Below, in pieces: positions 1-64,000 of a DNA stretch of 64,000 nt. The notes under the pieces are model-generated. The model had not been told where the DNA came from. It worked only from the letters and a program-made list of their open reading frames with translations, and did not search any database. Each line of letters begins with the position of its first letter. Position 1 is the first letter of the stretch. A program made the translations under genes and the position numbers. This DNA comes from Rhodanobacteraceae bacterium (lineage in GTDB: Bacteria; Acidobacteriota; Terriglobia; Terriglobales; Acidobacteriaceae). Location of the stretch: positions 1-64,000 of the forward strand of contig JANXWZ010000147.1 in NCBI GenBank assembly GCA_025350865.1, read 5' to 3'.

Positions 1-32
1 CTGCGCGGGGGGATGGGGGCACTGGTATGGGG

Positions 33-81
33 CCGGGTGCCCCATCTCAATCGATGAAGCCGATTGAGGTGGGGCACCCGG
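33..81. repeat. Large near-perfect hairpin
   Basis: The 21-base arms 33-53 and 61-81 are inverted repeats with a single mismatch and a 7-base loop (54-60). The arm contains GGGTGCCCCA, and the same GGGGCACCC word recurs in a second hairpin near 41.65 kb. It has no T-run, so a simple terminator is unlikely. It is either the 3' end marker of a gene lying to the left of the window or a dispersed palindromic repeat. Confidence 0.6.
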
Positions 82-157
82 AAGGGGGCGGGTACATCGA
101 CTGGTTCCGAGCGATTTTGGGTCGCACAATCCTTCGTTCGCGGCTAGAGTCTATACA

Positions 158-2563
158 TTGGGTAGTCCCGGTGGTGAGGTGGGTTTGGGCGTGTTTTCAC
201 GAGGCTGGGTTGTTGGATTGAGCGCATTGGCGCTGGCTGGCGGGTTGCCCGGCGGCGGACAGACCACGGCCGCCGAAACGGTCGGCAAGCACAAGCCAGC
301 AGTGGTGACCAAAGCCAAGCCAGGCGCGAAAACGGCGACAGCGAAAAAGCAGGCGACGACGGTTGCCAGTAACGCCAAGGGCAGGGCCGGTGTGCTGAAG
401 GGTTCGGCGGCGCATGCGACAACGGCCGTGAGTGCGACTGCAAAAGCCGCGACGGAGCGGTTGTCGCGGTTGAATAGCGCGTTTGTGGCTTCGGCGCAGC
501 TTCGGCCCATGGCTCAACAGCTTGCGACCACGCGGACGGCTGCGGCCTTTGCCGGCGTGACAAGCTATGCAGGCTCGCATCCGGGTGCGGGTGCGGCGAC
601 GGCTTATCTGGCGCTTGGCCATGCCTATGGGATTGAACATCGCTATGCGGATGCGGCTGACGCTTATCGCAAGGCCGGAGCCGTAAGCGGCGGCGCGGGC
701 GACGAGCTCAGCGACTACAGCGACTATCTGGGAGCGCAGGCCCTGATGGCGGCGAATCGCAGCGGCGAGGTGTTTCCGCTGCTGGATCGATTTGCCGAGC
801 GGCATCCGGAGAGCATCTTCGACGCCAACGCACCCCTGCTGCTGGCGAATGCGTTTATTCAGCAGAAGAACGGTACGGCTGCAATCCGGGTGCTGGAGCC
901 GATGCTGGGCACGCCGGAGGCGGAGCATGCCGAATTGAAGTACGCCTTGGGCCGGGCATACCAGACCGGCGGCGATACCACCAAGGCAGTGACACTTTTT
1001 CGCTCAGTGTTCACGGGACGGCCGCTGGCGTCTGAGGCGTCGTCCTCGCTTGCACAGTTGATCGCGATGGGCATGACTCCGAGTGCGGCGGAACGCAAGG
1101 TGCGGGCCGATGCGCTCTTCAATGCGAAGCGATATGTGGAGGCGAATGCGGAGTACAGCACGATTCGCAACGACCACACGCTCTCGGAAGCAGACCGTGA
1201 TGCACTGCAGATCTACAGCGCGGTGTGCGATTTGAAGATGAAGCGCCTGGGCCGGAACGAGGCTCAAAAGCTACCCGCAACCGGCGACGATAGTGCCGCG
1301 TTGAAGCTCTACCTGCTGGCCGAAATTTCCCGAACGGAGAAGGATCGGGTGGGTCACGACGCAATCATCGCGCAGATGGTGGCGAAGTTTCCGAACAGCC
1401 GATGGCTTGAGGAGGCGTTGTATTCGGGCGGCAATATGTATCTGCTGACTCACGATACAGACCAGGCGATGTACCACTACCAGACGCTGGTGGATCGCTT
1501 TCCGCTGAGTGTTTATGCGCCTTCGGCACACTGGCGCGTGGCGTGGATGAACTATCGGTTGCGGAAATACACCGATGCTGCCAGGTTGATGGACGAGCAG
1601 ATTGTCCGCTATGGCGCAGGGCAGGAAGCCCCGAGTGCGCTGTATTGGCGAGGGCGAATCTATGAAGATCAGGCGCATGATTTTGCGCAGGCGGCGAACT
1701 ACTATCGCGCCCTGAATGCGACCTACACGAACTACTACTACGGCTATCTGGCTCGGCAGCGGCTGGCTGTGGTGGGGCATCAGGCGGAGGTCGCGCCGGC
1801 AGCGGCTCTGGCTTCGGTGCGGAAGTTTACGATCCCGGACCTGGTGGGGACGGTCCCGCAGGATGATCCGCATTTGATCAAGGCGAAGCTGCTGGCGAAT
1901 GCTGCGCTGAATGAATACATCGGGCCCGAGATCGCGGCAGGAGCGGGTGCAACGCAGTGGGGTGCACTGGCTCAGGCTCAGATTTACGCTTCGTACGGGG
2001 AGTATTCACGGTCGCTGCAGGCACTGAAGAAGTCGGGAATTTCGTTCTTTGCGATTCAGCCGAGCAAGTTGCCGCAGGAGTATCTGAAGCTGATGTTCCC
2101 ACAGCCGTATTGGAGCGACCTGGTCAACGATGCGGGGAAGAATGGCCTCGATCCCTACCTGGTCGCCTCGCTGGTCCGGCAGGAGTCGGAGTTCAATCCG
2201 GGTGCGGTCAGTCCGGCACATGCCTATGGCCTGATGCAGTTACTTCCGTCGGTCGGTAAGGAGAATGCCAAGAGGGAAGGGCTCAAAGGGTTTCAGACCG
2301 CGATGTTGCTGAATCCTGCGACGAACCTGCAGCTTGGAACGCGGAATCTGAAATCCGTTCTGGACCGGTTTGGGGGGCAGCCGGAGTACGCGCTGGCAGC
2401 GTACAACGCCGGTGATGTTCCGGTACGGCAGTGGATGGGCAGCGGCGAGTACAAGGATATTGCCGAATTCGTGGAGTCGATTCCGTATACCGAGACCCGG
2501 GAGTATGTGCAGGCGATCATGCGCAACCGGGAGATGTATCGCGCGCTTTACTCGTCAAAGTAG
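158..2563 (+). CDS. Lytic murein transglycosylase with TPR repeats (Slt70-like)
   Basis: Exported muramidase-type enzyme that cleaves peptidoglycan glycan strands with formation of 1,6-anhydro-muramic acid. A hydrophobic signal segment lies near residues 15-30, followed by an Ala/Lys-rich linker to about residue 110. A long alpha-superhelical TPR region comes next, and the C-terminal SLT domain starts around residue 655. In that domain the RQESEF motif places the catalytic glutamate at E676, followed by the family's AYGLMQLLP and AAYNAG motifs. The 801-residue length is longer than E. coli Slt70 because of the low-complexity linker. The start is TTG at 158; GTG at 179 would still leave a complete signal peptide and is a real alternative. 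It stands alone, followed by a tRNA gene. The family call is firm; the exact start is not. Confidence 0.9.
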   Translation: MGSPGGEVGLGVFSRGWVVGLSALALAGGLPGGGQTTAAETVGKHKPAVVTKAKPGAKTATAKKQATTVASNAKGRAGVLKGSAAHATTAVSATAKAATERLSRLNSAFVASAQLRPMAQQLATTRTAAAFAGVTSYAGSHPGAGAATAYLALGHAYGIEHRYADAADAYRKAGAVSGGAGDELSDYSDYLGAQALMAANRSGEVFPLLDRFAERHPESIFDANAPLLLANAFIQQKNGTAAIRVLEPMLGTPEAEHAELKYALGRAYQTGGDTTKAVTLFRSVFTGRPLASEASSSLAQLIAMGMTPSAAERKVRADALFNAKRYVEANAEYSTIRNDHTLSEADRDALQIYSAVCDLKMKRLGRNEAQKLPATGDDSAALKLYLLAEISRTEKDRVGHDAIIAQMVAKFPNSRWLEEALYSGGNMYLLTHDTDQAMYHYQTLVDRFPLSVYAPSAHWRVAWMNYRLRKYTDAARLMDEQIVRYGAGQEAPSALYWRGRIYEDQAHDFAQAANYYRALNATYTNYYYGYLARQRLAVVGHQAEVAPAAALASVRKFTIPDLVGTVPQDDPHLIKAKLLANAALNEYIGPEIAAGAGATQWGALAQAQIYASYGEYSRSLQALKKSGISFFAIQPSKLPQEYLKLMFPQPYWSDLVNDAGKNGLDPYLVASLVRQESEFNPGAVSPAHAYGLMQLLPSVGKENAKREGLKGFQTAMLLNPATNLQLGTRNLKSVLDRFGGQPEYALAAYNAGDVPVRQWMGSGEYKDIAEFVESIPYTETREYVQAIMRNREMYRALYSSK

Positions 2564-2586
2564 GCCCTGATTTAGCATGAAGACTG

Positions 2587-2673
2587 GCCCGAGTGGTGAA
2601 ATCGGCAGACACAGCGGACTTAAAATCCGTCGCCCTTTAGGGAATGGGGGTTCAAGTCCCCCCTCGGGCACCA
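2587..2673 (+). tRNA. tRNA-Leu (anticodon TAA)
   Basis: Class II tRNA. The acceptor arms are GCCCGAG (2587-2593) and CTCGGGC (2663-2669), with discriminator A and an encoded CCA (2671-2673). The anticodon loop CTTAAAA (2619-2625) has TAA at 2621-2623. There is a long variable arm, and the T-arm GGGGG-TTCAAGT-CCCCC is perfect. The 87-base length fits leucine isoacceptors. Confidence 0.97.
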
Positions 2674-2844
2674 GAATCTCTTCAAGCTATGTTTTAAGCG
2701 GATGGCCGTGATGCCGAACATCGCTGCTGGTAATCGTACAGTGTCGCGAGGTAGAATCCGCTGCGCACTGTCTGCGGTGATTGCGTTCGTCCATAAGACG
2801 ACCAAGAGTATCCCCGGCAGCATTGCAAATTGGAGATAAGCATC

Positions 2845-3951
2845 GTGAAGATCACGCTCGCTGTTGCCCTACTGTTCGTCGGCACATCCCTGCTGGCCCA
2901 GGCTCCCCCGCCAACCGGTGCTACCCCTCAGGATCTGCTTCAGGGGGAACCCGAAACGCAGCTCCAGGACAGGACTCTTCGACGCCCGGCTTTAGAAGTT
3001 CCGAGCATGACGAATGAGCGTGAGCCGCCGTCGAACATGCAGACAGGTGTGTCTGCCGATCGCTACATTGGCGACGCCACCAAGTCGCCTTCGCGCCAGT
3101 GGCACAACGTGATGTTTACGCAGAACCTGCTGCGCAAAGGCAATCCCGACGCGACCACGCCGGGTGATCCCGGCGCTGTTCTTCGCTATAACAAGTCTCT
3201 CGACCTTGCCACACTTCCGGCTAGAAACATCACGCCACTTACCCAGCTTCCCGACCAGTTTGTCATGTATGTCGAGAGCGGTCAGGGGCGGCTGGACGAC
3301 GGCAAGCAGTATTGGGATTTGCATGAGGGCATTGCAATTCTGATGCCGCCTGATGCGATGCATCGCTTCACCAATACGGGAGCGGAGCCGCTGAAGATGC
3401 TCGTGCTCACCTGCACCATGGACAACGTCACGCCACGCAAGGACATCCTGGTTCGCGATACGAACCTTATGGCGATGAGCGAGCAGAATGTCCACTGGAG
3501 CAACATGAGCAAGTACATCTTCCTCGGGCCCGACGGAATCTCCGAGCAGGATCATGTGCTGCTGGTCTATATGGGGCCGATGACAATCGCCGGGCCGCAT
3601 GCGCATACTCCGCCTCAGGAAGAGATCTGGACGAAGGTGAGCGACGGCCCCGCGCTGATGCAGGTGGGCAGCGAAATTCGCAACTGGACTATGAACATGG
3701 CGGTACTCGCGCCGCCTAACGGCAGGACGGTGCATGCGGCCTCGAACCTGAGCCCCGACAAGATCCAATACTGGTTCTACTTCGGGCGGCTCAACTTTCC
3801 CAACGCGTCACAGCCCGCTCTTGCTCCGCCAGCGCAGGCTGCTGGTGCGGCGCCGCGTGGTCCGAACCCGTTTATTGCTCAGGCTCTGGCACGCTCGACG
3901 GTTGCAGGGAAGGCTCTTGCCTCGCTGCCAGCGGATGCATATCACTGGTAG
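2845..3951 (+). CDS. Secreted two-cupin-domain protein
   Basis: Protein of about 368 residues with an N-terminal signal peptide (hydrophobic residues about 5-20, ending near LLAQA). Two cupin barrels follow. The first, around residues 130-195, has the pattern G-x-L-x-x-G ... P-x-x-x-x-H-x-F but no HxH pair. The second, around 245-310, has GPHAHTPPQEEIW, the expected H-x-H-x5-E type metal site. The start is set at GTG 2845 because GGAG lies 9 bases upstream; the upstream in-frame TTG at 2830 has no ribosome site. It is homologous by layout to each half of the four-cupin protein at 12160-13908, so it probably acts on a related ligand in the periplasm. Substrate and reaction are unknown. No copy of the locus operator was seen upstream. 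Confidence 0.8.
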   Translation: MKITLAVALLFVGTSLLAQAPPPTGATPQDLLQGEPETQLQDRTLRRPALEVPSMTNEREPPSNMQTGVSADRYIGDATKSPSRQWHNVMFTQNLLRKGNPDATTPGDPGAVLRYNKSLDLATLPARNITPLTQLPDQFVMYVESGQGRLDDGKQYWDLHEGIAILMPPDAMHRFTNTGAEPLKMLVLTCTMDNVTPRKDILVRDTNLMAMSEQNVHWSNMSKYIFLGPDGISEQDHVLLVYMGPMTIAGPHAHTPPQEEIWTKVSDGPALMQVGSEIRNWTMNMAVLAPPNGRTVHAASNLSPDKIQYWFYFGRLNFPNASQPALAPPAQAAGAAPRGPNPFIAQALARSTVAGKALASLPADAYHW

Positions 3952-3954
3952 CAG

Positions 3955-5034
3955 TTATGATTTGAAATCCGCAGCGGTATAAGCGTCCGGCTTCCACGAG
4001 GGAATCGCCCAATCCGCGGGAACGGACTCGATCTTGACCGGTGCGCCATTTTTTAACATCTTCGAGTAATAGGCGGCCTGCAGGCAGCGAAACTTCTTGC
4101 GCATCACTTCCATCGGCTGATATAGCGTGCGCTTTTCGAATGTCTTCTGGATATCCATCAACTGACCGAAAAACCTTGTCACGGAGTCCGAGCCGGCCGG
4201 AATGCTGGACGCAACGTTGTACTGTTTGCCGATGATGTTGAAGGAGAAGAGGTCGGTTCCCGCGCCAAGCATGGAGAGGACGAACGGCTTCCGCTTTTCG
4301 GCTGCGGGATAGAAGTAATCGACATTGAGGAATCCCGTCTTCACAACATCATCGGTGTTCATGCTGATGGACTCGACGTCGTAGCCGAGAATCTTCATCA
4401 TCAGGTACGGAATGTGGAAGTGGGGTTCATCGGGAATTTCAGCTGTGGCAAAGGCTCCCAGCACATCGCCCGCTGCCTTGAGCTGACGGATTGCGACGTT
4501 TGCGTGATCGAAGTGTTCGAAGGGAACAGTCGCCATAATCGGCGTGCTGTGCTTGGCCGCGAGATCGAGCATCTCGTCCATGTGGACCAACGTGTCCGAC
4601 CAGTGCCGCTGCAGGAAACTGGGGATTCCGGCCTGAATGTAGGGCCTGAGAACGAGGTGTTGCCAGGGCGAAAGCACGAGATCGCCGACCATAACGGCAT
4701 CTACTTTGCCGACCATGGCGTCGTAGCGATCGACCACTTCACATTCCCACTTGTCGGCAAACGCTTGCGCTTTTTTCTTGTCTTTGTCCCATACGTAGGC
4801 GGGGCGCATACGCAGCAGGTTGGTCTCCTCGTACCTTCCCTTGGGGCTGAGAAGATTGGCCCAGATATCCCAGAACGAATAGTCGAGACCGAGGGCTCCG
4901 ATCTTCATCACAGGAATCGACGTTGCCACCGGCATCAGGGCGGAGGCGCCACTCGTGGTCACCAACGCGGCGGCTGTACCTGCTCCCGCCATTCTCAAAA
5001 AGTCGCGCCTGCCTGGGCGCAAAGTGCTCAACAT
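3955..5034 (-). CDS. Tat-exported Gfo/Idh/MocA-like oxidoreductase
   Basis: Protein of 359 residues with a twin-arginine leader (GRRDFLRMAG, residues 8-17), so it should be exported folded with its cofactor. A Rossmann-like N-terminal half reads KIGALGLD, then DRYDAMVGKVDAVMVGD, as in Gfo/Idh/MocA dehydrogenases that oxidise sugars or inositols with NAD(P). The usual EKP lysine motif is replaced by QRHWSD around residues 142-147, so classical catalysis is doubtful. AAGDVLGAF and the C-terminal YYSKMLKNG-type segment fit the family's second domain. AAGGAG stands close before the ATG at 5034, and a TATAAT -10 is readable on the minus strand (5077-5072). It converges on the two-cupin gene with a 3-base gap. 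Fold call moderate; substrate unknown. Confidence 0.7.
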   Translation of the reverse strand: MLSTLRPGRRDFLRMAGAGTAAALVTTSGASALMPVATSIPVMKIGALGLDYSFWDIWANLLSPKGRYEETNLLRMRPAYVWDKDKKKAQAFADKWECEVVDRYDAMVGKVDAVMVGDLVLSPWQHLVLRPYIQAGIPSFLQRHWSDTLVHMDEMLDLAAKHSTPIMATVPFEHFDHANVAIRQLKAAGDVLGAFATAEIPDEPHFHIPYLMMKILGYDVESISMNTDDVVKTGFLNVDYFYPAAEKRKPFVLSMLGAGTDLFSFNIIGKQYNVASSIPAGSDSVTRFFGQLMDIQKTFEKRTLYQPMEVMRKKFRCLQAAYYSKMLKNGAPVKIESVPADWAIPSWKPDAYTAADFKS

Positions 5035-5113
5035 TGCTGTTCTCCTTTTGTCCGTTCCGTTGACGCCGCCGATTATAGCTGCGAGTCATCGATCAAGAGT
5101 ACGCTCTTCAGGC

Positions 5114-5143
5114 TTGACCTGTATGACAGGACTCTGCTATGTT
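5114..5143 (+). promoter_or_regulatory. Regulon promoter copy 1 with CCTGT-N3-ACAGG operator
   Basis: The -35 is TTGACC (5114-5119) and the palindrome CCTGTATGACAGG occupies 5118-5130, overlapping the end of the -35. The extended -10 is TGcTATGTT, with TATGTT at 5138-5143 after an 18-base spacer. It faces the TIM-barrel gene at 5255. Repressor binding here would exclude RNA polymerase. The same architecture recurs five more times in the next 12 kb. Confidence 0.8.
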
Positions 5144-5254
5144 TCCGCCTGATTGTGAAGGCCTTTTTTCGTCTCTCCGCAGAATTATTGCTTGACCACA
5201 TAGCCATCCCCGGCACTGCCTGCAGTTCATGAAAATGGAGAATCATCAAGCGCT

Positions 5255-6322
5255 ATGACACTATCTCGACGTGATTTTTTTGCAAGTGCAGGAGCTGCTG
5301 CAGGCGCGCTGGTTGCACCATCTGAGCTTGGCGCCCAAACGCCCAAGGCGTCTAAAGTGGCAGGATTGCCTCCGGTCTGGGGTGAGGATTTTCTGTATCA
5401 GTGGAGCCCGCCGGAGAATGTGAAACGCGATCTCACTCCGGGGCCAAATGTTATCCGGCTGAGCAACAGCGTGGACATCACCAACCGTGAAGGCACGGAT
5501 TATGACGAGATGTTCAAAACCATGCGCGCCGGCGGTTGGACTGCCTGTGAGGCTGCGTCCGCAGGATGGCTGAGCAGGACGATGCCTGATTCTGAAATCA
5601 CGGAAATGAAGAAGCAACTCAAGGCTAATGATGTTTACTTCTACAACATCCATTGCGCCGGCAATATCATCGCCCCGGGCTCGGAGGCCGAGCAGTGGCA
5701 GCGGCACATCGTCGACGCGATCAATTCTGCGGACGCCTGCGGCTGCAAGATGGTACTCACCCACACAGGCAGCATGTTTCCCGGCCGGGACCGCGCACAC
5801 CCGCTGAACTGGAGCAAGTATGCGTGGGAGAGGTCAGTTACTGCGCTGAAGAACATCTGCAAGGCGACTGCGGGCAGCAAAATACTGATCGGCATTGAAC
5901 CGGTGAACACCGAGGCAATCAATAATCCGTGGGCGATGAAGCGACTGCGGGACGATGTTGGCGATCCGCGCATCGTGTGCGGCCTTGATATCACCAACAT
6001 GGTCAACGCGGGCGTGGCCTTCCGGATGACGGAGCTGATGAACACGACCTTCGAGCTGCTGCATGGAATGATCGGTTATATCCACGCCAAGGACTATGTG
6101 TGGGACCAGATGCTGCCGGGCATGGATTGGGCGATGAACGGCACGGGCAACATGGACTACGAGGTTTTTCTCGCTCACATCAGCCGGATGACGGATCCGA
6201 TCATGTACGTGGAGTTCCTGAGCTCTGCTGAGGAATATCAGCAGGCGCAGCGGAATATCCGAGCGATCGCCAGCAAAATCGGAGTCAAAATACACGGTAC
6301 CCAGCAGCCGCTGCAAGCGTAG
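5255..6322 (+). CDS. Tat-exported TIM-barrel protein, sugar isomerase/epimerase superfamily (copy A)
   Basis: Protein of 355 residues with Tat leader LSRRDFFAS. The body matches the xylose-isomerase-like (AP_endonuc_2) TIM barrel. Likely metal or acid-base residues sit at strand ends: NIHCAGN, LTHTGSM, GIEPVN, GYIHAKD and MYVEFLSS. Members isomerise or epimerise sugars, or cleave oxidised glycosides. Export is unusual for the family and implies a periplasmic unphosphorylated substrate. It is almost identical to the protein at 15612-16682. The gene begins an apparent operon with the small secreted protein at 6369 and the transporter at 6981, driven by the promoter at 5114. The fold is secure; the reaction is inferred only. 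Confidence 0.82.
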   Translation: MTLSRRDFFASAGAAAGALVAPSELGAQTPKASKVAGLPPVWGEDFLYQWSPPENVKRDLTPGPNVIRLSNSVDITNREGTDYDEMFKTMRAGGWTACEAASAGWLSRTMPDSEITEMKKQLKANDVYFYNIHCAGNIIAPGSEAEQWQRHIVDAINSADACGCKMVLTHTGSMFPGRDRAHPLNWSKYAWERSVTALKNICKATAGSKILIGIEPVNTEAINNPWAMKRLRDDVGDPRIVCGLDITNMVNAGVAFRMTELMNTTFELLHGMIGYIHAKDYVWDQMLPGMDWAMNGTGNMDYEVFLAHISRMTDPIMYVEFLSSAEEYQQAQRNIRAIASKIGVKIHGTQQPLQA

Positions 6323-6368
6323 ATGGCGTGTGAACGAGAAGTAGACCGAAGAGGATGAGAACAGCCCT

Positions 6369-6935
6369 ATGAGAAAACTCCTGATGCTTGGCATGCTCTT
6401 CCTGCCGACGCTGGCAATCGCCGCCCAACCGGACTTCAGTGGCACCTGGGCCCGGGACGCAGCTAACAGTGACCGTGTGCCCGATCTGGCGTACTGGATG
6501 ACCAGGGTGGCTCCTACCCCTCCGAGGGCGGGTGGCGGACAGCGCCCGGTCCCGGTTGTGCTGCTTACGGTCCATCAGGATGCAAAAGGCTTGAAGGTCG
6601 TCGACCCACAAAGCGCGATCCACGAATACACGCTGGAGAGCGACGGCGGTACGCACACCAAGACGATGGACACGGGTATTCAGAAGGCCCAGGTCACTGC
6701 GAAGCTACAGGGAGATACCCTGGTGATCGAGACCTCTGAGCCGTTTGGCGGCATGCCCGGGAACGTTACTTTGAAGGTCAAAGAAGTATGGTCCCTCTCG
6801 CCCGACGGTAAGTCGTTGACCATCGTTACGACGCGAGACATCCCGGCGAGACATCAGGAATATAAGCAGGTATACACGCAGACCAAGGATCAGCCGGGCA
6901 CGATCTGCTCCGATGGATGCGTTGTTCCCAAGTAA
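6369..6935 (+). CDS. Small secreted protein with FSGTW motif (copy A)
   Basis: Protein of 188 residues with a Sec signal peptide ending near AIAAQ. The mature part opens with PDFSGTWARD, the lipocalin/START-like beta-barrel opening seen in many acidobacterial secreted proteins. It continues as alternating beta-strand-like segments such as VTLKVKEVW and TIVTTRD. A paired cysteine motif CSDGC closes the chain. It lies 46 bases after the TIM-barrel gene, and its paralog at 16719 lies equally close behind the paralogous TIM-barrel gene, so the two products probably work together, perhaps as a substrate-binding or accessory subunit. No enzymatic motif recognised. Confidence 0.65.
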   Translation: MRKLLMLGMLFLPTLAIAAQPDFSGTWARDAANSDRVPDLAYWMTRVAPTPPRAGGGQRPVPVVLLTVHQDAKGLKVVDPQSAIHEYTLESDGGTHTKTMDTGIQKAQVTAKLQGDTLVIETSEPFGGMPGNVTLKVKEVWSLSPDGKSLTIVTTRDIPARHQEYKQVYTQTKDQPGTICSDGCVVPK

Positions 6936-6980
6936 GCTCCATACCGTCTACTCATCTCTTACAGGGAGGAAGGTTCACCC

Positions 6981-8309
6981 ATGACCAGCGCTCCCGGAGA
7001 CACTATGTCCGATGCCATTTCGGCTCCACGCCCTGCACGGATCCGATATTTTCTTTGCGCGTGGCTGTTTGTACTGAGTGCGATCTCGTTCTTCGACCGC
7101 ACCAACATTTCTATTGCCGCTCCCCAACTGAGCCATGAGTTCGGTTTGGGCAATCAGCAACTCGGCTGGGTCTTCTCTGCCTTCCTTGTCGGCTATGCCA
7201 GTTTCCAGATTCCTGCAGGGATGCTCGCTGTGCGCTTCGGGCCGCGACGGATGCTCGCCGGAGGGGTTGTGGTCTGGGCGCTGTGCAACGTGCTGACGGC
7301 ACTACTGCCGCCCGGCTTTGCCCACGCGGTCATCCTGCTGTTCGCTGTGCGCTGCGCACTGGGAGTGGCAGAGGCCGGCATCTATCCAGCCGCGAACCAA
7401 TTCGTCGCTCGGTGGGTCCCCCAGAGGGAGCGCGGGTTCGTCAACGGACTCATCTTTGCCGGGATTGGGGCGGGTAGCGGCCTGGCACCGCCGCTGCTGA
7501 CGTGGATCATCCTGAGCCACGGATGGCGTTCGGCCTTCTGGTTCGATGCTGTGCTCGGTGTCTTCGGCGCCACGGTCTGGTGGATCATCGCACGCGATCG
7601 CCCCGAAGATCACCCCCGCATCAGTGCCGCCGAGAAGGAGGAGATTCGCCAGGGCCTCACCTCGTTTGCCAACACGGCTGGCGCAGCCCACGTGAAGGAC
7701 CGCAGCATCTCGTGGCGCGTCATGTTCTCGCGGATCGACCTTCCCGCGCTGATGCTCAGCTACTTCGCCCTGGGTTACACGTCGTGGGTCTTCTTCAGCT
7801 GGTTCTTCCTCTATATGGCGCAGGCGCGTGGGTTGAACCTCAAGACCAGCGCCGAATTCACCATGATGCCCTTTGCGTGCATGACCGTCTTTTGCCTGAG
7901 CGGAGGCTTTACCTCGGACGTGCTCACCCGCAAACGCGGGTTGCGCGTCGGCCGATGCTTTCTGGCGTCGGTGTCGATGTTGCTCACCGCAATCTTTCTG
8001 GTGGCCGGGTCACGTGTGCCGGATGCCTTCACCGCCGCAATTCTGCTGTCGCTGGGAGCGGGGTGCCTCTACTTTGGGCAGAGTGTCTTCTGGTCTGTCT
8101 CCACCGACCTGGCCGGCAAGAACTCGGGTGTGTTTTCGTCGATCATGAATATGAGTTGCCAGATCGGCGGGGCATTGACAGCCTCACTCACACCCTGGCT
8201 GGCGGCGCGCTACGACTGGAAAATGCCGTTTTCCGTTGCCGCCACGCTGGTTCTGCTGGGATCCCTGGCGTGGCTTCTGGTGCATCCTGAGAGACCGCTC
8301 GAAGTATAG
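6981..8309 (+). CDS. MFS transporter, anion:cation symporter family
   Basis: Protein of 442 residues with about 12 membrane segments. It has the FDRTNISIAAP motif at the end of helix 1 and FGPRRMLAGG between helices 2 and 3. Both are typical of the ACS family that imports glucarate, galactonate, hexuronates and related organic anions with protons. AGGGAGG lies about 9 bases before the ATG at 6981; the next ATG, MSDAIS, is a weaker alternative. It sits downstream of the TIM-barrel/secreted-protein pair and should carry the product of periplasmic processing across the inner membrane. The family call is good; the cargo, probably an acid sugar, is inferred. Confidence 0.88.
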   Translation: MTSAPGDTMSDAISAPRPARIRYFLCAWLFVLSAISFFDRTNISIAAPQLSHEFGLGNQQLGWVFSAFLVGYASFQIPAGMLAVRFGPRRMLAGGVVVWALCNVLTALLPPGFAHAVILLFAVRCALGVAEAGIYPAANQFVARWVPQRERGFVNGLIFAGIGAGSGLAPPLLTWIILSHGWRSAFWFDAVLGVFGATVWWIIARDRPEDHPRISAAEKEEIRQGLTSFANTAGAAHVKDRSISWRVMFSRIDLPALMLSYFALGYTSWVFFSWFFLYMAQARGLNLKTSAEFTMMPFACMTVFCLSGGFTSDVLTRKRGLRVGRCFLASVSMLLTAIFLVAGSRVPDAFTAAILLSLGAGCLYFGQSVFWSVSTDLAGKNSGVFSSIMNMSCQIGGALTASLTPWLAARYDWKMPFSVAATLVLLGSLAWLLVHPERPLEV

Positions 8310-8318
8310 GCGTTGACG

Positions 8319-8348
8319 TTGACCTGTATAACAGGCGTTTGCTAGACT
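8319..8348 (+). promoter_or_regulatory. Regulon promoter copy 2
   Basis: The -35 is TTGACC (8319-8324), palindrome CCTGTATAACAGG (8323-8335), extended -10 TGcTAGACT with the hexamer at 8343-8348 and an 18-base spacer. It starts 9 bases after the transporter stop and faces the cytochrome c gene at 8390. Confidence 0.8.
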
Positions 8349-8389
8349 GACGGTGTCTCTTCCGAGGCGTCCCTGGGGAACGCTGGCCT

Positions 8390-8767
8390 ATGAAGTTCAA
8401 TGCATGGTCGCTCATGTTACCGTTGGCCGTAGGGGTTCTGCTTGTACCCGCGAGTTCGTATCGCGGTGTCGCACAGCAGGCGCCGCCCGCTGCCAAGGAA
8501 GAGCTGCCGGCCGGTCCGGGCCGCGATCCATTCCTGCGCATCTGCACGGGCTGCCACGCCGCCTCCGTGGTCACATCTGAGCGCCATACCGCAGGGAGCT
8601 GGTCGAACATCATTGACGCAATGCGTGCACGCGGAGCCAACGGTTCCGACGACGATATGGACAAGATCACAGACTGGCTCGCGGCTAATTACCCGCCCAA
8701 ACCAGAGCCGGACAAGCCGCCGCCGCCTGCTCTCTGGCGCTGGAACTACTTATCAAAGAATCGATAA
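8390..8767 (+). CDS. Small exported mono-heme cytochrome c
   Basis: Protein of 125 residues with a signal peptide (hydrophobic residues about 7-22). One heme-binding CTGCH motif lies at residues 52-56, and a candidate distal methionine in the DDDMDKITDWL helix. The layout resembles the small cytochrome c subunits that accept electrons from periplasmic dehydrogenases. The quinoprotein dehydrogenase encoded at 10147 has no heme domain of its own and shares the same promoter type, so it is the obvious electron donor (inference). The Pro-rich tail, residues about 103-115, is unusual. The 3' end overlaps the convergent gene by 22 bases. Confidence 0.85.
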   Translation: MKFNAWSLMLPLAVGVLLVPASSYRGVAQQAPPAAKEELPAGPGRDPFLRICTGCHAASVVTSERHTAGSWSNIIDAMRARGANGSDDDMDKITDWLAANYPPKPEPDKPPPPALWRWNYLSKNR

Positions 8768-9786
8768 CGGATCGTCCAATCCTGACTGGCACCAGGGGCG
8801 ATGTGAATATGAATGTATGCCTCGGGTGCGATCACGGTCGGAACTGACCAGAAATTGATACTGGCGAGCGGGGAATCGCTCGTCTGCTCCACGCCAACGC
8901 CGGTCTTCATGTTCTTTACGATGAAGTCGTAGTCAGAGGGACTGCTGGAGAAGCCGGTGATGCCACTTTGGACTGACTGCCGCTCCTGCAGCTCGCTGTG
9001 ATAGACGAGGTCGCGCCCAACCAGTTCGCCACCGTTCGCAAGCGCACGGGTCGCTGTTGGCGTGAACGCAAAGTGGACGGACAGGTCGGGACCGGTGGTT
9101 ACGTTATCCAGCCGAAAGAAGTCGTGATCGTAGACGTCGGTGTCGATTGTCTTGGTGCCGGTATTTTTCATGTGGTGGTGGATCGCCAGTACCGGCGAAC
9201 CTTTTTCCAACTCGAGCGTCTTGGTGTAGTCGTACCCATAGCCAACCGGAGAAGTCAGGCTCTGCGTGATGGCGACCTCGTTTGGCTTGGCCTTGAAGCT
9301 CCACTTGCCGTGATCGACGATCGGGTAAGGCGTTGAAAACTTATACGGTGCATCATCCAGTCTGCGCAAAACACCGACACCCGGCTTGACAAACAGATCG
9401 CCCGCCTTGGCGTCTTCAAAACCAAGCGGCGCCTTGGACTCGAGCGAATTGAATTCTTCCACCGGTCCGGCCAGTGCATCGTGACCCATGGGGTCGTGGG
9501 TCGGCCGCCACGGGTTGAAGTATGTGTGTCCATCATAGGAGAGGCAGGGAATGACGCCGGACCAGTCGAAACGTGAGCCGCGGTACCAACCCTTGTCAGC
9601 ATCCGGAAGATCGATGAGTGCGTGGACCGATCTGTTGGAGATGGATACCTGTGGCACATCGGTTGAAATCTGGCTGGCGCAGGGGTCGGGAGCTTTTTGT
9701 GAGCTGTTGGCCTGGGCCGACGCTGCCGGCCCTAGAAGCGACGTGCTGAAAACCGCAAGCGATGCGCAAACGCAGATAGCCTTCAA
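8746..9786 (-). CDS. Secreted protein, probable galactose-mutarotase-like beta-sandwich
   Basis: About 346 residues. The start is placed at TTG 9786: GGAGG lies 8 bases before it, and translation from there gives a clean signal peptide KAICVCASLAVF...ASA. The upstream ATGs would add a polar tail in front of the leader. The mature protein has the run of beta strands, aromatic and histidine residues (AIHHHMKNTG, YDHDFFRLD, FNPWRPTHDPMGHD) seen in aldose-1-epimerase-like folds, but no family signature I can name with certainty. It is expressed from its own copy of the regulon promoter, so a role in the same pathway as the dehydrogenase and lactonase is likely, for example ring opening or binding of a sugar. 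Function uncertain. Confidence 0.6.
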   Translation of the reverse strand: MKAICVCASLAVFSTSLLGPAASAQANSSQKAPDPCASQISTDVPQVSISNRSVHALIDLPDADKGWYRGSRFDWSGVIPCLSYDGHTYFNPWRPTHDPMGHDALAGPVEEFNSLESKAPLGFEDAKAGDLFVKPGVGVLRRLDDAPYKFSTPYPIVDHGKWSFKAKPNEVAITQSLTSPVGYGYDYTKTLELEKGSPVLAIHHHMKNTGTKTIDTDVYDHDFFRLDNVTTGPDLSVHFAFTPTATRALANGGELVGRDLVYHSELQERQSVQSGITGFSSSPSDYDFIVKNMKTGVGVEQTSDSPLASINFWSVPTVIAPEAYIHIHIAPGASQDWTIRYRFFDK

Positions 9787-9861
9787 TTCCATCTCCTCCA
9801 TTGCTTTCAAAATGGCGTTCATTGAAAGCAATGCTTAATCTTGTTTCCTAAGGAAAGACAC

Positions 9862-9891
9862 ACACTAGCACTATCCTGTTAGACAGGTCAA
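9862..9891 (-). promoter_or_regulatory. Regulon promoter copy 3 (minus strand)
   Basis: Read on the minus strand: TTGACC (9891-9886), palindrome CCTGTCTAACAGG (9887-9875), 18-base spacer, then TGcTAGTGT with the hexamer TAGTGT at 9867-9862. It faces the mutarotase-like gene that starts at 9786. Confidence 0.8.
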
Positions 9892-9980
9892 TCACCTTGT
9901 CGAAATCCGAACAGCTTTTCTGCGATTTTCCGGTTTCGAAGTTGCTTATGGAACGCCGACCGGTTTTCTTGACTGACCGC

Positions 9981-10010
9981 TTGACCTGTTCAACAGGGGT
10001 CTGCTACGCT
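9981..10010 (+). promoter_or_regulatory. Regulon promoter copy 4
   Basis: TTGACC (9981-9986), palindrome CCTGTTCAACAGG (9985-9997), 18-base spacer and extended -10 TGcTACGCT with the hexamer at 10005-10010. It drives the dehydrogenase/four-cupin/lactonase genes. Confidence 0.8.
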
Positions 10011-10146
10011 TCCGTCTCGATTCATGTTCTGTAGGTTTGCCTCATATAGGCAAAAGGTGGGCAGGTTCTCAGCGGACCTTTAGTTCGCGCGAGTCTCCGC
10101 GGAAGCGTTGTTTCAATCAGTGGTTATCTCCTGGAGGTTCATCAGT

Positions 10147-12108
10147 ATGGGTTTACGTGGGCGCGTGGTTGGCGGGGTTTCATCGATCTTTCTTTGTGTC
10201 GCAATGACCAGTTTTGGGCAAGCCCCGCGTGTTGCACAACCAGGCGGCGATTGGCCGATGTATGGCCATGACGGCGCCAGCACACGCAATTCGCCCCTGA
10301 CCCAGGTCACTCCGGAGAACGTCAGCAAACTGAAGAGGGCGTGGACGTTTCACATGTCACCGACGAGGCCCGAGCCTGCTGCCCCAGCCGCCCCTGCTCG
10401 TCCAGGCAACGGTGGCGCGCCTGCGGGAGGTGCTCGCGTCCGCGCACGGAGAAGTGAGGCGTCGCCACTGATGATCGATGGCGTCCTCTACCTGCCGACC
10501 CCGTTCAGCCGCGTGATTGCGCTGGACGCGATCACGGGCAAGCAGATATGGGAATATCAGTTGGCCAACTTCGACAATGCCTCGACGCGCGGAGTGGCCT
10601 ACTGGCCGGGCGACGGGAAGAAGCTTGGGCCGCGCATCGTCTTTGGCACTGCCGCTGGCTCGCTGATCGCTCTGAACGCCAAGACCGGCAAGCCTGCTGA
10701 AGGTTTCGGCGCCGACGGTATCGTCGATTTCAAAGAAGGCGTCTCGAACGGGTTCAAGTCGCAAATCGGCATGAGCTCGCCGCCCTCTATTTACAAGAAT
10801 GTAATCATCACCGGTATACGTGTCCAGGAGCAGCCTGCGCTCGGCCCTTCGGGCGATACGCGTGGCTGGGATGTGGTGACCGGCAAGCTGCTGTGGACGT
10901 TCCACACGGTCCCGCGGCCGGGTGAGGAGGGCATTGAGACGTGGATGACGCCCAATTCCTGGAAGAACCGTTCGGGCACCAACGCCTGGGGATTCCTGAG
11001 TGTGGATCAGGAAACGGGGACAGTCTTCGTCCCGATTGGTGGGGCTTCGCAGGATGAGTACGGCGGCGACCGCAAGGGTGCGGATCTCTACAGCCAGACG
11101 CTCGTCGCTCTGGATGCGTTGACCGGCAAGAAGAAGTGGCACTTTCAGATGATCCACCACGACACGTGGGATTACGACTTCGGCGGCGCGCCGATTCTGG
11201 CCAAAGTTCACCGTGGGACGGAGACCATTCCGGTCGTCGTGCAGACCAATAAGACAGGTCTGGTTTGGATTCTTGATCGCCGCGATGGCACCCCGATCTA
11301 CGGCGCAGAAGAGCGCCCGATTCCGGCGAGCGACGTGCCGGGTGAGGACTCGTGGAATACCGAGCCGTTCCCGCAGAAGCCGGCGCCGCTCTCGCGGATG
11401 ACCTTCAAGAAGGAGGAACTGGCGCAAGTGTCGGCGGAGCACACAAAGGCTTGCGAGGAATTCTTCACGAAGTGGCCGACAACCCATAATGATGGGCCGT
11501 TTACGCGCTATGGAATGCAGCCTTCGGTCGTATTCCCGGGTACGTGGGGCGGTTCGAACTTCCAGGGTGGAACCTACGATCCGAAGACGAACCTTATCTT
11601 TTACAACGTGAACGACTACGCGGATTACGGCCAGATGGTGGCTACGGCTCCGGGGTCGTCCCTGCCGTACGAGCGCAAGGGGCCGCTGGGCGGGAAGTAC
11701 GACCGCTTTGCCGACCCGAAGACGGGCTGGCCCTGCCAGGCTCCGCCGTGGGGTGAGTTGGTTGCCCTGAATGTGGATACAGGGGAGTACGTCTGGCGCC
11801 AACCGTTCGGGACCATTCCCGAACTGGAAGCCAAAGGCGTCATGAACACCGGTTCGCTGAATATGGGTGGCGGAATGACGACTGCTTCCGGTCTGCTCTT
11901 TATTGCGGCGACTCCTGATATGCACTTCCGCGCCTTCGAGGAGAAGACCGGAAAGATGTTATGGGATACAACGCTGGAAGCCGCCGGGGCCAATTCTCCC
12001 ATCACTTACAGGGGCAAGGATGGCAAGCAGTACATCGTGATCATCGCTACCGGTGGCGCCTTCGGCCAAAGCAGCGGAGACGTCGTGGCGGCATACGCGT
12101 TGCCGTAA
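10147..12108 (+). CDS. PQQ-type quinoprotein dehydrogenase, beta-propeller
   Basis: About 653 residues with a signal peptide ending near SFGQA. The mature protein begins WPMYGHDGASTRNSPL, the standard opening of PQQ-dependent alcohol/glucose dehydrogenases, and has repeated propeller W-motifs (KQIWEYQL, GKLLWTFHT, KKKWHFQMIHHDTWDYD, GEYVWRQPF, GKMLWDTTLE). Near the C-terminus it has the family's GGMTTASGLLFIAATPD. It has no C-terminal cytochrome domain. The start is ATG 10147, with GGAGG 9 bases upstream; an earlier in-frame TTG lacks a site. It likely oxidises an alcohol or sugar in the periplasm and passes electrons to a cytochrome such as the one at 8390. A Pro/Ala-rich insert near residues 75-100 is unusual. 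Substrate unknown. Confidence 0.88.
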   Translation: MGLRGRVVGGVSSIFLCVAMTSFGQAPRVAQPGGDWPMYGHDGASTRNSPLTQVTPENVSKLKRAWTFHMSPTRPEPAAPAAPARPGNGGAPAGGARVRARRSEASPLMIDGVLYLPTPFSRVIALDAITGKQIWEYQLANFDNASTRGVAYWPGDGKKLGPRIVFGTAAGSLIALNAKTGKPAEGFGADGIVDFKEGVSNGFKSQIGMSSPPSIYKNVIITGIRVQEQPALGPSGDTRGWDVVTGKLLWTFHTVPRPGEEGIETWMTPNSWKNRSGTNAWGFLSVDQETGTVFVPIGGASQDEYGGDRKGADLYSQTLVALDALTGKKKWHFQMIHHDTWDYDFGGAPILAKVHRGTETIPVVVQTNKTGLVWILDRRDGTPIYGAEERPIPASDVPGEDSWNTEPFPQKPAPLSRMTFKKEELAQVSAEHTKACEEFFTKWPTTHNDGPFTRYGMQPSVVFPGTWGGSNFQGGTYDPKTNLIFYNVNDYADYGQMVATAPGSSLPYERKGPLGGKYDRFADPKTGWPCQAPPWGELVALNVDTGEYVWRQPFGTIPELEAKGVMNTGSLNMGGGMTTASGLLFIAATPDMHFRAFEEKTGKMLWDTTLEAAGANSPITYRGKDGKQYIVIIATGGAFGQSSGDVVAAYALP

Positions 12109-12159
12109 CGTCTTCCCGAGGATCTTCCTGCCCCACGCTTCACAGCATCTGGAGGTCGT

Positions 12160-13908
12160 ATGAGAAGAATGCTAGTCCTTTTGTTCGTTGCAGGTTGCCT
12201 TACTGCTACGGCGTGCGATGCGCAGCAGGCACCGCGTCGTGGCGGTGTTCAGGCTCAGGCAACGACTCGCGAAGATGCTCTGGACCCCACGCCTGTCGAC
12301 CCTGCTACCGATCCCAATATCGACATGTTCATCAACGACTACCGCAACTCCAAAGCTCGCACGGTTTACGGCAGCCTCGTCTTTCGCGACATTCTGACCA
12401 GGCTGGATGGGGTGGACAAACTGCATCCCGTGAAACGAGGCGCAGTGCTCAGCGACATTGCGGTGGTTAGCTACGCCACGCTGGCTCCCGGCGCCACTGC
12501 CAGCGGGAAGGTAGCTGCGGGGAACGTGCAGATCTTTCTTGCCGTCGGCGGCGAGGGCAAAATCACGGTCAATTCTAAGACATCCGAACTCAAAGATGGT
12601 GTTGGCTTCACGCTTTCACCAGACTTCGATTTCAAATTGACGAGCACAGGGAAAGCGCCACTCGCTTTCTACGTGCGGGAAGAACCGATTCCGGCCAACT
12701 TCAAGGCTACCCCAGACCTGGTGGTTATAAGCCGATGGGACAACGACCGCAGAGTTGGCGCGCACTGGGTCCATACCTGCAACGGTGGTCCCAATGGCCT
12801 GAATCTCTGCACAATCCCTCCGCATACGATGCCGCAGCCGCACAGTCATCCCATGGAAGAGGCTTGGATCATGGTGAAGGGGGAGACCACCCTGTCTCTC
12901 GGCAAAGATCTTCGTAGCATGACGCCCGGGCAGGCGTACCGCATCCCCCCGACCGGCGTCACGGCACACAGCAATATCAACTGGACGGACGAGCCTGTTG
13001 AGATGATCTACATGGGACCGCTGTCGCGTGGAGCAGGCGGCGGTGGGCCGCAGGCAGCAGGGTTAGGAGCGCCTCCTGCCGGTGGGCAAGGTGGTCCTCA
13101 GGGTGGGATGGACTTCGCAAGGCTAGATAACAGCGCGATCAATCCGGCGACCGAGCCAGACGTGGACATGTACACGGGCAACTGGCGTGATGCGTTCCCC
13201 AAAATTATGCACGGCAATCTGTACGTCCGAGATATGCTGACGGCTCTGCAGGGAACTGACAGCCTCCATCCGGTCCGCAAGGGTGCGGTTCTGACCAACG
13301 CCGAGGCGGTGAGTTACGCCATGCTGGAGCCGGGTTCCACGGCCCATCCAATCGCGGGCGAACTGAAGGGAATTCAGCAGAGCTTTGTCGTCAACTCCGG
13401 CACCGGCATTATCAAGTCCGGCGACAAGACCTTCGAACTGTCCAAGGGGAAGGCGTTCATCATCACGCCGGGGCTCGACTTCAAAATGACCGGAACAGGC
13501 GACCACTACGTGACGTTCTATGTCGTCAGTGAAAAGCTGCCTGAAGGGTTCAAGCCGAAGTCGACGCTCGACGTTGTAGACAACAGTGCGAAGCCGCAGG
13601 TCACCAACGCCTGGCACGACAAGGAACGCGCCCTCATCACAACTGCCGATGGTCTAAGCGACTACCATGCACTCACGCAGGTTGAGCTTCCCTCAATGAA
13701 AATGTCGCGGCCCTACAGCGCTGCCCAGGGGGTCGAGGAAATCTGGATCGCCACGGATGGCGATGTCGACATGCTTTTCGGCAAGGAGTTGCGGAAGTTG
13801 CCTGCCGGCACGGCGTACCGAGTGCCGTCAACAGGGAAGACCGCGCACGCAAACATCAACGTGTCTTCTGCGTCGGCGAAATTTCTTTACATGGTAAGTG
13901 GTAACTAA
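12160..13908 (+). CDS. Secreted four-cupin-domain protein (internal duplication)
   Basis: Protein of 582 residues with a signal peptide (MRRMLVLLFVAG, cysteines near residues 14 and 19, so a lipoprotein is possible). Two homologous halves start at about residues 45 and 325: DPATDPNIDMFINDYRNS matches NPATEPDVDMYTGNWRDA, and LHPVKRGAVLSD matches LHPVRKGAVLTN. Each half has two cupin barrels. Only the second barrel of the first half keeps a metal site, QPHSHPMEEAW; the equivalent in the second half reads RPYSAAQGVEEIW and has lost both histidines. A Gly/Pro/Gln-rich linker of about 30 residues joins the halves. GGAGG precedes the ATG. It lies between the dehydrogenase and the lactonase in one transcription unit. 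Enzymatic role not known. Confidence 0.78.
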   Translation: MRRMLVLLFVAGCLTATACDAQQAPRRGGVQAQATTREDALDPTPVDPATDPNIDMFINDYRNSKARTVYGSLVFRDILTRLDGVDKLHPVKRGAVLSDIAVVSYATLAPGATASGKVAAGNVQIFLAVGGEGKITVNSKTSELKDGVGFTLSPDFDFKLTSTGKAPLAFYVREEPIPANFKATPDLVVISRWDNDRRVGAHWVHTCNGGPNGLNLCTIPPHTMPQPHSHPMEEAWIMVKGETTLSLGKDLRSMTPGQAYRIPPTGVTAHSNINWTDEPVEMIYMGPLSRGAGGGGPQAAGLGAPPAGGQGGPQGGMDFARLDNSAINPATEPDVDMYTGNWRDAFPKIMHGNLYVRDMLTALQGTDSLHPVRKGAVLTNAEAVSYAMLEPGSTAHPIAGELKGIQQSFVVNSGTGIIKSGDKTFELSKGKAFIITPGLDFKMTGTGDHYVTFYVVSEKLPEGFKPKSTLDVVDNSAKPQVTNAWHDKERALITTADGLSDYHALTQVELPSMKMSRPYSAAQGVEEIWIATDGDVDMLFGKELRKLPAGTAYRVPSTGKTAHANINVSSASAKFLYMVSGN

Positions 13909-13988
13909 GAAACGTTTGCTGATCTTTGAGCGCAGCGATGTCAGTCGCACGACCGACAGCAGGCAATGAACCTGGGAGATATTCAGCA

Positions 13989-15035
13989 ATGAAGTTGATG
14001 GCAACGAATTCGATTGTCGTTCTGGCGAGTGGACTGGTTCTGGCCTGCGCCGTACCGGCTTTCGGACAGATGGCCGTTCACGAAGCGGTTGCTTCCGCAA
14101 AGATTGTTCGCAAGTCGCCGGCTCTCGACGCGTTGATCGCGCCGGATATAAAGATTGAAAAAATCGCTACCGGCTTCCTCTGGACGGAAGGGCCCATGTG
14201 GCGCAAAGGTGCTCTCTGGTTTAGCGATCTGTCCGGCAACAAGATGTACAGCCTTACGCCGGATGGCAAGCTGAAGGTGCAACTAGACAAGGCGGGCGGA
14301 CTGCAGAGCTTTCCGGCGGGTGGCTACGGCGGCTCGAATGCGATGGTCGCCAACAAGGATGGCTCGGTCTTGATGATGCAGCACGGCATGCGTCGCATTG
14401 TGCAGCTGGACGACAAGATGAACGTGAAGCCGTTGGTGGACATGTATCAGGGCCAGCCGTTCAACAGCCCGAATGACCTGGTTTTTACTGCAGATGGCGC
14501 GCTGTATTTCACCGACCCACCGTACGGCTTTTATGATCCGAGTGCGCCCGATAAGGATCCGGACAAAGACCCTCGCCATCTCAACAAGATCAATGGCGTG
14601 TACCGGCTAAAGGATGGCAACCTGACTGCGGTCATCACCGATTTGCCGCGTCCCAACGGCCTCGCTTTCTCCAAGGACGGTAAGACCTTCTACGTTTCCA
14701 ACTCGCAGAACCCGCAAGCGATCTACAAGTACGATGTCACACCCGATGGCGCTTTGGTCAATCGGCAGGTGTTCGCCGATCTGAGCAAGGAACCAGGGGA
14801 TGGGAACCCGGACGGGATGAAAGTGGACTCGCAAGGGAACCTCTGGGCTTCGGGTCCGGGCGGCTTCCGCATCTTTTCACCGAAGGGCCAATTGCTCGGC
14901 CAGATTGTTCTGCCTGAGGTCACGTCCAACCTGGCGTGGGGCGGGGATGACGGCATGACGGCTTACTTCACGGCCGCAACAAGTATCTACAAGATTCAAG
15001 TCAAGATTCCCGGTCAGCTCCCGGTGTACCACTGA
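13989..15035 (+). CDS. SMP-30/gluconolactonase-family protein, secreted
   Basis: About 348 residues with a signal peptide ending near PAFGQ. It is a six-bladed propeller of the SMP-30/LRE lactonase type: TEGPMWRKGALWFSD carries the metal-binding glutamate, NSPNDLVFTADGALYFTDPPYG the metal asparagine and aspartate, then LPRPNGLAFSKDG and GNPDGMKVDSQGNLW. Members hydrolyse sugar or other lactones using a divalent cation. The start is ATG 13989, with GGGAGA 9 bases upstream; the longer form from 13926 would precede the leader with a polar extension. It is the third gene after the promoter at 9981. A lactone produced by the quinoprotein dehydrogenase is the natural substrate (inference). Confidence 0.87.
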   Translation: MKLMATNSIVVLASGLVLACAVPAFGQMAVHEAVASAKIVRKSPALDALIAPDIKIEKIATGFLWTEGPMWRKGALWFSDLSGNKMYSLTPDGKLKVQLDKAGGLQSFPAGGYGGSNAMVANKDGSVLMMQHGMRRIVQLDDKMNVKPLVDMYQGQPFNSPNDLVFTADGALYFTDPPYGFYDPSAPDKDPDKDPRHLNKINGVYRLKDGNLTAVITDLPRPNGLAFSKDGKTFYVSNSQNPQAIYKYDVTPDGALVNRQVFADLSKEPGDGNPDGMKVDSQGNLWASGPGGFRIFSPKGQLLGQIVLPEVTSNLAWGGDDGMTAYFTAATSIYKIQVKIPGQLPVYH

Positions 15036-15040
15036 TCGGC

Positions 15041-15070
15041 TTGACCTGTCCGACAGGTTTCTGCTATGGT
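15041..15070 (+). promoter_or_regulatory. Regulon promoter copy 5
   Basis: TTGACC (15041-15046), palindrome CCTGTCCGACAGG (15045-15057), 18-base spacer and extended -10 TGcTATGGT with the hexamer at 15065-15070. It begins 5 bases after the lactonase stop and faces the cupin at 15140. Confidence 0.8.
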
Positions 15071-15139
15071 TCGTCTGCTTATCGATGACCCGCTTTATTG
15101 ATTTCCTATAGAACGACAGCCCAAGAAAAGAGGATGGAA

Positions 15140-15547
15140 ATGTCTACGGAATTGCCAGTTGCCAGTGCGGAAGAGTTCAAGAAACGCGTAATCCATCAGC
15201 CTGATCTACCACCCACTGAGCTCGTCGCAGGCTCCAACTCCCGGCTGGTTGTCGGTGAGCAAGCGATGATCAGCTTCCTGAAGATGGACGCTAATTCCTA
15301 CTTTGCGCCGCACTCCCATCCGCAAGAGCAGATCATGATCGTCCTCGAGGGATACTGCGACGAGATCATTGAAGGCAAGCTGTATCGGGTTCAAAAAGGA
15401 GATGTCATCATTCTTCCGCCGCATGTGGTTCACGGTGCATATATCCGCGACGTAGACGTTTACGCGATCGACATCTTCGGCAGTCCACGCGGCGACTACA
15501 TGATGAAGATGATGCAGAACATGGTAGCCATCCACGCGCAGAAGTAA
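15140..15547 (+). CDS. Single-domain cupin, KdgF-like
   Basis: About 135 residues, with no signal peptide, so probably cytoplasmic. One cupin barrel with the complete metal site HSHPQEQ, then EGKLYRVQKGDVIILPPHVVHGA. The C-terminal IDIFGSPRGDYM recalls the closing motif of KdgF, which helps linearise unsaturated uronates to 2,5-diketo-3-deoxygluconate. AGAGG lies 6 bases before ATG 15140; an ATG two codons earlier is possible. It is first in the unit with the second TIM-barrel/secreted-protein pair. Resemblance to KdgF is motif-level only; another small cupin isomerase is possible. Confidence 0.72.
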   Translation: MSTELPVASAEEFKKRVIHQPDLPPTELVAGSNSRLVVGEQAMISFLKMDANSYFAPHSHPQEQIMIVLEGYCDEIIEGKLYRVQKGDVIILPPHVVHGAYIRDVDVYAIDIFGSPRGDYMMKMMQNMVAIHAQK

Positions 15548-15611
15548 GTTCAGGAACTAACCGTACCAGGCACGGCATGTAATTCGTGAAGATGGAGAAT
15601 GGTAGAGCGCT

Positions 15612-16682
15612 ATGACACTATCTCGACGCAAATTTTTTGCAGGGGCGGGGGCTGCGGCGAGTGCACTGGCGACAAGCTCACCTTCCAAGGCCTCCGCCCA
15701 GACTTCCGGAATGGTCAAAGAAGTTGGCCTGCCTCCCGTATGGGGTGAGGATTTTCTCTATCAGTGGAGTCCTCCGGAAAATGTCAAACGAGATCTGACT
15801 CCGGGCGCTGGAGTCATCCGGTTAAGCAACAGCGAGGACATCACGAACAAGGAAGGTACGGACTATGCCTCCATGTTCAAGACCATGCGCGCTGGTGGCT
15901 GGACGGCATGTGAGGCTGCGTCGGCGGCGTGGCTGAGCAGGAAGATGCCCGACTCTGAAGTCACCGAGATGAAGGCGCAACTGAAGGCCAACGACGTGCT
16001 GTTCTACAACATTCACTGCGCCGGCAACATCATTGCTCCCGATCCGGACGCGGAGATGTGGCAGAAGCATATTATCGATGCGATCCATTCTGCGGATCAG
16101 TGTGGTTGCAAGATGATCCTCACCCACACGGGCAGTATGTATCCCAACCGGAATATTGCGCATCCCCTGAACTGGAGCAAGCAAGGGTGGGAGCGGTCGG
16201 TCAAGGCGCTCAAGAACATCTGCAAGTCCACGGCGGGCAGCAAGATTTTGATTGGCATCGAACCGGTGAATACGGAGGCCATCAATAATCCATGGGCGAT
16301 GAAGCGTCTGCGGGACGATGTTGGCGACTCACGGATCGTGTGCGGCCTCGATATTCAGAACATGGCCCACCCCGGCGTCGCCTTCCGCATGACGGAGTTG
16401 CTGAACACCACATTCGAGCTGCTGCACGGCATGATCGGTTACATCCACGCCAAGGATTTTGTCTGGGACCAGATGTTACCCGGCCTGAGCTGGGCGATGA
16501 ACGGCACAGGCAATATGGACTACGAAGTCTTCCTCGCCCACATCAGCAGGATGCCGGACCCGATTATGTATGTTGAATTTCTGAGTTCTTCCGAGGAGTA
16601 TCAGCAAGCACAGCGGAATATACGGGCCATCGCCAGCAAAATTGGGGTCAAGATACACGGCACGCAGTCAGCTCTCGCATAA
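15612..16682 (+). CDS. Tat-exported TIM-barrel protein, sugar isomerase/epimerase superfamily (copy B)
   Basis: Protein of 356 residues with Tat leader LSRRKFFAG. From GLPPVWGEDFLYQW onward it is nearly collinear and mostly identical to copy A at 5255-6322, including every candidate active-site motif (NIHCAGN, LTHTGSM, GIEPVN, GYIHAKD, MYVEFLSS). Divergence is concentrated in the leader and in a few surface positions. Nucleotide similarity extends upstream over the ribosome-binding region (GATGGAGAATnnnnnAGCGCTATGACACTATCTCGACG), which points to a DNA-level duplication. It lies 64 bases after the cupin gene and 36 before its own small secreted partner. Confidence 0.82.
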   Translation: MTLSRRKFFAGAGAAASALATSSPSKASAQTSGMVKEVGLPPVWGEDFLYQWSPPENVKRDLTPGAGVIRLSNSEDITNKEGTDYASMFKTMRAGGWTACEAASAAWLSRKMPDSEVTEMKAQLKANDVLFYNIHCAGNIIAPDPDAEMWQKHIIDAIHSADQCGCKMILTHTGSMYPNRNIAHPLNWSKQGWERSVKALKNICKSTAGSKILIGIEPVNTEAINNPWAMKRLRDDVGDSRIVCGLDIQNMAHPGVAFRMTELLNTTFELLHGMIGYIHAKDFVWDQMLPGLSWAMNGTGNMDYEVFLAHISRMPDPIMYVEFLSSSEEYQQAQRNIRAIASKIGVKIHGTQSALA

Positions 16683-16718
16683 GTCGAGTGCACGATGTAA
16701 GAGGATGAGAACAGTCTT

Positions 16719-17282
16719 ATGAAAAAACAACTTCTGATGCTTGGCATGCTTTTGCTGCCGACTCTGGCCCTGGCAGCCACTCCTGACTTTAGCGGGACCT
16801 GGGCGCGGGACAACGCCACCAGCGACCCCGTCCCAAATCTGATGTACTGGATGACCCGCGTAGCCCCAGCCGCTGCCAGGGGCGGCGGTGGTGGGCAGCG
16901 CACACCCCAGGTGATCCTGACCATTCATCAGGATGCCAGGACGCTGCACGAAGCGGAGTCCCAAAGCATCGTGCGCGATTACATTCTGGACGGCAGTCCC
17001 CACCACCGTGCTTCCGACACTGGAATCCAAAAGGCTGACGTGACTGCCCAACTGCAGGCAGATAACCTGGTGATCGAGACTACCGGACCCTATGGGGGGA
17101 TGCCTGGGAACGTAACGCTGAAGGTGAAAGAAGTATGGTCGCTCTCGCCCGACGGGAAGACCTTGACGATCCTTACAACGCGGGACGTTCCCGCACGACA
17201 CCAGGAGTATAAGCAGGTCTACACACGGACGCAGGCCCAGCCCGGCGCTATGTGTTCCGCTGGCTGCGTAACTCCGAAGTGA
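16719..17282 (+). CDS. Small secreted protein with FSGTW motif (copy B)
   Basis: Protein of 187 residues with a signal peptide ending near LALAA. It is a clear paralog of 6369-6935: both have PDFSGTWARD, YWMTRVAP, a Gly-rich stretch, PGNVTLKVKEVWSLSPDGK and a C-terminal double-cysteine motif, here CSAGC. It is the last gene of its unit and a hairpin terminator follows. No known catalytic motif; accessory or binding role inferred from its constant pairing with the TIM-barrel gene. Confidence 0.65.
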   Translation: MKKQLLMLGMLLLPTLALAATPDFSGTWARDNATSDPVPNLMYWMTRVAPAAARGGGGGQRTPQVILTIHQDARTLHEAESQSIVRDYILDGSPHHRASDTGIQKADVTAQLQADNLVIETTGPYGGMPGNVTLKVKEVWSLSPDGKTLTILTTRDVPARHQEYKQVYTRTQAQPGAMCSAGCVTPK

Positions 17283-17336
17283 CCCAACTCATGATCAAGC
17301 GATCTTCTGCTTGAGTTGACATTCGCCACAGCTAAG

Positions 17337-17360
17337 CCCGGATAACCTAGTCCGGGTTTT
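17337..17360 (+). terminator. Intrinsic terminator
   Basis: Stem CCCGGA (17337-17342) with TCCGGG (17351-17356), 8-base loop, followed by TTTT and a T-rich tract. It closes the cupin/TIM-barrel/secreted-protein unit. Confidence 0.7.
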
Positions 17361-17497
17361 GCTGTTTCCAGCGGTCATTTCGCCCGAACGACAGGGCCCC
17401 GGCGACACGCTGGATGCGTCAAAATTTATTCCTCATGATGTATGTCGGCATTGCGGATGTTCCGTCTGGAAGTCTTTGGGGTCATTTTTTAAACGTC

Positions 17498-17527
17498 TTG
17501 ACCTGTTATACACGTGTGTGTTAATGT
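17498..17527 (+). promoter_or_regulatory. Regulon promoter copy 6 (diverged half-site)
   Basis: TTGACC (17498-17503), CCTGTTATACACG (17502-17514) with the right half changed from ACAGG to ACACG, 18-base spacer and extended -10 TGtTAATGT with the hexamer at 17522-17527. It faces the TonB receptor. The weaker operator may allow basal receptor synthesis (inference). Confidence 0.72.
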
Positions 17528-17728
17528 CTCGTCCGATCACTACACCCACAGGATTCGGTGCGGAAATAGTTGGACCGTCGTTCAGATTTGGCCGTCATCA
17601 ATGAATCAAGGGGCCCTAGTTGTAAATCAATCGAACCGCATGAAGAGTTTGGATACAAAAACGTACCACCTCGGGAGTCTTGGTCGTAACCAACACTTCA
17701 CTTTCGAACTTACTTTAGGAGAAGCCAA

Positions 17729-20700
17729 ATGAAAAAACTAAAAATTGCAGGTCGAGTGTTTCTGGTCTTTCTGCTCGCACTGGCAACCGAAGCCAGGCCA
17801 TTGTTCGCGCAGGTGAAGTCCAGTGCGATCACAGGAACGATTACGGACCCGACAGGTGCTGTGCTGCCGAACGTGATGGTAACGGTGACCGAGCAGGAGA
17901 CGAACACCACCACGACGGCCCAGTCAGACAGTAAGGGCGAATATTCTGTACCCTACCTTCCGCTCGGCCGATATACGGTCACGGTTGCTGCCACCGGCTT
18001 CCGGACCTACCGCAAGACCGACATCAACCTCGCCGGCGCTACCACCGTTCGAGCCGACATCTTGATGGCAGTTGGTACCGCGACCCAATCCGTTGAGGTG
18101 AAGGCGGACGCACTGACCATCCAAACGGAGAACGCCCAGGTCTCCGACGCAGTCAGCGCGGAAACGATCACCGGCCAGGCCAACCTCAATGGCAACTCCC
18201 TGTACTTTGCCACCCTGGAGTCTGGTGTCATTGGGGACCCGCAACAGCTCAGTGGTTCATCCCTGGGCGTTGGATATGCGGACCGGCGCAATATGTCCGG
18301 TATGCGTATCAACGGCGGCGAGATCGGCAGCAATGACGTACAGCTGGACGGTATCTCCATTCAGGGGGCTGCCTGGCATGAGACTGCGGTGCTCCCCAAC
18401 TCCGACGCGCTCTCCGAAGTCCGCGTCACGACGAACAACTTCACCGCAGACACCGGCATGGCCCAAGGTGTGGTCTCCCAGACCACCAAGAACGGCACCA
18501 ACAAGTTCCATGGCGATGTCAACTTCATGCTGCGCAATGAGGATCTGAACGCCAACACCTTCAGCTTCAAACACCAGTTAGCGGCTTGTTCCACTGTGGC
18601 CTGTCGAGCGAGTTTTGCGCGGGCGACCTACCGCGTCCTTCAGGGTGGAGGCTCCATCGGCGGTCCGGTGATCATTCCGAAACTCTACAACGGCACGAAC
18701 AAGCTGTTCTTCTTTGGATCCTTCCTGCGTCTCACCCACACACAGGCCACCACGTTTCAGGCTACCGTGCCAACCGGGCTTGAACGCCTCGGCGACTTCA
18801 GCCAGACGTTGATCAAGGGAAACAGCGGAGCTCCCGTAAACGTAAACATCTACGACCCGTTCAGTGCGACCCCGTACAACGGCAGCAGCACCCAGTTTGT
18901 TCGCAAGCAATACGTCAACAACAAAGTCACAAATCCGAATCAGTATGGTCTCGCGATCCTCCAGGGCTATCCGGTGCCTACCTCGACCGGGCAGGATGCC
19001 TACCACACCAATAACTTCACCAACAACGTTGTCGCTCCGGAGGCTAAGAACAGCTTCAACGGCCGCCTCGACTTCAAGCCTAGGGACAATCAGTCCATCT
19101 TCTTCTCCGCCGGCATCTCCAACGGTTACATCACCAATCCGAACAACTGGGGAACCTTGGCGAACGGCGGATGGGTCAACCAGGTCGGTCAGGGCGATGT
19201 CATCGACAAGAACCCCTATGCTGCAATCGGCGATACCATCGTACTCAATGCGACGACAGTGATCGATGTGCGTTACGGTGTAACCCACATCAACACGCAG
19301 TCGCAGGTCCGTTCGGCAAAGGGTGACCCATCCGCATACGGCCAACCGAGCTTTGTGTCAGGAGTAGCATCTTTCGGCTCAGGCATCCTACCCGGTGTTC
19401 CAGCCATAGCCCCTTACACCGCTCTGAGCAGCAACAGCTTCGGCAACAAGAAAGAGCACCAGCTGAATCACTTTGTTACCGGTAGCCTCAACAAGGTCAA
19501 GGGCAATCTGACGATGAAGTTTGGCGCAGAGTATCGCGTCTACCTGCAGAACTACGCTGACATCCAGTGGCAGTCTCCGCCGCTGGGGGTAAACAACTAC
19601 TCCGGTCAGTACGGCTCGTCCAACGGCCTCAACGTTACGGCTCTGGAGCCTCTGAACGAGAATCAGGGCTTCCTCCCGGCTAGCATTGCCGCTGGTGTCG
19701 AAGGCTGGCAACTGAACGTGGGAAGCGGTCCGGTTCTCGCGATCGCGTCCAAGTACGTGGGAATGTATGCCCAGAACTCTTGGCGTCCTACAAGCAAGTG
19801 GCTGCTCTCTTTTGGAATCCGGTACGATATCCAGCCGGGACCGACTGAGCGTTACAACCGCATGGCGAGCTTCGACACGACTCGCGCCAACCCGTTTGTC
19901 ACTGGCACCGTCGGTAGTCCTGCCGGCAACCTTGGCTACCTTACTTTCCCCGGCGTGGACGGATATTCCCGCAACCTGTATGAGACCAGCTGGAACAGTT
20001 TCGCGCCCCGCATTGGCGCAACCTACCAGCTGACCAACAATATCGTGCTGCGTGGTGGCTTTGGCCGAAACTACCTCCCGTCCAACACCGGCTTCAACGC
20101 CAACACGACGATCTACGATCCCGTTGCATTTGACTTTGCCGTCAACGCGATTCCGTACGGTCTGTCGCCGGCAGGTCTCCCGGTCGGTACCTTCAACCAG
20201 GCTACCAACACGTATGTCGTTCCGGGAGCGGGCGCGACACAGGCCGCCGCCAACTACGGCGGAACTGGTTCCGTAACCATCTTCAACCGCAATGACTACA
20301 AGACCGGCCATACGGATCAGTGGAACTTCTTCATCGAGCAGCAGCTCTCCTCCACCTGGCTCTTCAACGCTGGTTATGTCGGTTCCAAGAGCGGCACTCT
20401 GCCATGGCGCGGCTTCCCCCTCAACGGTCCTTTCGCTGTCGCCCCTGCTACTTTGCAGGCATGGCGCGCATCGTGGGTCGCTTCCAACGGGGTAACCGAT
20501 CCCGCGACGGCGCGCGTCACCAATCCGATATCGGCTCTGGTTGGCAAAGCCTCTGGCGACAGTGGCGGCGCTACCATCAGCGCGATGGAATCGCAGGAGC
20601 CCTACGTCTCCTTGCTCAACGACACCAACTTCCGGTCGGTGGGCAGCTCCGCGTACCATGCCTTCGTCGCGAAGGTTCAACACTCCACCTCGCACGGCCT

Positions 20701-21577
20701 GCAGTTTGGAGCCAATTACACCTGGGCGAAAGCAACCGGCATTGTCGGCAACGCCGGCACCCAGACGTTTGCGGAATCGCAGCAGGGCAACAGCTCGGCT
20801 CCTACAGGCGGTATCGATTACGTCAACCTCCAGAACAATCACGCGCTGATTGACTATGACGTTGCCAACCGTTTCGTCCTCAATGGCTCCTATGCCCTGC
20901 CGTTTGGCAAAGGTAAGTACTTCGGTTCGAACCAGATTGCCAACGTGTTCATCGGCGGCTGGTCAACGACTGCGGCCCTCACCATCCAGGGTGGTATGCC
21001 CTTTGGTCCTAGCTGCACCACACAGACCAACACGGTCACCGGTACCCTCAACGGCCGCTGCAATCGGGTAGCCGGGCAACCGCTCGCGCTTCCTGACAGC
21101 GCGCAGCGTTACTACAACGGCACCGAAACTCTCACGCTTCCGAGTGGCCGTACCATCACGCCGCCCGTCAACACCTTCATGAAGTGGAACCCGGATGCAT
21201 GGACTGCACCCACGGTGACCTTCGCAAACGGCGGGGTTGCGCTTGACCAGTACGTTCTCGGCACCTCTGCCCTAACCTACGGAAATATGCGGACGCCTGG
21301 GGTTCAGAACCTGAATCTCTCGGTAATCAAGCGGTTCCCGATCACCGAAGGCGTAAGCTTTGACCTCCACGTCAATGCCACCAACGCGCTGAATCACGCC
21401 AATCACCAGTTCGTGAACAACGCTGGCTTGACTGCGAACAACATCGTTCAGGCGAACACGTCCACCAAGACAGGAGCTCCGCCGATCGGTGCAAACAACA
21501 ACTCCGGTTTCGGCGGCTGGGGACTCTCGAATCTCGAGAATCGTCAGCTGACCATCCAGGCGAACTTCACCTTCTAA
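17729..21577 (+). CDS. TonB-dependent receptor with carboxypeptidase-regulatory-like domain
   Basis: Outer-membrane protein of 1282 residues. Signal peptide to about residue 28 (PLFAQ). A carboxypeptidase-regulatory-like Ig-fold domain follows (about 30-120: ITGTITDPTGAVLPNVMVTV through GRYTVTVAATGF). Next come a plug-like region (about 120-260, SVEVKADALTIQTENAQVSD) and a long Oar-type beta-barrel ending in the terminal-Phe strand QLTIQANFTF. AGGAG precedes the ATG at normal spacing. Such acidobacterial receptors take up oligosaccharides or other large substrates with TonB energy. It is the last gene of the operator-linked locus, so it probably imports that pathway's substrate. A strong terminator follows. 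Confidence 0.92.
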   Translation: MKKLKIAGRVFLVFLLALATEARPLFAQVKSSAITGTITDPTGAVLPNVMVTVTEQETNTTTTAQSDSKGEYSVPYLPLGRYTVTVAATGFRTYRKTDINLAGATTVRADILMAVGTATQSVEVKADALTIQTENAQVSDAVSAETITGQANLNGNSLYFATLESGVIGDPQQLSGSSLGVGYADRRNMSGMRINGGEIGSNDVQLDGISIQGAAWHETAVLPNSDALSEVRVTTNNFTADTGMAQGVVSQTTKNGTNKFHGDVNFMLRNEDLNANTFSFKHQLAACSTVACRASFARATYRVLQGGGSIGGPVIIPKLYNGTNKLFFFGSFLRLTHTQATTFQATVPTGLERLGDFSQTLIKGNSGAPVNVNIYDPFSATPYNGSSTQFVRKQYVNNKVTNPNQYGLAILQGYPVPTSTGQDAYHTNNFTNNVVAPEAKNSFNGRLDFKPRDNQSIFFSAGISNGYITNPNNWGTLANGGWVNQVGQGDVIDKNPYAAIGDTIVLNATTVIDVRYGVTHINTQSQVRSAKGDPSAYGQPSFVSGVASFGSGILPGVPAIAPYTALSSNSFGNKKEHQLNHFVTGSLNKVKGNLTMKFGAEYRVYLQNYADIQWQSPPLGVNNYSGQYGSSNGLNVTALEPLNENQGFLPASIAAGVEGWQLNVGSGPVLAIASKYVGMYAQNSWRPTSKWLLSFGIRYDIQPGPTERYNRMASFDTTRANPFVTGTVGSPAGNLGYLTFPGVDGYSRNLYETSWNSFAPRIGATYQLTNNIVLRGGFGRNYLPSNTGFNANTTIYDPVAFDFAVNAIPYGLSPAGLPVGTFNQATNTYVVPGAGATQAAANYGGTGSVTIFNRNDYKTGHTDQWNFFIEQQLSSTWLFNAGYVGSKSGTLPWRGFPLNGPFAVAPATLQAWRASWVASNGVTDPATARVTNPISALVGKASGDSGGATISAMESQEPYVSLLNDTNFRSVGSSAYHAFVAKVQHSTSHGLQFGANYTWAKATGIVGNAGTQTFAESQQGNSSAPTGGIDYVNLQNNHALIDYDVANRFVLNGSYALPFGKGKYFGSNQIANVFIGGWSTTAALTIQGGMPFGPSCTTQTNTVTGTLNGRCNRVAGQPLALPDSAQRYYNGTETLTLPSGRTITPPVNTFMKWNPDAWTAPTVTFANGGVALDQYVLGTSALTYGNMRTPGVQNLNLSVIKRFPITEGVSFDLHVNATNALNHANHQFVNNAGLTANNIVQANTSTKTGAPPIGANNNSGFGGWGLSNLENRQLTIQANFTF

Positions 21578-21605
21578 CCTGAAAACCACTACCAGTCACA
21601 CACAG

Positions 21606-21640
21606 CCTCCCCATCGTTTACACGATGGGGAGGCAATTTT
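21606..21640 (+). terminator. Intrinsic terminator after TonB receptor
   Basis: Perfect 12-base stem CCTCCCCATCGT (21606-21617) with ACGATGGGGAGG (21622-21633), 4-base loop, then CAATTTTGTT. It begins 28 bases after the receptor stop. Confidence 0.88.
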
Positions 21641-21722
21641 GTTGCGGCACCAATTTGCCACTTCATGGGAAGATCGGAGTAAGCTTGCTGATCACCGGTC
21701 TTGGAACGAATGGAGAATCGCG

Positions 21723-22223
21723 ATGAATCAAGTACGGAATGTACTGGGGAGATTGGCTTCAGGTCTGTTCCTCTCTTGTAGTTTGGTGGCTCCGGCCGCG
21801 TTGGCGCAGGGAAGAAATGTGCCGGTGCCTTCGAGTTGCACGCCAGCCGTGAACGCAGAGCTGGAACAGATGATTCGCAGCAAACCGCGGGGCTACACCG
21901 AGAACGTAATGCTGTGCGGCATCGCTCGCAAAACCACGGTCAACAGCGGAGGCGCGCATGGCAGCCATCACATCATTTTGGTGGCAGTAAATCTGCCTCA
22001 CGATGGTCCGGTGGCGGTGCAGGTTGCGATTAACGATTCGCTGGACGGCCCGGTCAGTGCTGCCCCGAATACGCCGGTGTTTGCTTATGGCCAGGGCTAC
22101 ATTACGAGCGGGGCGTCGGTGGCCGGGATCCATGATATCCATTGCTCGACGCATCGGACGGCCGACAATGGCTGGGTCGTAGTGGCGGGCGTAAAAACAC
22201 CGGCGAGTTGCCCGACCAGGTGA
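21723..22223 (+). CDS. Small secreted protein, possibly DUF3465-like
   Basis: About 166 residues from ATG 21723, where GGAG stands 7 bases upstream. The longer reading frame from 21639 overlaps the terminator tail and adds a polar stretch before the leader. Signal peptide ends near AALAQG. The mature part has SHHIILVAV, a beta-rich middle and GIHDIHCSTHRTADNGWVVV, reminiscent of the HWTHHDP...GW motif of DUF3465 proteins. Four cysteines (near residues 39, 65, 142 and 163) could form disulfides. Unlinked single gene between a terminator and a convergent TPR gene. Function unknown. Confidence 0.6.
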   Translation: MNQVRNVLGRLASGLFLSCSLVAPAALAQGRNVPVPSSCTPAVNAELEQMIRSKPRGYTENVMLCGIARKTTVNSGGAHGSHHIILVAVNLPHDGPVAVQVAINDSLDGPVSAAPNTPVFAYGQGYITSGASVAGIHDIHCSTHRTADNGWVVVAGVKTPASCPTR

Positions 22224-22260
22224 GTGACGGCTTCCTGCTGAGTCCGGAACGGTGAGGACG

Positions 22261-24015
22261 TTAGTGCGGATCTGGAGGAGCGAGCGACCTGGCCTGCTTT
22301 TCCTCCAGTGCTGCGTCCGCCTTTTTGCCCTGGCGCGTGTAGGCCTCCGCGAGCAGGTAGTGCGGTTCGGCGCGGGTGGGATCGGCCTGGATCGCAGTAT
22401 TGAGTTGCAGGATCGCCTCGGCTAATTTGTTTTGTTCTAGCAGCGTGCGGCCGCTCTTGAGGGCAAAGTCGGCGCGTTGACGACTCAAGGCGGAGCGGCT
22501 TAGGGCAGCGGCGATTTTCCGTTCGGCGGCAGCCTCCGCAGTTCGACCGGCCTGCGAGTCGAGGGTGGCGAGCTGGATGTGGAGGCTTGGCTGTTCCGGT
22601 TGCAGCTCAATGGCGCGGTGCAACGCGTCGGCTGCGGCTGCGGCGTCGCCTGAATCCTTCAATACGCTGCCAAGCAAGGCCCAGGCATCTCCATTGTTGG
22701 GTTGGAGCGTGGTGGCGCGGCGAAGATTCGTGATGGCCTCGGAGTAGCGCCCCTGCTGCATATAAATGACGCCGAGAGTGTAGGCGGGGTCCGGTAGTGC
22801 GGGGTCGAGGGTGGCAGATCGCTCGAACTCGGGGACCGCCGAGGCGAGGTCGTCCTTCAGCTTGTAAGCAAGGCCAAGGTCATAGTGCAATTGGGCGTTG
22901 TCGGGTTCGAGCGCGAGCCCGGCTTTGAACTGCAGTAGGGCATCGTCCAGGTCGGCTTGTTGCAGGTACGCTGCGCCAAGGTCTTCGCGGAGGGTCGCCG
23001 AGTCCGGCCCGGCTGCCAGGGCTTTCGCGTACAGCGGGATGGCGGCCGAGGCCTGTCCAGTTTGGACGAGGGCGAGGGCGTAGTTGGTGAGCGCCTGGCT
23101 GTTCCCGCTGGAGGTTCGAGCAAAGAGGGGCAGGGCGGTCTTCGAATCGCCGCTGGCCTGCAGCGCGAGGGCAAGGCCATACAGGGCATCCGGAGATCCG
23201 TTTGGGGCGGCGAGTTGCGCCGCGCGATGCAAATGGGCGAGAGCTTCCTGGTCGCGGTGGATCGCTGAAAGGGCTCGGCCCAGCTGGAGTTGAGCCATGA
23301 AGCTATCGGGCTGAGCGGCGACTGCTGCTGTCGCCGGCCCAGCCGCCTCTTCAGGACGATTGAGCACAAGCAGAGCGGCGGCAAGATGCGTATTTGCCTG
23401 GGGACTCGTGGGCTCGATCGTGATGGCTCGTTGGAAAAATGGGACGGCTTGTTGCACGTTACCCGATTGGCCAAGCAGAGTTCCAAGTGCGTCATTCAGC
23501 GCGGCGGACTCAGGAGACTCCGCAACGGCGGCGCGGAGGACCTTGATAGCACTGGGTAACTGATTGGTTGCGGAAAGGGCGGTCGCGTAGGCGATGGACT
23601 CGTTAGGTGAGAGCGCGAGCGGTTTGGGGGCGGACGTGGCGTCGTGGAACGCAGTCAGGGCTTTGTCGTAGTGGCCGAGGGCGACACGCGCGCGGCCGAG
23701 GTTGAGGTCGGCGGCAAGATCGGTGGGGGCGAGGCGGTGGGCGGTTTCAAGCTCGCGGGCTGCCGCTTCATACTCGCCGAGGGCAAGGAGTGCCGACCCT
23801 AGCGCAGCGTGGCCGGGTTCAATCTGCGGAGCAAGCTTTACAACTCGGGCGAAGTCCTGACGCGCCTTGGCGACATTCCCTTGTTGCATCGCGGCGAGAC
23901 CTTCAGCCATCGCTGATTTAGCTGCGGCAAGGCTCGCTGGGGCGGACTGTGATTGGGCAATGGAAGTGACGAGCGCGACGGCCGCGAGCAGCGTGACGCG
24001 ACGGTGAGATTTCAT
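22261..24015 (-). CDS. Secreted TPR-repeat protein
   Basis: Protein of 584 residues with a signal peptide ending near AQSQSA. The rest is a run of more than a dozen tetratricopeptide repeats with the usual A-x-x-x-G/A-x-x-x-Y/L spacing (for example ALGEYEAAARELETAHRLAP, PDPAYTLGVIYMQQGRYSEA). No catalytic domain. It follows the gene at 24022-24555 on the same strand with 6 bases between, so the two are co-transcribed. A periplasmic protein-interaction scaffold is the safest description. Confidence 0.85.
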   Translation of the reverse strand: MKSHRRVTLLAAVALVTSIAQSQSAPASLAAAKSAMAEGLAAMQQGNVAKARQDFARVVKLAPQIEPGHAALGSALLALGEYEAAARELETAHRLAPTDLAADLNLGRARVALGHYDKALTAFHDATSAPKPLALSPNESIAYATALSATNQLPSAIKVLRAAVAESPESAALNDALGTLLGQSGNVQQAVPFFQRAITIEPTSPQANTHLAAALLVLNRPEEAAGPATAAVAAQPDSFMAQLQLGRALSAIHRDQEALAHLHRAAQLAAPNGSPDALYGLALALQASGDSKTALPLFARTSSGNSQALTNYALALVQTGQASAAIPLYAKALAAGPDSATLREDLGAAYLQQADLDDALLQFKAGLALEPDNAQLHYDLGLAYKLKDDLASAVPEFERSATLDPALPDPAYTLGVIYMQQGRYSEAITNLRRATTLQPNNGDAWALLGSVLKDSGDAAAAADALHRAIELQPEQPSLHIQLATLDSQAGRTAEAAAERKIAAALSRSALSRQRADFALKSGRTLLEQNKLAEAILQLNTAIQADPTRAEPHYLLAEAYTRQGKKADAALEEKQARSLAPPDPH

Positions 24016-24021
24016 GGCAGG

Positions 24022-24555
24022 CTACTTCGATTCTGCGCTGATCGTGACGTAGTTGCGTCCAAGGTAGAGCCGGAAGCTGGTCTTCGAGGCGGGGTCGGGC
24101 AGGATCTGCAGGGGGTTGGGGCGGGCCAGAGCCGAGTCTGTCCTGGTGCTGGTGGCCATTATCTCTTTGCCGCCGACATCCATGATGACCATGCGATTGC
24201 CCGCAACGAAGCCGAAGCCATAGGCTCCCGGTGGCAGGGACTTGTCGCCAAGTTTGAGGGTGACCTCAGTGATGAGATAGGCCTGGTAGGTCTGCTGGAT
24301 GGAGGTGGAGTAGCCGGACGTGTCGACCATTGCGAAGAGTGTCAGCCTGCCGTCGGCGGATCGATAGCCAGCGGAGTTGCGGGCCTGGATGGGAGCGACC
24401 TGGCCGCGATAGAAGACGCTGGGCGGGATAAGGGGACCAGCCACATCGCGCAGCAGGATTCCGGCAGGTGCGGCGGGAGACTGGGCAGTCGCGGTGGCGA
24501 GCGGTGAGATTACCAGCAGCAGGGCGAAGCAGGCGCGAAGCAGACGAGAAATCAT
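24022..24555 (-). CDS. Secreted protein of unknown function
   Basis: Protein of 177 residues with a signal peptide ending near ATATAQS. The mature chain is beta-rich with no motif I can assign; segments such as YRGQVAPIQARNSAG, LPPGAYGFGFV and FRLYLGRNYVTI suggest a compact sandwich or barrel. It is first in a two-gene unit with the TPR protein and diverges from the glycosidase at 24628 across 72 bases. A partner of the TPR protein is likely; nothing more can be said. Confidence 0.65.
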   Translation of the reverse strand: MISRLLRACFALLLVISPLATATAQSPAAPAGILLRDVAGPLIPPSVFYRGQVAPIQARNSAGYRSADGRLTLFAMVDTSGYSTSIQQTYQAYLITEVTLKLGDKSLPPGAYGFGFVAGNRMVIMDVGGKEIMATSTRTDSALARPNPLQILPDPASKTSFRLYLGRNYVTISAESK

Positions 24556-24627
24556 AGATTCCGATGGTACGGAACTGTACTGACAGCTTGCAAGGTAAAA
24601 TTAGACCGCTTTGGAAGAGGTGCCTTA

Positions 24628-27069
24628 ATGTTGTCTCGTGTGGTGGGTGGTGTGCTGGTTTTAGCGGCTGTGAGTGGCGGAGCGCAGGAGTTCAACTGGC
24701 GTTCGGATGGCCCGGTTTTGCGGAGAGCGGTGCAGACGGGCGAGCCGTTTACGGTGGCAGGGCAGCGCGGCGTGATCGTCGGGCAGCAGCAGGGAGTTGT
24801 TGAGGCCTGGGTACTGCCGGTAAAAATGTTGAGCCATCTCACGATCGAGGCCAATGTCGAGGGGTATCCGGTACCGATCGATTTGAATGCGATGGCGCGT
24901 GAGCTTGAAGTGCGGCCGGACCATTCGACCGTGACTTACTCGCACATCGCGTTGACCGTCCGCCAAACGATGTTTGCGCCGGCTGGGGCCTCCGATGGAA
25001 CCGGTGCGGTGGTGGTCTTTCAGGTAGATTCGGTTAGGCCAGTGGACCTGGTGTTTCGGTTCACGGCAGAACTGCGCAAGATGTGGCCGGCCCTGAGCTC
25101 GGGGCAGCCGAATGCGGAGTGGGTGAAGCGCGGCACAAGCGGTTTCTATGTGATGCACAGCGACTTCCCCGATTTTGCGGGGGCCATCGCGATACCCGGC
25201 GCAACCTCCGGAGTGATGGCGCCATACCAGGAGCGGCCGCAGACGCATCCATTGGAGTTTCATCTTCATGTCGATCCGAAGACGGATCGCAACAAGTCCT
25301 ATCCGCTGTTGATGGCAGTCGGCCAGACCTCGGCGACTGCGGCGAATGCAGCATTGATCGCGAAGCTCGATGACCTGCAGACGCGCCTGCCCGACATCTA
25401 TGCAACTCATGTGGCGTCGTATCGTGAGCAGGAAAAGCACCTGACGGAAATCGTGACGCCGGACGCTGGATTGAACGCCGGCTTCAGTTGGGCGGAGACT
25501 TCAATCGGGCAGTTACAGGCCAGAACGACGAGCGGTGAGCTGGGTTTGGTGGCCGGATACTATGCGTCAGGGGATTCGGCTCGGCCCGGGTTTGGTTGGT
25601 ACTTCGGGAGAGATTCTCTCTATACGATCTATGCGATTGATAGCTACGGAGACTTCTCGCTGGCGAAGACTGAGCTGGAGTTTCTTCTGCGGCGGCAGCG
25701 CGACGACGGCAAAATGATGCATGAGTTTTCGCAGACCGCCGATCAGGTGGACTGGAAGGCATTGCCATATGAGTATGCCGCGGCTGATGCGACACCGCTA
25801 TTCCTCACGACGCTGCTGGACTACGTCAAGACCAGTGGAGATGCGGCATTTCTGCGCGAGCATCGTGGAGCTGTCGAGAAGGCGTGGCGGTTTGAGACCA
25901 CGCATGATGCCGATGCCGACGGCATCTACGACAATGCGCAGGGAACCGGCTGGGTGGAGAACTGGCTTCCGCGACCGATGCCGAAACAGGAGATTTATCT
26001 GGCGCTCCTCGATGAGCAGGCGTCGCACGCGATGGCCGAGCTGAGCACGATGCTGGGTGACGGCGCGACGGCTTCGGCTGCGATGGATCGCGCGAGTAAG
26101 GTTCATGCCACGATCGAGCGCGAGTACTATCGGCCGGATGCCGACGGCTATGGGTTTAGCTGGGATCTGGGGACGCTCGATCCGACCGCGACCTTGTATC
26201 CGGCGATTGCGTGGTGGAACGGCGGCAAGGGCTTGGATCATGCGGGGGCGAGCATGAGGCGCTGGGCTTCACATGACTTCGATACGGACTGGGGTACGCG
26301 GGATGTGGCTGCGAGCGACGCCATGTACGATCCCATGAGCTACCACCAGGGGTCAGTTTGGCCTCTGTTTACGGGGTGGGCGGCAGTGGCGCAGTATCGC
26401 GCAGGCAATGTACTCGCGGGATACCAGGCGACCATGCAGAGTGCAGATTTGACGACGGCACAAGACCCCGGTGCAGTGACCGAGTTGCTCTCAGGCGACT
26501 ACTTCGAGCCGTTCGGACGGAGCACCAGCCATCAGCTTTGGTCTTCGGCCATGGTGGTGACACCAGTGCTGCGAGGAATGTTCGGCATTGAGGTGGATGG
26601 CGTGAACCATAGAGTCAACGTGACGCCCCACCTGCCCGCACAATGGAGCGAGGCGGCGGTGAATCGGCTGCGGGTTGGGGATTCGGTGGTTGGGTTGAAG
26701 TTCAGGCGCGAGGGCACCGCGATGGTCGTTGCGGTGCAACAGGTCAGCGGGGCAAAGGTCCTGCTGGCGACTGGCGCAGAGACGATGCGGGTTCCGCTGG
26801 CTGGCGTCGAGGTTGGGATCGCGCATGGACTGCCGCCGCGCGGGGCGAGGACGTCGCAGATGAAGGTGCTGAGCGAGCGGGTCGAAGGACGGTCGCTACG
26901 GCTTGAACTCGAAGGCACCGCAGGAAGCGAAAGCCTGCTGGATCTGCGGAAAAACGATCCTTCTGCGAAGGTGACCTGCGAGGGCGGGGAGTTGATGGGC
27001 GATGAGCTGCGGGTTCGGTTTGGTGAGGGAAGTGGATATGTAACCAAGGTGGTTATAGTTCGGTGGTGA
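24628..27069 (+). CDS. Exported six-hairpin glycosidase, GDE/amylo-alpha-1,6-glucosidase-like
   Basis: Protein of 813 residues with a signal peptide ending near GGAQE. An N-terminal beta-sandwich (about 20-270) precedes an (alpha/alpha)6 barrel (about 280-690). The barrel has WYFGRDSLYTIYAIDSYGD, VDWKALPYEYAAADATPLF, GWVENW, YHQGSVWPLFTGW and a closing beta domain beginning near VNHRVNVTPHLP. This is the arrangement of the C-terminal domain of glycogen debranching enzymes and relatives. Candidate acids sit in GRDS, GWVENW and the FEPFGRS region. It is grouped with trehalase and an alpha-glucosidase, so alpha-glucan debranching outside the cytoplasm is a reasonable guess. The exact GH family is uncertain. 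Confidence 0.75.
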   Translation: MLSRVVGGVLVLAAVSGGAQEFNWRSDGPVLRRAVQTGEPFTVAGQRGVIVGQQQGVVEAWVLPVKMLSHLTIEANVEGYPVPIDLNAMARELEVRPDHSTVTYSHIALTVRQTMFAPAGASDGTGAVVVFQVDSVRPVDLVFRFTAELRKMWPALSSGQPNAEWVKRGTSGFYVMHSDFPDFAGAIAIPGATSGVMAPYQERPQTHPLEFHLHVDPKTDRNKSYPLLMAVGQTSATAANAALIAKLDDLQTRLPDIYATHVASYREQEKHLTEIVTPDAGLNAGFSWAETSIGQLQARTTSGELGLVAGYYASGDSARPGFGWYFGRDSLYTIYAIDSYGDFSLAKTELEFLLRRQRDDGKMMHEFSQTADQVDWKALPYEYAAADATPLFLTTLLDYVKTSGDAAFLREHRGAVEKAWRFETTHDADADGIYDNAQGTGWVENWLPRPMPKQEIYLALLDEQASHAMAELSTMLGDGATASAAMDRASKVHATIEREYYRPDADGYGFSWDLGTLDPTATLYPAIAWWNGGKGLDHAGASMRRWASHDFDTDWGTRDVAASDAMYDPMSYHQGSVWPLFTGWAAVAQYRAGNVLAGYQATMQSADLTTAQDPGAVTELLSGDYFEPFGRSTSHQLWSSAMVVTPVLRGMFGIEVDGVNHRVNVTPHLPAQWSEAAVNRLRVGDSVVGLKFRREGTAMVVAVQQVSGAKVLLATGAETMRVPLAGVEVGIAHGLPPRGARTSQMKVLSERVEGRSLRLELEGTAGSESLLDLRKNDPSAKVTCEGGELMGDELRVRFGEGSGYVTKVVIVRW

Positions 27070-27090
27070 CCTGGGCGAAGGAAAAATACA

Positions 27091-27117
27091 GAGATTCTGG
27101 CTACGCCAGAATGACGG
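27091..27117. repeat. Dispersed hairpin repeat, copy 1 (core only)
   Basis: GAGATTCTGGC-TAC-GCCAGAATGACGG, with an 8-base perfect stem (27094-27101 and 27105-27112). It lies between two convergent glycosidase genes, 22 bases after the first stop. Only the core of the 116-bp element is recognisable here. Confidence 0.8.
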
Positions 27118-27129
27118 GCGACTTGATGG

Positions 27130-28707
27130 CTACCTTGTAAGCATGTCTTGAAGCAGGAGGTAGACACCGTTGGTCCAGCCGAAGCCGACGACGTTGCTCT
27201 TGTAGCCGGTGGCCACCTCAACGTTTGACGATCCGGTGGCGACGTTGTACTTTTCACGGATTATGCCATAGCGGATGAAGTTTTCAAGGACCGTCGCATT
27301 GAATTTCTGGGCGATCCGGGTTGCGTCAGCGTGGAAGCCCGTGCGGTCAAGGCCGGCGACCGCGAGCCAGGTAGTGGGTGCCCAGCCGAAGGGCGCGTCC
27401 CACTGTACGCCGGATTGGACGTCACTGAGTTGGAGTCCACCGGGCTGCTCGAAGAGGTTCAGGTGGAGGTCGACGGCGGCCGCCTGCGCGGGACTCGCGG
27501 CCCCGGCCCAGAGCGGGTAGTAGGTGCTGAGGAAGTGGTAACTGGAGCGGGTCCTGGTGGTGAAATCGTAGTCGAAGTACATGCCGGCTGCCTGGTCCCA
27601 GAGGTACTTGTCGATAGCGGTGTGGCGGGCTTCGGCGCGTTTGGTCCATTGCGCGGCTTCTGCTTTGCGGTCGAGAAGCGTGGCGAAGTGAGCCATGTCC
27701 AGCTCATACTTGAAGAGAAGGCTGTTGAGGCAGACGGGTGCGTAGTTGGCGGTCGACCCGGAGAATGGACCGAAACGGAAGCTGGTGTCGAAGCCTGATT
27801 CGCGCATCGCTCGGTCGCTCTCGTAGAACGCTGCGGACAGGCGATGGCCATCGACGACAGCCTGTGCGCAGACCTTGGAAGCAGCCACGTCGCAGCTTGC
27901 CTTGGCATCAGTCACCAGATACTCGGGGTGCTGTTTGGGATGGGCGAGCAGCCAGCGGATAACGTCGGGGTAGTAGGTGGAGTCGTCGGCCATCTCTGGG
28001 ACCGGGCCGGGGCCGAGGTCGTGGTAGCGGGCGAGGCCGGTGGTTCCAGCCTGATGCTGTGGCGTGGTCCAAAGGGCGTAGTCCCGCTGCGCGTATCCAT
28101 AGGCGGTGGCGAGCCACTTCTGGTCAAGTTGCGCACCCGGATGCTCGTAGACTTCGCGGATCATAGAGGAGAGGAACGGCGGCTGTGATCGCGTAAAGAA
28201 GTAGGTGCGGTTGGCGTTGAGGATGGCACCGTAGTGCTCGATCTCAAAGAAGAAGTTTTCCACCATGCCGCGGGCGAGGTCCAGCTGGTTATCGTGCACC
28301 AGGCCGAGCAGGATGAAGTAGCTATCCCAGCCGTACATCTCGTTGAAGCGGCCGCCGGGGACGACGTAGCGATTCGGGAGGTAGAGCAGGCCCTCTACCG
28401 GGAGTTCCGAGGTGTGGACTTCATCGATATGATGAATGACCCGCGGGAGGTGACGGATGTCGACGTGGCAGGTGTCATGCATGGCCGCGACGGCGGGCGG
28501 CGTGGGCAGGTCGGCGGGAAGATAGAGCACCGGCGTGGTCTGCACTTTCAGGTCGGCGACGGACTTGCACTCAGACATCGAACGCGAGAGCGTGGTCCAG
28601 CTATCGGCGATGTAGTCGCGGATATGGGCCTGGTCGGCGGAGCTTTGCGCATAGGCCGAGGCGGTGAGTGCAACGGCTGCGACAAGTAAGGATCGAAGTT
28701 GCTTCAT
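27130..28707 (-). CDS. treA: Periplasmic trehalase, GH37
   Basis: About 525 residues. Hydrolyses alpha,alpha-trehalose to two glucose molecules. Both family signatures are intact: PGGRFNEMYGWDSY (near residue 115) and VQWDAPFGWAPTTW (near 435). A signal peptide ends near SAYAQS, so the enzyme is periplasmic. The start is ATG 28707, with GAGGA 8 bases upstream; the longer frame from 28722 begins inside that ribosome site. It lies 62 bases downstream of the GH13 gene on the same strand and is probably co-transcribed with it. Length and motifs are normal for GH37. Confidence 0.95.
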   Translation of the reverse strand: MKQLRSLLVAAVALTASAYAQSSADQAHIRDYIADSWTTLSRSMSECKSVADLKVQTTPVLYLPADLPTPPAVAAMHDTCHVDIRHLPRVIHHIDEVHTSELPVEGLLYLPNRYVVPGGRFNEMYGWDSYFILLGLVHDNQLDLARGMVENFFFEIEHYGAILNANRTYFFTRSQPPFLSSMIREVYEHPGAQLDQKWLATAYGYAQRDYALWTTPQHQAGTTGLARYHDLGPGPVPEMADDSTYYPDVIRWLLAHPKQHPEYLVTDAKASCDVAASKVCAQAVVDGHRLSAAFYESDRAMRESGFDTSFRFGPFSGSTANYAPVCLNSLLFKYELDMAHFATLLDRKAEAAQWTKRAEARHTAIDKYLWDQAAGMYFDYDFTTRTRSSYHFLSTYYPLWAGAASPAQAAAVDLHLNLFEQPGGLQLSDVQSGVQWDAPFGWAPTTWLAVAGLDRTGFHADATRIAQKFNATVLENFIRYGIIREKYNVATGSSNVEVATGYKSNVVGFGWTNGVYLLLQDMLTR

Positions 28708-28769
28708 TGGGGTGGTCCTCAAGGGTCGACCCGGAGCAAAGGATTGCTCCGGGTCGGATTGGACGAGGG

Positions 28770-30608
28770 CTACTGAACCGACGCTACCCAGCTTGTGTAC
28801 GGCGGCAGGGTAATGTTCTTCAGCGAGTGGACCGACTTCAGCGAGGCGTCATCGGCTGCGAGCGTCTTGACGGTTGACCCGGTGATTCCGGTTCCCGAGA
28901 GATCGAGCGAGATGGTCTTCGGCTCAGCCGTGAAGTTCATTGCGACTACCACGGCCGGGCCGGAGCCGGTCGAGCGAGCGTAAGAGAGGACGTCGGGGTT
29001 GCTGGCATCGAGCATGGTTTGCTTGCCGTCGTGCAGCGCGGGGTTGGTGCGGCGCAACATGGCGAGCTGCTTGAACCAGTTCAGCTCGGAGTTGGGGTCT
29101 TTCGTTTCCACAGCGACGTTATTAGTCTTGTAGCTAGGCGGAATCGGAAGCCAGGTCTTGGGGTTGGTACTGAAGCCTGCCTGGGGGCCAGCCGTCCATT
29201 GCATGGGTGTGCGCTCGCCGTCGCGGCCCTTCTCCTTGGGCCAGCCGGTGATCCCGATGGGATCTTTGACGTCTTCTTTCCGCGTCGGTGTAGTGGTAGG
29301 CATGCCGAGTTCAGCGCCATAGTAGGTCAGCGCTGTGGCTTTGCTGGTAAGCAGAACCGTGTTGAGAACCTTGTTGATGAGGTCGTTGTGGGTGCCGTCG
29401 CCGTAGCGGTCGATGGCGCGGACGTTGTCGTGATTGTCGAAGACGAACAGAGGCTGCGAACCATAGACCTGGGTCTGCACCTCATCGATTCGCGCACGGA
29501 AGTTCGCCGCGTTGAGCTTGTCGTGGTCACCGTGGAATCCGACGAGGAAGTCCATCGGAAGTTGGAGTTCGTCGTGGGCCTCGCCGCCATACCACTTGTT
29601 CAGCTCGGCGGTGTTGGGAAGATACGTTTCGCCAATGAGGACGCGGTCTCCGGCGTATCCGTTCACCATGACGCGCATGCGGCGGATGACGTTGTGGACC
29701 TCGGGAAGGTTCTGCGTGTAGATCTCCTGGAGGTTCGGATCGCCCTGTGCATTGGTCCCTGCGAGCACGGGCTCGCTACGCATCTGGGGGTCTTCGAAGA
29801 GGGTCGGAATGGCGTCAAGGCGGAATCCTGCTACTCCTCGATCAAGCCAGAATCTCATGGCATCAAACGCGGCCTTTTCGACCGTTGGGTTGCTCCAGTT
29901 CAGGTCGGGCTGCTGCTTGTAAAACTTGTGGTAGTAATACTGATGCACCGCTGGAACCCACTCCCACGCCGACCCACCGAAGAGCGACTCCCAGTTGTTG
30001 GGCGGGACGACGTGCTTGCCTTCGAGGTTGGTCTGAACGTACTTCTTCTGGTAGTCGTTGACGCCTGCGGAGTCGATCGGGATGCCGTCGTTCCAAACGT
30101 ACCAATCGTGTTTTGGGCTGGTGCGGGAACTGGCTGAATCGATGAACCACTGGTGCTTGTCGGAGGTGTGATTGAGCACCATGTCCAGTACCACGCGGAC
30201 GTTATGCTTCTTGCCTTCGGTAATCAGCCGTTCCATATCGGCCAGCGTCCCGTACTGCGGGTCGACGCTCACGTAATCCGAGATGTCGTAGCCGAAATCG
30301 ATCTGCGGCGACGGGTACATGGGGGCGATCCAGATGGTATCGATGCCCATGCTTTCGATGTAGGAGAGACGCGAGGTGATGCCGTTGAGGTCGCCGACGC
30401 CGTCGCCGTTCGAGTCCTGGAAGGAGCGCGGGTAGATTTCGTAGACGACGGCGTGCTTCCACCAAACGTTGGCGGGGCTGGTCTGAGCTGCTGCGGGCGC
30501 TCCGCTCAAGGCCGGGACTGCCGCGAACGCCAGGACCAGAGACCCGATCCCGAGGATGCACGATTGGATGCGCTGGAACACAGCGCGGCTGAACGATGAT
30601 GATGCCAT
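28770..30608 (-). CDS. Exported alpha-glucosidase, GH13
   Basis: Protein of 612 residues with a signal peptide ending near PAAAQT. It has all conserved GH13 regions: DMVLNHTSDKHQWF (region I), GVAGFRLDAIP (region II, nucleophile Asp), VLIGETYLPN (region III, acid/base Glu) and FVFDNHDNVR (region IV, stabilising Asp). WWKHAVVYEIYPRSFQDSNGDGVGDL at the start places it with oligo-1,6-glucosidases/alpha-glucosidases rather than with alpha-amylases. GGAGG lies 6 bases before the ATG. It would release glucose from malto- or isomalto-oligosaccharides, or possibly sucrose, in the periplasm. It is first of a two-gene unit with trehalase. Confidence 0.93.
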   Translation of the reverse strand: MASSSFSRAVFQRIQSCILGIGSLVLAFAAVPALSGAPAAAQTSPANVWWKHAVVYEIYPRSFQDSNGDGVGDLNGITSRLSYIESMGIDTIWIAPMYPSPQIDFGYDISDYVSVDPQYGTLADMERLITEGKKHNVRVVLDMVLNHTSDKHQWFIDSASSRTSPKHDWYVWNDGIPIDSAGVNDYQKKYVQTNLEGKHVVPPNNWESLFGGSAWEWVPAVHQYYYHKFYKQQPDLNWSNPTVEKAAFDAMRFWLDRGVAGFRLDAIPTLFEDPQMRSEPVLAGTNAQGDPNLQEIYTQNLPEVHNVIRRMRVMVNGYAGDRVLIGETYLPNTAELNKWYGGEAHDELQLPMDFLVGFHGDHDKLNAANFRARIDEVQTQVYGSQPLFVFDNHDNVRAIDRYGDGTHNDLINKVLNTVLLTSKATALTYYGAELGMPTTTPTRKEDVKDPIGITGWPKEKGRDGERTPMQWTAGPQAGFSTNPKTWLPIPPSYKTNNVAVETKDPNSELNWFKQLAMLRRTNPALHDGKQTMLDASNPDVLSYARSTGSGPAVVVAMNFTAEPKTISLDLSGTGITGSTVKTLAADDASLKSVHSLKNITLPPYTSWVASVQ

Positions 30609-31041
30609 GAATTTCCTCCGGGGCGACGTGGAGAACTATAGCATTTACATGCCTATATCGTGAAAGTTGTCATGTCAGTTTTTGCTCCACTTCGCTGCAC
30701 GAGGTCGATCGTTGCCCAACGTGCCAATTCGTCGCCTGTCGAAACTGTCCTCCTTTCAGCAAGATACGTCAGTGTTTTGGGATTATTTGAGCGACAGGCT
30801 GTTCTGCGCGATGAATGTCATTACAGTTTTAGGAAATCTGGTAAATATTGTCATACAAAAGGCTTGACAGCTGGATTGTCGAATTAGTAGTGTTACTCGG
30901 CAATCAACATCGCGCTTTTACCCGGACCGAACCATGGCCGGGTGGAACGTCCGGAGTCTGCTCTGACGGAATTCAGAGGCGACCAGAAGGCGGGCGAGGT
31001 TCGAACGTGAAGTGGCAGAGAAGGTCTTTAGGAGGAGTGAT
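30609..31041. other. Divergent intergenic region with promoter and symmetric site
   Basis: 433 bases without a credible gene. It separates the GH13 gene (minus strand) from the second TonB receptor (plus strand). The right half is notably A+T-richer than the neighbouring genes. It holds a symmetric TTGTCATACAA (30848-30858) and a promoter-like pair, TTGACA (30864-30869) and TAGTGT (30888-30893). A leader of about 140 bases follows. Confidence 0.6.
30848..30893 (+). promoter_or_regulatory. Promoter of second TonB receptor with adjacent TTGT-N3-ACAA site
   Basis: TTGACA at 30864-30869, 18-base spacer, TAGTGT at 30888-30893. The perfect inverted repeat TTGT-CAT-ACAA (30848-30858) lies just upstream of the -35, a position that suits an activator or a co-operator. 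It has the same 3-base centre as the CCTGT-N3-ACAGG sites but different arms. Confidence 0.5.
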
Positions 31042-34000
31042 ATGAGGCAAAATTGGATGCGTTACCCGCGGTTGAACCTAATCGCAGGCGTGATGGTTGG
31101 CTTGCTGGCACTGGGGCAACGCGCAGAATCGCAAGCGGTCTTCGGCCAGATTTTAGGCAGTGTGACGGACAGCACCGGCGCGGCGATTCCGAACGCGACG
31201 ATCACTGTGGTCGATATCGCAAAGGGAACGACCGTAACGCTGACGAGCAATGCTGTCGGCGACTTTACGGTGGATCACTTGATCCCGGACTCCTACACGA
31301 TCAAGGTGTCGGCGACGGGCTTCAAGGGGTACGAAGTGAAGGCGTTGCAAGTATTTGCCGACAGTTCACCGAAGGTTAGCGCAGTTCTGACGGTTGGTGA
31401 GCAATCGCAGACGATTGAAGTCAACGCCACCGACGTTCCACAGTTGAAGACGGACCGTGCGGACGTGGCGACGACGTTCAATGCGCAGGAGATCGTAGAG
31501 CTTCCGATCCCGGACCATAACTTCACTAATCTCCAGCTCCTTCTTCCGGGCGCGCAGCAGCTCGGCTGGGCGCACGCCGCATCGGAAAACCCTCAGGGCT
31601 CGAAGCAGATTCAGATCGACGGTCAGGCCTTCGGAGGCGTGAACTTTACGCTGGACGGTACCGACAACCAGGATCCGATTCTTGGGATCATCGTCATTAA
31701 CCCGAATTCCGAATCGATGTCCGAAGCCAAGATCGCAACTCAAAACTACGACGCGGAATTTGGCAAGGCTGTGGCCTCGGTTGAGACGGTGCAGACCAAA
31801 TCCGGCACCAACACTTTCCATGGCACGGTCTTCGACAACCGTGAGAGCGCAGCAAACCTGGCTCGCGAGCCCTTCTCGCAACCCAAAGCAGGGGGTGTGC
31901 CTGCAGCTTTAAAAAATCAGTTTGGCGGTTCCATTGGTGGTCCCATTTGGAAAGACAAGGTCTTCTTCTTTGCCGACTACCAGGGTGTGCGCCAAAAGGT
32001 AGGCACGGCCAACGTGCAGACTGTTCCAACGCCGCTCGTCATTTCGAGCTGCCTGAGCGGTCAGGGCTGCAACTTTAGCGAGTACCTGGCACCGGCCGGC
32101 GGATCAGTTGGTCACCAGCTGTATGACCCAGCAACGGGTCTCCCGTTTGCCGGCAACATCATTCCCAACTCGCGCCTGTCGCCCACGGCGCTGAATCTGT
32201 TCAAGTTGATTCAGAAGTACAAGCCTAACCTGCCAGGTTCACAGAATGGCCTGGTGCAGAACTACGGCGGCAGCGGTACGGGTATCTTCAACAGCAACCA
32301 GTGGGATGTCCGCGGCGACGCTTCTCTCAACCAGAAGATTCACGTCTTCGGTCGTTTCAGCCGCTTCACGGACACTTTGACGGGAACGACGCTGTTCGGT
32401 AATGCGGGTGGCGCGGGCTTCGGTCTGGCCGGCTTTGGAGGAACGTCGCTGGGCGCGAACGACAGCCTTGCGCTCGGTACCGACATCGCAATCACATCCA
32501 AGCTTGTGACGGACGTTCGCCTCGGCTACTTCCGCTACAACATCGGCACCAGCAAGTACGACCAGAGCAACACCAACCTGCCCTTTCCAGGACAGAATAT
32601 AAGCACCACGGGGCTGGCCGTCACAACGATCTTCGGCGCACCGGATATCGACATTGCCGACGCGGACAAGAGCGGAAGCTCCGGACCGGGTAATGGTCAG
32701 AACAATGGAGCGCAGTACGGCTCGGGACTAAACATCAATCACTGCAACTGTCCTTTGAAGGAGAAAGAGGATCAGTTTCAGGTGGTCAACAACTGGACGA
32801 AGACGATCGGCAACCATGCTGTCAAGTTCGGTGTGGACCTTCGTTATGCGCGAAACCTGCGCGTTCCGAGCGATAACGACCGCACCGGGCACGACCAGTT
32901 CGGAGCAGGTCCGACGTCCAACGGCGGCGCAAGCAATACGGGTCTGGGCTTCGCCACCTTCGTTCTAGGCGATGTCACGGCTTTCAACCGCTATGCCAGC
33001 ACTTCCATCAACTCCAAAGAATTCCAGGTTCGGGACTTCTACTACGTTCAGGACACATGGCGTACGACACCGAAGTTGACCCTCAACCTCGGACTGCGCT
33101 ATGAGTTCTACGCTCCGGAGCGGGTCAATGGAACGGGCAACGGTGCTCTCCTCAACCTGGCTACGGGTTATATCAACGTCGCCGGTTCGGGTCCAGTGCC
33201 GCTGAACATGGGCGTCGGGAATGCGAAGTACGCCTTCAATCCCCGGCTTGGTGTCGCTTATCAGGTAAACGATAAAACAGTTGTCCGGATGGGCTACGGG
33301 CGCAGCTTCGACCTGGGCGTCTTCGGTTCGGAGTTCGGCCACGTGGTAACGCAGAACGTGCCGGTACTGGCCAACCAGTCCATCAACGGTCAGAACGGGC
33401 CAACCAGCTATGCGTTTCAGCTGGACAACCCGACGGCCAAGAGCGCAAACGTCGTTGGCCTGACGGGCTACACTCCTGTCGCTCCCAACTCCAACGGTCA
33501 GATATCCATTCAGGCGGCCATCCCCGGCGCTCCTGCGGGAACGACCATCGGAAACTCTGTCAACGTGAAGGCGCGTCCGTACGTCGAGCGTCTGCCCACG
33601 CTGGATGCATGGAATGTATCGGTACAGCGTTCGGTCACGCCGACGCTCTCGTTCACCGTGGCCTATGTGGGTAACAAGGGTACACACACATTGAGCGATG
33701 GCGATGGCAACAATACCAATCCCAACGAGGCAGCGATCACTCTCCCCGCCGCCTACAGCTCGACCGGCAATGCGGTGCACTATGACCCGAACGCCGGAAA
33801 CACCATCTCCTCAACCGGAGCAACCAAGAACCAGACCTTGCTTCGCCGCTATACCAACGGCAACTTACCCGCGTGCGTCGGCCCTTGCGGCTGGACCCAG
33901 GACATCAGCTTCTACGGGGATGACCAGGACACACACTACAACTCGATTCAAGTCTCGGGTGCGAAGACCTACACCCATGGTTTGTCGCTGAATGCCAACT

Positions 34001-34668
34001 ACGCGTACCAGCGGGCTACCTCCAATGCCGGTGGTTTCGCAACGTGGGACAAGCAGGCGGTCATCGGAAACGAGGGTTCGGTGCGGCGCAGCTCGGCGAC
34101 GATCTACGGTCTCTACAAGCTTCCCTTCGGTAGGAACCAGATGTTCGCGAGCAATGCGAGTGGAATCGTTGACAAAATTATCAACGGTTTCGAGATCAGC
34201 CCGGTGTTCATCATACAAAGTGGTCTGCCGTTCTCTCTGAGCTATGACAGCTGCAATAAATCCGTCCCGGACAGCGCACCTTGCCGTCCGAATGGAAATG
34301 CGGGCGACCTGAAGATTGCGAAGTCTGGCACCCCAGGTGTTGGATCCGGTGTGAGGTACTTCACAACAGCACCAATCGGCACCGGCGGATTCTCGGCTTC
34401 GGCTTTGGATACGATCGGCAACGTGGGTCGCAACACTGCCTGGGGACCTGGTTTCTTCAACAGCGATATATCGCTGATCAAGAACACCACGTTCCACGAG
34501 CGGTACACTGCCCAGATCCGGATGGACGCATTCAACGCCTTCAATCACATCAACTACGGCAACCCCGGCGGTAGCGTGGAGTCGGGTGGAACGATTGGGA
34601 GCGGCCCGGGCCCGAACGGAACCACCAACCCCCGCCAACTGCAGTTCACCATTCACCTGCAGTTCTAA
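31042..34668 (+). CDS. TonB-dependent receptor with carboxypeptidase-regulatory-like domain (second)
   Basis: About 1208 residues. The start is ATG 31042 because AGGAGG lies 6 bases upstream. Signal peptide to about residue 33. A carboxypeptidase-regulatory-like domain follows (FGQILGSVTDSTGAAIPNATITVV through DSYTIKVSATGF), then a plug-like region and an Oar-type barrel ending RQLQFTIHLQF. Same architecture as the receptor at 17729 but clearly divergent in the barrel, hence a different ligand. It stands upstream of TPR and CRTAC1-type genes and divergently from the GH13/trehalase unit; uptake of an alpha-glucan-derived or fructan oligosaccharide would fit but is not shown. Confidence 0.92.
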   Translation: MRQNWMRYPRLNLIAGVMVGLLALGQRAESQAVFGQILGSVTDSTGAAIPNATITVVDIAKGTTVTLTSNAVGDFTVDHLIPDSYTIKVSATGFKGYEVKALQVFADSSPKVSAVLTVGEQSQTIEVNATDVPQLKTDRADVATTFNAQEIVELPIPDHNFTNLQLLLPGAQQLGWAHAASENPQGSKQIQIDGQAFGGVNFTLDGTDNQDPILGIIVINPNSESMSEAKIATQNYDAEFGKAVASVETVQTKSGTNTFHGTVFDNRESAANLAREPFSQPKAGGVPAALKNQFGGSIGGPIWKDKVFFFADYQGVRQKVGTANVQTVPTPLVISSCLSGQGCNFSEYLAPAGGSVGHQLYDPATGLPFAGNIIPNSRLSPTALNLFKLIQKYKPNLPGSQNGLVQNYGGSGTGIFNSNQWDVRGDASLNQKIHVFGRFSRFTDTLTGTTLFGNAGGAGFGLAGFGGTSLGANDSLALGTDIAITSKLVTDVRLGYFRYNIGTSKYDQSNTNLPFPGQNISTTGLAVTTIFGAPDIDIADADKSGSSGPGNGQNNGAQYGSGLNINHCNCPLKEKEDQFQVVNNWTKTIGNHAVKFGVDLRYARNLRVPSDNDRTGHDQFGAGPTSNGGASNTGLGFATFVLGDVTAFNRYASTSINSKEFQVRDFYYVQDTWRTTPKLTLNLGLRYEFYAPERVNGTGNGALLNLATGYINVAGSGPVPLNMGVGNAKYAFNPRLGVAYQVNDKTVVRMGYGRSFDLGVFGSEFGHVVTQNVPVLANQSINGQNGPTSYAFQLDNPTAKSANVVGLTGYTPVAPNSNGQISIQAAIPGAPAGTTIGNSVNVKARPYVERLPTLDAWNVSVQRSVTPTLSFTVAYVGNKGTHTLSDGDGNNTNPNEAAITLPAAYSSTGNAVHYDPNAGNTISSTGATKNQTLLRRYTNGNLPACVGPCGWTQDISFYGDDQDTHYNSIQVSGAKTYTHGLSLNANYAYQRATSNAGGFATWDKQAVIGNEGSVRRSSATIYGLYKLPFGRNQMFASNASGIVDKIINGFEISPVFIIQSGLPFSLSYDSCNKSVPDSAPCRPNGNAGDLKIAKSGTPGVGSGVRYFTTAPIGTGGFSASALDTIGNVGRNTAWGPGFFNSDISLIKNTTFHERYTAQIRMDAFNAFNHINYGNPGGSVESGGTIGSGPGPNGTTNPRQLQFTIHLQF

Positions 34669-34690
34669 CGCAGTCTAACCAACGGGCTGG

Positions 34691-34729
34691 TGGGAGGAGC
34701 AGTATGATCCTCCCACCGCTCTTTTTTTG
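34691..34729 (+). terminator. Intrinsic terminator after second TonB receptor
   Basis: Stem TGGGAGGA with TCCTCCCA around a GCAGTATGA loop, followed by CCGCTCTTTTTTT. It argues against an N-terminal start of the next gene at the in-frame TTG 34727, which lies inside the T-run. Confidence 0.85.
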
Positions 34730-34762
34730 TGGGCAAGTTTTTTGGCAGGGTTATACAGGTCG

Positions 34763-35797
34763 ATGGTGAAGCGGAACGGAATGAGTCTATTGGCAATGAT
34801 CGTCGTGGTGGCGACGGTCTTGGGCAGTCCTGCGTGGGGGCAGGGTGACCATGCCGAAGTGTTGGCGTCGCTTCGGCATAGCGTGGATACTGGCCATGCC
34901 GACGACGCCCTGAAAAAGCTTGATGAGTTGCGCGTCCAGGGTAGCTCAATCTCCGGGTTGAGCCGGATGCAGGGGTTGGCGCTCTATGCGAAGAGTGACT
35001 TGCGCGGTGCAGAGAAGGCTTTTGCAGCGGCGTTGGTGGAGGATGCCGGGGACACGGAATCCGCCCAGATGCGGGGGTTGACACTGTTTCGCCTTGGACG
35101 TCCGGCTGACGCGATTCCATTGCTGGAGGCATCGCGCAAGGCAACCTCGACCAGCAAGGCTGACCCGAACTATGTGCTTGGACTTTGCTACATGGATGCT
35201 CGCCGGTACGACGATGCGCGACACGCCTTTGCGGTGCAGTACGGTTTTGCTCCCGAGAGTGCGGCGGCTTATCTCGTAACGGCCAGGATGCTGCTGCGGC
35301 GGGAGTACCTGCCCGTGTCGCAAACCTATGCGCAGAAGGCGGTCGAACTCGATCCGACGCTACCGCTGGCGCATGAGCTGCTGGGCGAGATTGCGCTGGT
35401 CGGGAATCATTTGGACGACGCAATCGCTGAGCTGGAGAAGGAGCGGGCGCACAATCCTCTGCAGGCGTCGGTGTATGACCGGCTGGGCGATGCGTATGTG
35501 CGCGCAGGCAAATTCGATGACGCGCAGCACGTATTGCAGGAGGCAGTGTTGCTGGAACCAAATGCGACCGGGCCGTTGATCCTTCTGGGCAAGACCATGC
35601 TGAAGAAGAACGATCCGCTGGGCGGGGCGACGTATCTGGAGCGCGCAGCTCAGATGGATCCGGCAAATTATATGACGCATAGTCTGCTGGGGCAGGCTTA
35701 CAGGGCGATGGGGCGGCAAGAGGATGCAAGCCGCGAGAATGCTACGGCGCAGAAGCTGCAGGGAGCGACCGAGCCGAAGCTCGAGAGTCCGCGTTGA
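34763..35797 (+). CDS. Secreted TPR-repeat protein
   Basis: About 344 residues with a signal peptide (SLLAMIVVVATVLGSPAWGQ) and eight or so tetratricopeptide repeats (for example YVLGLCYMDARRYDDARHAF, YDRLGDAYVRAGKFDDAQHV). The start is uncertain: ATG 34763, GTG 34766 and ATG 34781 all leave the leader intact, and none has a strong ribosome site. The next gene begins inside its stop codon, so it is translationally coupled to the CRTAC1-type protein. It probably scaffolds or binds the products encoded downstream. Confidence 0.82.
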   Translation: MVKRNGMSLLAMIVVVATVLGSPAWGQGDHAEVLASLRHSVDTGHADDALKKLDELRVQGSSISGLSRMQGLALYAKSDLRGAEKAFAAALVEDAGDTESAQMRGLTLFRLGRPADAIPLLEASRKATSTSKADPNYVLGLCYMDARRYDDARHAFAVQYGFAPESAAAYLVTARMLLRREYLPVSQTYAQKAVELDPTLPLAHELLGEIALVGNHLDDAIAELEKERAHNPLQASVYDRLGDAYVRAGKFDDAQHVLQEAVLLEPNATGPLILLGKTMLKKNDPLGGATYLERAAQMDPANYMTHSLLGQAYRAMGRQEDASRENATAQKLQGATEPKLESPR

Positions 35798-38019
35798 AGA
35801 CGATCTTAGGGCTGATGCTGCTGCTGGGGACTGGCGCAAAGGCCTTTCCGCAGGCGATGGCGGTACCGGCGATTGGATCGGTGAGCGCACCGGCGAAGGG
35901 TGCGGATACTGATCCGATTTATCAATCGGCGGGGACGAAGCGGATGGCGGAGCGTCTGCGGGAGGCGTTTGCTGCGATGGATTGGAAGGTCGATCCGAGC
36001 AAGCCGGCGGACCGTGTGCGCTACTACAGCGAGCTGTTGCAGACGAAGGTGTTGCCTCTTCGCGATGACACGACAGTGCGCGAGCAATTGGCGCGGGAGA
36101 TGCTATACGCGGGGGACGCCGAGAGCGCGGTTCGGCAGCTGGAGGAGGTGCGGCGCCGGTGGACGAAGTCTGGCGAGACGATGCCGGCTGCAAATGTGAA
36201 AGAGCTTGGCCAATGGCTGGCGATCGCGTATCTGCGCCTCGGGGAGCAGGAGAATTGTGCGGGCATGCATGGCCGTGGGGCGTGTCTGTTTCCTTTGCGA
36301 GGAACTGCGGTGCATCAGATGCCCAGAGGCGCGGAGGGAGTGGTGCGAGAGCTGACGGCGCTGCTGGAAGCGACTCCGACGGATGCGCAGTCGCAGTGGC
36401 TGCTGAATGTGGCCTTTATGCAGTTGGGACGCTATCCGAAGGACGTTCCGGCGCGGTGGCTGATTCCCGAGGCAAAGTTTGCGTCGGAGGCGAAGCTACC
36501 GGAGTTCCCGGAGATCGCGGCGTCGGAAGGCCTCGACGTGATGGGTCATGCGGGCGGCGTGATCGTCGAAGATTTTGATGGCGACGGCAGACTGGATGTG
36601 ATGGTGACCTCGTCCGGCCCGGCAGATCAGATGCATCTGTTCCACAACAACGGCGACGGGACGTTTCGCGATGTGACGCGGCGGTCCGGGCTAATGGGAG
36701 AGACGGGTGGCCTGAACCTGGTGCTGACGGACTACAACAACGACGGGCATCCCGATGTGCTGGTGCTGCGCGGCGGGTGGTGGGGCAAGCAGGGGGCATA
36801 TCCGATGTCGCTGCTGCGCAATAACGGCAACGGCACGTTTGACGATGTAACGGAAGAGGCGGGGCTACTGGTGAGTGGGCCAACGCAGACGGCGGCTTGG
36901 GGGGACGTGGACGGCGACGGCTGGCTCGACCTGGTGGTGGGGTATGAGTCGAAGGAAGGGGACCGCCATGCGTCGTTGCTGTTTCGCAACAACCATGACG
37001 GGACTTTCTCGAAGTTGGATGCACTTGGCGATCTGGGGTTCGTCAAGGGTGTTGCGTTTGGCGATTACAACAACGATGGCCGGCCGGATCTATATGTGTC
37101 AGTGATGTACGGAAGAAACAAGTTGCTGCGCAATGATGGGCCTCGAGACGCGAAAGGCTGGAAGTTCACCGACGTGACCGAGGCAGCGGGCGTTGGCAAG
37201 CAGACGAGCAGCTTTGCCACGTGGTTTTTCGACTACGACAACGACGGGTGGCCGGATATCTTCGTGGCGGGCTATTCACTCGAGGCATCGGATGATGTTG
37301 GAGCGTTCGAACAGGGACAGCCGGTAAAGGCGGAGAAGCCGAAGCTATATCGCAATATGCACAATGGAACGTTCAAGGATGTGAGTGCAGAGGTGCGGCT
37401 GGATCGGGTGATTCTGACCATGGGCGCGAACTTTGGGGATCTGGATAACGACGGCTGGCTGGATGTTTATATGGGTACCGGTGACTCAACCTACCAGGCG
37501 CTGTTGCCGAACCGGATGTTCCGCAATGATGGCGGGGTGCGGTTCCAGGATGTAACGACAGCGGGTGACTTCGGGCATCTCCAGAAGGGCCACGGCGTGG
37601 CGTTTGCGGACCTGCACCGGACAGGCTTTGAAGATGTGTTTGAAGAGATGGGCGGAGCGCAGCCAGGGGATAGCTACCAGAGCGCTCTGTATAGGAATCC
37701 GGGGAACAGGAATCATTGGGTGACGCTGATGCTCGAAGGAACGAAGTCGAACCGAGCTGCGTTTGGGGCGCGGATCGATGTGACTGTGAATGATGGGAAT
37801 GGGTTGCGGCACATCTTTCGGACGGTGGGTTTCGGGTCGAGCTTCGGCGGAAATCCGCTGGAGCAACACATCGGGATCGGTGCCGCGAAAGCCGTCAGCG
37901 AGGTGGTCGTGACTTGGCCCGCCTCGGGTGTTGTGGATCGGGTGAAGGACGTTGTGGCGGACCGTCGTTACACGCTGCGTGAGGGTGACGGGAAGTTGTC
38001 GACGATGGTCGTACACTGA
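35794..38019 (+). CDS. CRTAC1-type secreted protein: FG-GAP repeats plus ASPIC/UnbV, with N-terminal helical region
   Basis: Protein of 741 residues starting at TTG 35794, which overlaps the stop of the TPR gene (TTGA), with a signal peptide ending near KAFPQA. A helical region of about 200 residues precedes seven or so calcium-binding-type FG-GAP/VCBS repeats with D-x-D-x-D-G motifs (DFDGDGRLDV, DYNNDGHPDV, DVDGDGWLDL, DYDNDGWPDI, DLDNDGWLDV). The C-terminal ASPIC/UnbV domain follows (NRNHWVTLMLEGTKSNRAAFGARI). Members are exported, carbohydrate- or surface-associated proteins of largely unknown function. It is the longest of four such genes here. The helical N-terminal extension is absent from the next two. 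Confidence 0.88.
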   Translation: MKTILGLMLLLGTGAKAFPQAMAVPAIGSVSAPAKGADTDPIYQSAGTKRMAERLREAFAAMDWKVDPSKPADRVRYYSELLQTKVLPLRDDTTVREQLAREMLYAGDAESAVRQLEEVRRRWTKSGETMPAANVKELGQWLAIAYLRLGEQENCAGMHGRGACLFPLRGTAVHQMPRGAEGVVRELTALLEATPTDAQSQWLLNVAFMQLGRYPKDVPARWLIPEAKFASEAKLPEFPEIAASEGLDVMGHAGGVIVEDFDGDGRLDVMVTSSGPADQMHLFHNNGDGTFRDVTRRSGLMGETGGLNLVLTDYNNDGHPDVLVLRGGWWGKQGAYPMSLLRNNGNGTFDDVTEEAGLLVSGPTQTAAWGDVDGDGWLDLVVGYESKEGDRHASLLFRNNHDGTFSKLDALGDLGFVKGVAFGDYNNDGRPDLYVSVMYGRNKLLRNDGPRDAKGWKFTDVTEAAGVGKQTSSFATWFFDYDNDGWPDIFVAGYSLEASDDVGAFEQGQPVKAEKPKLYRNMHNGTFKDVSAEVRLDRVILTMGANFGDLDNDGWLDVYMGTGDSTYQALLPNRMFRNDGGVRFQDVTTAGDFGHLQKGHGVAFADLHRTGFEDVFEEMGGAQPGDSYQSALYRNPGNRNHWVTLMLEGTKSNRAAFGARIDVTVNDGNGLRHIFRTVGFGSSFGGNPLEQHIGIGAAKAVSEVVVTWPASGVVDRVKDVVADRRYTLREGDGKLSTMVVH

Positions 38020-38046
38020 GCAGTGCAAGGGATTTGAGGGCAGGGA

Positions 38047-39918
38047 ATGATCTGGACTAGACGAGGGTTTGTAAAGTCGCTATCGCGCACCGCGCTGGTG
38101 TTGGGTCTGGAGGACGTGCTGAAGCTCGCGTTGCCTGCGCAGCAGCCCGGGACACCGCAGCAGGTGGGGTCGCGGCCGGTCTATGACACCAAGCCGAAGC
38201 CTGCGCCGAAGACCCTGCCATCACCTGTGACGGGGACGCCGCTGGGGTACTCGTTTGTCGACGTCGCGAAGCAGAGCGGTTTAACCGCGAAGACCATCTA
38301 TGGCGGCGAACACAAGAACCGTTACCTGCTGGAGACTACCGGCTGCGGTGTGGCGTTCTACGACTTTGACCACGATGACTGGCTCGATCTTTTTCTGGTC
38401 AACGGAACCCGGCTGGAGGGGTTTGCGAAGGGACAGGAACCGATCAGCAGGTTGTTCAAAAACAATCGCGATGGAACGTTCACGGATATCACGGCAAAGA
38501 GTGGGATTGTCCGGTCGGGGTGGGGACAAGGCTGCTGCGTAGGAGATTACGACAACGATGGTCTGAACGATTTATTTGTCAGTTATTACGGCCAGAATAT
38601 TTTGTATAAGAACCACGGCGACGGGACATTTTCCGATGTAACCCAGAAGGCTGGACTGCACCAGAGCAAGACGCGTTGGAATTCGGGATGTGCGTTCCTC
38701 GACTACGATAAGGACGGACACCTCGATTTGTTTGTCGCGAACTACATTGACTTTGATATCAAGACCGCACCTTTACCCGAGGCGGCAGGATGCGCATACA
38801 AGGGAATGCAGGTGGCGTGTGGGCCGCCCGGCCTGGATGGCGGAAAAAATATTCTGTATCACAATAATGGCGACGGGACCTTCACCGATGTGTCTGAAAA
38901 AAGCGGGATGTGGGACACGATTGGAACCTATGCGCTGAGCGTCACGGTGGCCGATCTTGATAATGATGGGTGGCCGGATATTTATGTTGCGAACGACTCG
39001 ACCGCGGCGACTTACTATCAGAATCAGAAAGACGGTACGTTCAAGGATCTCGCGATTGAGTCTGGCATCGCGTACTCACCGGATGGAAAGCCCCAGGCGG
39101 GCATGGGTGTTGCGGTGGGTGACTACAATCGCGATGGCTTATTGGATGTTGTGAAGACGAATTTTGCGGGAGATACTGACTCGCTCTACCAGAACCTGGG
39201 CGACGGGACGTTTGAAGACCACACTTACCTGTCGGGGCTAGGAATTAATACACGCTATCTGGGTTGGGGTGTTGGCTTTGTCGATTTAGACAACGATGGT
39301 TGGCTGGATATCTTTATTTCGAATGGACATGTCTATCCAGAAGTAGATGGATCGCATCTGGATGCCCCGTACGCCGAGCATAAGTATGTCTATCGCAACC
39401 TTCGCACCGGACAGTTTGAAGAGGTCACGAACACCGCTGGTAGTGGGATGACGGATGCGGTTCCGGCGCGTGGGTGTGCGTTTGGGGACTACGACAACGA
39501 TGGAAATATGGATATTGTCGTGAATTGCGTGAATGCTCCGCCGCAGTTGCTGCATTGCACTGCGACGATCAAGCGAAACTGCATCAAGGTGAGGCTGGTT
39601 GGTAAGGCGAGTAATCGCACAGGCGTTGGCGCGCGCATCATCGTAACTGCAGCGACGAATACTCAGGAGAAGACTGGTGTGGGCAAGCAGCCACTGCGGC
39701 AGGTAGAGGAGGTTCGCAGTGGCGGCAGTTACTACTCGCAGAACGACTTGCGCATTCATTTTGGGCTGGACCAGGCGGTGAAGGCGGACTCGGTTGAAAT
39801 TGAGTGGCCGTCGGGCGCGAAGGATGTGTTGAAGGACCTCGCAGCGAACAAACTGTATGTGATCGAAGAGGGCGGTAAGGTGCTGAAGACCCTCGCCATG
39901 GGAGCGGCCGGGGCGTGA
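38047..39918 (+). CDS. CRTAC1-type protein with Tat leader
   Basis: Protein of 623 residues. The leader WTRRGFVKSLSRTALVLGL is of Tat type, unlike the other three homologs, which look Sec-dependent. FG-GAP-type repeats carry D-x-D-x-D-G loops (DFDHDDWLDL, DYDNDGLNDL, DYDKDGHLDL, DLDNDGWPDI, DYNRDGLLDV). The ASPIC/UnbV domain (NRTGVGARIIVTA, RSGGSYYSQNDLRIHFGL) is complete. A twin-Cys insert AAGCAYKGMQVACGPPG is shared with its two neighbours. It follows the previous CRTAC1-type gene after 27 bases and overlaps the next by 4. Confidence 0.88.
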   Translation: MIWTRRGFVKSLSRTALVLGLEDVLKLALPAQQPGTPQQVGSRPVYDTKPKPAPKTLPSPVTGTPLGYSFVDVAKQSGLTAKTIYGGEHKNRYLLETTGCGVAFYDFDHDDWLDLFLVNGTRLEGFAKGQEPISRLFKNNRDGTFTDITAKSGIVRSGWGQGCCVGDYDNDGLNDLFVSYYGQNILYKNHGDGTFSDVTQKAGLHQSKTRWNSGCAFLDYDKDGHLDLFVANYIDFDIKTAPLPEAAGCAYKGMQVACGPPGLDGGKNILYHNNGDGTFTDVSEKSGMWDTIGTYALSVTVADLDNDGWPDIYVANDSTAATYYQNQKDGTFKDLAIESGIAYSPDGKPQAGMGVAVGDYNRDGLLDVVKTNFAGDTDSLYQNLGDGTFEDHTYLSGLGINTRYLGWGVGFVDLDNDGWLDIFISNGHVYPEVDGSHLDAPYAEHKYVYRNLRTGQFEEVTNTAGSGMTDAVPARGCAFGDYDNDGNMDIVVNCVNAPPQLLHCTATIKRNCIKVRLVGKASNRTGVGARIIVTAATNTQEKTGVGKQPLRQVEEVRSGGSYYSQNDLRIHFGLDQAVKADSVEIEWPSGAKDVLKDLAANKLYVIEEGGKVLKTLAMGAAGA

Positions 39919-41624
39919 GGCTACTGCTGTGTGCGTTGCTGATTGCGGGAGCGGCCGGGGCGCAAACGGTGTATCCCCCGAGTGCCGAGCATCCCACGCC
40001 GGCATGGTTTGTCGACGTCGCTGCCAAGGCTGGAATCACGGTGCGGAACGTCAACGGCGGCGCGGAGAATAAGCGATATATCGTGGAGGCGACGGGGTCT
40101 GGCATTGCGATCATCGACTATGACCACGATGGCTGGCCGGATATTTATCTTGTCAACGGGACAGAACTCAGGCAAGGCAATAAGCCTGCGACGGATAACC
40201 CAGCGACCGGACATCTGTTTCGCAACAACCACGACGGGACATTCACCGATGTGACGGCGAAGGCCGGGATGGTGTCGTCTGGGTGGGGGCAGGGGGCATG
40301 CGTTGGAGACTATGACAACGACGGCTTCGACGATTTGTATGTCACCGATTATGGCAAGAATCGGCTCTTCCACAACCAGGGAAATGGTACGTTTCGCGAG
40401 GTTGCGGAGCAGGCCGGGGCTGCGGGTTCAGGCAAGGAATGGGGGACGGGCTGCGCCTTCGTCGACTATGACCGCGACGGCCGGCTCGATCTTATCGTTG
40501 CCAACTATGTTCACTTCGACCTGGCCAAGACTCCGAAGCCGGGCTCGGAAGCCGGTTGCATGTGGAAGGGGACACCCGTGATGTGCGGGCCGCGTGGTCT
40601 GCCGAGCGCGCCAAATACCCTCTTCCATAACGAGGGTGGAGGCAGGTTCAAGGATGTCAGTGCAGCAAGTGGGATCGAAAAGACCGCGGGGCATTACTGC
40701 TTCTCGGTGACGACCCTGGACTTCGATGAGGACGGCTGGACAGATCTCTATGTGGCTTGCGATTCGACGCCGTCCATCCTTTACAGGAACAATCACGATG
40801 GGACGTTTACCGATGTCGGCCCGGACTCCGGCGCGGCGTTCAATGAAGATGGCCGCGAACAGGCGGGCATGGGGTCGACTGCGGCGGACTTCGACGGGGA
40901 CGGCCACATCGATCTGTTCAAGACAAATTTTTCAGATGACACTGCCACGCTGTATCGCGCGAATGGTGACGGTACGTTTACCGATATGACAGTAGCTGCT
41001 GGCCTCGGGATCAACCTGGATGCGTTGGGTTGGGGTGCTATGTTTGCCGACGTCGACAACGATGGCTACCCGGACCTGCTTGTGGTGAACGGGCATGTGT
41101 ACCCGGAGGTGGATGCAGCGAAGCTCGGAGCGACGTTCAAGGAGCCGCGTTTTCTCTACTGGAATCAGGGCAATGGGAAGTTCAAGGATGTGTCGAAGGC
41201 GTCCGGGCCAGGGCTGAACGAGCCGATGTCGGGCCGCGGGTTGGCGATTGCGGATTTGTGGAATGATGGGCGTCTTGAAGCCGTGGTGAACAACCTCAGC
41301 GACAGGCCGATGTTGCTCGTCAACGAAGCTAAGAATACGAATCATTGGTTGGGTTTGAAGCTGACTGGTACGAAGTCGAATCGGTCGGCGATCGGGGCTC
41401 GCGTCGTGCTGCATGGGAGTAAGCGCAACTGGGTGGATGAGGTGCGGAGCGGGTCGAGCTATAACAGCAGCAATGATCTGCGGCTGCACTTTGGGCTGGG
41501 AGCGGATAGTAGGCCTACGTCGATTGAGGTTCGGTGGCCTAATGGCGGCCGGGAGGCGTTCGCGGTGGAGGGGGTGGATCGGTTCGTTGAGCTGGTCGAG
41601 GGTAAAGGGAAGGTACTGCCTTGA
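39915..41624 (+). CDS. CRTAC1-type secreted protein
   Basis: Protein of 569 residues. The start GTG 39915 overlaps the previous stop (GTGA). Signal peptide ends near GAAGAQ. FG-GAP repeats (DYDHDGWPDI, DYDNDGFDDL, DYDRDGRLDL, DFDGDGHIDL, DVDNDGYPDL) carry the shared Cys insert EAGCMWKGTPVMCGPRG, and the ASPIC/UnbV domain ends with DEVRSGSSYNSSNDLRLHFG. It is the last gene of the TPR/CRTAC1 operon; a hairpin and a dispersed repeat follow. A role in binding or processing material delivered to the cell surface is likely but unproven. Confidence 0.88.
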   Translation: MRLLLCALLIAGAAGAQTVYPPSAEHPTPAWFVDVAAKAGITVRNVNGGAENKRYIVEATGSGIAIIDYDHDGWPDIYLVNGTELRQGNKPATDNPATGHLFRNNHDGTFTDVTAKAGMVSSGWGQGACVGDYDNDGFDDLYVTDYGKNRLFHNQGNGTFREVAEQAGAAGSGKEWGTGCAFVDYDRDGRLDLIVANYVHFDLAKTPKPGSEAGCMWKGTPVMCGPRGLPSAPNTLFHNEGGGRFKDVSAASGIEKTAGHYCFSVTTLDFDEDGWTDLYVACDSTPSILYRNNHDGTFTDVGPDSGAAFNEDGREQAGMGSTAADFDGDGHIDLFKTNFSDDTATLYRANGDGTFTDMTVAAGLGINLDALGWGAMFADVDNDGYPDLLVVNGHVYPEVDAAKLGATFKEPRFLYWNQGNGKFKDVSKASGPGLNEPMSGRGLAIADLWNDGRLEAVVNNLSDRPMLLVNEAKNTNHWLGLKLTGTKSNRSAIGARVVLHGSKRNWVDEVRSGSSYNSSNDLRLHFGLGADSRPTSIEVRWPNGGREAFAVEGVDRFVELVEGKGKVLP

Positions 41625-41635
41625 TGAGTAGCGAT

Positions 41636-41665
41636 CCCACTCATCGCAAAAGCGCGATGAATGGG
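41636..41665. repeat. Hairpin with GGGGCACCC motif
   Basis: CCCACTCATCGC (41636-41647) pairs with GCGATGAATGGG (41654-41665) with one mismatch, followed by GCACCC. It starts 11 bases after a CRTAC1-type stop. It resembles the hairpin at 33-81 in its GGGGCACCC word, which suggests a second dispersed palindromic family that may also stop transcription. Confidence 0.55.
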
Positions 41666-41704
41666 GCACCCAAGTGTTTGGGCTTGGATGGGAACGCAAA
41701 TACT

Positions 41705-41733
41705 GAGATTCTCGCTTTGCCAGAATGACGGCG
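41705..41733. repeat. Dispersed hairpin repeat, copy 2 (core, decayed stem)
   Basis: GAGATTCTCGC-TTT-GCCAGAATGACGGCG; one stem pair is broken compared with other copies. It lies between convergent CRTAC1-type genes and abuts the stop of the minus-strand gene. Confidence 0.75.
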
Positions 41734-43605
41734 TTACTTGGCGGGAACGGGTTTGCCTTGGCCTTCGGTCAGGGTTTGGAAGCGGTCGATGGCGGGTACG
41801 GGGAACTGTTCAACCAGCCCGCTTGGCCAGTGGACTTCGAGCGATTCGACGGTAGTAGCCGTGCCGATTCCGAAGTGCGGGCGCATGTCGGAGGTGGACG
41901 CGTAGCTGCCGCCGGAGAAGATGTCGGCGCGTTGGCGAGAGCCGTTGGCCGTCAGGTAGAGGGTCGCGCCGATAGCGTCCTTCGGTGATTTCGGGCCGCC
42001 GATCAGGCGGAAAGCTACCCAGTGGTTCTTGTTGGGATCGATGTTGCGAAACAGGGACGGGGTGGCGTCGATGTTGTTAATGACTGCGTCCATGCGCCCG
42101 TCGTTGAAGAGGTCGCCGACGGCCAGGCCCCGCGAAGTCAACACATCGGCCAGGGCTGTGCCTTCGACTGCGGGCACTGGTTCGATTCGCTTGCCTTCGG
42201 AGTTGTGGAAGAGCAGCGGGCGCTGCGCCCAGGTCGTGCCCCAGGAGTTTGCGTCGGCGTTGCGGTAGACGTGGCCGTTCACCTCCAGCAGGTCTTTCCA
42301 GCCGTCGTTGTCGTAGTCGAGGAAGGCGGTGCCCCAGCCGAGGAAAGGAATGGTGAGCTCGGCGATGTGGGTGTCGTAGCTGACGTCGGTGAAGTTGGCG
42401 TCGCCATCGTTGCGATAGAGCGGCTTGTAGTCGTCGGAGAAGGTGGTGTTGAAGATGTCGAGGAGGCCGTTGTTGCGATAGTCGCCGACTGCGATGCCCA
42501 TGGATGCCGTCTCGCGACCCTCCTTGTTCAGGGCGTAGCCGGATGGGTAGCTCTGGTCGTCGAAGGTGCCGTCGCCGTTGTTGATGTAGAGGTAATTGGG
42601 GGTCGAGTCGTTGGCGACGAGGAGGTCGAGTTTGCCGTCGCCGTTGACGTCGACAAACACACTGGAGAGTCCGTAGTAGCCGGACTTGTCGGCGACTCCG
42701 GCTTTCGCGGATACGTCGGCGAAGGTGCCGTCGCCATTGTTGTGGAAGAGATGATCGCCCTCACCGGGGAGTCCGCGCGGACCGCACAGGACCTTGACGC
42801 CACGGTACTGGCAGAACGAAAGCGGGATGGCGTCTGAGGATTCGGCCTGGCTTTTGAGGTCGTAGTGGACGTAGCCGGGGACGAAGAGGTCGAGTTTGCC
42901 ATCGCCGTCGTAGTCGCCCCAGGTTGCGCCGGTCGACCAGTTGCCGAGGCTAACGCCAGCCCTGTCGGCGACGTCGGTGAAGGTGCCGTCGTGATTGTTG
43001 CGGTAGAGCCGATTCTTGCCAAAGTTAGTGACGTAGATATCTGGCCAGCCGTCATTGTCGAAGTCGGCAACTGCGGCTCCAAAGCCCCAGCGGTCGTTGG
43101 CCACGCCGGCCTTGGCGGTGACATCGGTGAAGGTGCCGTCGTGATTGTTGTGGAAAAGGGCCGCGTGGGGCGATGGCGACTTGCCGGAGAGGGCGGGTTC
43201 GGTGCTGCCGTTGACGAGGTAGATATCGAGCCAGCCATCGTTGTCATAGTCCAGCAGCGCGACGCCGGAGCCGATGGTTTCGAGGATGAAGCGTTTGTCC
43301 GGCGAGCCCATCTGATGATGCCAGGTTGTCAGGCCGGCTTTGACCGCAATGTTCTCAAACACGATTGGACCCGATTTGACCGAGCCGCCGGCGGTGATTG
43401 GGCGATGCGCGGCATCGTATACCGGCGGAAAAACACCGGCCGTTCCAGAGCCTCCGTGCGCCGGCGGCTGCGCACCTTCCTGGGACCGCTCCTTTTGCGA
43501 TTCGAGCGGATTCTGAGCCGGGAGCAGCGTCGTGAAGCCGACCGACAAGAGTGCAAGTGCAAGAAGGAAACGCGTTGGGACTGGCAGTTGGATGAGTGGG
43601 TACAT
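41734..43605 (-). CDS. CRTAC1-type secreted protein (fourth, convergent)
   Basis: About 623 residues from ATG 43605, which gives the leader MYPLIQLPVPTRFLLALALL...LPAQ. The frame is open back to 43728, but those 41 residues are polar with scattered cysteines and would bury the leader. FG-GAP repeats (DYDNDGWLDI, DFDNDGWPDI, DYDGDGKLDL, DVNGDGKLDL) and the ASPIC/UnbV domain (RADIFSGGSYASTSDMRPHFGIG) are complete, and the Cys insert is CQYRGVKVLCGPRG. It faces the other three genes and diverges from the GntR-LacI regulator, so it may be regulated separately. Confidence 0.86.
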   Translation of the reverse strand: MYPLIQLPVPTRFLLALALLSVGFTTLLPAQNPLESQKERSQEGAQPPAHGGSGTAGVFPPVYDAAHRPITAGGSVKSGPIVFENIAVKAGLTTWHHQMGSPDKRFILETIGSGVALLDYDNDGWLDIYLVNGSTEPALSGKSPSPHAALFHNNHDGTFTDVTAKAGVANDRWGFGAAVADFDNDGWPDIYVTNFGKNRLYRNNHDGTFTDVADRAGVSLGNWSTGATWGDYDGDGKLDLFVPGYVHYDLKSQAESSDAIPLSFCQYRGVKVLCGPRGLPGEGDHLFHNNGDGTFADVSAKAGVADKSGYYGLSSVFVDVNGDGKLDLLVANDSTPNYLYINNGDGTFDDQSYPSGYALNKEGRETASMGIAVGDYRNNGLLDIFNTTFSDDYKPLYRNDGDANFTDVSYDTHIAELTIPFLGWGTAFLDYDNDGWKDLLEVNGHVYRNADANSWGTTWAQRPLLFHNSEGKRIEPVPAVEGTALADVLTSRGLAVGDLFNDGRMDAVINNIDATPSLFRNIDPNKNHWVAFRLIGGPKSPKDAIGATLYLTANGSRQRADIFSGGSYASTSDMRPHFGIGTATTVESLEVHWPSGLVEQFPVPAIDRFQTLTEGQGKPVPAK

Positions 43606-43859
43606 GGGTCCCGTGGAAGCCTTTCGAAGTTGACTCTTCGGTGCATCTGGCGAGTGTCGCAGCCCGCAGAGGATCATGATACTGCGGGACGCTGCAGAGC
43701 ACACGGTAATTAGATAAGACAGTTGCATTGCATAAGTGTTGTCAATTGCGATAGCTTGGTTGCGCGTCTTCTATATCGTGCATTGGTTTAGCTCAAGAGC
43801 ATCCGCGCAGAATTTCGGATGTGACAGAATCAACGAATACCTAATTTTGACAAGGCGCA

Positions 43860-45011
43860 ATGAACTCTTCCAAGAAAAAGTCCAACTCAAATCGGGCTCA
43901 CGATCTCTCGCAGAGTGAAGACGGCACGAAACCAGAGATGCCTCGCCATCGCTTGATTTACGAGCAACTGCTGTCCGAGATTCAATCAGGAGTGTACAAG
44001 CCCGGCTCACGGCTGCCTAGCGAGGCCGTGCTGTGCGAACGTTTTCAGGCGTCGCGGATTACGGTGGCCAAGGCTTTCCAAAGCCTGCAGCGCGAGCACC
44101 TGGTGACTCGGCGTCCGGGGTCTGGGACATACGTGGAGAAGCCCGCCCAACAAGACTCGCTGCAGTTCGGGCTGTTGATCCCGGACTTGGGAACGACTGA
44201 TATTTTCGAACCGATCTGCCGGGGCATCATGCGGTCTCCTGCGGCCAAGTCGCACTCGCTTTCCTGGGGACATTCCACGGGGCTGGCGGGGGATCGGGCG
44301 CAGGCTGCGGAGCGGCTGTGTCAGCAATACATCGCGCAGAAGGTGGCTGGCGTGTTCTTCGCGCCGGCGGAGTATGCCGAGACACGCGAGGAAGTAAATC
44401 ACCGGATTGCGGCTCGATTGGAGGCTGCGGGGATTCCCGTCGTGCTGCTTGACCGGTGCTTCGAACGCTATCCGCTGCGGTCGAACTTCGATCTGGTGGG
44501 CATTGACAATCATCGCGCGGGCTATCTGTTGACCGAGCACCTGTTCAAGGCCGGGGCCAGGCGAATTGCATTTGCGATGCGCCTGAACTCTGCGTCGACG
44601 GTCGAGGCTCGGGCAGCGGGGTATCGCGAGGCGTTGCTTGCGCTGGGTCTGCAAGATGGCGTTACCGTCAGCGGCGACTTCGAAGACCCGCTGTACGTGA
44701 TGCAGATGATGGAGAAAGGGCGGCCCGACGCAATCGTTTGTGCCAACGATATTACGGCGGCCCGGTTGATGCAGACGCTGAGCAAAGTGGGGTTCAGAAT
44801 TCCCGAGGATGTGATGATGGCGGGAGTCGACGACGTCAGCTATGCGCGGTTTTTGCCAACGCCGCTCACGACGATTCGCCAGGACTGTAACGAGATTGGA
44901 GCCGCCGCCATGGCCACGATGCTTGAGCGCCTGCAACATCCGGGGCAGGCAACAAAGGACGTGCTGGTGCGGACAGAGCTTGTGGTTCGTGCGTCCAGTG
45001 GTGGAGCTTAA
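43860..45011 (+). CDS. Transcriptional regulator: GntR DNA-binding domain with LacI-type sugar-binding domain
   Basis: Protein of 383 residues. The winged helix-turn-helix occupies about 25-95 (LIYEQLLSEIQSGVYKPGSRLPSE, RITVAKAFQSLQREHLVTRRPGSGTYV), the GntR signature. Residues about 105-375 form a periplasmic-binding-protein-like effector domain as in LacI and AraR (VGIDNHRAGYLLTEHLF, RPDAIVCANDITAARLM, GVDDVSYARFLPTPLTTIRQD). It probably represses sugar genes and is released by the sugar. It sits beside the fructokinase, sugar porter and GH32 genes, making a fructose- or sucrose-responsive role likely. Its operator was not identified. It should not be assumed to bind the CCTGT-N3-ACAGG sites 25 kb away. 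Confidence 0.88.
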   Translation: MNSSKKKSNSNRAHDLSQSEDGTKPEMPRHRLIYEQLLSEIQSGVYKPGSRLPSEAVLCERFQASRITVAKAFQSLQREHLVTRRPGSGTYVEKPAQQDSLQFGLLIPDLGTTDIFEPICRGIMRSPAAKSHSLSWGHSTGLAGDRAQAAERLCQQYIAQKVAGVFFAPAEYAETREEVNHRIAARLEAAGIPVVLLDRCFERYPLRSNFDLVGIDNHRAGYLLTEHLFKAGARRIAFAMRLNSASTVEARAAGYREALLALGLQDGVTVSGDFEDPLYVMQMMEKGRPDAIVCANDITAARLMQTLSKVGFRIPEDVMMAGVDDVSYARFLPTPLTTIRQDCNEIGAAAMATMLERLQHPGQATKDVLVRTELVVRASSGGA

Positions 45012-45014
45012 ACT

Positions 45015-46001
45015 TCAGCTCTTGAGTGCTGCTGCGATGGCCTGAAGCAGTGATGGCGGAAGCTCCGGCGTTGCTCCGGGATGGCTTGCAACATGGCTTC
45101 CGCACAGATTGCTGACTTCACTGATCTGGGCCAGCGACGCGCCTCTAAGATAGGCGTGGACCAGTCCAGCGGTGAAGGCATCGCCGGCGCCGACGGTATC
45201 CGCAACCTGAATGACGAAGCCACGATGCCGGTGGATGCCGCTGCGGTCGGCGAGCAGGCTGCCGTGCGGGCCGAGCGTGATCGAAACGAGGCGGCACTGC
45301 GGGGCAAATGCTAGTAACGCCTGGGCGGACTGTGTGGCTGCGGCCGTAAGGGCTTCATCGTCGAGCGGGGACGTGATGCCTTCGGCGAGGCCCGGTTGGC
45401 CGATCAATCTGGCGACCTCCGGCAGTTCTTCGTCGCTTATCTTCAGGACGTCGGCGTGCTGCAGACACCAGCAGACGACTTTCGCACTGACGAACGGTGC
45501 GCGCAGGTTGAGATCGCAGACCCGGATGCAATCTGGTCCCGCAGCCTGAACCAGCGTGCGGATGGAGTGGCGGGAGACCTCCTCACGCTGGGCGAGGGTT
45601 CCGAAGCAGATGACTGCGGCGCGGCTGGCGAGTTCAAAGGCCTGTGGCGGGAACAGGATCGCGTCCCATGCCACTGGGCTGACGATCTCGTACTGCGGGC
45701 GGTGGTTGCAGTCGAAGGTGACGGCTACGGTACCGGTTGGCAGGGTGCGTGAAATCTGGATTCCGGCGAGATCGAGGTGGCCTTTGGCGTCCGGCGTACC
45801 CGCCAGCGCGGCGAGACGGTAGGCGGCCTGGTGGCCGAGGGGATCGTCGCCGATGCAGCTGATGAGGGCGGAGAAGTCGCCAAGGCGAGCGCTGAGTACG
45901 GCGAAGTTGGTGCTTGCGCCACCGAGGCGAGCGCCGGTCGGGATCAGATCCCACAGCAGTTCGCCGATAGCCAGCGTGGGGGCCGATGGGTTGGATTGCA
46001 T
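45015..46001 (-). CDS. PfkB-family carbohydrate kinase, probable fructokinase
   Basis: About 328 residues, cytoplasmic. N-terminal AIGELLWDLIPTGARLGGASTNFAVLSARLG and the C-terminal DTVGAGDAFTAGLVHAYLRG contain the PfkB signatures, with the catalytic Asp in GAGD. The start is ATG 46001 with GGAGG just upstream; the 20-residue longer reading lacks similarity. It converges on the regulator with a 3-base gap and diverges from the sugar porter. With a GH32 enzyme and a sugar porter nearby, phosphorylation of fructose to fructose 6-phosphate is the best guess; other hexoses or ribose are possible. Confidence 0.83.
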   Translation of the reverse strand: MQSNPSAPTLAIGELLWDLIPTGARLGGASTNFAVLSARLGDFSALISCIGDDPLGHQAAYRLAALAGTPDAKGHLDLAGIQISRTLPTGTVAVTFDCNHRPQYEIVSPVAWDAILFPPQAFELASRAAVICFGTLAQREEVSRHSIRTLVQAAGPDCIRVCDLNLRAPFVSAKVVCWCLQHADVLKISDEELPEVARLIGQPGLAEGITSPLDDEALTAAATQSAQALLAFAPQCRLVSITLGPHGSLLADRSGIHRHRGFVIQVADTVGAGDAFTAGLVHAYLRGASLAQISEVSNLCGSHVASHPGATPELPPSLLQAIAAALKS

Positions 46002-46134
46002 GGTGCCTCCGCGTTCGTGAGGGGTGTCAGGGAATCCGATCCGGGCCGGGTTTTTCCGCAATCAAAATGTTATGTCAGGTGGTATCGTATTGTCTGCTAA
46101 ATGTAATGATAATCTGCGACCCCTGAGGTGAAGA

Positions 46135-47490
46135 TTGGATTCTAAACGGACTGGCGCCTTAATGCTTTTGGGTAAGAGCGCGATGACGGGTGCGCTGGGT
46201 GGATTGCTGTTTGGTTTCGACACGGCGGTGATTGCCGGTGCGACGCATCCGCTGACGCAGCAGTACGGGTTGAGTTCGTGGGCGCTTGGGATTACCGTCT
46301 CGATCGCGCTTTGGGGCACCGTCGCCGGTGCGATGGGCAGCGGCGAGCTTGGCCAAAAGATCGGCAGTCGGTCTGCGTTGCGGATCATGGCGGTGCTGTA
46401 CGTCATCTCCGCCCTGGGCTGCGCGCTGGCTCCGAGTTGGACGCTGTTTTTGGTGTTCCGATTCATTGGCGGCATCGGGATCGGCGGGTCGTCGGTGCTC
46501 GGTCCGGTTTATATTGCGGAGCTGGCACCGGCCAAGTGGCGCGGGCGGCTGGTCGGGTTGTTCCAGATCAATATCGTCATCGGAATTTTGCTGGCCTATT
46601 TGTCGAATGCGGTGATCTCGCAATTTCACCTCGGTTTGATCGAGTGGCGCGTGGAGCTCGGCGTGGCCTTCGTGCCAGCGCTGTTTTTCCTGCTGCTGTT
46701 GCTCAGCGTTCCGCAGAGCTCGCGTTGGCTGGTGACGCAGAACAGGATCGACGAGGCGCTGCTGACGTTGACGGCGATGGGCTCGCCCGACTCGCAGGCT
46801 GAGGTGGATGCGATCATCGAGTCGCTGAAGGAGGACGGCGGCGAGAAGGTTCCGCTGTTCGACAAACGACATAGCCTGCCAATCTTTCTTGCCATCACGA
46901 TTGGCATGTTCAACCAACTGACGGGCATCAACGCGATTTTGTACTACCTGAACGACATCTTCGCGACGGCTGGATTCGGAACGATGTCGGCCAATGTGCA
47001 GGCTGTGGCGATTGGGTTGGCGAATTTGCTGGCGACCCTGCTAGGCATCTCGCTGATCGACAAGCTGGGACGCAAGACGCTGCTGCTGATTGGCGCGGTT
47101 GGTTGCGGTGTGTGTCTTGCGGGTGTTGCTGTGCTGTTCCATGTCGGGACGCACCAGGGTCTGCTGCTGCCGCTCCTGGTGGGATTCATCGTGTCGTTCG
47201 CGATCTCGCAGGGCGCCGTCATCTGGGTTTATCTGAGTGAAGTGTTTCCGACTGCCGTTCGGTCGAAGGGGCAGGGGCTGGGATCTTCGACACACTGGGT
47301 GATGAACGGCTTGATCACCTTGCTCTTTCCCGTGGTCGCCCGGTATTCCAAACCGCTTCCATTCGCGTTCTTCGCGGTGATGATGGTGGTTCAGTTTGTG
47401 ACCGTTTGGGTTGCTTATCCGGAGACGAAAGGGCTCTCGCTGGAGATGCTGCAGCACAAGTTGAAAGAGGGCCGGGGCGCGGCTGCTTAG
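46135..47490 (+). CDS. Sugar porter (MFS, GLUT-like)
   Basis: Protein of 451 residues with 12 predicted membrane helices. Sugar-porter signatures include GGLLFGFDTAVIAG in helix 1, RFIGGIGIGGSSVLGPVYIAELAPAKWRGRL after helix 4, FNQLTGINAILYY in helix 7 and PETKGLSLEMLQ at the end. It probably imports a monosaccharide such as fructose or glucose with protons. The start is TTG 46135, with GAGGTG close upstream; ATG 46162 would remove only the polar N-terminus. Its TAG stop is also the tip of a dispersed 116-bp repeat. It diverges from the fructokinase-like gene. Confidence 0.9.
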   Translation: MDSKRTGALMLLGKSAMTGALGGLLFGFDTAVIAGATHPLTQQYGLSSWALGITVSIALWGTVAGAMGSGELGQKIGSRSALRIMAVLYVISALGCALAPSWTLFLVFRFIGGIGIGGSSVLGPVYIAELAPAKWRGRLVGLFQINIVIGILLAYLSNAVISQFHLGLIEWRVELGVAFVPALFFLLLLLSVPQSSRWLVTQNRIDEALLTLTAMGSPDSQAEVDAIIESLKEDGGEKVPLFDKRHSLPIFLAITIGMFNQLTGINAILYYLNDIFATAGFGTMSANVQAVAIGLANLLATLLGISLIDKLGRKTLLLIGAVGCGVCLAGVAVLFHVGTHQGLLLPLLVGFIVSFAISQGAVIWVYLSEVFPTAVRSKGQGLGSSTHWVMNGLITLLFPVVARYSKPLPFAFFAVMMVVQFVTVWVAYPETKGLSLEMLQHKLKEGRGAAA

Positions 47491-47603
47491 AGCCAAGTTC
47501 GCGAAGGTGTATCGCCTCCCGAACGACAAATACGGAGATTCTGGCTTCGCCAGAATGACGGCGGTGGTTGTTTGACGGTATAGCAACAGGAAAATTGCTC
47601 TAG
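47488..47603. repeat. Dispersed 116-bp repeat, copy 3 (full length)
   Basis: The ends are TAGAGCCAA (47488) and TTGCTCTA (to 47602), inverted copies of one another. The central hairpin ATTCTGGC-TTC-GCCAGAAT is at 47538-47556. The first three bases are the stop codon of the sugar porter. The unit fills nearly the whole gap before the redoxin gene. Confidence 0.8.
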
Positions 47604-47628
47604 CAGGGTGGTCGAGGGGGGATTGTCG

Positions 47629-48204
47629 ATGGTCGTTGTCCGGCGGCTCGCGACGCTCTTCCTGCTGTCCTTCGGGATAGCGTTCAGTCAGGCGTTGCCA
47701 TCCGGGACCGACCTTACGGGACACTCCGTCCCGTTGGCTGGTAGCCGAGCGAGTCATGCGGTCGTGGTGTTCTTCCTGGCTTCCGATTGCCCCATCTCGA
47801 ACAGGACGCTGCCGGAGATGAAACGGGTGCAAGCGGAGTTCTCGGAACGTGGCGTTGCGTTCTGGTTTGTGTATCCGAATTCAACTGAGACTGGGCGAGG
47901 GATTCGTGACCATGCCGCAGCCTTTCGCATGGGAGACAAGCTGCTGACCGATCCGCACGGGCGTCTCGCTCACTTCACCGGCGCAAAGTGGACGCCTGAG
48001 GCGGTGGTACTGGCCCAGGGCAAAGCCGGATGGAACACCGTGTACCGCGGCCGGATTGACGATCGGTATCTCGGCATCGGAAAGGAACGGCCTGAGGCCA
48101 CCAGGCATAATCTTGAAGAGGCGGTCACGGCCGTTCTCGACGGGAGGGCTCCCAATCCACCCGGCGGGCCGACTGTTGGCTGTGGCATCGTAGGTGCGCC
48201 ATGA
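47629..48204 (+). CDS. Secreted redoxin/thioredoxin-fold protein
   Basis: About 191 residues from ATG 47629, where GAGGGGGGA ends 6 bases upstream. Signal peptide ends near FSQAL. Thioredoxin-like fold with FFLASDCPISNRTLPEMKRVQ: a single redox cysteine in the position where peroxiredoxins and TlpA-like proteins carry theirs, not a CxxC pair. One cysteine near the C-terminus (GCGIV) could be the resolving partner. The stop overlaps the start of the cytochrome/monooxygenase gene (ATGATGG). Redoxin-domain proteins of this type are often next to copper-monooxygenase-like genes in acidobacteria and planctomycetes; a role in redox or metal assembly is inferred. Confidence 0.8.
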   Translation: MVVVRRLATLFLLSFGIAFSQALPSGTDLTGHSVPLAGSRASHAVVVFFLASDCPISNRTLPEMKRVQAEFSERGVAFWFVYPNSTETGRGIRDHAAAFRMGDKLLTDPHGRLAHFTGAKWTPEAVVLAQGKAGWNTVYRGRIDDRYLGIGKERPEATRHNLEEAVTAVLDGRAPNPPGGPTVGCGIVGAP

Positions 48205-50180
48205 TGGGTGTGCTGCGGATGCTGTTTATTGGCGGAGTGGTTGGTGCAGTGGCGCTCGCATGGGACGGTGGGGAATCTATCGTTACGGCTGGGGAAGCAA
48301 CCATCACCTACAACCGGCATATTGCGCCGATTCTGTACCAGCATTGCACCTCATGCCACCACGAAGGCGGGTCCGGGCCGTTCTCGTTGATGACGTACAG
48401 CAATGCGCGGCGGTGGGGGACGACCGTGGAGCGCGTGACACAGGCTCGCTACATGCCTCCGTGGCTTCCGAGTGGTCCGCACGGTCAATTCGCAGAGGAC
48501 CGTCGGCTCTCGACTGAGGAAATCGACCTGATCAAGCGGTGGGTCGATGAGGGGATGGCCGAGGGCGATTCCCGGGACGCGAAAGCTCCCCCGAAATACA
48601 CGAGCGACTGGCAGTTGGGTCAACCGGATTTGATCGTCGAAATGGATGCGGCGATGAGCGTACCGGCGGCGGGAACCGATCTGTTCAGCAATTTCATTCT
48701 GCCGGTGCCGTTGACGCAGAGCCGGTGGGTTCGGGCTATGGAAATCAAGCCCGGAACGCCGCAGGTCGTGCATCATGCGAATCTCGCCATCGATCGCAGC
48801 GCATCGTTGCGGCGCACGCACCCTGCGGACTGGAAGGCGGGAATCCCGGGCATGGATGTGATGGTGGATGCGGGGGAGACGTTCGATCCGGACAGTCATT
48901 TTCTGTACTGGAAGCCGGACTCCTCGGCGCTGGTTGAGCGGGCCGACCTGCCATGGCGGCTTGATCCGGGAAATGACCTGATCCTGAATATGCATCTGAA
49001 GCCGACGGGTAAACCGGAGACGGTGCGGGCCAGGGTTGGGCTTTACTTTACGCAGACGGCGGCGAAGCAGTCGCCGATACTGCTGCAGTTGGAGGACGAT
49101 GCGGGACTGGATATTCCGGCAGGCGACAAGGACTTTGCAGTGGAAGACCAACTCGCGTTGCCTGCGGATGTTGATCTGCTGGCGATCTATCCGCACGCAC
49201 ACTACCTGGGTAAGCGCATGGAGGGATGGGCGGAAGGCCCCGACGGGCAGCGCAGGGATCTGATTGTGATTGAAAGCTGGGATATCGATCGGCAAGCCAT
49301 TTATCGCTATGCCACGCCGATGGTTCTAGTGGCCGGGACGACAATCCACATGCGGTACACCTACGACAATTCCGCCGGCAACCCGCACAACCCAAACTCG
49401 CCGCCGATTCGGGTGAAGGCAGGCAATCGGTCTGCGGATGAGATGAGCCACCTCTGGCTGCAGGTGCTGCCGCGTGGCCAGTCTGGTGGCGGCGATCTGC
49501 GAGCGCCGTTGCTGCGCGCTTGGATGGAGCATCGGCTGACGAAGGATTCGCGTGACCCGATCGCGCTCTTCAATGTAGCCTCGCTGGACATGGGGCAAGG
49601 CCAGTTTCAGCAGGCGGTAGCGTTGTATCGCAAGGTAGTGGAGGCCGCGCCCAACGATGCGCGGACGATGACGGCGCTTGCCTCGGCGATCAACCAGACG
49701 GGCGACCCCGATGAGGCTACCGCACTGCTGCGGAAGGCGATTCAGATCGACGGGAGCTACTCCGACGCGCACTTCGATCTGGCCGCGATTGAGTTGCAGC
49801 GCCAGGACTATGCCGGAGCGGAGAAGGAGCTACGGGCGGTACTGGCGTTACAGCCCGGCGATGCTGCTGCGCACGCGTCTCTCGGTGGGGTGATGCTGGC
49901 AACAAACAGGGTCGCGGAGGCCCGGGCAGAGTTCGAGCTCGCGCTCGCGGCGGACGCAAAAGACTTCGCCGCGCTCTTCAACGTCGCCATGATCGAGCTG
50001 GATGCGGGGCAGGCGGATCGTGCTCTCGAACATTTGAAAGCCGCTGAGGCTGTTGATAGGGATGACGTGGATGTACATCGTGCGCTGGCCGACATCTACA
50101 CCAGGACGGGCGCAGCAGAGGATGCCCGTCGAGAACAGGATGCGGCAAGGTCTATGGAGAAGAAAAAGGAGAAGCCATGA
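48201..50180 (+). CDS. Cytochrome c / copper type II monooxygenase-like / TPR fusion
   Basis: Protein of 659 residues with an N-terminal membrane or signal segment (about 4-20). One heme motif CTSCH sits at residues 49-53 within a planctomycete-type cytochrome region. Next is a copper type II ascorbate-dependent monooxygenase-like sandwich pair with candidate copper ligands in PQVVHHANLAID, LILNMHLKPTG and YPHAHYLGKRM. The C-terminal third (about 440-655) is five or six TPRs. Similar fused proteins are known in acidobacteria, but none has an assigned substrate that I know of. It overlaps the redoxin gene upstream and the GH32 gene downstream by 4 bases each, so all three are translated from one message. 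Why an oxidase-like protein is coupled to a fructan hydrolase is unclear. Confidence 0.82.
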   Translation: MMGVLRMLFIGGVVGAVALAWDGGESIVTAGEATITYNRHIAPILYQHCTSCHHEGGSGPFSLMTYSNARRWGTTVERVTQARYMPPWLPSGPHGQFAEDRRLSTEEIDLIKRWVDEGMAEGDSRDAKAPPKYTSDWQLGQPDLIVEMDAAMSVPAAGTDLFSNFILPVPLTQSRWVRAMEIKPGTPQVVHHANLAIDRSASLRRTHPADWKAGIPGMDVMVDAGETFDPDSHFLYWKPDSSALVERADLPWRLDPGNDLILNMHLKPTGKPETVRARVGLYFTQTAAKQSPILLQLEDDAGLDIPAGDKDFAVEDQLALPADVDLLAIYPHAHYLGKRMEGWAEGPDGQRRDLIVIESWDIDRQAIYRYATPMVLVAGTTIHMRYTYDNSAGNPHNPNSPPIRVKAGNRSADEMSHLWLQVLPRGQSGGGDLRAPLLRAWMEHRLTKDSRDPIALFNVASLDMGQGQFQQAVALYRKVVEAAPNDARTMTALASAINQTGDPDEATALLRKAIQIDGSYSDAHFDLAAIELQRQDYAGAEKELRAVLALQPGDAAAHASLGGVMLATNRVAEARAEFELALAADAKDFAALFNVAMIELDAGQADRALEHLKAAEAVDRDDVDVHRALADIYTRTGAAEDARREQDAARSMEKKKEKP

Positions 50181-51670
50181 AAAGTGCACAAACAACACGG
50201 CGTGCGTTTCTAGCCACCGCCGGTGCGGCCATGACGTTGGCAGCGACGCCGTGTAGCCTGACGGGACAGGAGACGCCGGGAACAGGGTTGGCTGCGGACC
50301 AGATGCGGCCCCAGTTTCATCTGCTTCCGGCGAAGAACTGGATGAACGATCCGAACGGCCCCGTCTACTTCAATGGCAGATACCACATGTTCTTCCAGTA
50401 CAACCCGCACGGGGCGGTCTGGGGCGACATGAGCTGGAATCATGCCGTCAGCAAGGACATGATCCACTGGACGCACCTGCCCGTCGCTATGACTCCGACA
50501 CCTGGAAGCCCGGATGCCTTCGGGGTTTTTTCGGGTTCGGCGATCACTGTCGGCAAGCGTGTCTACATGATCTACACCGGCACCGTGCAGAGCACGCCGG
50601 AGCTGGCGACCTTGCGGGATGGGCACTCGAATCTGCTCGAAACGCAATGCCTGGCTTACAGCGACGACACCGACCTGGCGCGCTGGACGAAGCTTCCGCA
50701 GCCTGTCATCGCTACGACTCCGCCAGGGATGAAGGTGACGGGATTTCGCGATCCATCGGCGTGGAAGCAGGGCGACTGGTACTACCTGACGGTGGGTTCC
50801 GGCGACGAGCACGTCGGCGGCTGCGTGTTGCTCTACCGGTCGACGGACCTGAAGAACTGGGAGTACATGCATCGACTGACGAGCGGCCAGTGGACCGGTA
50901 AGCCAGCCAGCAATCCTTGTGACAACGGCGAGATGTGGGAGTGCCCGGACTTCTTTGCGCTCGACGGCGGACATGTGCTGATCTACTCGACGATGGGCAA
51001 GGTGTTCTGGCAGTCGGGTGAGTTGGATGCGGCAACGATGAAGTTCACGGCGCGGAAGACCGGGCTGCTTGATCTGGATGCCTTCTATGCGCCCAAGACG
51101 CAGCTTGACGCGCGCGACCGCAGGATTCTGTGGGGCTGGGTTCCGGAACGTCGCAGCGATGACGAAATGCGCAAGGCGGGATGGTCAGGGATGATGAGCC
51201 TGCCGCGCGTGATGAATCTGGATCAAGATGGATCGCTGCGATTGACAATGCTGCCGGAACTTTCGGCACTGCGCAGACCAGCGCCGGGAAAGACGATCCA
51301 CGGGGCTTGCGGGGAGTTTCTGCACCACGCGAAGGCCGGGTGCGGCGACTTTGAACTTATGCTGCGGAGCGGGAAACAGGCTAACGATTTGCTTCGGGTC
51401 AAGTATTCGGCGGCGACGCATTCCGTAGAGATCGGTGGGCACATGGTGCTCGTTGCAAATGGGCAAGGACCGCGTCTGCATGGGTTCGTGGACGGCTCGG
51501 TGATTGAGGTGCTGGTGAACCAGAGCGTGGGGTATACGAAGCGGTTTTACTACGAAGAGAAGCAGGCCCCGGATATTGCGATTGAGTTGACGGGTGCGTC
51601 AGGTATCGCTCCGGTGCAGGTTTGGGGGATCGCGCCCATCTCGGCGAATCGTCTGACGACTCCAGCTTGA
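50177..51670 (+). CDS. Tat-exported GH32 fructan/sucrose hydrolase
   Basis: Protein of 497 residues with leader TTRRAFLATAGAA (Tat). The catalytic triad of GH32 is readable: WMNDPNG with nucleophile D58, FRDPS with stabiliser D192, and WECPDFF with acid/base E255. A five-bladed propeller is followed by a C-terminal beta-sandwich (about 355-490). It would release fructose from sucrose, levan or inulin, yielding substrate for the sugar porter and the fructokinase-like kinase. AAGGAG lies 6 bases before the ATG, which overlaps the previous stop (ATGA). Tat export of a cofactor-free glycosidase is a little unusual. Exo/endo and linkage preference cannot be read from sequence alone. Confidence 0.93.
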   Translation: MKSAQTTRRAFLATAGAAMTLAATPCSLTGQETPGTGLAADQMRPQFHLLPAKNWMNDPNGPVYFNGRYHMFFQYNPHGAVWGDMSWNHAVSKDMIHWTHLPVAMTPTPGSPDAFGVFSGSAITVGKRVYMIYTGTVQSTPELATLRDGHSNLLETQCLAYSDDTDLARWTKLPQPVIATTPPGMKVTGFRDPSAWKQGDWYYLTVGSGDEHVGGCVLLYRSTDLKNWEYMHRLTSGQWTGKPASNPCDNGEMWECPDFFALDGGHVLIYSTMGKVFWQSGELDAATMKFTARKTGLLDLDAFYAPKTQLDARDRRILWGWVPERRSDDEMRKAGWSGMMSLPRVMNLDQDGSLRLTMLPELSALRRPAPGKTIHGACGEFLHHAKAGCGDFELMLRSGKQANDLLRVKYSAATHSVEIGGHMVLVANGQGPRLHGFVDGSVIEVLVNQSVGYTKRFYYEEKQAPDIAIELTGASGIAPVQVWGIAPISANRLTTPA

Positions 51671-51681
51671 GGGAAGCGGCT

Positions 51682-51798
51682 CAGAGCGAATTCGGCGAAG
51701 CGGCGTCGAGGCCGCAAAGACAACTAACGGAGATTTTGGCTTTGCCAGAATGACAGCATTGCTTAAGTTGGATGGATAGCCACGAGAAACTCGCTCTA
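51682..51798. repeat. Dispersed 116-bp repeat, copy 4 (full length)
   Basis: The left tip AGAGCGAATT and right tip AAACTCGCTCT are inverted repeats. The core ATTTTGGC-TTT-GCCAGAAT is slightly decayed. It fills the gap between the convergent GH32 and glycosyltransferase genes. The right tip CTA (51796-51798) is the stop codon of the minus-strand glycosyltransferase. Confidence 0.8.
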
Positions 51799-53148
51799 GT
51801 TGGCTTGATTGAGCGGCGTGGTCGGGTCTTTGGGATTCGGAGGCGTCGCGGGAAGGGTCGCGGCCATCCAGTAATGGCGGGCGATTCCGGCGATGAAGGA
51901 TAGCCCGTTGTAGAAGTGGTAGAGCAGGTGGAAGGGGATTGCGCACAGCATGAAGGCGATGCCGCGCTTGCCCGCGAGGAAGATGTAGAACTGGCTGTTG
52001 AGCAGGGCGAGCAGCGCTACCACGGCAAAGCAGGCGAAGATGAGGTGGTGCGACGGCAGGTAGTACGCGGCGACGAGGACCGAAGCGCAGATGAAGAAGA
52101 TTCCATACCAGCGATGCATCGATGTAAGTCGACCGCTTTGGTTGTAACGGTGGCGCAGCAGCAGCAGGATCGGCGTGATGAGCAATGGCGGGATCAGGCC
52201 GTACATGTGCTGCCGGTAGGCGATCGTGCAGATGGCGAGAATCGTGAGCGACAGCACGGCCAGGGCGCGGCGCGGACGCTTATAGCTGCCGATCTCTCCC
52301 CACCAGCGAGCCAGCATGAGGAAGACGGTGGCGAAGAGCGGCAGTAGCATGTAAATACCGTTCATCACGGCCAGCGTGCCGGAGAGCCCGATCAGCAGAA
52401 ACACCAGAGCGACGCTGACCCGCTGGCTGAGCTGGAGGTTCAGGTCGTTGGGCATGAACTTGTCGCGCAGGATGAGTTCTGTCCAGGGGATGCCGCGATC
52501 CAGAATGTCCGTTTTGACGAGACCGATGAAGGTCCACTTCTTCAGGTGCGTGACGAGGAGGGAGCGGTCCAGCATGATCTTGCAGCCGGAGCGGACCAGT
52601 CTGTAGCCGAGTTCTATATCTTCGATGGCCGGGCGGGCATAGTCTTCGCTGAAGCCGCTGTGGTCGTGGAAGATGGAGCGACGGATCGCGCCACATCCGC
52701 TCCAGAAGGTCGAGGCCTGTACGGCCCCGGTCTGGTGCACGTAGGAGTGCATCAGGTTGCGGTACTGGGAGATGAAGTCGGGGCTGTAGGGGTCGGTGTC
52801 GTAAGAACCCATCAGGGCGGCAAGGTTCTCGTCCGAGTCGAAGTGCTGGGCGATCTTGGCCAGTGTGTCAGCCTTGGCGCAGACATCGGAATCGATGAAG
52901 AAGAGGATGTCGCCGGTGGCTTGCTTGGCTGCCAGGTTTCTGGCGAACGCCGGACCCATGCGGCGCTCATTTTTGAGGACTTTTACAGCGAAGCTTTCGG
53001 CGATTTCGATGGTGTTGTCGGTTGATCCATCGTCGATAACGATGGTTTCAAAGGATGATTTATTGCTGTAACTCAGGGCGTCAAGACATCGGGTTAGATG
53101 CGCGCTGGCATTGCAGGCGGGGATGATCACCGAAATCGAAACAGGCAT
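51796..53148 (-). CDS. Membrane-bound family 2 glycosyltransferase
   Basis: Protein of 450 residues. The GT-A domain occupies about 1-235: SVIIPACNASAHL, VIDDGSTDNTIEIA (nucleotide-binding Asp), FFIDSDVCA (DxD-type metal site). Five or six transmembrane helices then run from about residue 245 to 420, so the enzyme acts at the inner face of the cytoplasmic membrane. It adds a sugar from a nucleotide donor to a lipid-linked or growing polysaccharide. Its stop codon lies in the tip of a dispersed repeat. It is downstream of the other transferases after a gap of 205 bases and may have its own promoter. Donor and acceptor unknown. Confidence 0.86.
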   Translation of the reverse strand: MPVSISVIIPACNASAHLTRCLDALSYSNKSSFETIVIDDGSTDNTIEIAESFAVKVLKNERRMGPAFARNLAAKQATGDILFFIDSDVCAKADTLAKIAQHFDSDENLAALMGSYDTDPYSPDFISQYRNLMHSYVHQTGAVQASTFWSGCGAIRRSIFHDHSGFSEDYARPAIEDIELGYRLVRSGCKIMLDRSLLVTHLKKWTFIGLVKTDILDRGIPWTELILRDKFMPNDLNLQLSQRVSVALVFLLIGLSGTLAVMNGIYMLLPLFATVFLMLARWWGEIGSYKRPRRALAVLSLTILAICTIAYRQHMYGLIPPLLITPILLLLRHRYNQSGRLTSMHRWYGIFFICASVLVAAYYLPSHHLIFACFAVVALLALLNSQFYIFLAGKRGIAFMLCAIPFHLLYHFYNGLSFIAGIARHYWMAATLPATPPNPKDPTTPLNQAN

Positions 53149-53333
53149 GAGTGGCGCCTCAAACTTCGCGAGGAAGAAAATGTATATAGTGCGGTGCCAA
53201 CCGCTTTAGATTCGCGGCTTGTTGATCCTGGGATCCCCAGGTGACCTAAGTATACATTGGGCATTACGAGCATAAGCACCAGGACCCGAACGAAAGTACC
53301 TAAGTTGATGACTCTTTGAGGTTATGTTGTCGA

Positions 53334-53352
53334 TTGTTTACAACGTAAACAA
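53334..53352. promoter_or_regulatory. Perfect palindrome TTGTTTAC-N3-GTAAACAA
   Basis: An 8-base inverted repeat around a 3-base centre, ending 1 base before the stop codon of the GT4 gene and about 185 bases upstream of the GT2 gene on the same strand. A+T-rich, with no following T-run, so it looks more like an operator than a terminator. No matching second copy was found in the window. Confidence 0.4.
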
Positions 53353-53353
53353 A

Positions 53354-54571
53354 TCACGGCGATGGTAACCGAGCAACACACCTGTGATAGGCGTCCACGC
53401 TTCGCTGGGCAATGGTTGTGTCGGCAAAACTTTGCTCTACGGATTTGCGGGCTGCGGCGCCGAGCGTCCGGCGCAAATCGGGGTCGTCAATCAGTCGGCC
53501 GAGCTGAGCTGCGTACGAGGCTGGATTTTCGGATTGTGCCAGTAATCCGCTGACGCCGTTCTGGATGAGTTCGGGCATGCCGCCCTGGTCCGAGCAGACG
53601 ATAGCTCGACCGGAGGCCATGGCTTCAAGGCACGAGTAGGGGCAGTTTTCCCATACGCTGGGCAGCAGGTAGATGTCGACCGCCCGGGCCGCGGCGCGGA
53701 GTTCTTTGAAGTCGAGCTTGCCGAGGTAGCGGAAGGAGCCAAGAAGTTGCTTGCCTTCGAGCGCTGGCTTGAGGGTCTTCTCGACGTAGCCGAAAATGTC
53801 TTCGCCGGCGAAGAGGAAGGTGACGTCGTGGCGGCTGAGGATGGTTTCGACGATCTCGGCGCAGAGGTGAATTCCTTTGCGGCGCTCCATACGGCCGGCG
53901 AAGAGGATGGTTACCTGGCCGGGCGGGACGCCGTATCGTTCGGTGAGATTGGCGATGGGTTCCTGGTCGAAGAGCGGCAGGTCGATGCCGTTGGCGAAGA
54001 CGTCGATGTGACGGGCGACGCCCATTTTGTGATGGACCTCGTCGGCTAGAAACGCCGAGCAGGAGGTGAGCGAGGTGGCGTGGTCGATGGCGATCTGCTC
54101 CACCCAGGAGCACATGGCGATGTCGGCTTTGGGGACGTCGTAGAACTCCATGATCAGGCGCGAGGGCGAGTGGAATCGGACGATAGTGGGGATTTTGAGG
54201 ATGGCGTTGATGAGTGCGCCCTCGGCGCCACACTCGGGCATCTCGACGATGTCGAAGGTGTGGAGCTTCATCAATTGCTTGAGGCCGATATACATACACC
54301 AGGCGTTGCCGATGCGCTGGCGGGTCCAGTAGCAGCGGAATTTGCCGAAGAGGTCCGAAAATTTGGTAACGAGATCGTTCGCCCGGAAGCGGTGGACGAT
54401 CACCCCGTCATGCTCGGTGGAGCGCAGCGCACACGGCTCGGTGGCACCGGCAAGGACGTGGACCTGGTGGCCGAGTTTGACCAGCGCACGGGCCTGGTAC
54501 CAGGTGTAGGTACCGATGCCGCCGAAGCCAGTTTCGGGAGGATATTCGAACGAAAGGAGAGCGATCTTCAT
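53354..54571 (-). CDS. Family 4 glycosyltransferase
   Basis: Protein of 405 residues, GT-B fold. N-terminal IALLSFEYPPETGFGGIGTYTW is the glycine-rich acceptor-side motif. The C-terminal domain has ILFAGRMERRKGIHL and ENCPYSCLEAMASGRAIVCSDQGGMPELI, the E-x7-E nucleotide-sugar site. Cytoplasmic retaining transferase in polysaccharide assembly. Its ATG overlaps the stop of the upstream GT2-GT4 fusion gene (ATGA), so the two are translationally coupled. It resembles the transferase at 58110 in the GGIGTY opening. Confidence 0.9.
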   Translation of the reverse strand: MKIALLSFEYPPETGFGGIGTYTWYQARALVKLGHQVHVLAGATEPCALRSTEHDGVIVHRFRANDLVTKFSDLFGKFRCYWTRQRIGNAWCMYIGLKQLMKLHTFDIVEMPECGAEGALINAILKIPTIVRFHSPSRLIMEFYDVPKADIAMCSWVEQIAIDHATSLTSCSAFLADEVHHKMGVARHIDVFANGIDLPLFDQEPIANLTERYGVPPGQVTILFAGRMERRKGIHLCAEIVETILSRHDVTFLFAGEDIFGYVEKTLKPALEGKQLLGSFRYLGKLDFKELRAAARAVDIYLLPSVWENCPYSCLEAMASGRAIVCSDQGGMPELIQNGVSGLLAQSENPASYAAQLGRLIDDPDLRRTLGAAARKSVEQSFADTTIAQRSVDAYHRCVARLPSP

Positions 54572-57030
54572 CGGGGGGCGGCCACCTGCGATTGAGCGTG
54601 GCGGGCTTCGATGGCCGCCTGTACGCGCTCGTGGAAGATAGCCTCGCAGTGGCTGACGTCGAACTCGCGGCGGACGCGCTGGACCGCTGCACGGGCGAGG
54701 CGGGTGCGGAGGGAATCGTCGGCGACCAGGAGGGCGATGGCGTCGGCTAATGCGGTCGAATCAAATTGCGGGACCATCAGGCCCTCGACGCCGTTGTCGA
54801 ACACCTCGGTGATGGAACCGGCGTCGGTGGCGACGATGGCGCAGCCCGCCGCCATTGCTTCGAGCAGCGCGGTGGGGATGCCGTCCTTGTCGCCGTTGGC
54901 TAGCTCGACGAAGGGAGCGACGAAGATATCGCCGTCAGAGAGATGCTGACGGACCTGCTCGGCTGTCTGGCGGCCGAGGAAGAGGATTTGCTGTTCGAGT
55001 TTGTGATCGGCGACGAACTGCTTGAGTTGCTCGAAGTAGGCGAGGCCGTTGGGGTCGTGCTCGTCGTACTCGCCGAGGATTTCCATGATGAAGGGGACGC
55101 CGCGATCACGCAGCAGGAGGATGGCCTCGACGAGGTAAGTCATACCCTTTTTGGCGTGGATGCGGTTGACGGCGACACCTTTGACGATGCGGCCAGGACC
55201 GTTGGGAGCGCGGTCGGCAGCGACGAAGCGGGTGGAGTCGATGCCGTTAGGCTTGACGATGGCGTTGGGCAGCGGGTGGCCGACGAGCTCTTCGAGTTCG
55301 CGCTTGATGCGGGCAGAGGTTGCGACGACAACATCGCAGGTGGCCATGTGGAGCTTGACCAGCTTCAGGTCGTAATCGTCGACCATGTGGTCGGCGTAGC
55401 AGCTGACACCGCGCGGGACATTCAGCAGAGTCGACGCGACGTAGCCGAAGACGGCGGCTTCATAGAAGAAGTACGTGTGGATGTAGTCCGGTTGCCAGGC
55501 CTCGGCAAACCTCGCGAAGGAGAAGGCGTGGAGGAAGTGGCGATTCTGGATGACCTCTTCCTCGCTCATTGAGCCGGCTTCGGCGATGGAGCGGATGATG
55601 AGGTTGACACGGGCCGGCATGGTGGCCTGGTAGTGTTCGAAGTCGCGGGCGGCTGTGGAATCGGCGTAGAGGATGCGGCGGCGGAGATCCCAGAGAGGGA
55701 CGAGGTCGTCGGGTAGCTGTTTCACCGAGGTCTCGCAGCCGTATCCGAAGCGGACTTCGTATCCCTTGTTGACCAGCGCGAGTGCTTCGCGGTAGACGAA
55801 GGTCTGCGAGTAGATGGGGAAGTGCCAGCAGGCAGTGGCGAGGATGCGGGGCTTGTTGGATGGGGCGGAGGCGATGTGGTCTCGCCGCATGCGCTCTTCG
55901 AGCGACCACTGGATCGCACGGTGAGCCCACAGGCGCGGAATTTGAACGAGCCACCAGAAGAGGCGGACGGGAAGGTAGACGATGGTCCAGAAGATGCGCG
56001 CGGGCTGCTGGAGCGGCGACAGGATGAGGTCGTAGGGGAAGAGCGGCTCGGGGATGCCGGTCGTGTCCATCTTCTGGCCGGGGCGCATGACCATGGGGTA
56101 CTTTGGCTTGCGTCGCGGCAACAGGACCATCTTCAGGACGTAAGGTGCGATCAGGATCGGCAGCTTGGGGCCGGAGCGCATACCCCAGCGGACTGCGGTC
56201 TTCCAATCGCCGGACATGTAGGCGAGTCCGGCGACATACATGGCGAACTGCTTGTCGCAGGCAGCGAAGAGGGCCGGAGGCAGGTCGGGGCGTAAGGTGC
56301 GGATGTTCTGCATGACGGCTTGTTGCGAGCGCCACATCACATCGCAATCGGTACTGCGGCTTCCGGAGCGGCGGCGGTAGCCCATCAGGATTTCGGGGAC
56401 TCCGACGACCTTGTACCGGGCGGCGATGCGGAGGGCGAGGTCGTAGTCCTCGCAGATCAGCGGCTCACTGGGGATGACTGCGGTGTTGTACCCGCCGACG
56501 GCGTCGACGTGCGATTTGCGGAAGAGCGGGACACTGGCGTTGCCGATGAAGTTGATGTACATCAGCTTGTCGAGGACGTTGCCTTCGATGGTCCAGCGCG
56601 GCGAGCGGTCGACGATGATACCGCGCTCGTCTATCCAGGCCCACCAGGCGTAGACGATGCCGGTGTCTTCACCTGCTTCGACCATTCTGCGGAGCTGGCG
56701 GTCGAGCTTGGTGGGGAGCCAGAGGTCGTCTGCGTCAAGGGGCGCAATGAACTCGCCGCAAGCGGCTGCGATGGCTGCGTTGCGGGCTGCGGAGACGCCG
56801 CTGTTGGGTTGGGAGATGACGCGGACTCGGTCGTCCTGATGGGCATAGGACTGGACCACCGAGAGCGTTGCGTCGGTCGATCCGTCGTCGACGACGATGA
56901 CTTCGAGATTGCGATAGGTCTGCTTCAACGCTGATTCGATTGTCTCGCCGACGTACTCCGCACCGTTGTACACAGGGATGATGACGGTGATCAGCGGCGT
57001 ACCGTTTTGCGCTGCCACAAACCCCTCCAA
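54568..57030 (-). CDS. Bifunctional glycosyltransferase, GT2-GT4 fusion
   Basis: Protein of 820 residues. Residues about 10-345 are a GT2 domain (TVIIPVYNGAEYVGETIESALKQ, VVDDGSTDATL, APLDADDLWLPTKL) that is homologous along its whole length to the separate GT2 gene at 57118, down to its end motif GIPEPLFPYDLI. A membrane-associating aromatic stretch follows (about 352-375, RIFWTIVYLPVRLFWWLVQIP). Residues about 400-815 form a GT4 GT-B domain (NRIHAKKGMTYLVEA, GIPTALLEAMAAGCAIVATDAGSITEV). Such fusions add two sugars in succession. It is upstream of and coupled to the GT4 gene at 53354 and 87 bases downstream of the stand-alone GT2. Confidence 0.88.
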   Translation of the reverse strand: MEGFVAAQNGTPLITVIIPVYNGAEYVGETIESALKQTYRNLEVIVVDDGSTDATLSVVQSYAHQDDRVRVISQPNSGVSAARNAAIAAACGEFIAPLDADDLWLPTKLDRQLRRMVEAGEDTGIVYAWWAWIDERGIIVDRSPRWTIEGNVLDKLMYINFIGNASVPLFRKSHVDAVGGYNTAVIPSEPLICEDYDLALRIAARYKVVGVPEILMGYRRRSGSRSTDCDVMWRSQQAVMQNIRTLRPDLPPALFAACDKQFAMYVAGLAYMSGDWKTAVRWGMRSGPKLPILIAPYVLKMVLLPRRKPKYPMVMRPGQKMDTTGIPEPLFPYDLILSPLQQPARIFWTIVYLPVRLFWWLVQIPRLWAHRAIQWSLEERMRRDHIASAPSNKPRILATACWHFPIYSQTFVYREALALVNKGYEVRFGYGCETSVKQLPDDLVPLWDLRRRILYADSTAARDFEHYQATMPARVNLIIRSIAEAGSMSEEEVIQNRHFLHAFSFARFAEAWQPDYIHTYFFYEAAVFGYVASTLLNVPRGVSCYADHMVDDYDLKLVKLHMATCDVVVATSARIKRELEELVGHPLPNAIVKPNGIDSTRFVAADRAPNGPGRIVKGVAVNRIHAKKGMTYLVEAILLLRDRGVPFIMEILGEYDEHDPNGLAYFEQLKQFVADHKLEQQILFLGRQTAEQVRQHLSDGDIFVAPFVELANGDKDGIPTALLEAMAAGCAIVATDAGSITEVFDNGVEGLMVPQFDSTALADAIALLVADDSLRTRLARAAVQRVRREFDVSHCEAIFHERVQAAIEARHAQSQVAAPR

Positions 57031-57117
57031 ACCATGGTTGATCTAAGACTCATGGTCGCTTGTTTCCAATGCAATAGCAAGTGATCAAGCTGAACTTAGG
57101 TGTTATTGAAACGTTGA

Positions 57118-58113
57118 TTAACGTTGGGCAAAAATGCGGTCATACGGCAGTAGCGGCTCGGGAATTGCGTTGGTATCGATGGTCTCGCCGGGGCGCATGA
57201 CCTGCTGGGTTTTCTCACTGCCCCGCGGCTTCAACAGCGCCTTCAGGATGTGAGGCGCGAAGAGCAGCGGAAGCTTGACGCCGGAGCGTAGACCCCAGCG
57301 GATGGCCTCGCGGAGATTGCCCGACCAGAAGGAGAGCGCGGCCAGATAGATGGAGAAGTGGCGGTCGGAACGGCGCAGGAGGGCGGGCGTCATGTCCGCG
57401 CGGAGGGGCAGAATATTCCGGAGGACCATCTGGCGCGAACGCCACATCGTGTCGCAGGCTGAGCTCATGCTGCCGGGTACCCGGCGGTAGCCGACGAGGA
57501 TGTCTGGGACGACAGCGATGGTGTAGCGGGAGGCGATGCGCAGCGCGACTTCGAGGTCTTCGCAGCCGCCGGACTTTGCTGCTGCGAGCTCGGGGTTGTA
57601 GCCTCCGGCTTCGACGAGGCATTGCTTCCGGAAGAGCGGGACGCTGGCGTTGCCGGTGACGTTGATGACGAAGAGCATCTCGAACTGGGGTCCGGCGATG
57701 GTCCAGCGCGGTGAGCGGTCGAGGACTTTGCCGGCTGGGTCGATGGAGGCCCACCAGCAGTAGACGAAGCCGCAGTCCCGGCCGGCGACGGACATGGCCT
57801 GGAGCTGGCGTTCGATCTTGTTGGGGAGCCAGAGGTCATCGGCGTCAAGAGGTGCGATGAAGTCGCCGCCGGCGGCTTCGATGGCGGTGTTGCGCGCCTT
57901 GGCTACGCCACCATTTTTTTGCGGGATGACTCGGATGCGGGCGTCATGGGCGGCGTATTCGTGGACGATTTGCAGACTTGTGTCGGTGGATCCGTCGTCA
58001 ACGATGATGATTTCAAGGTTGCGGTGGGTCTGGGTCTGGGCGGATTCAATGGCCGCGCCGACGAACTCCGCGCCGTTGTAGACGGGGATGATGACGGAGA
58101 CGAGGTCGTTCAT
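57118..58113 (-). CDS. Family 2 glycosyltransferase
   Basis: Protein of 331 residues, soluble. VSVIIPVYNGAEFVGAAIESAQTQ, IVDDGSTDTSLQIV and APLDADDLWLPNKI are the GT2 nucleotide and metal sites. It ends at IPEPLLPYDRIFAQR, exactly where the paralogous domain of the neighbouring fusion protein passes into its linker. The start overlaps the stop of the upstream GT4 gene (ATGA). It is very likely the source, or a shortened copy, of the fusion's first half. Confidence 0.9.
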   Translation of the reverse strand: MNDLVSVIIPVYNGAEFVGAAIESAQTQTHRNLEIIIVDDGSTDTSLQIVHEYAAHDARIRVIPQKNGGVAKARNTAIEAAGGDFIAPLDADDLWLPNKIERQLQAMSVAGRDCGFVYCWWASIDPAGKVLDRSPRWTIAGPQFEMLFVINVTGNASVPLFRKQCLVEAGGYNPELAAAKSGGCEDLEVALRIASRYTIAVVPDILVGYRRVPGSMSSACDTMWRSRQMVLRNILPLRADMTPALLRRSDRHFSIYLAALSFWSGNLREAIRWGLRSGVKLPLLFAPHILKALLKPRGSEKTQQVMRPGETIDTNAIPEPLLPYDRIFAQR

Positions 58114-59711
58114 TTCGCGTCACCGGACGGTGCGGGGCGGAGGCGGCTCTTGACCTGCCATGCGAGCCAGTTGGTGACGCGCTGAGGCTGGCGCAGGATG
58201 CGGCCTAGCCAGCGAGCCTTCTCGGGGAGGGGCGCGGCGAGGAACCAGCGGATGGTGAAGGACAGGGATTGAGATTGGATGAGGGCCATGCCGGAGTAGC
58301 GGCGGCGCGGTTTCTTGCGCGGGGGACGGTGCTCGATTGGCGGGCCCGGAAAGGTGAGGTCAGGCCAGGCCGATGGGCCGGGGTCGAGGTCGTCCTCGCC
58401 GTAGAGGGTCCAGGGCGTCGTTGAGCCTGTGGGGACGGTATTCGATCCGGCGGCGGCGACCTGCTTCCGGAAGGCGATGTGGGATCGCACGACGGTTTCG
58501 TTGGCGCAGAGTGTGCGGATGGCAGCAGCGGCATTGGCTCCGATGGCGGCTCGCTCGACTGCGGGTGTGGCGAGGGCTCGGCGTAGACCGGCTTGGAGGC
58601 CAGTGGAGCTGCCGTCGGCGGTGATCCAGCCGCTTTGGTTGTCGACGATCATCTCGGCCATGCCGCCGTGGGGAGAGGCGAGGACGGGGAGCCCGGTGGA
58701 CATGGCCTCGATGCAGGTGAAGGGGAAGTTCTCCCAGCGGGAGGGGACTACGGCGATGGAGACTTCGGAGAGGGCATTCAGCAACTCGGCGCGGGACTTG
58801 GTGCCGTGGAAGCGGAAGCGAGGTTGGAGGGCGCGGGGGATTCGCTTTTTGAGGAACTCGAGGACAGAAGGACCGGCGCCGCCGCCGAGGTAGGTGTCGG
58901 CACCGAAGAAGTCGAACGAAACGGTGGCGTGGCTGTGGGCGACGTTGACTGCTGCGTCGACCCACTCGATGACGCCCTTGCGAAGTTCGAGGCGGCCTAC
59001 GTAACAGATGGCGTCGCTGGCCCAGGCTTCGGGGGTGCGGGGCAGGACCGGCGTTTCGACTCCCATGGCGTATGGGATGACTTGCACGCGGTTGGGGCCA
59101 AGGGAGAAAAGGTCAGAGACCTGTTGGGCCAGGTAGTGGCTGGGGCAGAGGATCGCGTCTGCGGAGCGGATGGTGTATTCCTCGAAGCGCGCCAGCGGGA
59201 GGAAGTCGGTGAGGGTTTGGTCCCACTCGTTGTATTCGAAGATCATCTGCGAAGGCGAGTGCAGGTGCACGATGCAAGGCGGACGCTGTGCGGGGCCGAG
59301 ACCGACGGCGCGGCGGGCGAGCAGATAGTAGAGCGGGGCCTCCCACTCCTGAGCCTCGATGGTGTCGATGTGTTCGCGTTCGAGCAGGGCTTCGACGTAG
59401 CGAGCGGCTTGCCAGGAGAAAAGCTGGGTGGGACAGGTTGAGGCGGCGAGTTGTTGCAGGATCTTGCGTTGAGACTGCTCTTCTTCGGGCGTGTTGGCGA
59501 TGGGCTCTTCGACGGAGATGCGATGGACGATGAGGCGGCCTTCACAGGAAGTCTCGATGCGGCTGGGTGCGCCTTCCCAGAGCTGGCCGATCATGTGGAC
59601 GGTCTCGCCGGCCTCGGCCAGTTGGCGCGCGATGTGGCGGGCGTAGGTTCCGATGCCGCCGGCGGGGTAGGGAGCCGGAGGGTATTCGCGGCAGAGGATC
59701 AGGTGGGTCAT
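58110..59711 (-). CDS. Family 4 glycosyltransferase with C-terminal extension
   Basis: About 533 residues. The start is set at ATG 59711, giving MTHLILCREYPPAPYPAGGIGTYARHIA, the normal opening of a GT4 enzyme; the frame is open to 59792 but the extra 27 residues look non-coding. No ribosome site is evident. GT-B motifs: CYVGRLELRKGVIEWVDAA and ENFPFTCIEAMSTGLPVLASPHGGMAEMI. About 120 residues beyond the usual end are Pro/Arg-rich with an amphipathic basic tail, possibly for membrane contact. It is first gene of a minus-strand unit running to 53354 and diverges from the dioxygenase-type gene. Confidence 0.87.
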   Translation of the reverse strand: MTHLILCREYPPAPYPAGGIGTYARHIARQLAEAGETVHMIGQLWEGAPSRIETSCEGRLIVHRISVEEPIANTPEEEQSQRKILQQLAASTCPTQLFSWQAARYVEALLEREHIDTIEAQEWEAPLYYLLARRAVGLGPAQRPPCIVHLHSPSQMIFEYNEWDQTLTDFLPLARFEEYTIRSADAILCPSHYLAQQVSDLFSLGPNRVQVIPYAMGVETPVLPRTPEAWASDAICYVGRLELRKGVIEWVDAAVNVAHSHATVSFDFFGADTYLGGGAGPSVLEFLKKRIPRALQPRFRFHGTKSRAELLNALSEVSIAVVPSRWENFPFTCIEAMSTGLPVLASPHGGMAEMIVDNQSGWITADGSSTGLQAGLRRALATPAVERAAIGANAAAAIRTLCANETVVRSHIAFRKQVAAAGSNTVPTGSTTPWTLYGEDDLDPGPSAWPDLTFPGPPIEHRPPRKKPRRRYSGMALIQSQSLSFTIRWFLAAPLPEKARWLGRILRQPQRVTNWLAWQVKSRLRPAPSGDAK

Positions 59712-59815
59712 CGAGAAGGCAGCAATCGTTGATGGACTTGAATTTTGCGCGGCGGGAGACGTAACGATTATGGCATTTGGAACGACTGGCAATGCTAAGA
59801 GCGAAGCGAAATCTT

Positions 59816-60754
59816 ATGAACGTCAACTACAGTCCAGTTTTCGCCGATCCTAGTGTCGAAGAGCAGTTTACCCGCGACGGCTATGTAATGATGCCGATGC
59901 TCGACGCGGCAGAGGTTGAGGAATTGCGACGTCTTTACCTTGAGGCTGTGCCGACGCTTCCGTCAGACTTCTATTCGACGGCGTTTCTGCCGGACTGCCC
60001 GGAACGGCGCAAGATGACCGAGGGCATGCAGGCGGTGCTGGAGCCTTACATCTCCCGTGTGATGCCGGAGTATGTGATTCACTCGCGCGGCTACATTTCG
60101 AAGGCCGGAGGCTCGAATCAGGGTTCGCTGCGGTTGCACCAGGACTACAGCTTTGTGGATCACTCGAAGCATCGGGCGGTTCATCTTTGGATTCCGCTGA
60201 TCGATGTGGATGAGACGAATGGGTGCCTGACTGTGATTCCGAGGACGCACCGCCTGGTGAACCATATCTCGGCGATGATCGACAACCCTTCGCCTTACGA
60301 TCCTCTGCGCAAGATTCTAGCTGAGGAATGTACGCTGACCGTACCGATGAAGGCTGGCGAGGCGGCGTTCTTCGACCAGCGTTTGTATCACGGGTCGGCA
60401 CCGAACACGAACCCGGATATTCGGATTGCGCTGGCGGTCGCCCTGCTTCCGAAGGGTGTGAAGCAGTTGTTATACGTTGTGGACGAGGACGATCCGTCGA
60501 AGCTGAACGTGTTGCAGATTCGCGACGAATTTACGGTTCGCTTCAGCCGCGGGGTGAAGGTGGTTCCACCGTACGGCGATGGCATTGTGAAGGTGGACCA
60601 GATTTCATATCAGGCTGAAGTTCTGAGTGAGGAGAAGCTGGATTCGCTGCGGATCAAACGGCCTGCGGCCAAGCCGGTGCAGTCGGCTGCGCCTGCGGCG
60701 ATTGTTCCGGAGGAGAAGAAGGGTCTGCTTTCGCGGTTGTTTGGGAGCCGCTGA
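59816..60754 (+). CDS. Phytanoyl-CoA dioxygenase (PhyH)-family protein
   Basis: About 312 residues, cytoplasmic. Non-heme iron/2-oxoglutarate fold with the metal ligands in LHQDYSFVDHS (H-x-D) and LYHGSAPN (distal His), and an arginine in NPDIRIAL placed to bind 2-oxoglutarate. It probably hydroxylates a small molecule or a sugar or lipid component of the polysaccharide. ATG 59816 fits the family's N-terminus; ATG 59792 is possible. It diverges from the GT4 gene across about 100 bases and is the only plus-strand gene in the cluster. A basic C-terminal tail LLSRLFGSR is unusual. Confidence 0.85.
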   Translation: MNVNYSPVFADPSVEEQFTRDGYVMMPMLDAAEVEELRRLYLEAVPTLPSDFYSTAFLPDCPERRKMTEGMQAVLEPYISRVMPEYVIHSRGYISKAGGSNQGSLRLHQDYSFVDHSKHRAVHLWIPLIDVDETNGCLTVIPRTHRLVNHISAMIDNPSPYDPLRKILAEECTLTVPMKAGEAAFFDQRLYHGSAPNTNPDIRIALAVALLPKGVKQLLYVVDEDDPSKLNVLQIRDEFTVRFSRGVKVVPPYGDGIVKVDQISYQAEVLSEEKLDSLRIKRPAAKPVQSAAPAAIVPEEKKGLLSRLFGSR

Positions 60755-60810
60755 GTCTGCCCCCTCCCCCCTCCCCTATGAAGTAGGTAAAGTTCGGATA
60801 GATAAGGACT

Positions 60811-60927
60811 TAGATAGACCGTCGTTGCGGTGTGCAAACGCCACAAAAGACAACTACAGAGATTCTGGCTTCGCCAGAATGACGGCGGTGATTGGTTCGG
60901 CGGCATAGGAACCAGAAATTCGCTCTA
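60811..60927. repeat. Dispersed 116-bp repeat, copy 5 (full length, left tip diverged)
   Basis: 117 bases from TAGATAG to TTCGCTCTA, with the perfect central hairpin ATTCTGGC-TTC-GCCAGAAT. The right tip and the CAGAAATTCGCTCTA tail match copies 3 and 4; the left tip keeps only TAGA. Confidence 0.7.
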
Positions 60928-61018
60928 AATAGAGAATTTAGGGGTCAAGTTCGAGATACTGGGTTGGGTGGGTGAGGAAAAAGATTTATCAGCTCTTAGT
61001 TGTTGAGCTGTCAGCTTT

Positions 61019-61089
61019 CAGCGAATTTAGTAACGGTGTGCGGCCGCCACAAAAAATACCGAGATTCTGGCTGCGCCAGAATGACGGCG
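61019..61089. repeat. Dispersed 116-bp repeat, copy 6 (right end missing)
   Basis: The left part CAGCGAATTT and the ACGGTGTGCGGCCGCCACAA stretch match other copies, and the hairpin ATTCTGGC-TGC-GCCAGAAT is intact. Similarity stops after GACGGCGGTGGTTGG, so the right terminal repeat is absent. Confidence 0.7.
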
Positions 61090-61350
61090 GTGGTTGGTAC
61101 GGAGGAGTTTTTACGCCTATTAGTAGAATAGCAGGATGGGTGGAGTGATCGTGCAATCTATTTTGTGAAGTAAGTGTAATGGAATGAGCCTCATAAGGCG
61201 GCGTCCCAGGGTATTTTGCTTGACAAAGGATTTGCTGTCATTTTTGCGGGAGGTATGCTCCAAGTTGTTGATTCATTATCTACTTGGCTACTAGCAGGAC
61301 TTCGTTGGTGAAGAAAGTTCGCCGGCGAAGAAGTCGCGGAGTTGGTTGCC

Positions 61351-62772
61351 TTAGTTCTTCCACTCGACGCGGATGTCGACGAGATCGTGGTGCAGAATCT
61401 TGTAGTTCGCGGTTCGGCTGACGTCGGCGGGAACGACGGTGAAGAAGTGGGGCGAGTCTCGGTAGCCCTTGATGGAGAGCGCGGTGAGCGACAGGGCGTC
61501 GCCGATTCCGCCGCGCACGGCGTAGACGCCGGGTTGGAGCGGGAAGTCGGGCAGGGTTGCGACCAGGACGCCTTCGCCAGCGAGGACTGTACTGAAGTCG
61601 CCGTCGAGGCCCTTCACGCAGGATGCGACGCTGGTCTGCATGTCTGAGGTGCAGATGGTGAATCCCCATGTGATTTCGGCGGGCCGGAGGGAGCGGTAGC
61701 GGAAAAAGACCTTGGCGGGCTTGCCGGTGACGAGCGGTCCGCCGTCGGCTGCGATGACTTCGATGTCGTCGACGATAAGGGGCTGCTCGGGGCTGAGCGG
61801 TGGCAGAGCACGCGGTGGGGCTTCGGGCAGGGCGGCGAGTTCCTCGGCCATTCCGGCCTCGGCGGCGGCGAGGGAATCGGGGATACGATTCTCGGCAGCG
61901 ACTGCCTTGGCGGAGAGGTTGGTGTACTCGGAGCTGCGGCCGACCTCGAAATGAAAGTTGACGCCGTCGATGCCGGAGCCGTCGAAGATAACCTTGCCGC
62001 GCTCGAGGACGATGCAGCGGTTGCACATGGACTGAATGAGGTAGGGGTCGTGGGCGACGAGGATGACCGAACCACCGCCCTTGAGGTAAGTGAGGATGTG
62101 GCGGACGCACTTGCGGCGGAATTCGAGATCGCCTACGGCAAGGACTTCGTCGACGACGAGGATGTCGGGATTGAGGTGGGTGGCGATGGAGAAGCCGAGG
62201 CGGGCCTTCATGCCGGTGCTGTAGGTCTGGACGGCGGAGTCGATGAACTCGCGGATGCCGGAGAAGTCGATGATCTCTTCGATGATCTTGCTGAAGTCTT
62301 CGCGGGTGAATCCGTGGACGGCGGCGTTGACGTAGGCATTTTCGCGTCCGGTGAGAGCGTAGTTGAAGCCGAGGCCAAGCTCGGTGAGGGCGACGATGCG
62401 GCCGCGGGTGGTGATGGTTCCGGCGGAGAGGGATCGCTGGCCGGTGATGAGCTTGAGGAGGGTGGATTTGCCGGCGCCGTTGCGTCCGAGGAGGCCGAGG
62501 CTATCGCCGCGCCGGACCTCGAAGGAGATGTCGTCGATGGCCCAGAACTCGAATTCACGGAGTGTATTGCTGTCGGGTTGGCGCAGGGTGAGGGCGCCGA
62601 AGACGTCCTGCATGGCGTACCAGAGCGAGCGGCGGAGGTTGCGGCAGTACTTCTTGCGGACACCATCGATTTTGACGAGGCAGGGAGCCTCCTCTTGCGC
62701 GACCTCCTTCTCCACGAAGGTGTTGGTCAATCCCACGGAACCCTGAATCGAGGCTTTCTCTAGCGTTGGCAT
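61351..62772 (-). CDS. wzt: ABC exporter ATP-binding subunit, Wzt type, with C-terminal carbohydrate-binding domain
   Basis: Protein of 473 residues. The nucleotide-binding domain occupies about 25-270: LLGRNGAGKST (Walker A), YSTGMKARLGF (ABC signature), DILVVDEVLAVGD (Walker B), VAHDP (H-loop). It is the polysaccharide-export subtype. From about residue 330 to the end lies a beta-sandwich of the Wzt C-terminal type, which in O-antigen exporters recognises the modified non-reducing end of the finished chain and so sets its length. It lies 14 bases downstream of the permease gene and works with it in the inner membrane. Confidence 0.92.
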   Translation of the reverse strand: MPTLEKASIQGSVGLTNTFVEKEVAQEEAPCLVKIDGVRKKYCRNLRRSLWYAMQDVFGALTLRQPDSNTLREFEFWAIDDISFEVRRGDSLGLLGRNGAGKSTLLKLITGQRSLSAGTITTRGRIVALTELGLGFNYALTGRENAYVNAAVHGFTREDFSKIIEEIIDFSGIREFIDSAVQTYSTGMKARLGFSIATHLNPDILVVDEVLAVGDLEFRRKCVRHILTYLKGGGSVILVAHDPYLIQSMCNRCIVLERGKVIFDGSGIDGVNFHFEVGRSSEYTNLSAKAVAAENRIPDSLAAAEAGMAEELAALPEAPPRALPPLSPEQPLIVDDIEVIAADGGPLVTGKPAKVFFRYRSLRPAEITWGFTICTSDMQTSVASCVKGLDGDFSTVLAGEGVLVATLPDFPLQPGVYAVRGGIGDALSLTALSIKGYRDSPHFFTVVPADVSRTANYKILHHDLVDIRVEWKN

Positions 62773-62786
62773 GGGTTGCGGTGTCC

Positions 62787-63650
62787 TTAGGCGTTGGCGC
62801 GATCGATGACGATCGGCATGGCGATGCGATGGAAGAGGAGGGCGACGAAAAATAGGCAGACGGTCAGGATGGCTGTTCCTTCGAAGCGGGTGAGCGACGA
62901 GAGACCATTGCCGAAGGCGAGTTCGCGGGTTGTGGTCAGCAGCGGAGTGACCGGATTGAGTTTGGTCATGATGATCCCGGCTACGCCGCTGGCTGGGGAC
63001 GTGAAGATGATGGGCGTGGTGAAGAACCAGAAGGTGGTGATGACCGGCATGGCCTTGGAGACGTCGTTGTAGAGCAGATTGAGCGGCGCGACGATGAGGC
63101 CGATGGAAGCTCCGAGCATGACCATGAGCAGCAGGCCGATGGGGGCGAGGACGATAGTCCAGGAGACGTGGACGTGGTAGCCGATGGCGGCGGCGACCAG
63201 CAGCAGAGCCTTGACGCCGAAGTTGACGAAGACCTGGCCGAGGCGCGTGAGGGTGATGGCTTCGGCAGGTACGTCGGCCTTGGAGAGGAGGGACTGCTCG
63301 GCCTGGACACCGGAGATGGGGGCGTCGATGGCTTCGAGGAAGGCAGCCCAGAGCATCATGCCGCAGAGGACGAAGAACGGGTAAGGCATGTTGACAGCGC
63401 CGACGTTGATGATGTGCGCGTCGCGGAAGAGGATTGCCCAGGCGGCGGTGGTGAGAGCGGGTAGCAGAGGGATGAGGACGCCGAGGATGGAGGTGCGGTA
63501 CTGGCTTTTCAGGTCGCGCTTCAGCATCTCCCAGGAGATGTGGCGGGAGCGGGCGAGATCGACGAAGAGGCCCCTGACGAGCTCGGCGGGATTGCGTAGC
63601 TGCATCTCCGGCGTGTGGACGGTCATGGGGAGTTCGCTCAAAGTAGCCAT
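62787..63650 (-). CDS. wzm: ABC-2 polysaccharide exporter permease, Wzm type
   Basis: Protein of 287 residues with six predicted membrane helices after a cytoplasmic N-terminal segment containing WEMLKRDLKSQYRTSILG, the typical amphipathic entry motif of ABC-2 exporters of O-antigen, teichoic acid and capsule. With the adjacent ATPase it moves undecaprenyl-linked polysaccharide to the periplasmic face. It follows the partial gene at 63656 after 5 bases and precedes the ATPase by 14, so all three are one unit. Confidence 0.92.
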   Translation of the reverse strand: MATLSELPMTVHTPEMQLRNPAELVRGLFVDLARSRHISWEMLKRDLKSQYRTSILGVLIPLLPALTTAAWAILFRDAHIINVGAVNMPYPFFVLCGMMLWAAFLEAIDAPISGVQAEQSLLSKADVPAEAITLTRLGQVFVNFGVKALLLVAAAIGYHVHVSWTIVLAPIGLLLMVMLGASIGLIVAPLNLLYNDVSKAMPVITTFWFFTTPIIFTSPASGVAGIIMTKLNPVTPLLTTTRELAFGNGLSSLTRFEGTAILTVCLFFVALLFHRIAMPIVIDRANA

Positions 63651-63655
63651 TGGCT

Positions 63656-64000
63656 TTATCCTACCGAATCCTGCGGGGCTGCGGGATGAATGGAGCAGCG
63701 GGAGACGTCGACGGAACCGGGGCTGCCACCCATCCAGATGCCGAAGTAGCTGTGGTTGTCGTCGCTGTCGGTGGCGAAGGTGCGCTCGACCATGTGCCAG
63801 TCGGGCGTGACTTCGAGATGCTCGCAGAAACCGAGAACCTGCCAGGGGGCGTGGTCCTGCCAGACGCCGAAGAGGATGGTTCGGGAGCGGTCGGCGCGGA
63901 TGTTGAACTTGACGGCGTATTGAGCGCCATTGCGGACCGCGAGGCCGGGCAGTGCGAGGCGGATGCTCCAGAGCTCGGGACCGCTGGACTTGATGGCGAC
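63656..64000 (-). CDS. Partial protein with carbohydrate-binding-like beta-sandwich
   Basis: C-terminal 114 residues of a gene that runs off the right edge; the TAA stop is at 63658-63656. Readable segments: LWSIRLALPGLAV, YAVKFNIRADRSRTILFGVWQD, WHMVERTFATDSDDNHSYFGIWMG, and SVDVSRCSIHP at the end. This pattern of long strands, surface tryptophans and a closing V-x-V-x-x-C-x-I strand fits a galactose-binding/CBM-type sandwich as found at the end of secreted glycosidases and polysaccharide-modifying enzymes. Only 5 bases separate it from the permease gene. The catalytic part, if any, lies outside the window. Confidence 0.7.
   Translation of the reverse strand, partial: VAIKSSGPELWSIRLALPGLAVRNGAQYAVKFNIRADRSRTILFGVWQDHAPWQVLGFCEHLEVTPDWHMVERTFATDSDDNHSYFGIWMGGSPGSVDVSRCSIHPAAPQDSVG

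Follow-up and report, generated by a model that had tools for sequence, protein, structure and literature searches.

A candidate regulon for envelope aldose oxidation, with a shared promoter element at two loci of one genome

What is the function of a run of acidobacterial genes from which nearly every product appears to be exported? Such a run lies in the stretch of DNA analysed here (64 kb, "the window"). A sequence-only reading took it for a periplasmic route: receptor uptake, oxidation to a lactone, hydrolysis, isomerisation or cleavage, and import of an acid. The features of the locus, in window positions, are as follows.

2830-3951, + strand: exported bicupin; start probably GTG 2845; Pfam Cupin_2, 40.6 bits
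3955-5034, - strand: twin-arginine Gfo/Idh-like protein; Pfam score 21.5, cut-off 24
5114-5130, + strand: shared element 1, exact; faces TIM1-A1-MFS; TAnnnT box 18 bp on
5255-6322, + strand: TIM barrel 1, twin-arginine AP_endonuc_2; Pfam, 77.7 bits
6369-6935, + strand: small exported protein A1, without Pfam family
6981-8309, + strand: MFS importer of sugar-acid type (TIGR00893-like); PF07690, 206.5 bits
8319-8335, + strand: shared element 2, exact; faces cytochrome c
8390-8767, + strand: exported monohaem cytochrome c, one CxxCH
8746-9831, - strand: exported mutarotase-like protein of an uncharacterised family; without Pfam family or solved relative
9875-9891, - strand: shared element 3, exact; faces the mutarotase-like gene
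9981-9997, + strand: shared element 4, exact; faces PQQ-quad-cupin-SMP30
10108-12108, + strand: quinoprotein (PQQ) dehydrogenase, glucose/quinate-type propeller; PF01011, 609 bits
12160-13908, + strand: exported quad-cupin, two bicupin repeats; Pfam and self-alignment
13926-15035, + strand: exported SMP-30/gluconolactonase-family protein; PF08450, 160 bits
15041-15057, + strand: shared element 5, exact; faces cupin-TIM2-A2
15098-15547, + strand: small cupin, no signal here; generic cupin families only
15612-16682, + strand: TIM barrel 2, twin-arginine AP_endonuc_2; Pfam; 84% identical to TIM1
16719-17282, + strand: small exported protein A2, paralogue of A1 (70% identity)
17498-17514, + strand: shared element 6, 1 mismatch; faces the receptor
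17729-21577, + strand: Oar-type (TonB-dependent-like) outer-membrane receptor; PF25183, 478 bits; CarboxypepD_reg

The gene catalogue of the sequence-only reading is confirmed by Pfam matches for the quinoprotein, SMP-30 protein, TIM barrels, cupins, MFS and receptor. Twelve of the 14 products, including the receptor, have a hydrophobic or twin-arginine N-terminus (judged from hydropathy and the RR pair only), in agreement with the claim that nearly all are exported; the exceptions are the small cupin and the MFS membrane protein. The six cupin barrels assigned to two exported proteins were also found, as the halves of the quad-cupin align to each other and each to the bicupin. Two assignments stand in part: the twin-arginine Gfo/Idh-like protein is present, but its Pfam match is below the cut-off; the exported mutarotase-like gene is in place, but neither a Pfam family nor a solved structure could be attached to it. 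The pairs of TIM barrel and small protein form a duplicated cassette (5201-6933 and 15558-17280). Further along, at 24-64 kb, the window carries sucrose/fructan-type and surface-polysaccharide genes, named by reading translations except where proteins were scanned against Pfam.

The quinoprotein is an exported dehydrogenase of the glucose/quinate family with a signal-like N-terminus. Its PF01011 match spans the full model, and at residue 350 it has the motif HHDTWDYD, which we take to be the catalytic Asp motif. Against TIGR03074 (glucose/quinate/shikimate family) it scores 441 bits (cut-off 833), the membrane part of the model being without a match, and no membrane or haem domain was found in it. 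Relatives of the cytochrome lie behind the shared element in two other genomes (G334 and G503) and near a PQQ gene in a third (G445). The SMP-30 protein, encoded by the third gene in the run behind element 4 and placed in the same candidate regulon as the quinoprotein, has as its best solved relative 3e5z, a putative gluconolactonase. The PQQ_2 repeat family has 37 matches in this genome.

In pseudomonads, periplasmic PQQ-dependent aldose oxidation consists of glucose dehydrogenase, gluconolactonase, gluconate import and the Entner-Doudoroff pathway. The locus resembles this route in its glucose/quinate-family quinoprotein, gluconolactonase-family lactonase and acid-type MFS and, in two relatives, in a KDG-type kinase and KDPG aldolase. 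It differs in having a quinoprotein without membrane domain and a separate cytochrome c, an Oar receptor, an operator of the FCD GntR type, the mutarotase-like family, bicupin, quad-cupin and twin-arginine TIM barrels and an exported cyclase and SnoaL protein. The overall design is familiar, but several of the enzymes are outside any characterised family.

Co-regulation had been set beforehand as a point on which the proposal could be refuted, and at the level of sequence the result is favourable. The element TTGACCTGTnnnACAGG occurs six times in the window, over -35 boxes (five exact copies and one with 1 mismatch), where 0.36 are expected (≤2 mismatches); six were reached in 0 of 100 shuffles. 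Five copies face enzyme and transporter genes and the sixth faces the receptor, as the sequence-only reading stated. At 30 sites, hand-picked beside cluster genes, a TAnnnT box lies 17-18 bp past TTGACC. Throughout the genome the exact element occurs eight times and in two places only, five times in the window locus and three times in another contig (C45); the reversed exact pattern gave 1 match. A candidate repressor site, CCTGTnnnACAGG, reaches across the -35 box into the spacer at every promoter. Upstream of the bicupin (start 2830 or 2845) no element was found with ≤4 mismatches allowed, the divergent Gfo/Idh gene could share only the element at 5114, and the region from 24 to 64 kb has no further match (≤2 mismatches). 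The divergent geometry of element 3 is repeated in G445, there with 1 mismatch. Single exact matches in eight other genomes (G161, G379, G210, G328, G082, G474, G591 and G627) were dropped as chance because the stretch examined around them (14.9-20 kb; 3 kb in G379, G210 and G082) contained no cluster homologues.

The second place in which the element occurs encodes what the window lacks, i.e., an FCD-type regulator with GntR and FCD domains. C45 also encodes paralogues of the mutarotase-like protein and of the bicupin (216 bits between the two bicupins), an acid-type MFS importer, an exported "cyclase" with a signal-like N-terminus, a SnoaL protein, a GH106 rhamnosidase and a dienelactone-hydrolase-family protein. 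Both MFS proteins are TIGR00893-like and below the cut-off (window protein 243 bits vs 395). Most likely, the window locus and C45 carry two groups of operons under one regulator, the GntR protein encoded on C45, which would act as a repressor and bind the shared element. The sequence-only reading thus covered one half of this system; the likely regulator and a second operon set are on C45.

The distribution of the regulator among relatives is consistent with this assignment. A GntR relative of 173-312 bits is found in five of the six relatives with sites at cluster genes (G445 312, G334 295, G503 282, G347 176 and G276 173 bits) and in none of the three genomes without sites (best matches: G376 62, G349 49 and G026 65 bits). 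The exception is G468, a genome 92% complete, where a site is present and the best GntR match is only 67 bits. The GntR and FCD domains, and a palindrome with a GT-N3-AC core, presumably typical of the FCD-type GntR subfamily, are shared with the regulons of sugar acids and other acids governed by NanR, UxuR, ExuR, LldR and GlcC. The C45 protein, however, reaches the cut-off for none of the named NCBIfam regulators that it matches (best NanR, 105 vs 260). Much of the gene set is kept without the element in G376 and G349; therefore, the regulation is not universal. No paper describing this operator, regulon or gene set was found in a literature search that covered few subscription papers, in line with the earlier statement that no described pathway is known with this exact set.

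The other point raised in advance, a conserved neighbourhood in other genomes, was found for C45: six of its proteins (bicupin, mutarotase-like protein, GntR, MFS, SnoaL and cyclase) are encoded together in two other genera, represented by G334 and G445, with 59-85% identity among the three. Both clusters also encode an Oar receptor, a kinase of the 2-keto-3-deoxy-sugar-acid type and a KDPG aldolase (above the TIGR01182 cut-off in G334 and the PF01081 cut-off in G445). They are the only clusters in which this kinase and aldolase were seen; neither locus of the present genome yielded them. The linked pair suggests where the carbon would go.

The kinase also bears on a different substrate. A quinate reading was among those considered first. 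On a cyclitol route, the substrate of the quinoprotein would be a ring polyol resembling inositol or quinate, the exported cyclase would hydrolyse a cyclic diketone, TIM barrels and cupins would act like IolE/IolO and IolB, and the PfkB kinase would act on the opened acid. The TIGR03074 family covers quinate and shikimate as well as glucose, the window encodes both AP_endonuc_2 TIM barrels and cupins, and the G334 kinase scores to IolC (103 bits, cut-off 300). The accessible part of PMC10470551 describes a member of the cyclase family that splits a C-C bond of a cyclic 1,3-diketone by retro-Claisen hydrolysis; that of PMC3750489, an inositol precedent, holds no enzyme description. However, the same kinase has better scores against a fusion of KDPG aldolase and sugar kinase (243 bits) and against KDG/KDGal kinase (146 bits, cut-off 440), its gene is followed by that of KDPG aldolase, and the G334 aldolase is Eda rather than the IolJ-type enzyme that would accompany IolC. 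Sugars are indicated by the lactonases (SMP-30 and PF10282) and by GH106, GH29 and GH10 among the cluster neighbours, and we regard a cyclitol as an unlikely substrate.

The reading to which we give slightly better than an even chance is that an aldose is oxidised in the envelope to its lactone and then its acid, which is imported and cleaved by an Entner-Doudoroff-type route, with the window locus and C45 under one GntR protein. What the genomes themselves show is the gene set, an element confined to two loci and conserved alongside the regulator and, in two relatives, a linked kinase and aldolase; each reaction, the substrate and the binding of GntR to the element are predictions. An Oar-type receptor would take a sugar or glycoside across the outer membrane, and exported glycosidases (GH106 on C45) may trim the glycoside. 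The free aldose would be oxidised at C1 to a lactone by the quinoprotein, electrons passing to the monohaem cytochrome; the mutarotase-like protein may provide the anomer required. The SMP-30 lactonase would open the ring and the acid-family MFS would carry the sugar acid inside. In G334 and G445, the kinase and KDPG aldolase would then yield pyruvate and glyceraldehyde 3-phosphate. A 6-deoxy sugar such as rhamnose would conflict with phosphorylation at C6 in those two genomes.

Comparative context supports the earlier claims of lactone formation, hydrolysis and acid import: lactonases and oxidases each occur in two folds, the MFS is of sugar-acid type, and kinase and aldolase are linked in two relatives. 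PF10282 lactonases, of another fold than SMP-30, occur in G376, G349, G040 and G187, berberine-bridge-type (BBE) FAD oxidases lie beside the mutarotase-like family in G159 and G187, and G276 has an SMP-30 gene behind a 1-mismatch site. Across the mutarotase-like loci, the predicted roles appear to stay while the enzymes change. Eight of 27 such loci have none of eleven partner classes within 8 kb, counts that are low for G334 (MFS and cytochrome on the next locus piece), G349 (lactonases on another piece) and G445 (C41 cluster left out). Of the PQQ queries, three in all, two were fusions with a cytochrome, so the PQQ mark of G347, where nothing matched the quinoprotein of the window, may reflect a cytochrome alone.

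The weakest part of the scheme is the middle, where isomerisation or dehydration of the acid is the probable task of cupins, TIM barrels, cyclase and SnoaL; for simple aldose oxidation, the six cupin barrels and the other three would be superfluous. The earlier isomerisation or cleavage step found no specific support, nor did the cytosolic step of a "KdgF-like" small cupin, which matches generic cupin families only. Between bicupin and cyclase in G334 and G445 lie the kinase and aldolase genes, among others, but no dehydratase gene was found there; in G445 a twin-arginine MmgE/PrpD gene (dehydratase superfamily) adjoins the bicupin. Because these clusters lack a dehydratase, the cell may form the 2-keto-3-deoxy acid before import, although a dehydratase may be encoded elsewhere in the two genomes: the exported cupins, together with cyclase and SnoaL, would finish the dehydration outside the cytoplasm, and this acid, not the aldonate, would be taken up. 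We consider this rather unlikely; if true, the upper Entner-Doudoroff route would run outside the cytoplasm, and the families involved would have new enzyme functions. We know of no assignment of the cupin, cyclase or SnoaL families to that route.

A second reading considered first would give the TIM barrels and the Gfo/Idh protein a definite place: oxidation of a glycoside at C3 in the envelope, followed by cleavage by exported lyases or hydrolases, with these proteins in the second step. The twin-arginine TIM barrels and Gfo/Idh-like protein of the window would suit it, and DUF1080 (3keto-disac_hyd) proteins are encoded beside PQQ genes in two related clusters (G276 and G155). Envelope sugar oxidation is likewise shared with the 3-keto-glycoside/3-ketolactose pathways, as far as the accessible part of PMC9007349 describes them; unlike those, neither locus has a GMC (LacA-type) C3 dehydrogenase or a DUF1080 hydrolase among its scanned proteins. 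The reading also has no place for lactonases and KDPG aldolase which, with GH106, argue against it and the quinate reading alike, and we hold it to be quite improbable.

The cyclase and GH106 of C45 could also be read as flavonoid or phloroglucinol-type catabolism, in which the rhamnosidase frees a polyphenol, the bicupin cleaves it, and cyclase and BKACE-type enzymes degrade the phloroglucinol ring. BKACE genes lie near the clusters of G376 and G349, where they do not fit aldose oxidation, and the anaerobic phloroglucinol set, in the accessible part of PMC10470551, pairs a hydrolase of the cyclase family with a lyase of the BKACE family. Yet cyclase and BKACE are in different genomes among the clusters examined, in which the full set (reductase, cyclohydrolase, dehydrogenase, triacetate lyase) was not found together; the cyclase has a signal-like N-terminus; and KDPG aldolase, lactonases and mutarotase-like proteins would be left unexplained, making this highly unlikely.

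If aldose oxidation is correct, one of the many quinoproteins of this genome gains a testable pathway that starts at a receptor and, in two relatives, ends with a KDG-type kinase and KDPG aldolase. The mutarotase-like family, bicupins, cyclase and twin-arginine TIM barrels, now without function, would gain a compact regulon with a likely regulator and operator.

For the mutarotase-like protein, the sole weak matches are YidC periplasmic-domain models (E 0.0018); a YidC match recurred for 1 of 7 family members (E 0.17), and the family profile led to no solved relative. Structure prediction gave unusable models for this protein alone (mean pLDDT 31) and for the TIM barrel with three sequences (pLDDT 40.5), whose profile had one chance-level match to solved structures. 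The bicupin profile matched 13 cupin sequences of various names, including BacB and DddK, and indicates no single function. The mutarotase-like family occurs in 16 of 396 genomes sampled across the phylum, and relatives of the quad-cupin and of A1 in seven and five of 399 class genomes, respectively (own genome included in each). The small cupin's relative in L030 has a signal-like N-terminal stretch.

The window forms positions 1-64000 of contig C90 in a genome of 4.78 Mb (246 contigs, 99.8% complete). Between a tRNA-Leu gene and about 21.6 kb there are 14 genes, the families of which, by family model matches, agree with the gene list of the sequence-only reading. The N-terminus is hydrophobic or twin-arginine, judged by hydropathy only, in 12 of the 14 products (receptor counted), the exceptions being the small cupin and the MFS membrane protein. 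The two named records among relatives of the quad-cupin protein are MAGs of uncultured Acidobacteriaceae/Acidobacteriia, and an acidobacterium is accordingly the presumed host. The genes for a TIM-barrel protein and a small exported protein, together with their upstream DNA, are present as a duplicated cassette (5201-6933 and 15558-17280), the copies being 74-79% identical across ungapped stretches. A sequence element, TTGACCTGTnnnACAGG, is shared with C45, another contig of the same genome:

Window 2587-2673, tRNA-Leu gene, bounding the gene set on one side
Window 5114, plus strand, exact TTGACCTGTnnnACAGG
Window 8319, plus strand, exact TTGACCTGTnnnACAGG
Window 9875, minus strand, exact TTGACCTGTnnnACAGG
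Window 9981, plus strand, exact TTGACCTGTnnnACAGG
Window 15041, plus strand, exact TTGACCTGTnnnACAGG
Window 17498, plus strand, TTGACCTGTnnnACAGG with one mismatch
C45 14789, minus strand, TTGACCTGTnnnACAGG
C45 18544, minus strand, TTGACCTGTnnnACAGG
C45 18828, plus strand, TTGACCTGTnnnACAGG

These six sites in the window and three on C45 are the only exact matches (eight) and one-mismatch match (one) in the whole genome. When up to two mismatches were allowed, shuffled windows gave 0.36 matches, and six were reached in none of 100. The remaining 12 of the 21 genome-wide matches have two mismatches each and are taken as noise, because the reversed control gives 34 matches at that looseness. In an alignment of 30 sites from this genome plus six relatives (G334, G347, G276, G503, G445 and G831), which is not unbiased, as the sites were picked for adjoining cluster genes, TTGACC is present in 29, with a TAnnnT-like box following at 17 or 18 bp. 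The palindrome CCTGTnnnACAGG covers the -35 box and the spacer in this alignment, a geometry that would suit a repressor.

Around its three sites, C45 encodes a GntR regulator with an FCD domain, a TIGR00893-type MFS protein, a PF04199 cyclase, a SnoaL protein, a GH106 alpha-L-rhamnosidase and a dienelactone-hydrolase-family protein. Its mutarotase-like protein and bicupin score 214 and 216 bits, respectively, against those of the window. Since the FCD regulator lies on C45 and none was found among the window proteins examined, where the only GntR-like protein (43860-45011) reads by eye as a LacI-fused type, the window locus is probably controlled in trans. That GntR-like gene lies in a separate region of the window (24628-51670), in which the element was not matched; its genes look like those for glycosidases of sucrose, fructan and trehalose, together with several FG-GAP proteins.

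Exact sites numbered 22 in 9 genomes of a class sample of 399 (13 in 12 for the reversed control, among the matches listed) and 20 in 9 genomes of an order sample of 397 (reversed control, 5 in 5); the samples overlap, and this genome is in both. Homologues of cluster genes lie around the sites in G334, G276, G347, G503, G468 and G445, and were not found around those in G161, G328, G474, G591, G627, G379, G210 and G082. Site-bearing genomes hold a relative of the GntR regulator (G445, 312 bits; G334, 295; G503, 282; G347, 176; G276, 173), whereas the best scores in genomes without an exact site were 62 (G376), 49 (G349) and 65 bits (G026). The regulator follows the sites across genomes, with the exception of G468 (site present, best GntR 67 bits). 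A MAG locus, L030, has the cupin-TIM-A' set together with PQQ, SMP-30 and quad-cupin genes; the shared element is absent from it.

In G334 and G445 the gene order is bicupin, mutarotase-like, Oar, GntR, PfkB kinase, KDPG aldolase, MFS, SnoaL and cyclase, G334 having in addition a PQQ gene between GntR and kinase and a cytochrome c gene between MFS and SnoaL. Pairwise identities among C45, G334 and G445 are 65-69% for the mutarotase-like protein, 65-79% for the bicupin, 59-65% for GntR, 70-73% for MFS, 70-72% for the cyclase and 71-85% for SnoaL; kinase and aldolase are 70% and 76% identical between G334 and G445. The palindrome also lies ahead of the kinase, differing from the longer pattern at three positions in G334 and at one in G445. 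G445 also holds a relative of the locus in the window, now in decay (L091, G445:C72, 8157-13114), in which the PQQ enzyme is a long frame 85% identical to the window's, the mutarotase-like and quad-cupin genes are fragments, and two divergent sites lie at the same place as in the window. Elsewhere in G445 (L148, 944-2563), an MmgE/PrpD-family protein with the twin-arginine N-terminus DRRELLKLGAGAVG adjoins the bicupin; an exported member of this family would be unusual.

Four lines of evidence point to a sugar-acid route. Firstly, the window's glucose/quinate-type quinoprotein shares its run of genes with an SMP-30 lactonase; the two best relatives of that lactonase among solved structures are both named gluconolactonases. 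Secondly, related clusters fill the same predicted roles with other enzymes: there are PF10282 lactonases in G376, G349, G040 and G187 (a partial match in G187), while G159 and G187 have oxidases of the FAD_binding_4/BBE type. Sugar oxidases of the BBE type are known to act at C1. Thirdly, the MFS proteins of the window and C45 both score best, below cut-off, to the D-galactonate transporter subfamily. Fourthly, the G334 and G445 clusters include the PfkB kinase and KDPG aldolase: the G334 kinase has its top score against a fusion of KDPG aldolase and sugar kinase (243 of 700), followed by KDG/KDGal kinase (146 of 440), and the aldolases are above the TIGR01182 (G334) and PF01081 (G445) cut-offs.

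Among 27 mutarotase-family loci (8 kb either side, except 1-24000 for the window), partners were Oar (10), PQQ-type (8), MFS (8), cupin (7), cytochrome c (5), GntR (4), BBE (3), PF10282 (3), cyclase (3), SMP-30 (2) and TIM (1); eight loci had none of these eleven classes, nor had any of five control loci (chance motif matches, taken whole). Linkage to PQQ repeats alone means little, because this control set is small and the repeats are common in this genome (37 PQQ_2 matches); the argument is carried by conserved gene order and the shared element. Four residues of the C-terminal cupin (H243, E250, E251 and H288) do not vary across a 12-row bicupin alignment, which fits a metal site. In a distant relative, an UnbV/ASPIC FG-GAP protein (L074, 10123-12033) is encoded beside the mutarotase-like gene, and similar-looking frames adjoin this gene in L075 and L127.

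Quinoprotein sugar oxidation in the envelope is classic; the differences here lie in the set of genes, in the pair of regulator and operator, and in the families that are uncharacterised. No paper on the gene set with its regulator-operator pair was found in a literature search, and the terms PQQ, quinoprotein, lactonase and cupin are all missing from the main text of a Granulicella omics paper (PMC7074687). Passages of PMC10470551 provide precedent for the cyclase family, and passages of PMC9007349 are the source of the 3-ketoglycoside comparison.

The substrate may vary between genomes, since the sugar-specific hints differ: C45 has GH106, G187 a GH29 fucosidase and G302 GH10 (G276 shows the start of a protein that looks similar), and next to the MFS gene of G349 is a hydrolase nearest to 2,4-didehydro-3-deoxy-L-rhamnonate hydrolase (352 of 500). 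If the kinase acts at C6, the substrate in G334 and G445 cannot be a 6-deoxy sugar. A Tat-type enolase-superfamily protein encoded near the G155 cluster has galactonate dehydratase as its nearest match (267 of 311). Two genomes that lack the element encode beta-keto acid cleavage enzymes (BKACE) in L045 (1036-2055) and L048 (6859-7845), close to their PQQ, bicupin or mutarotase-like genes.
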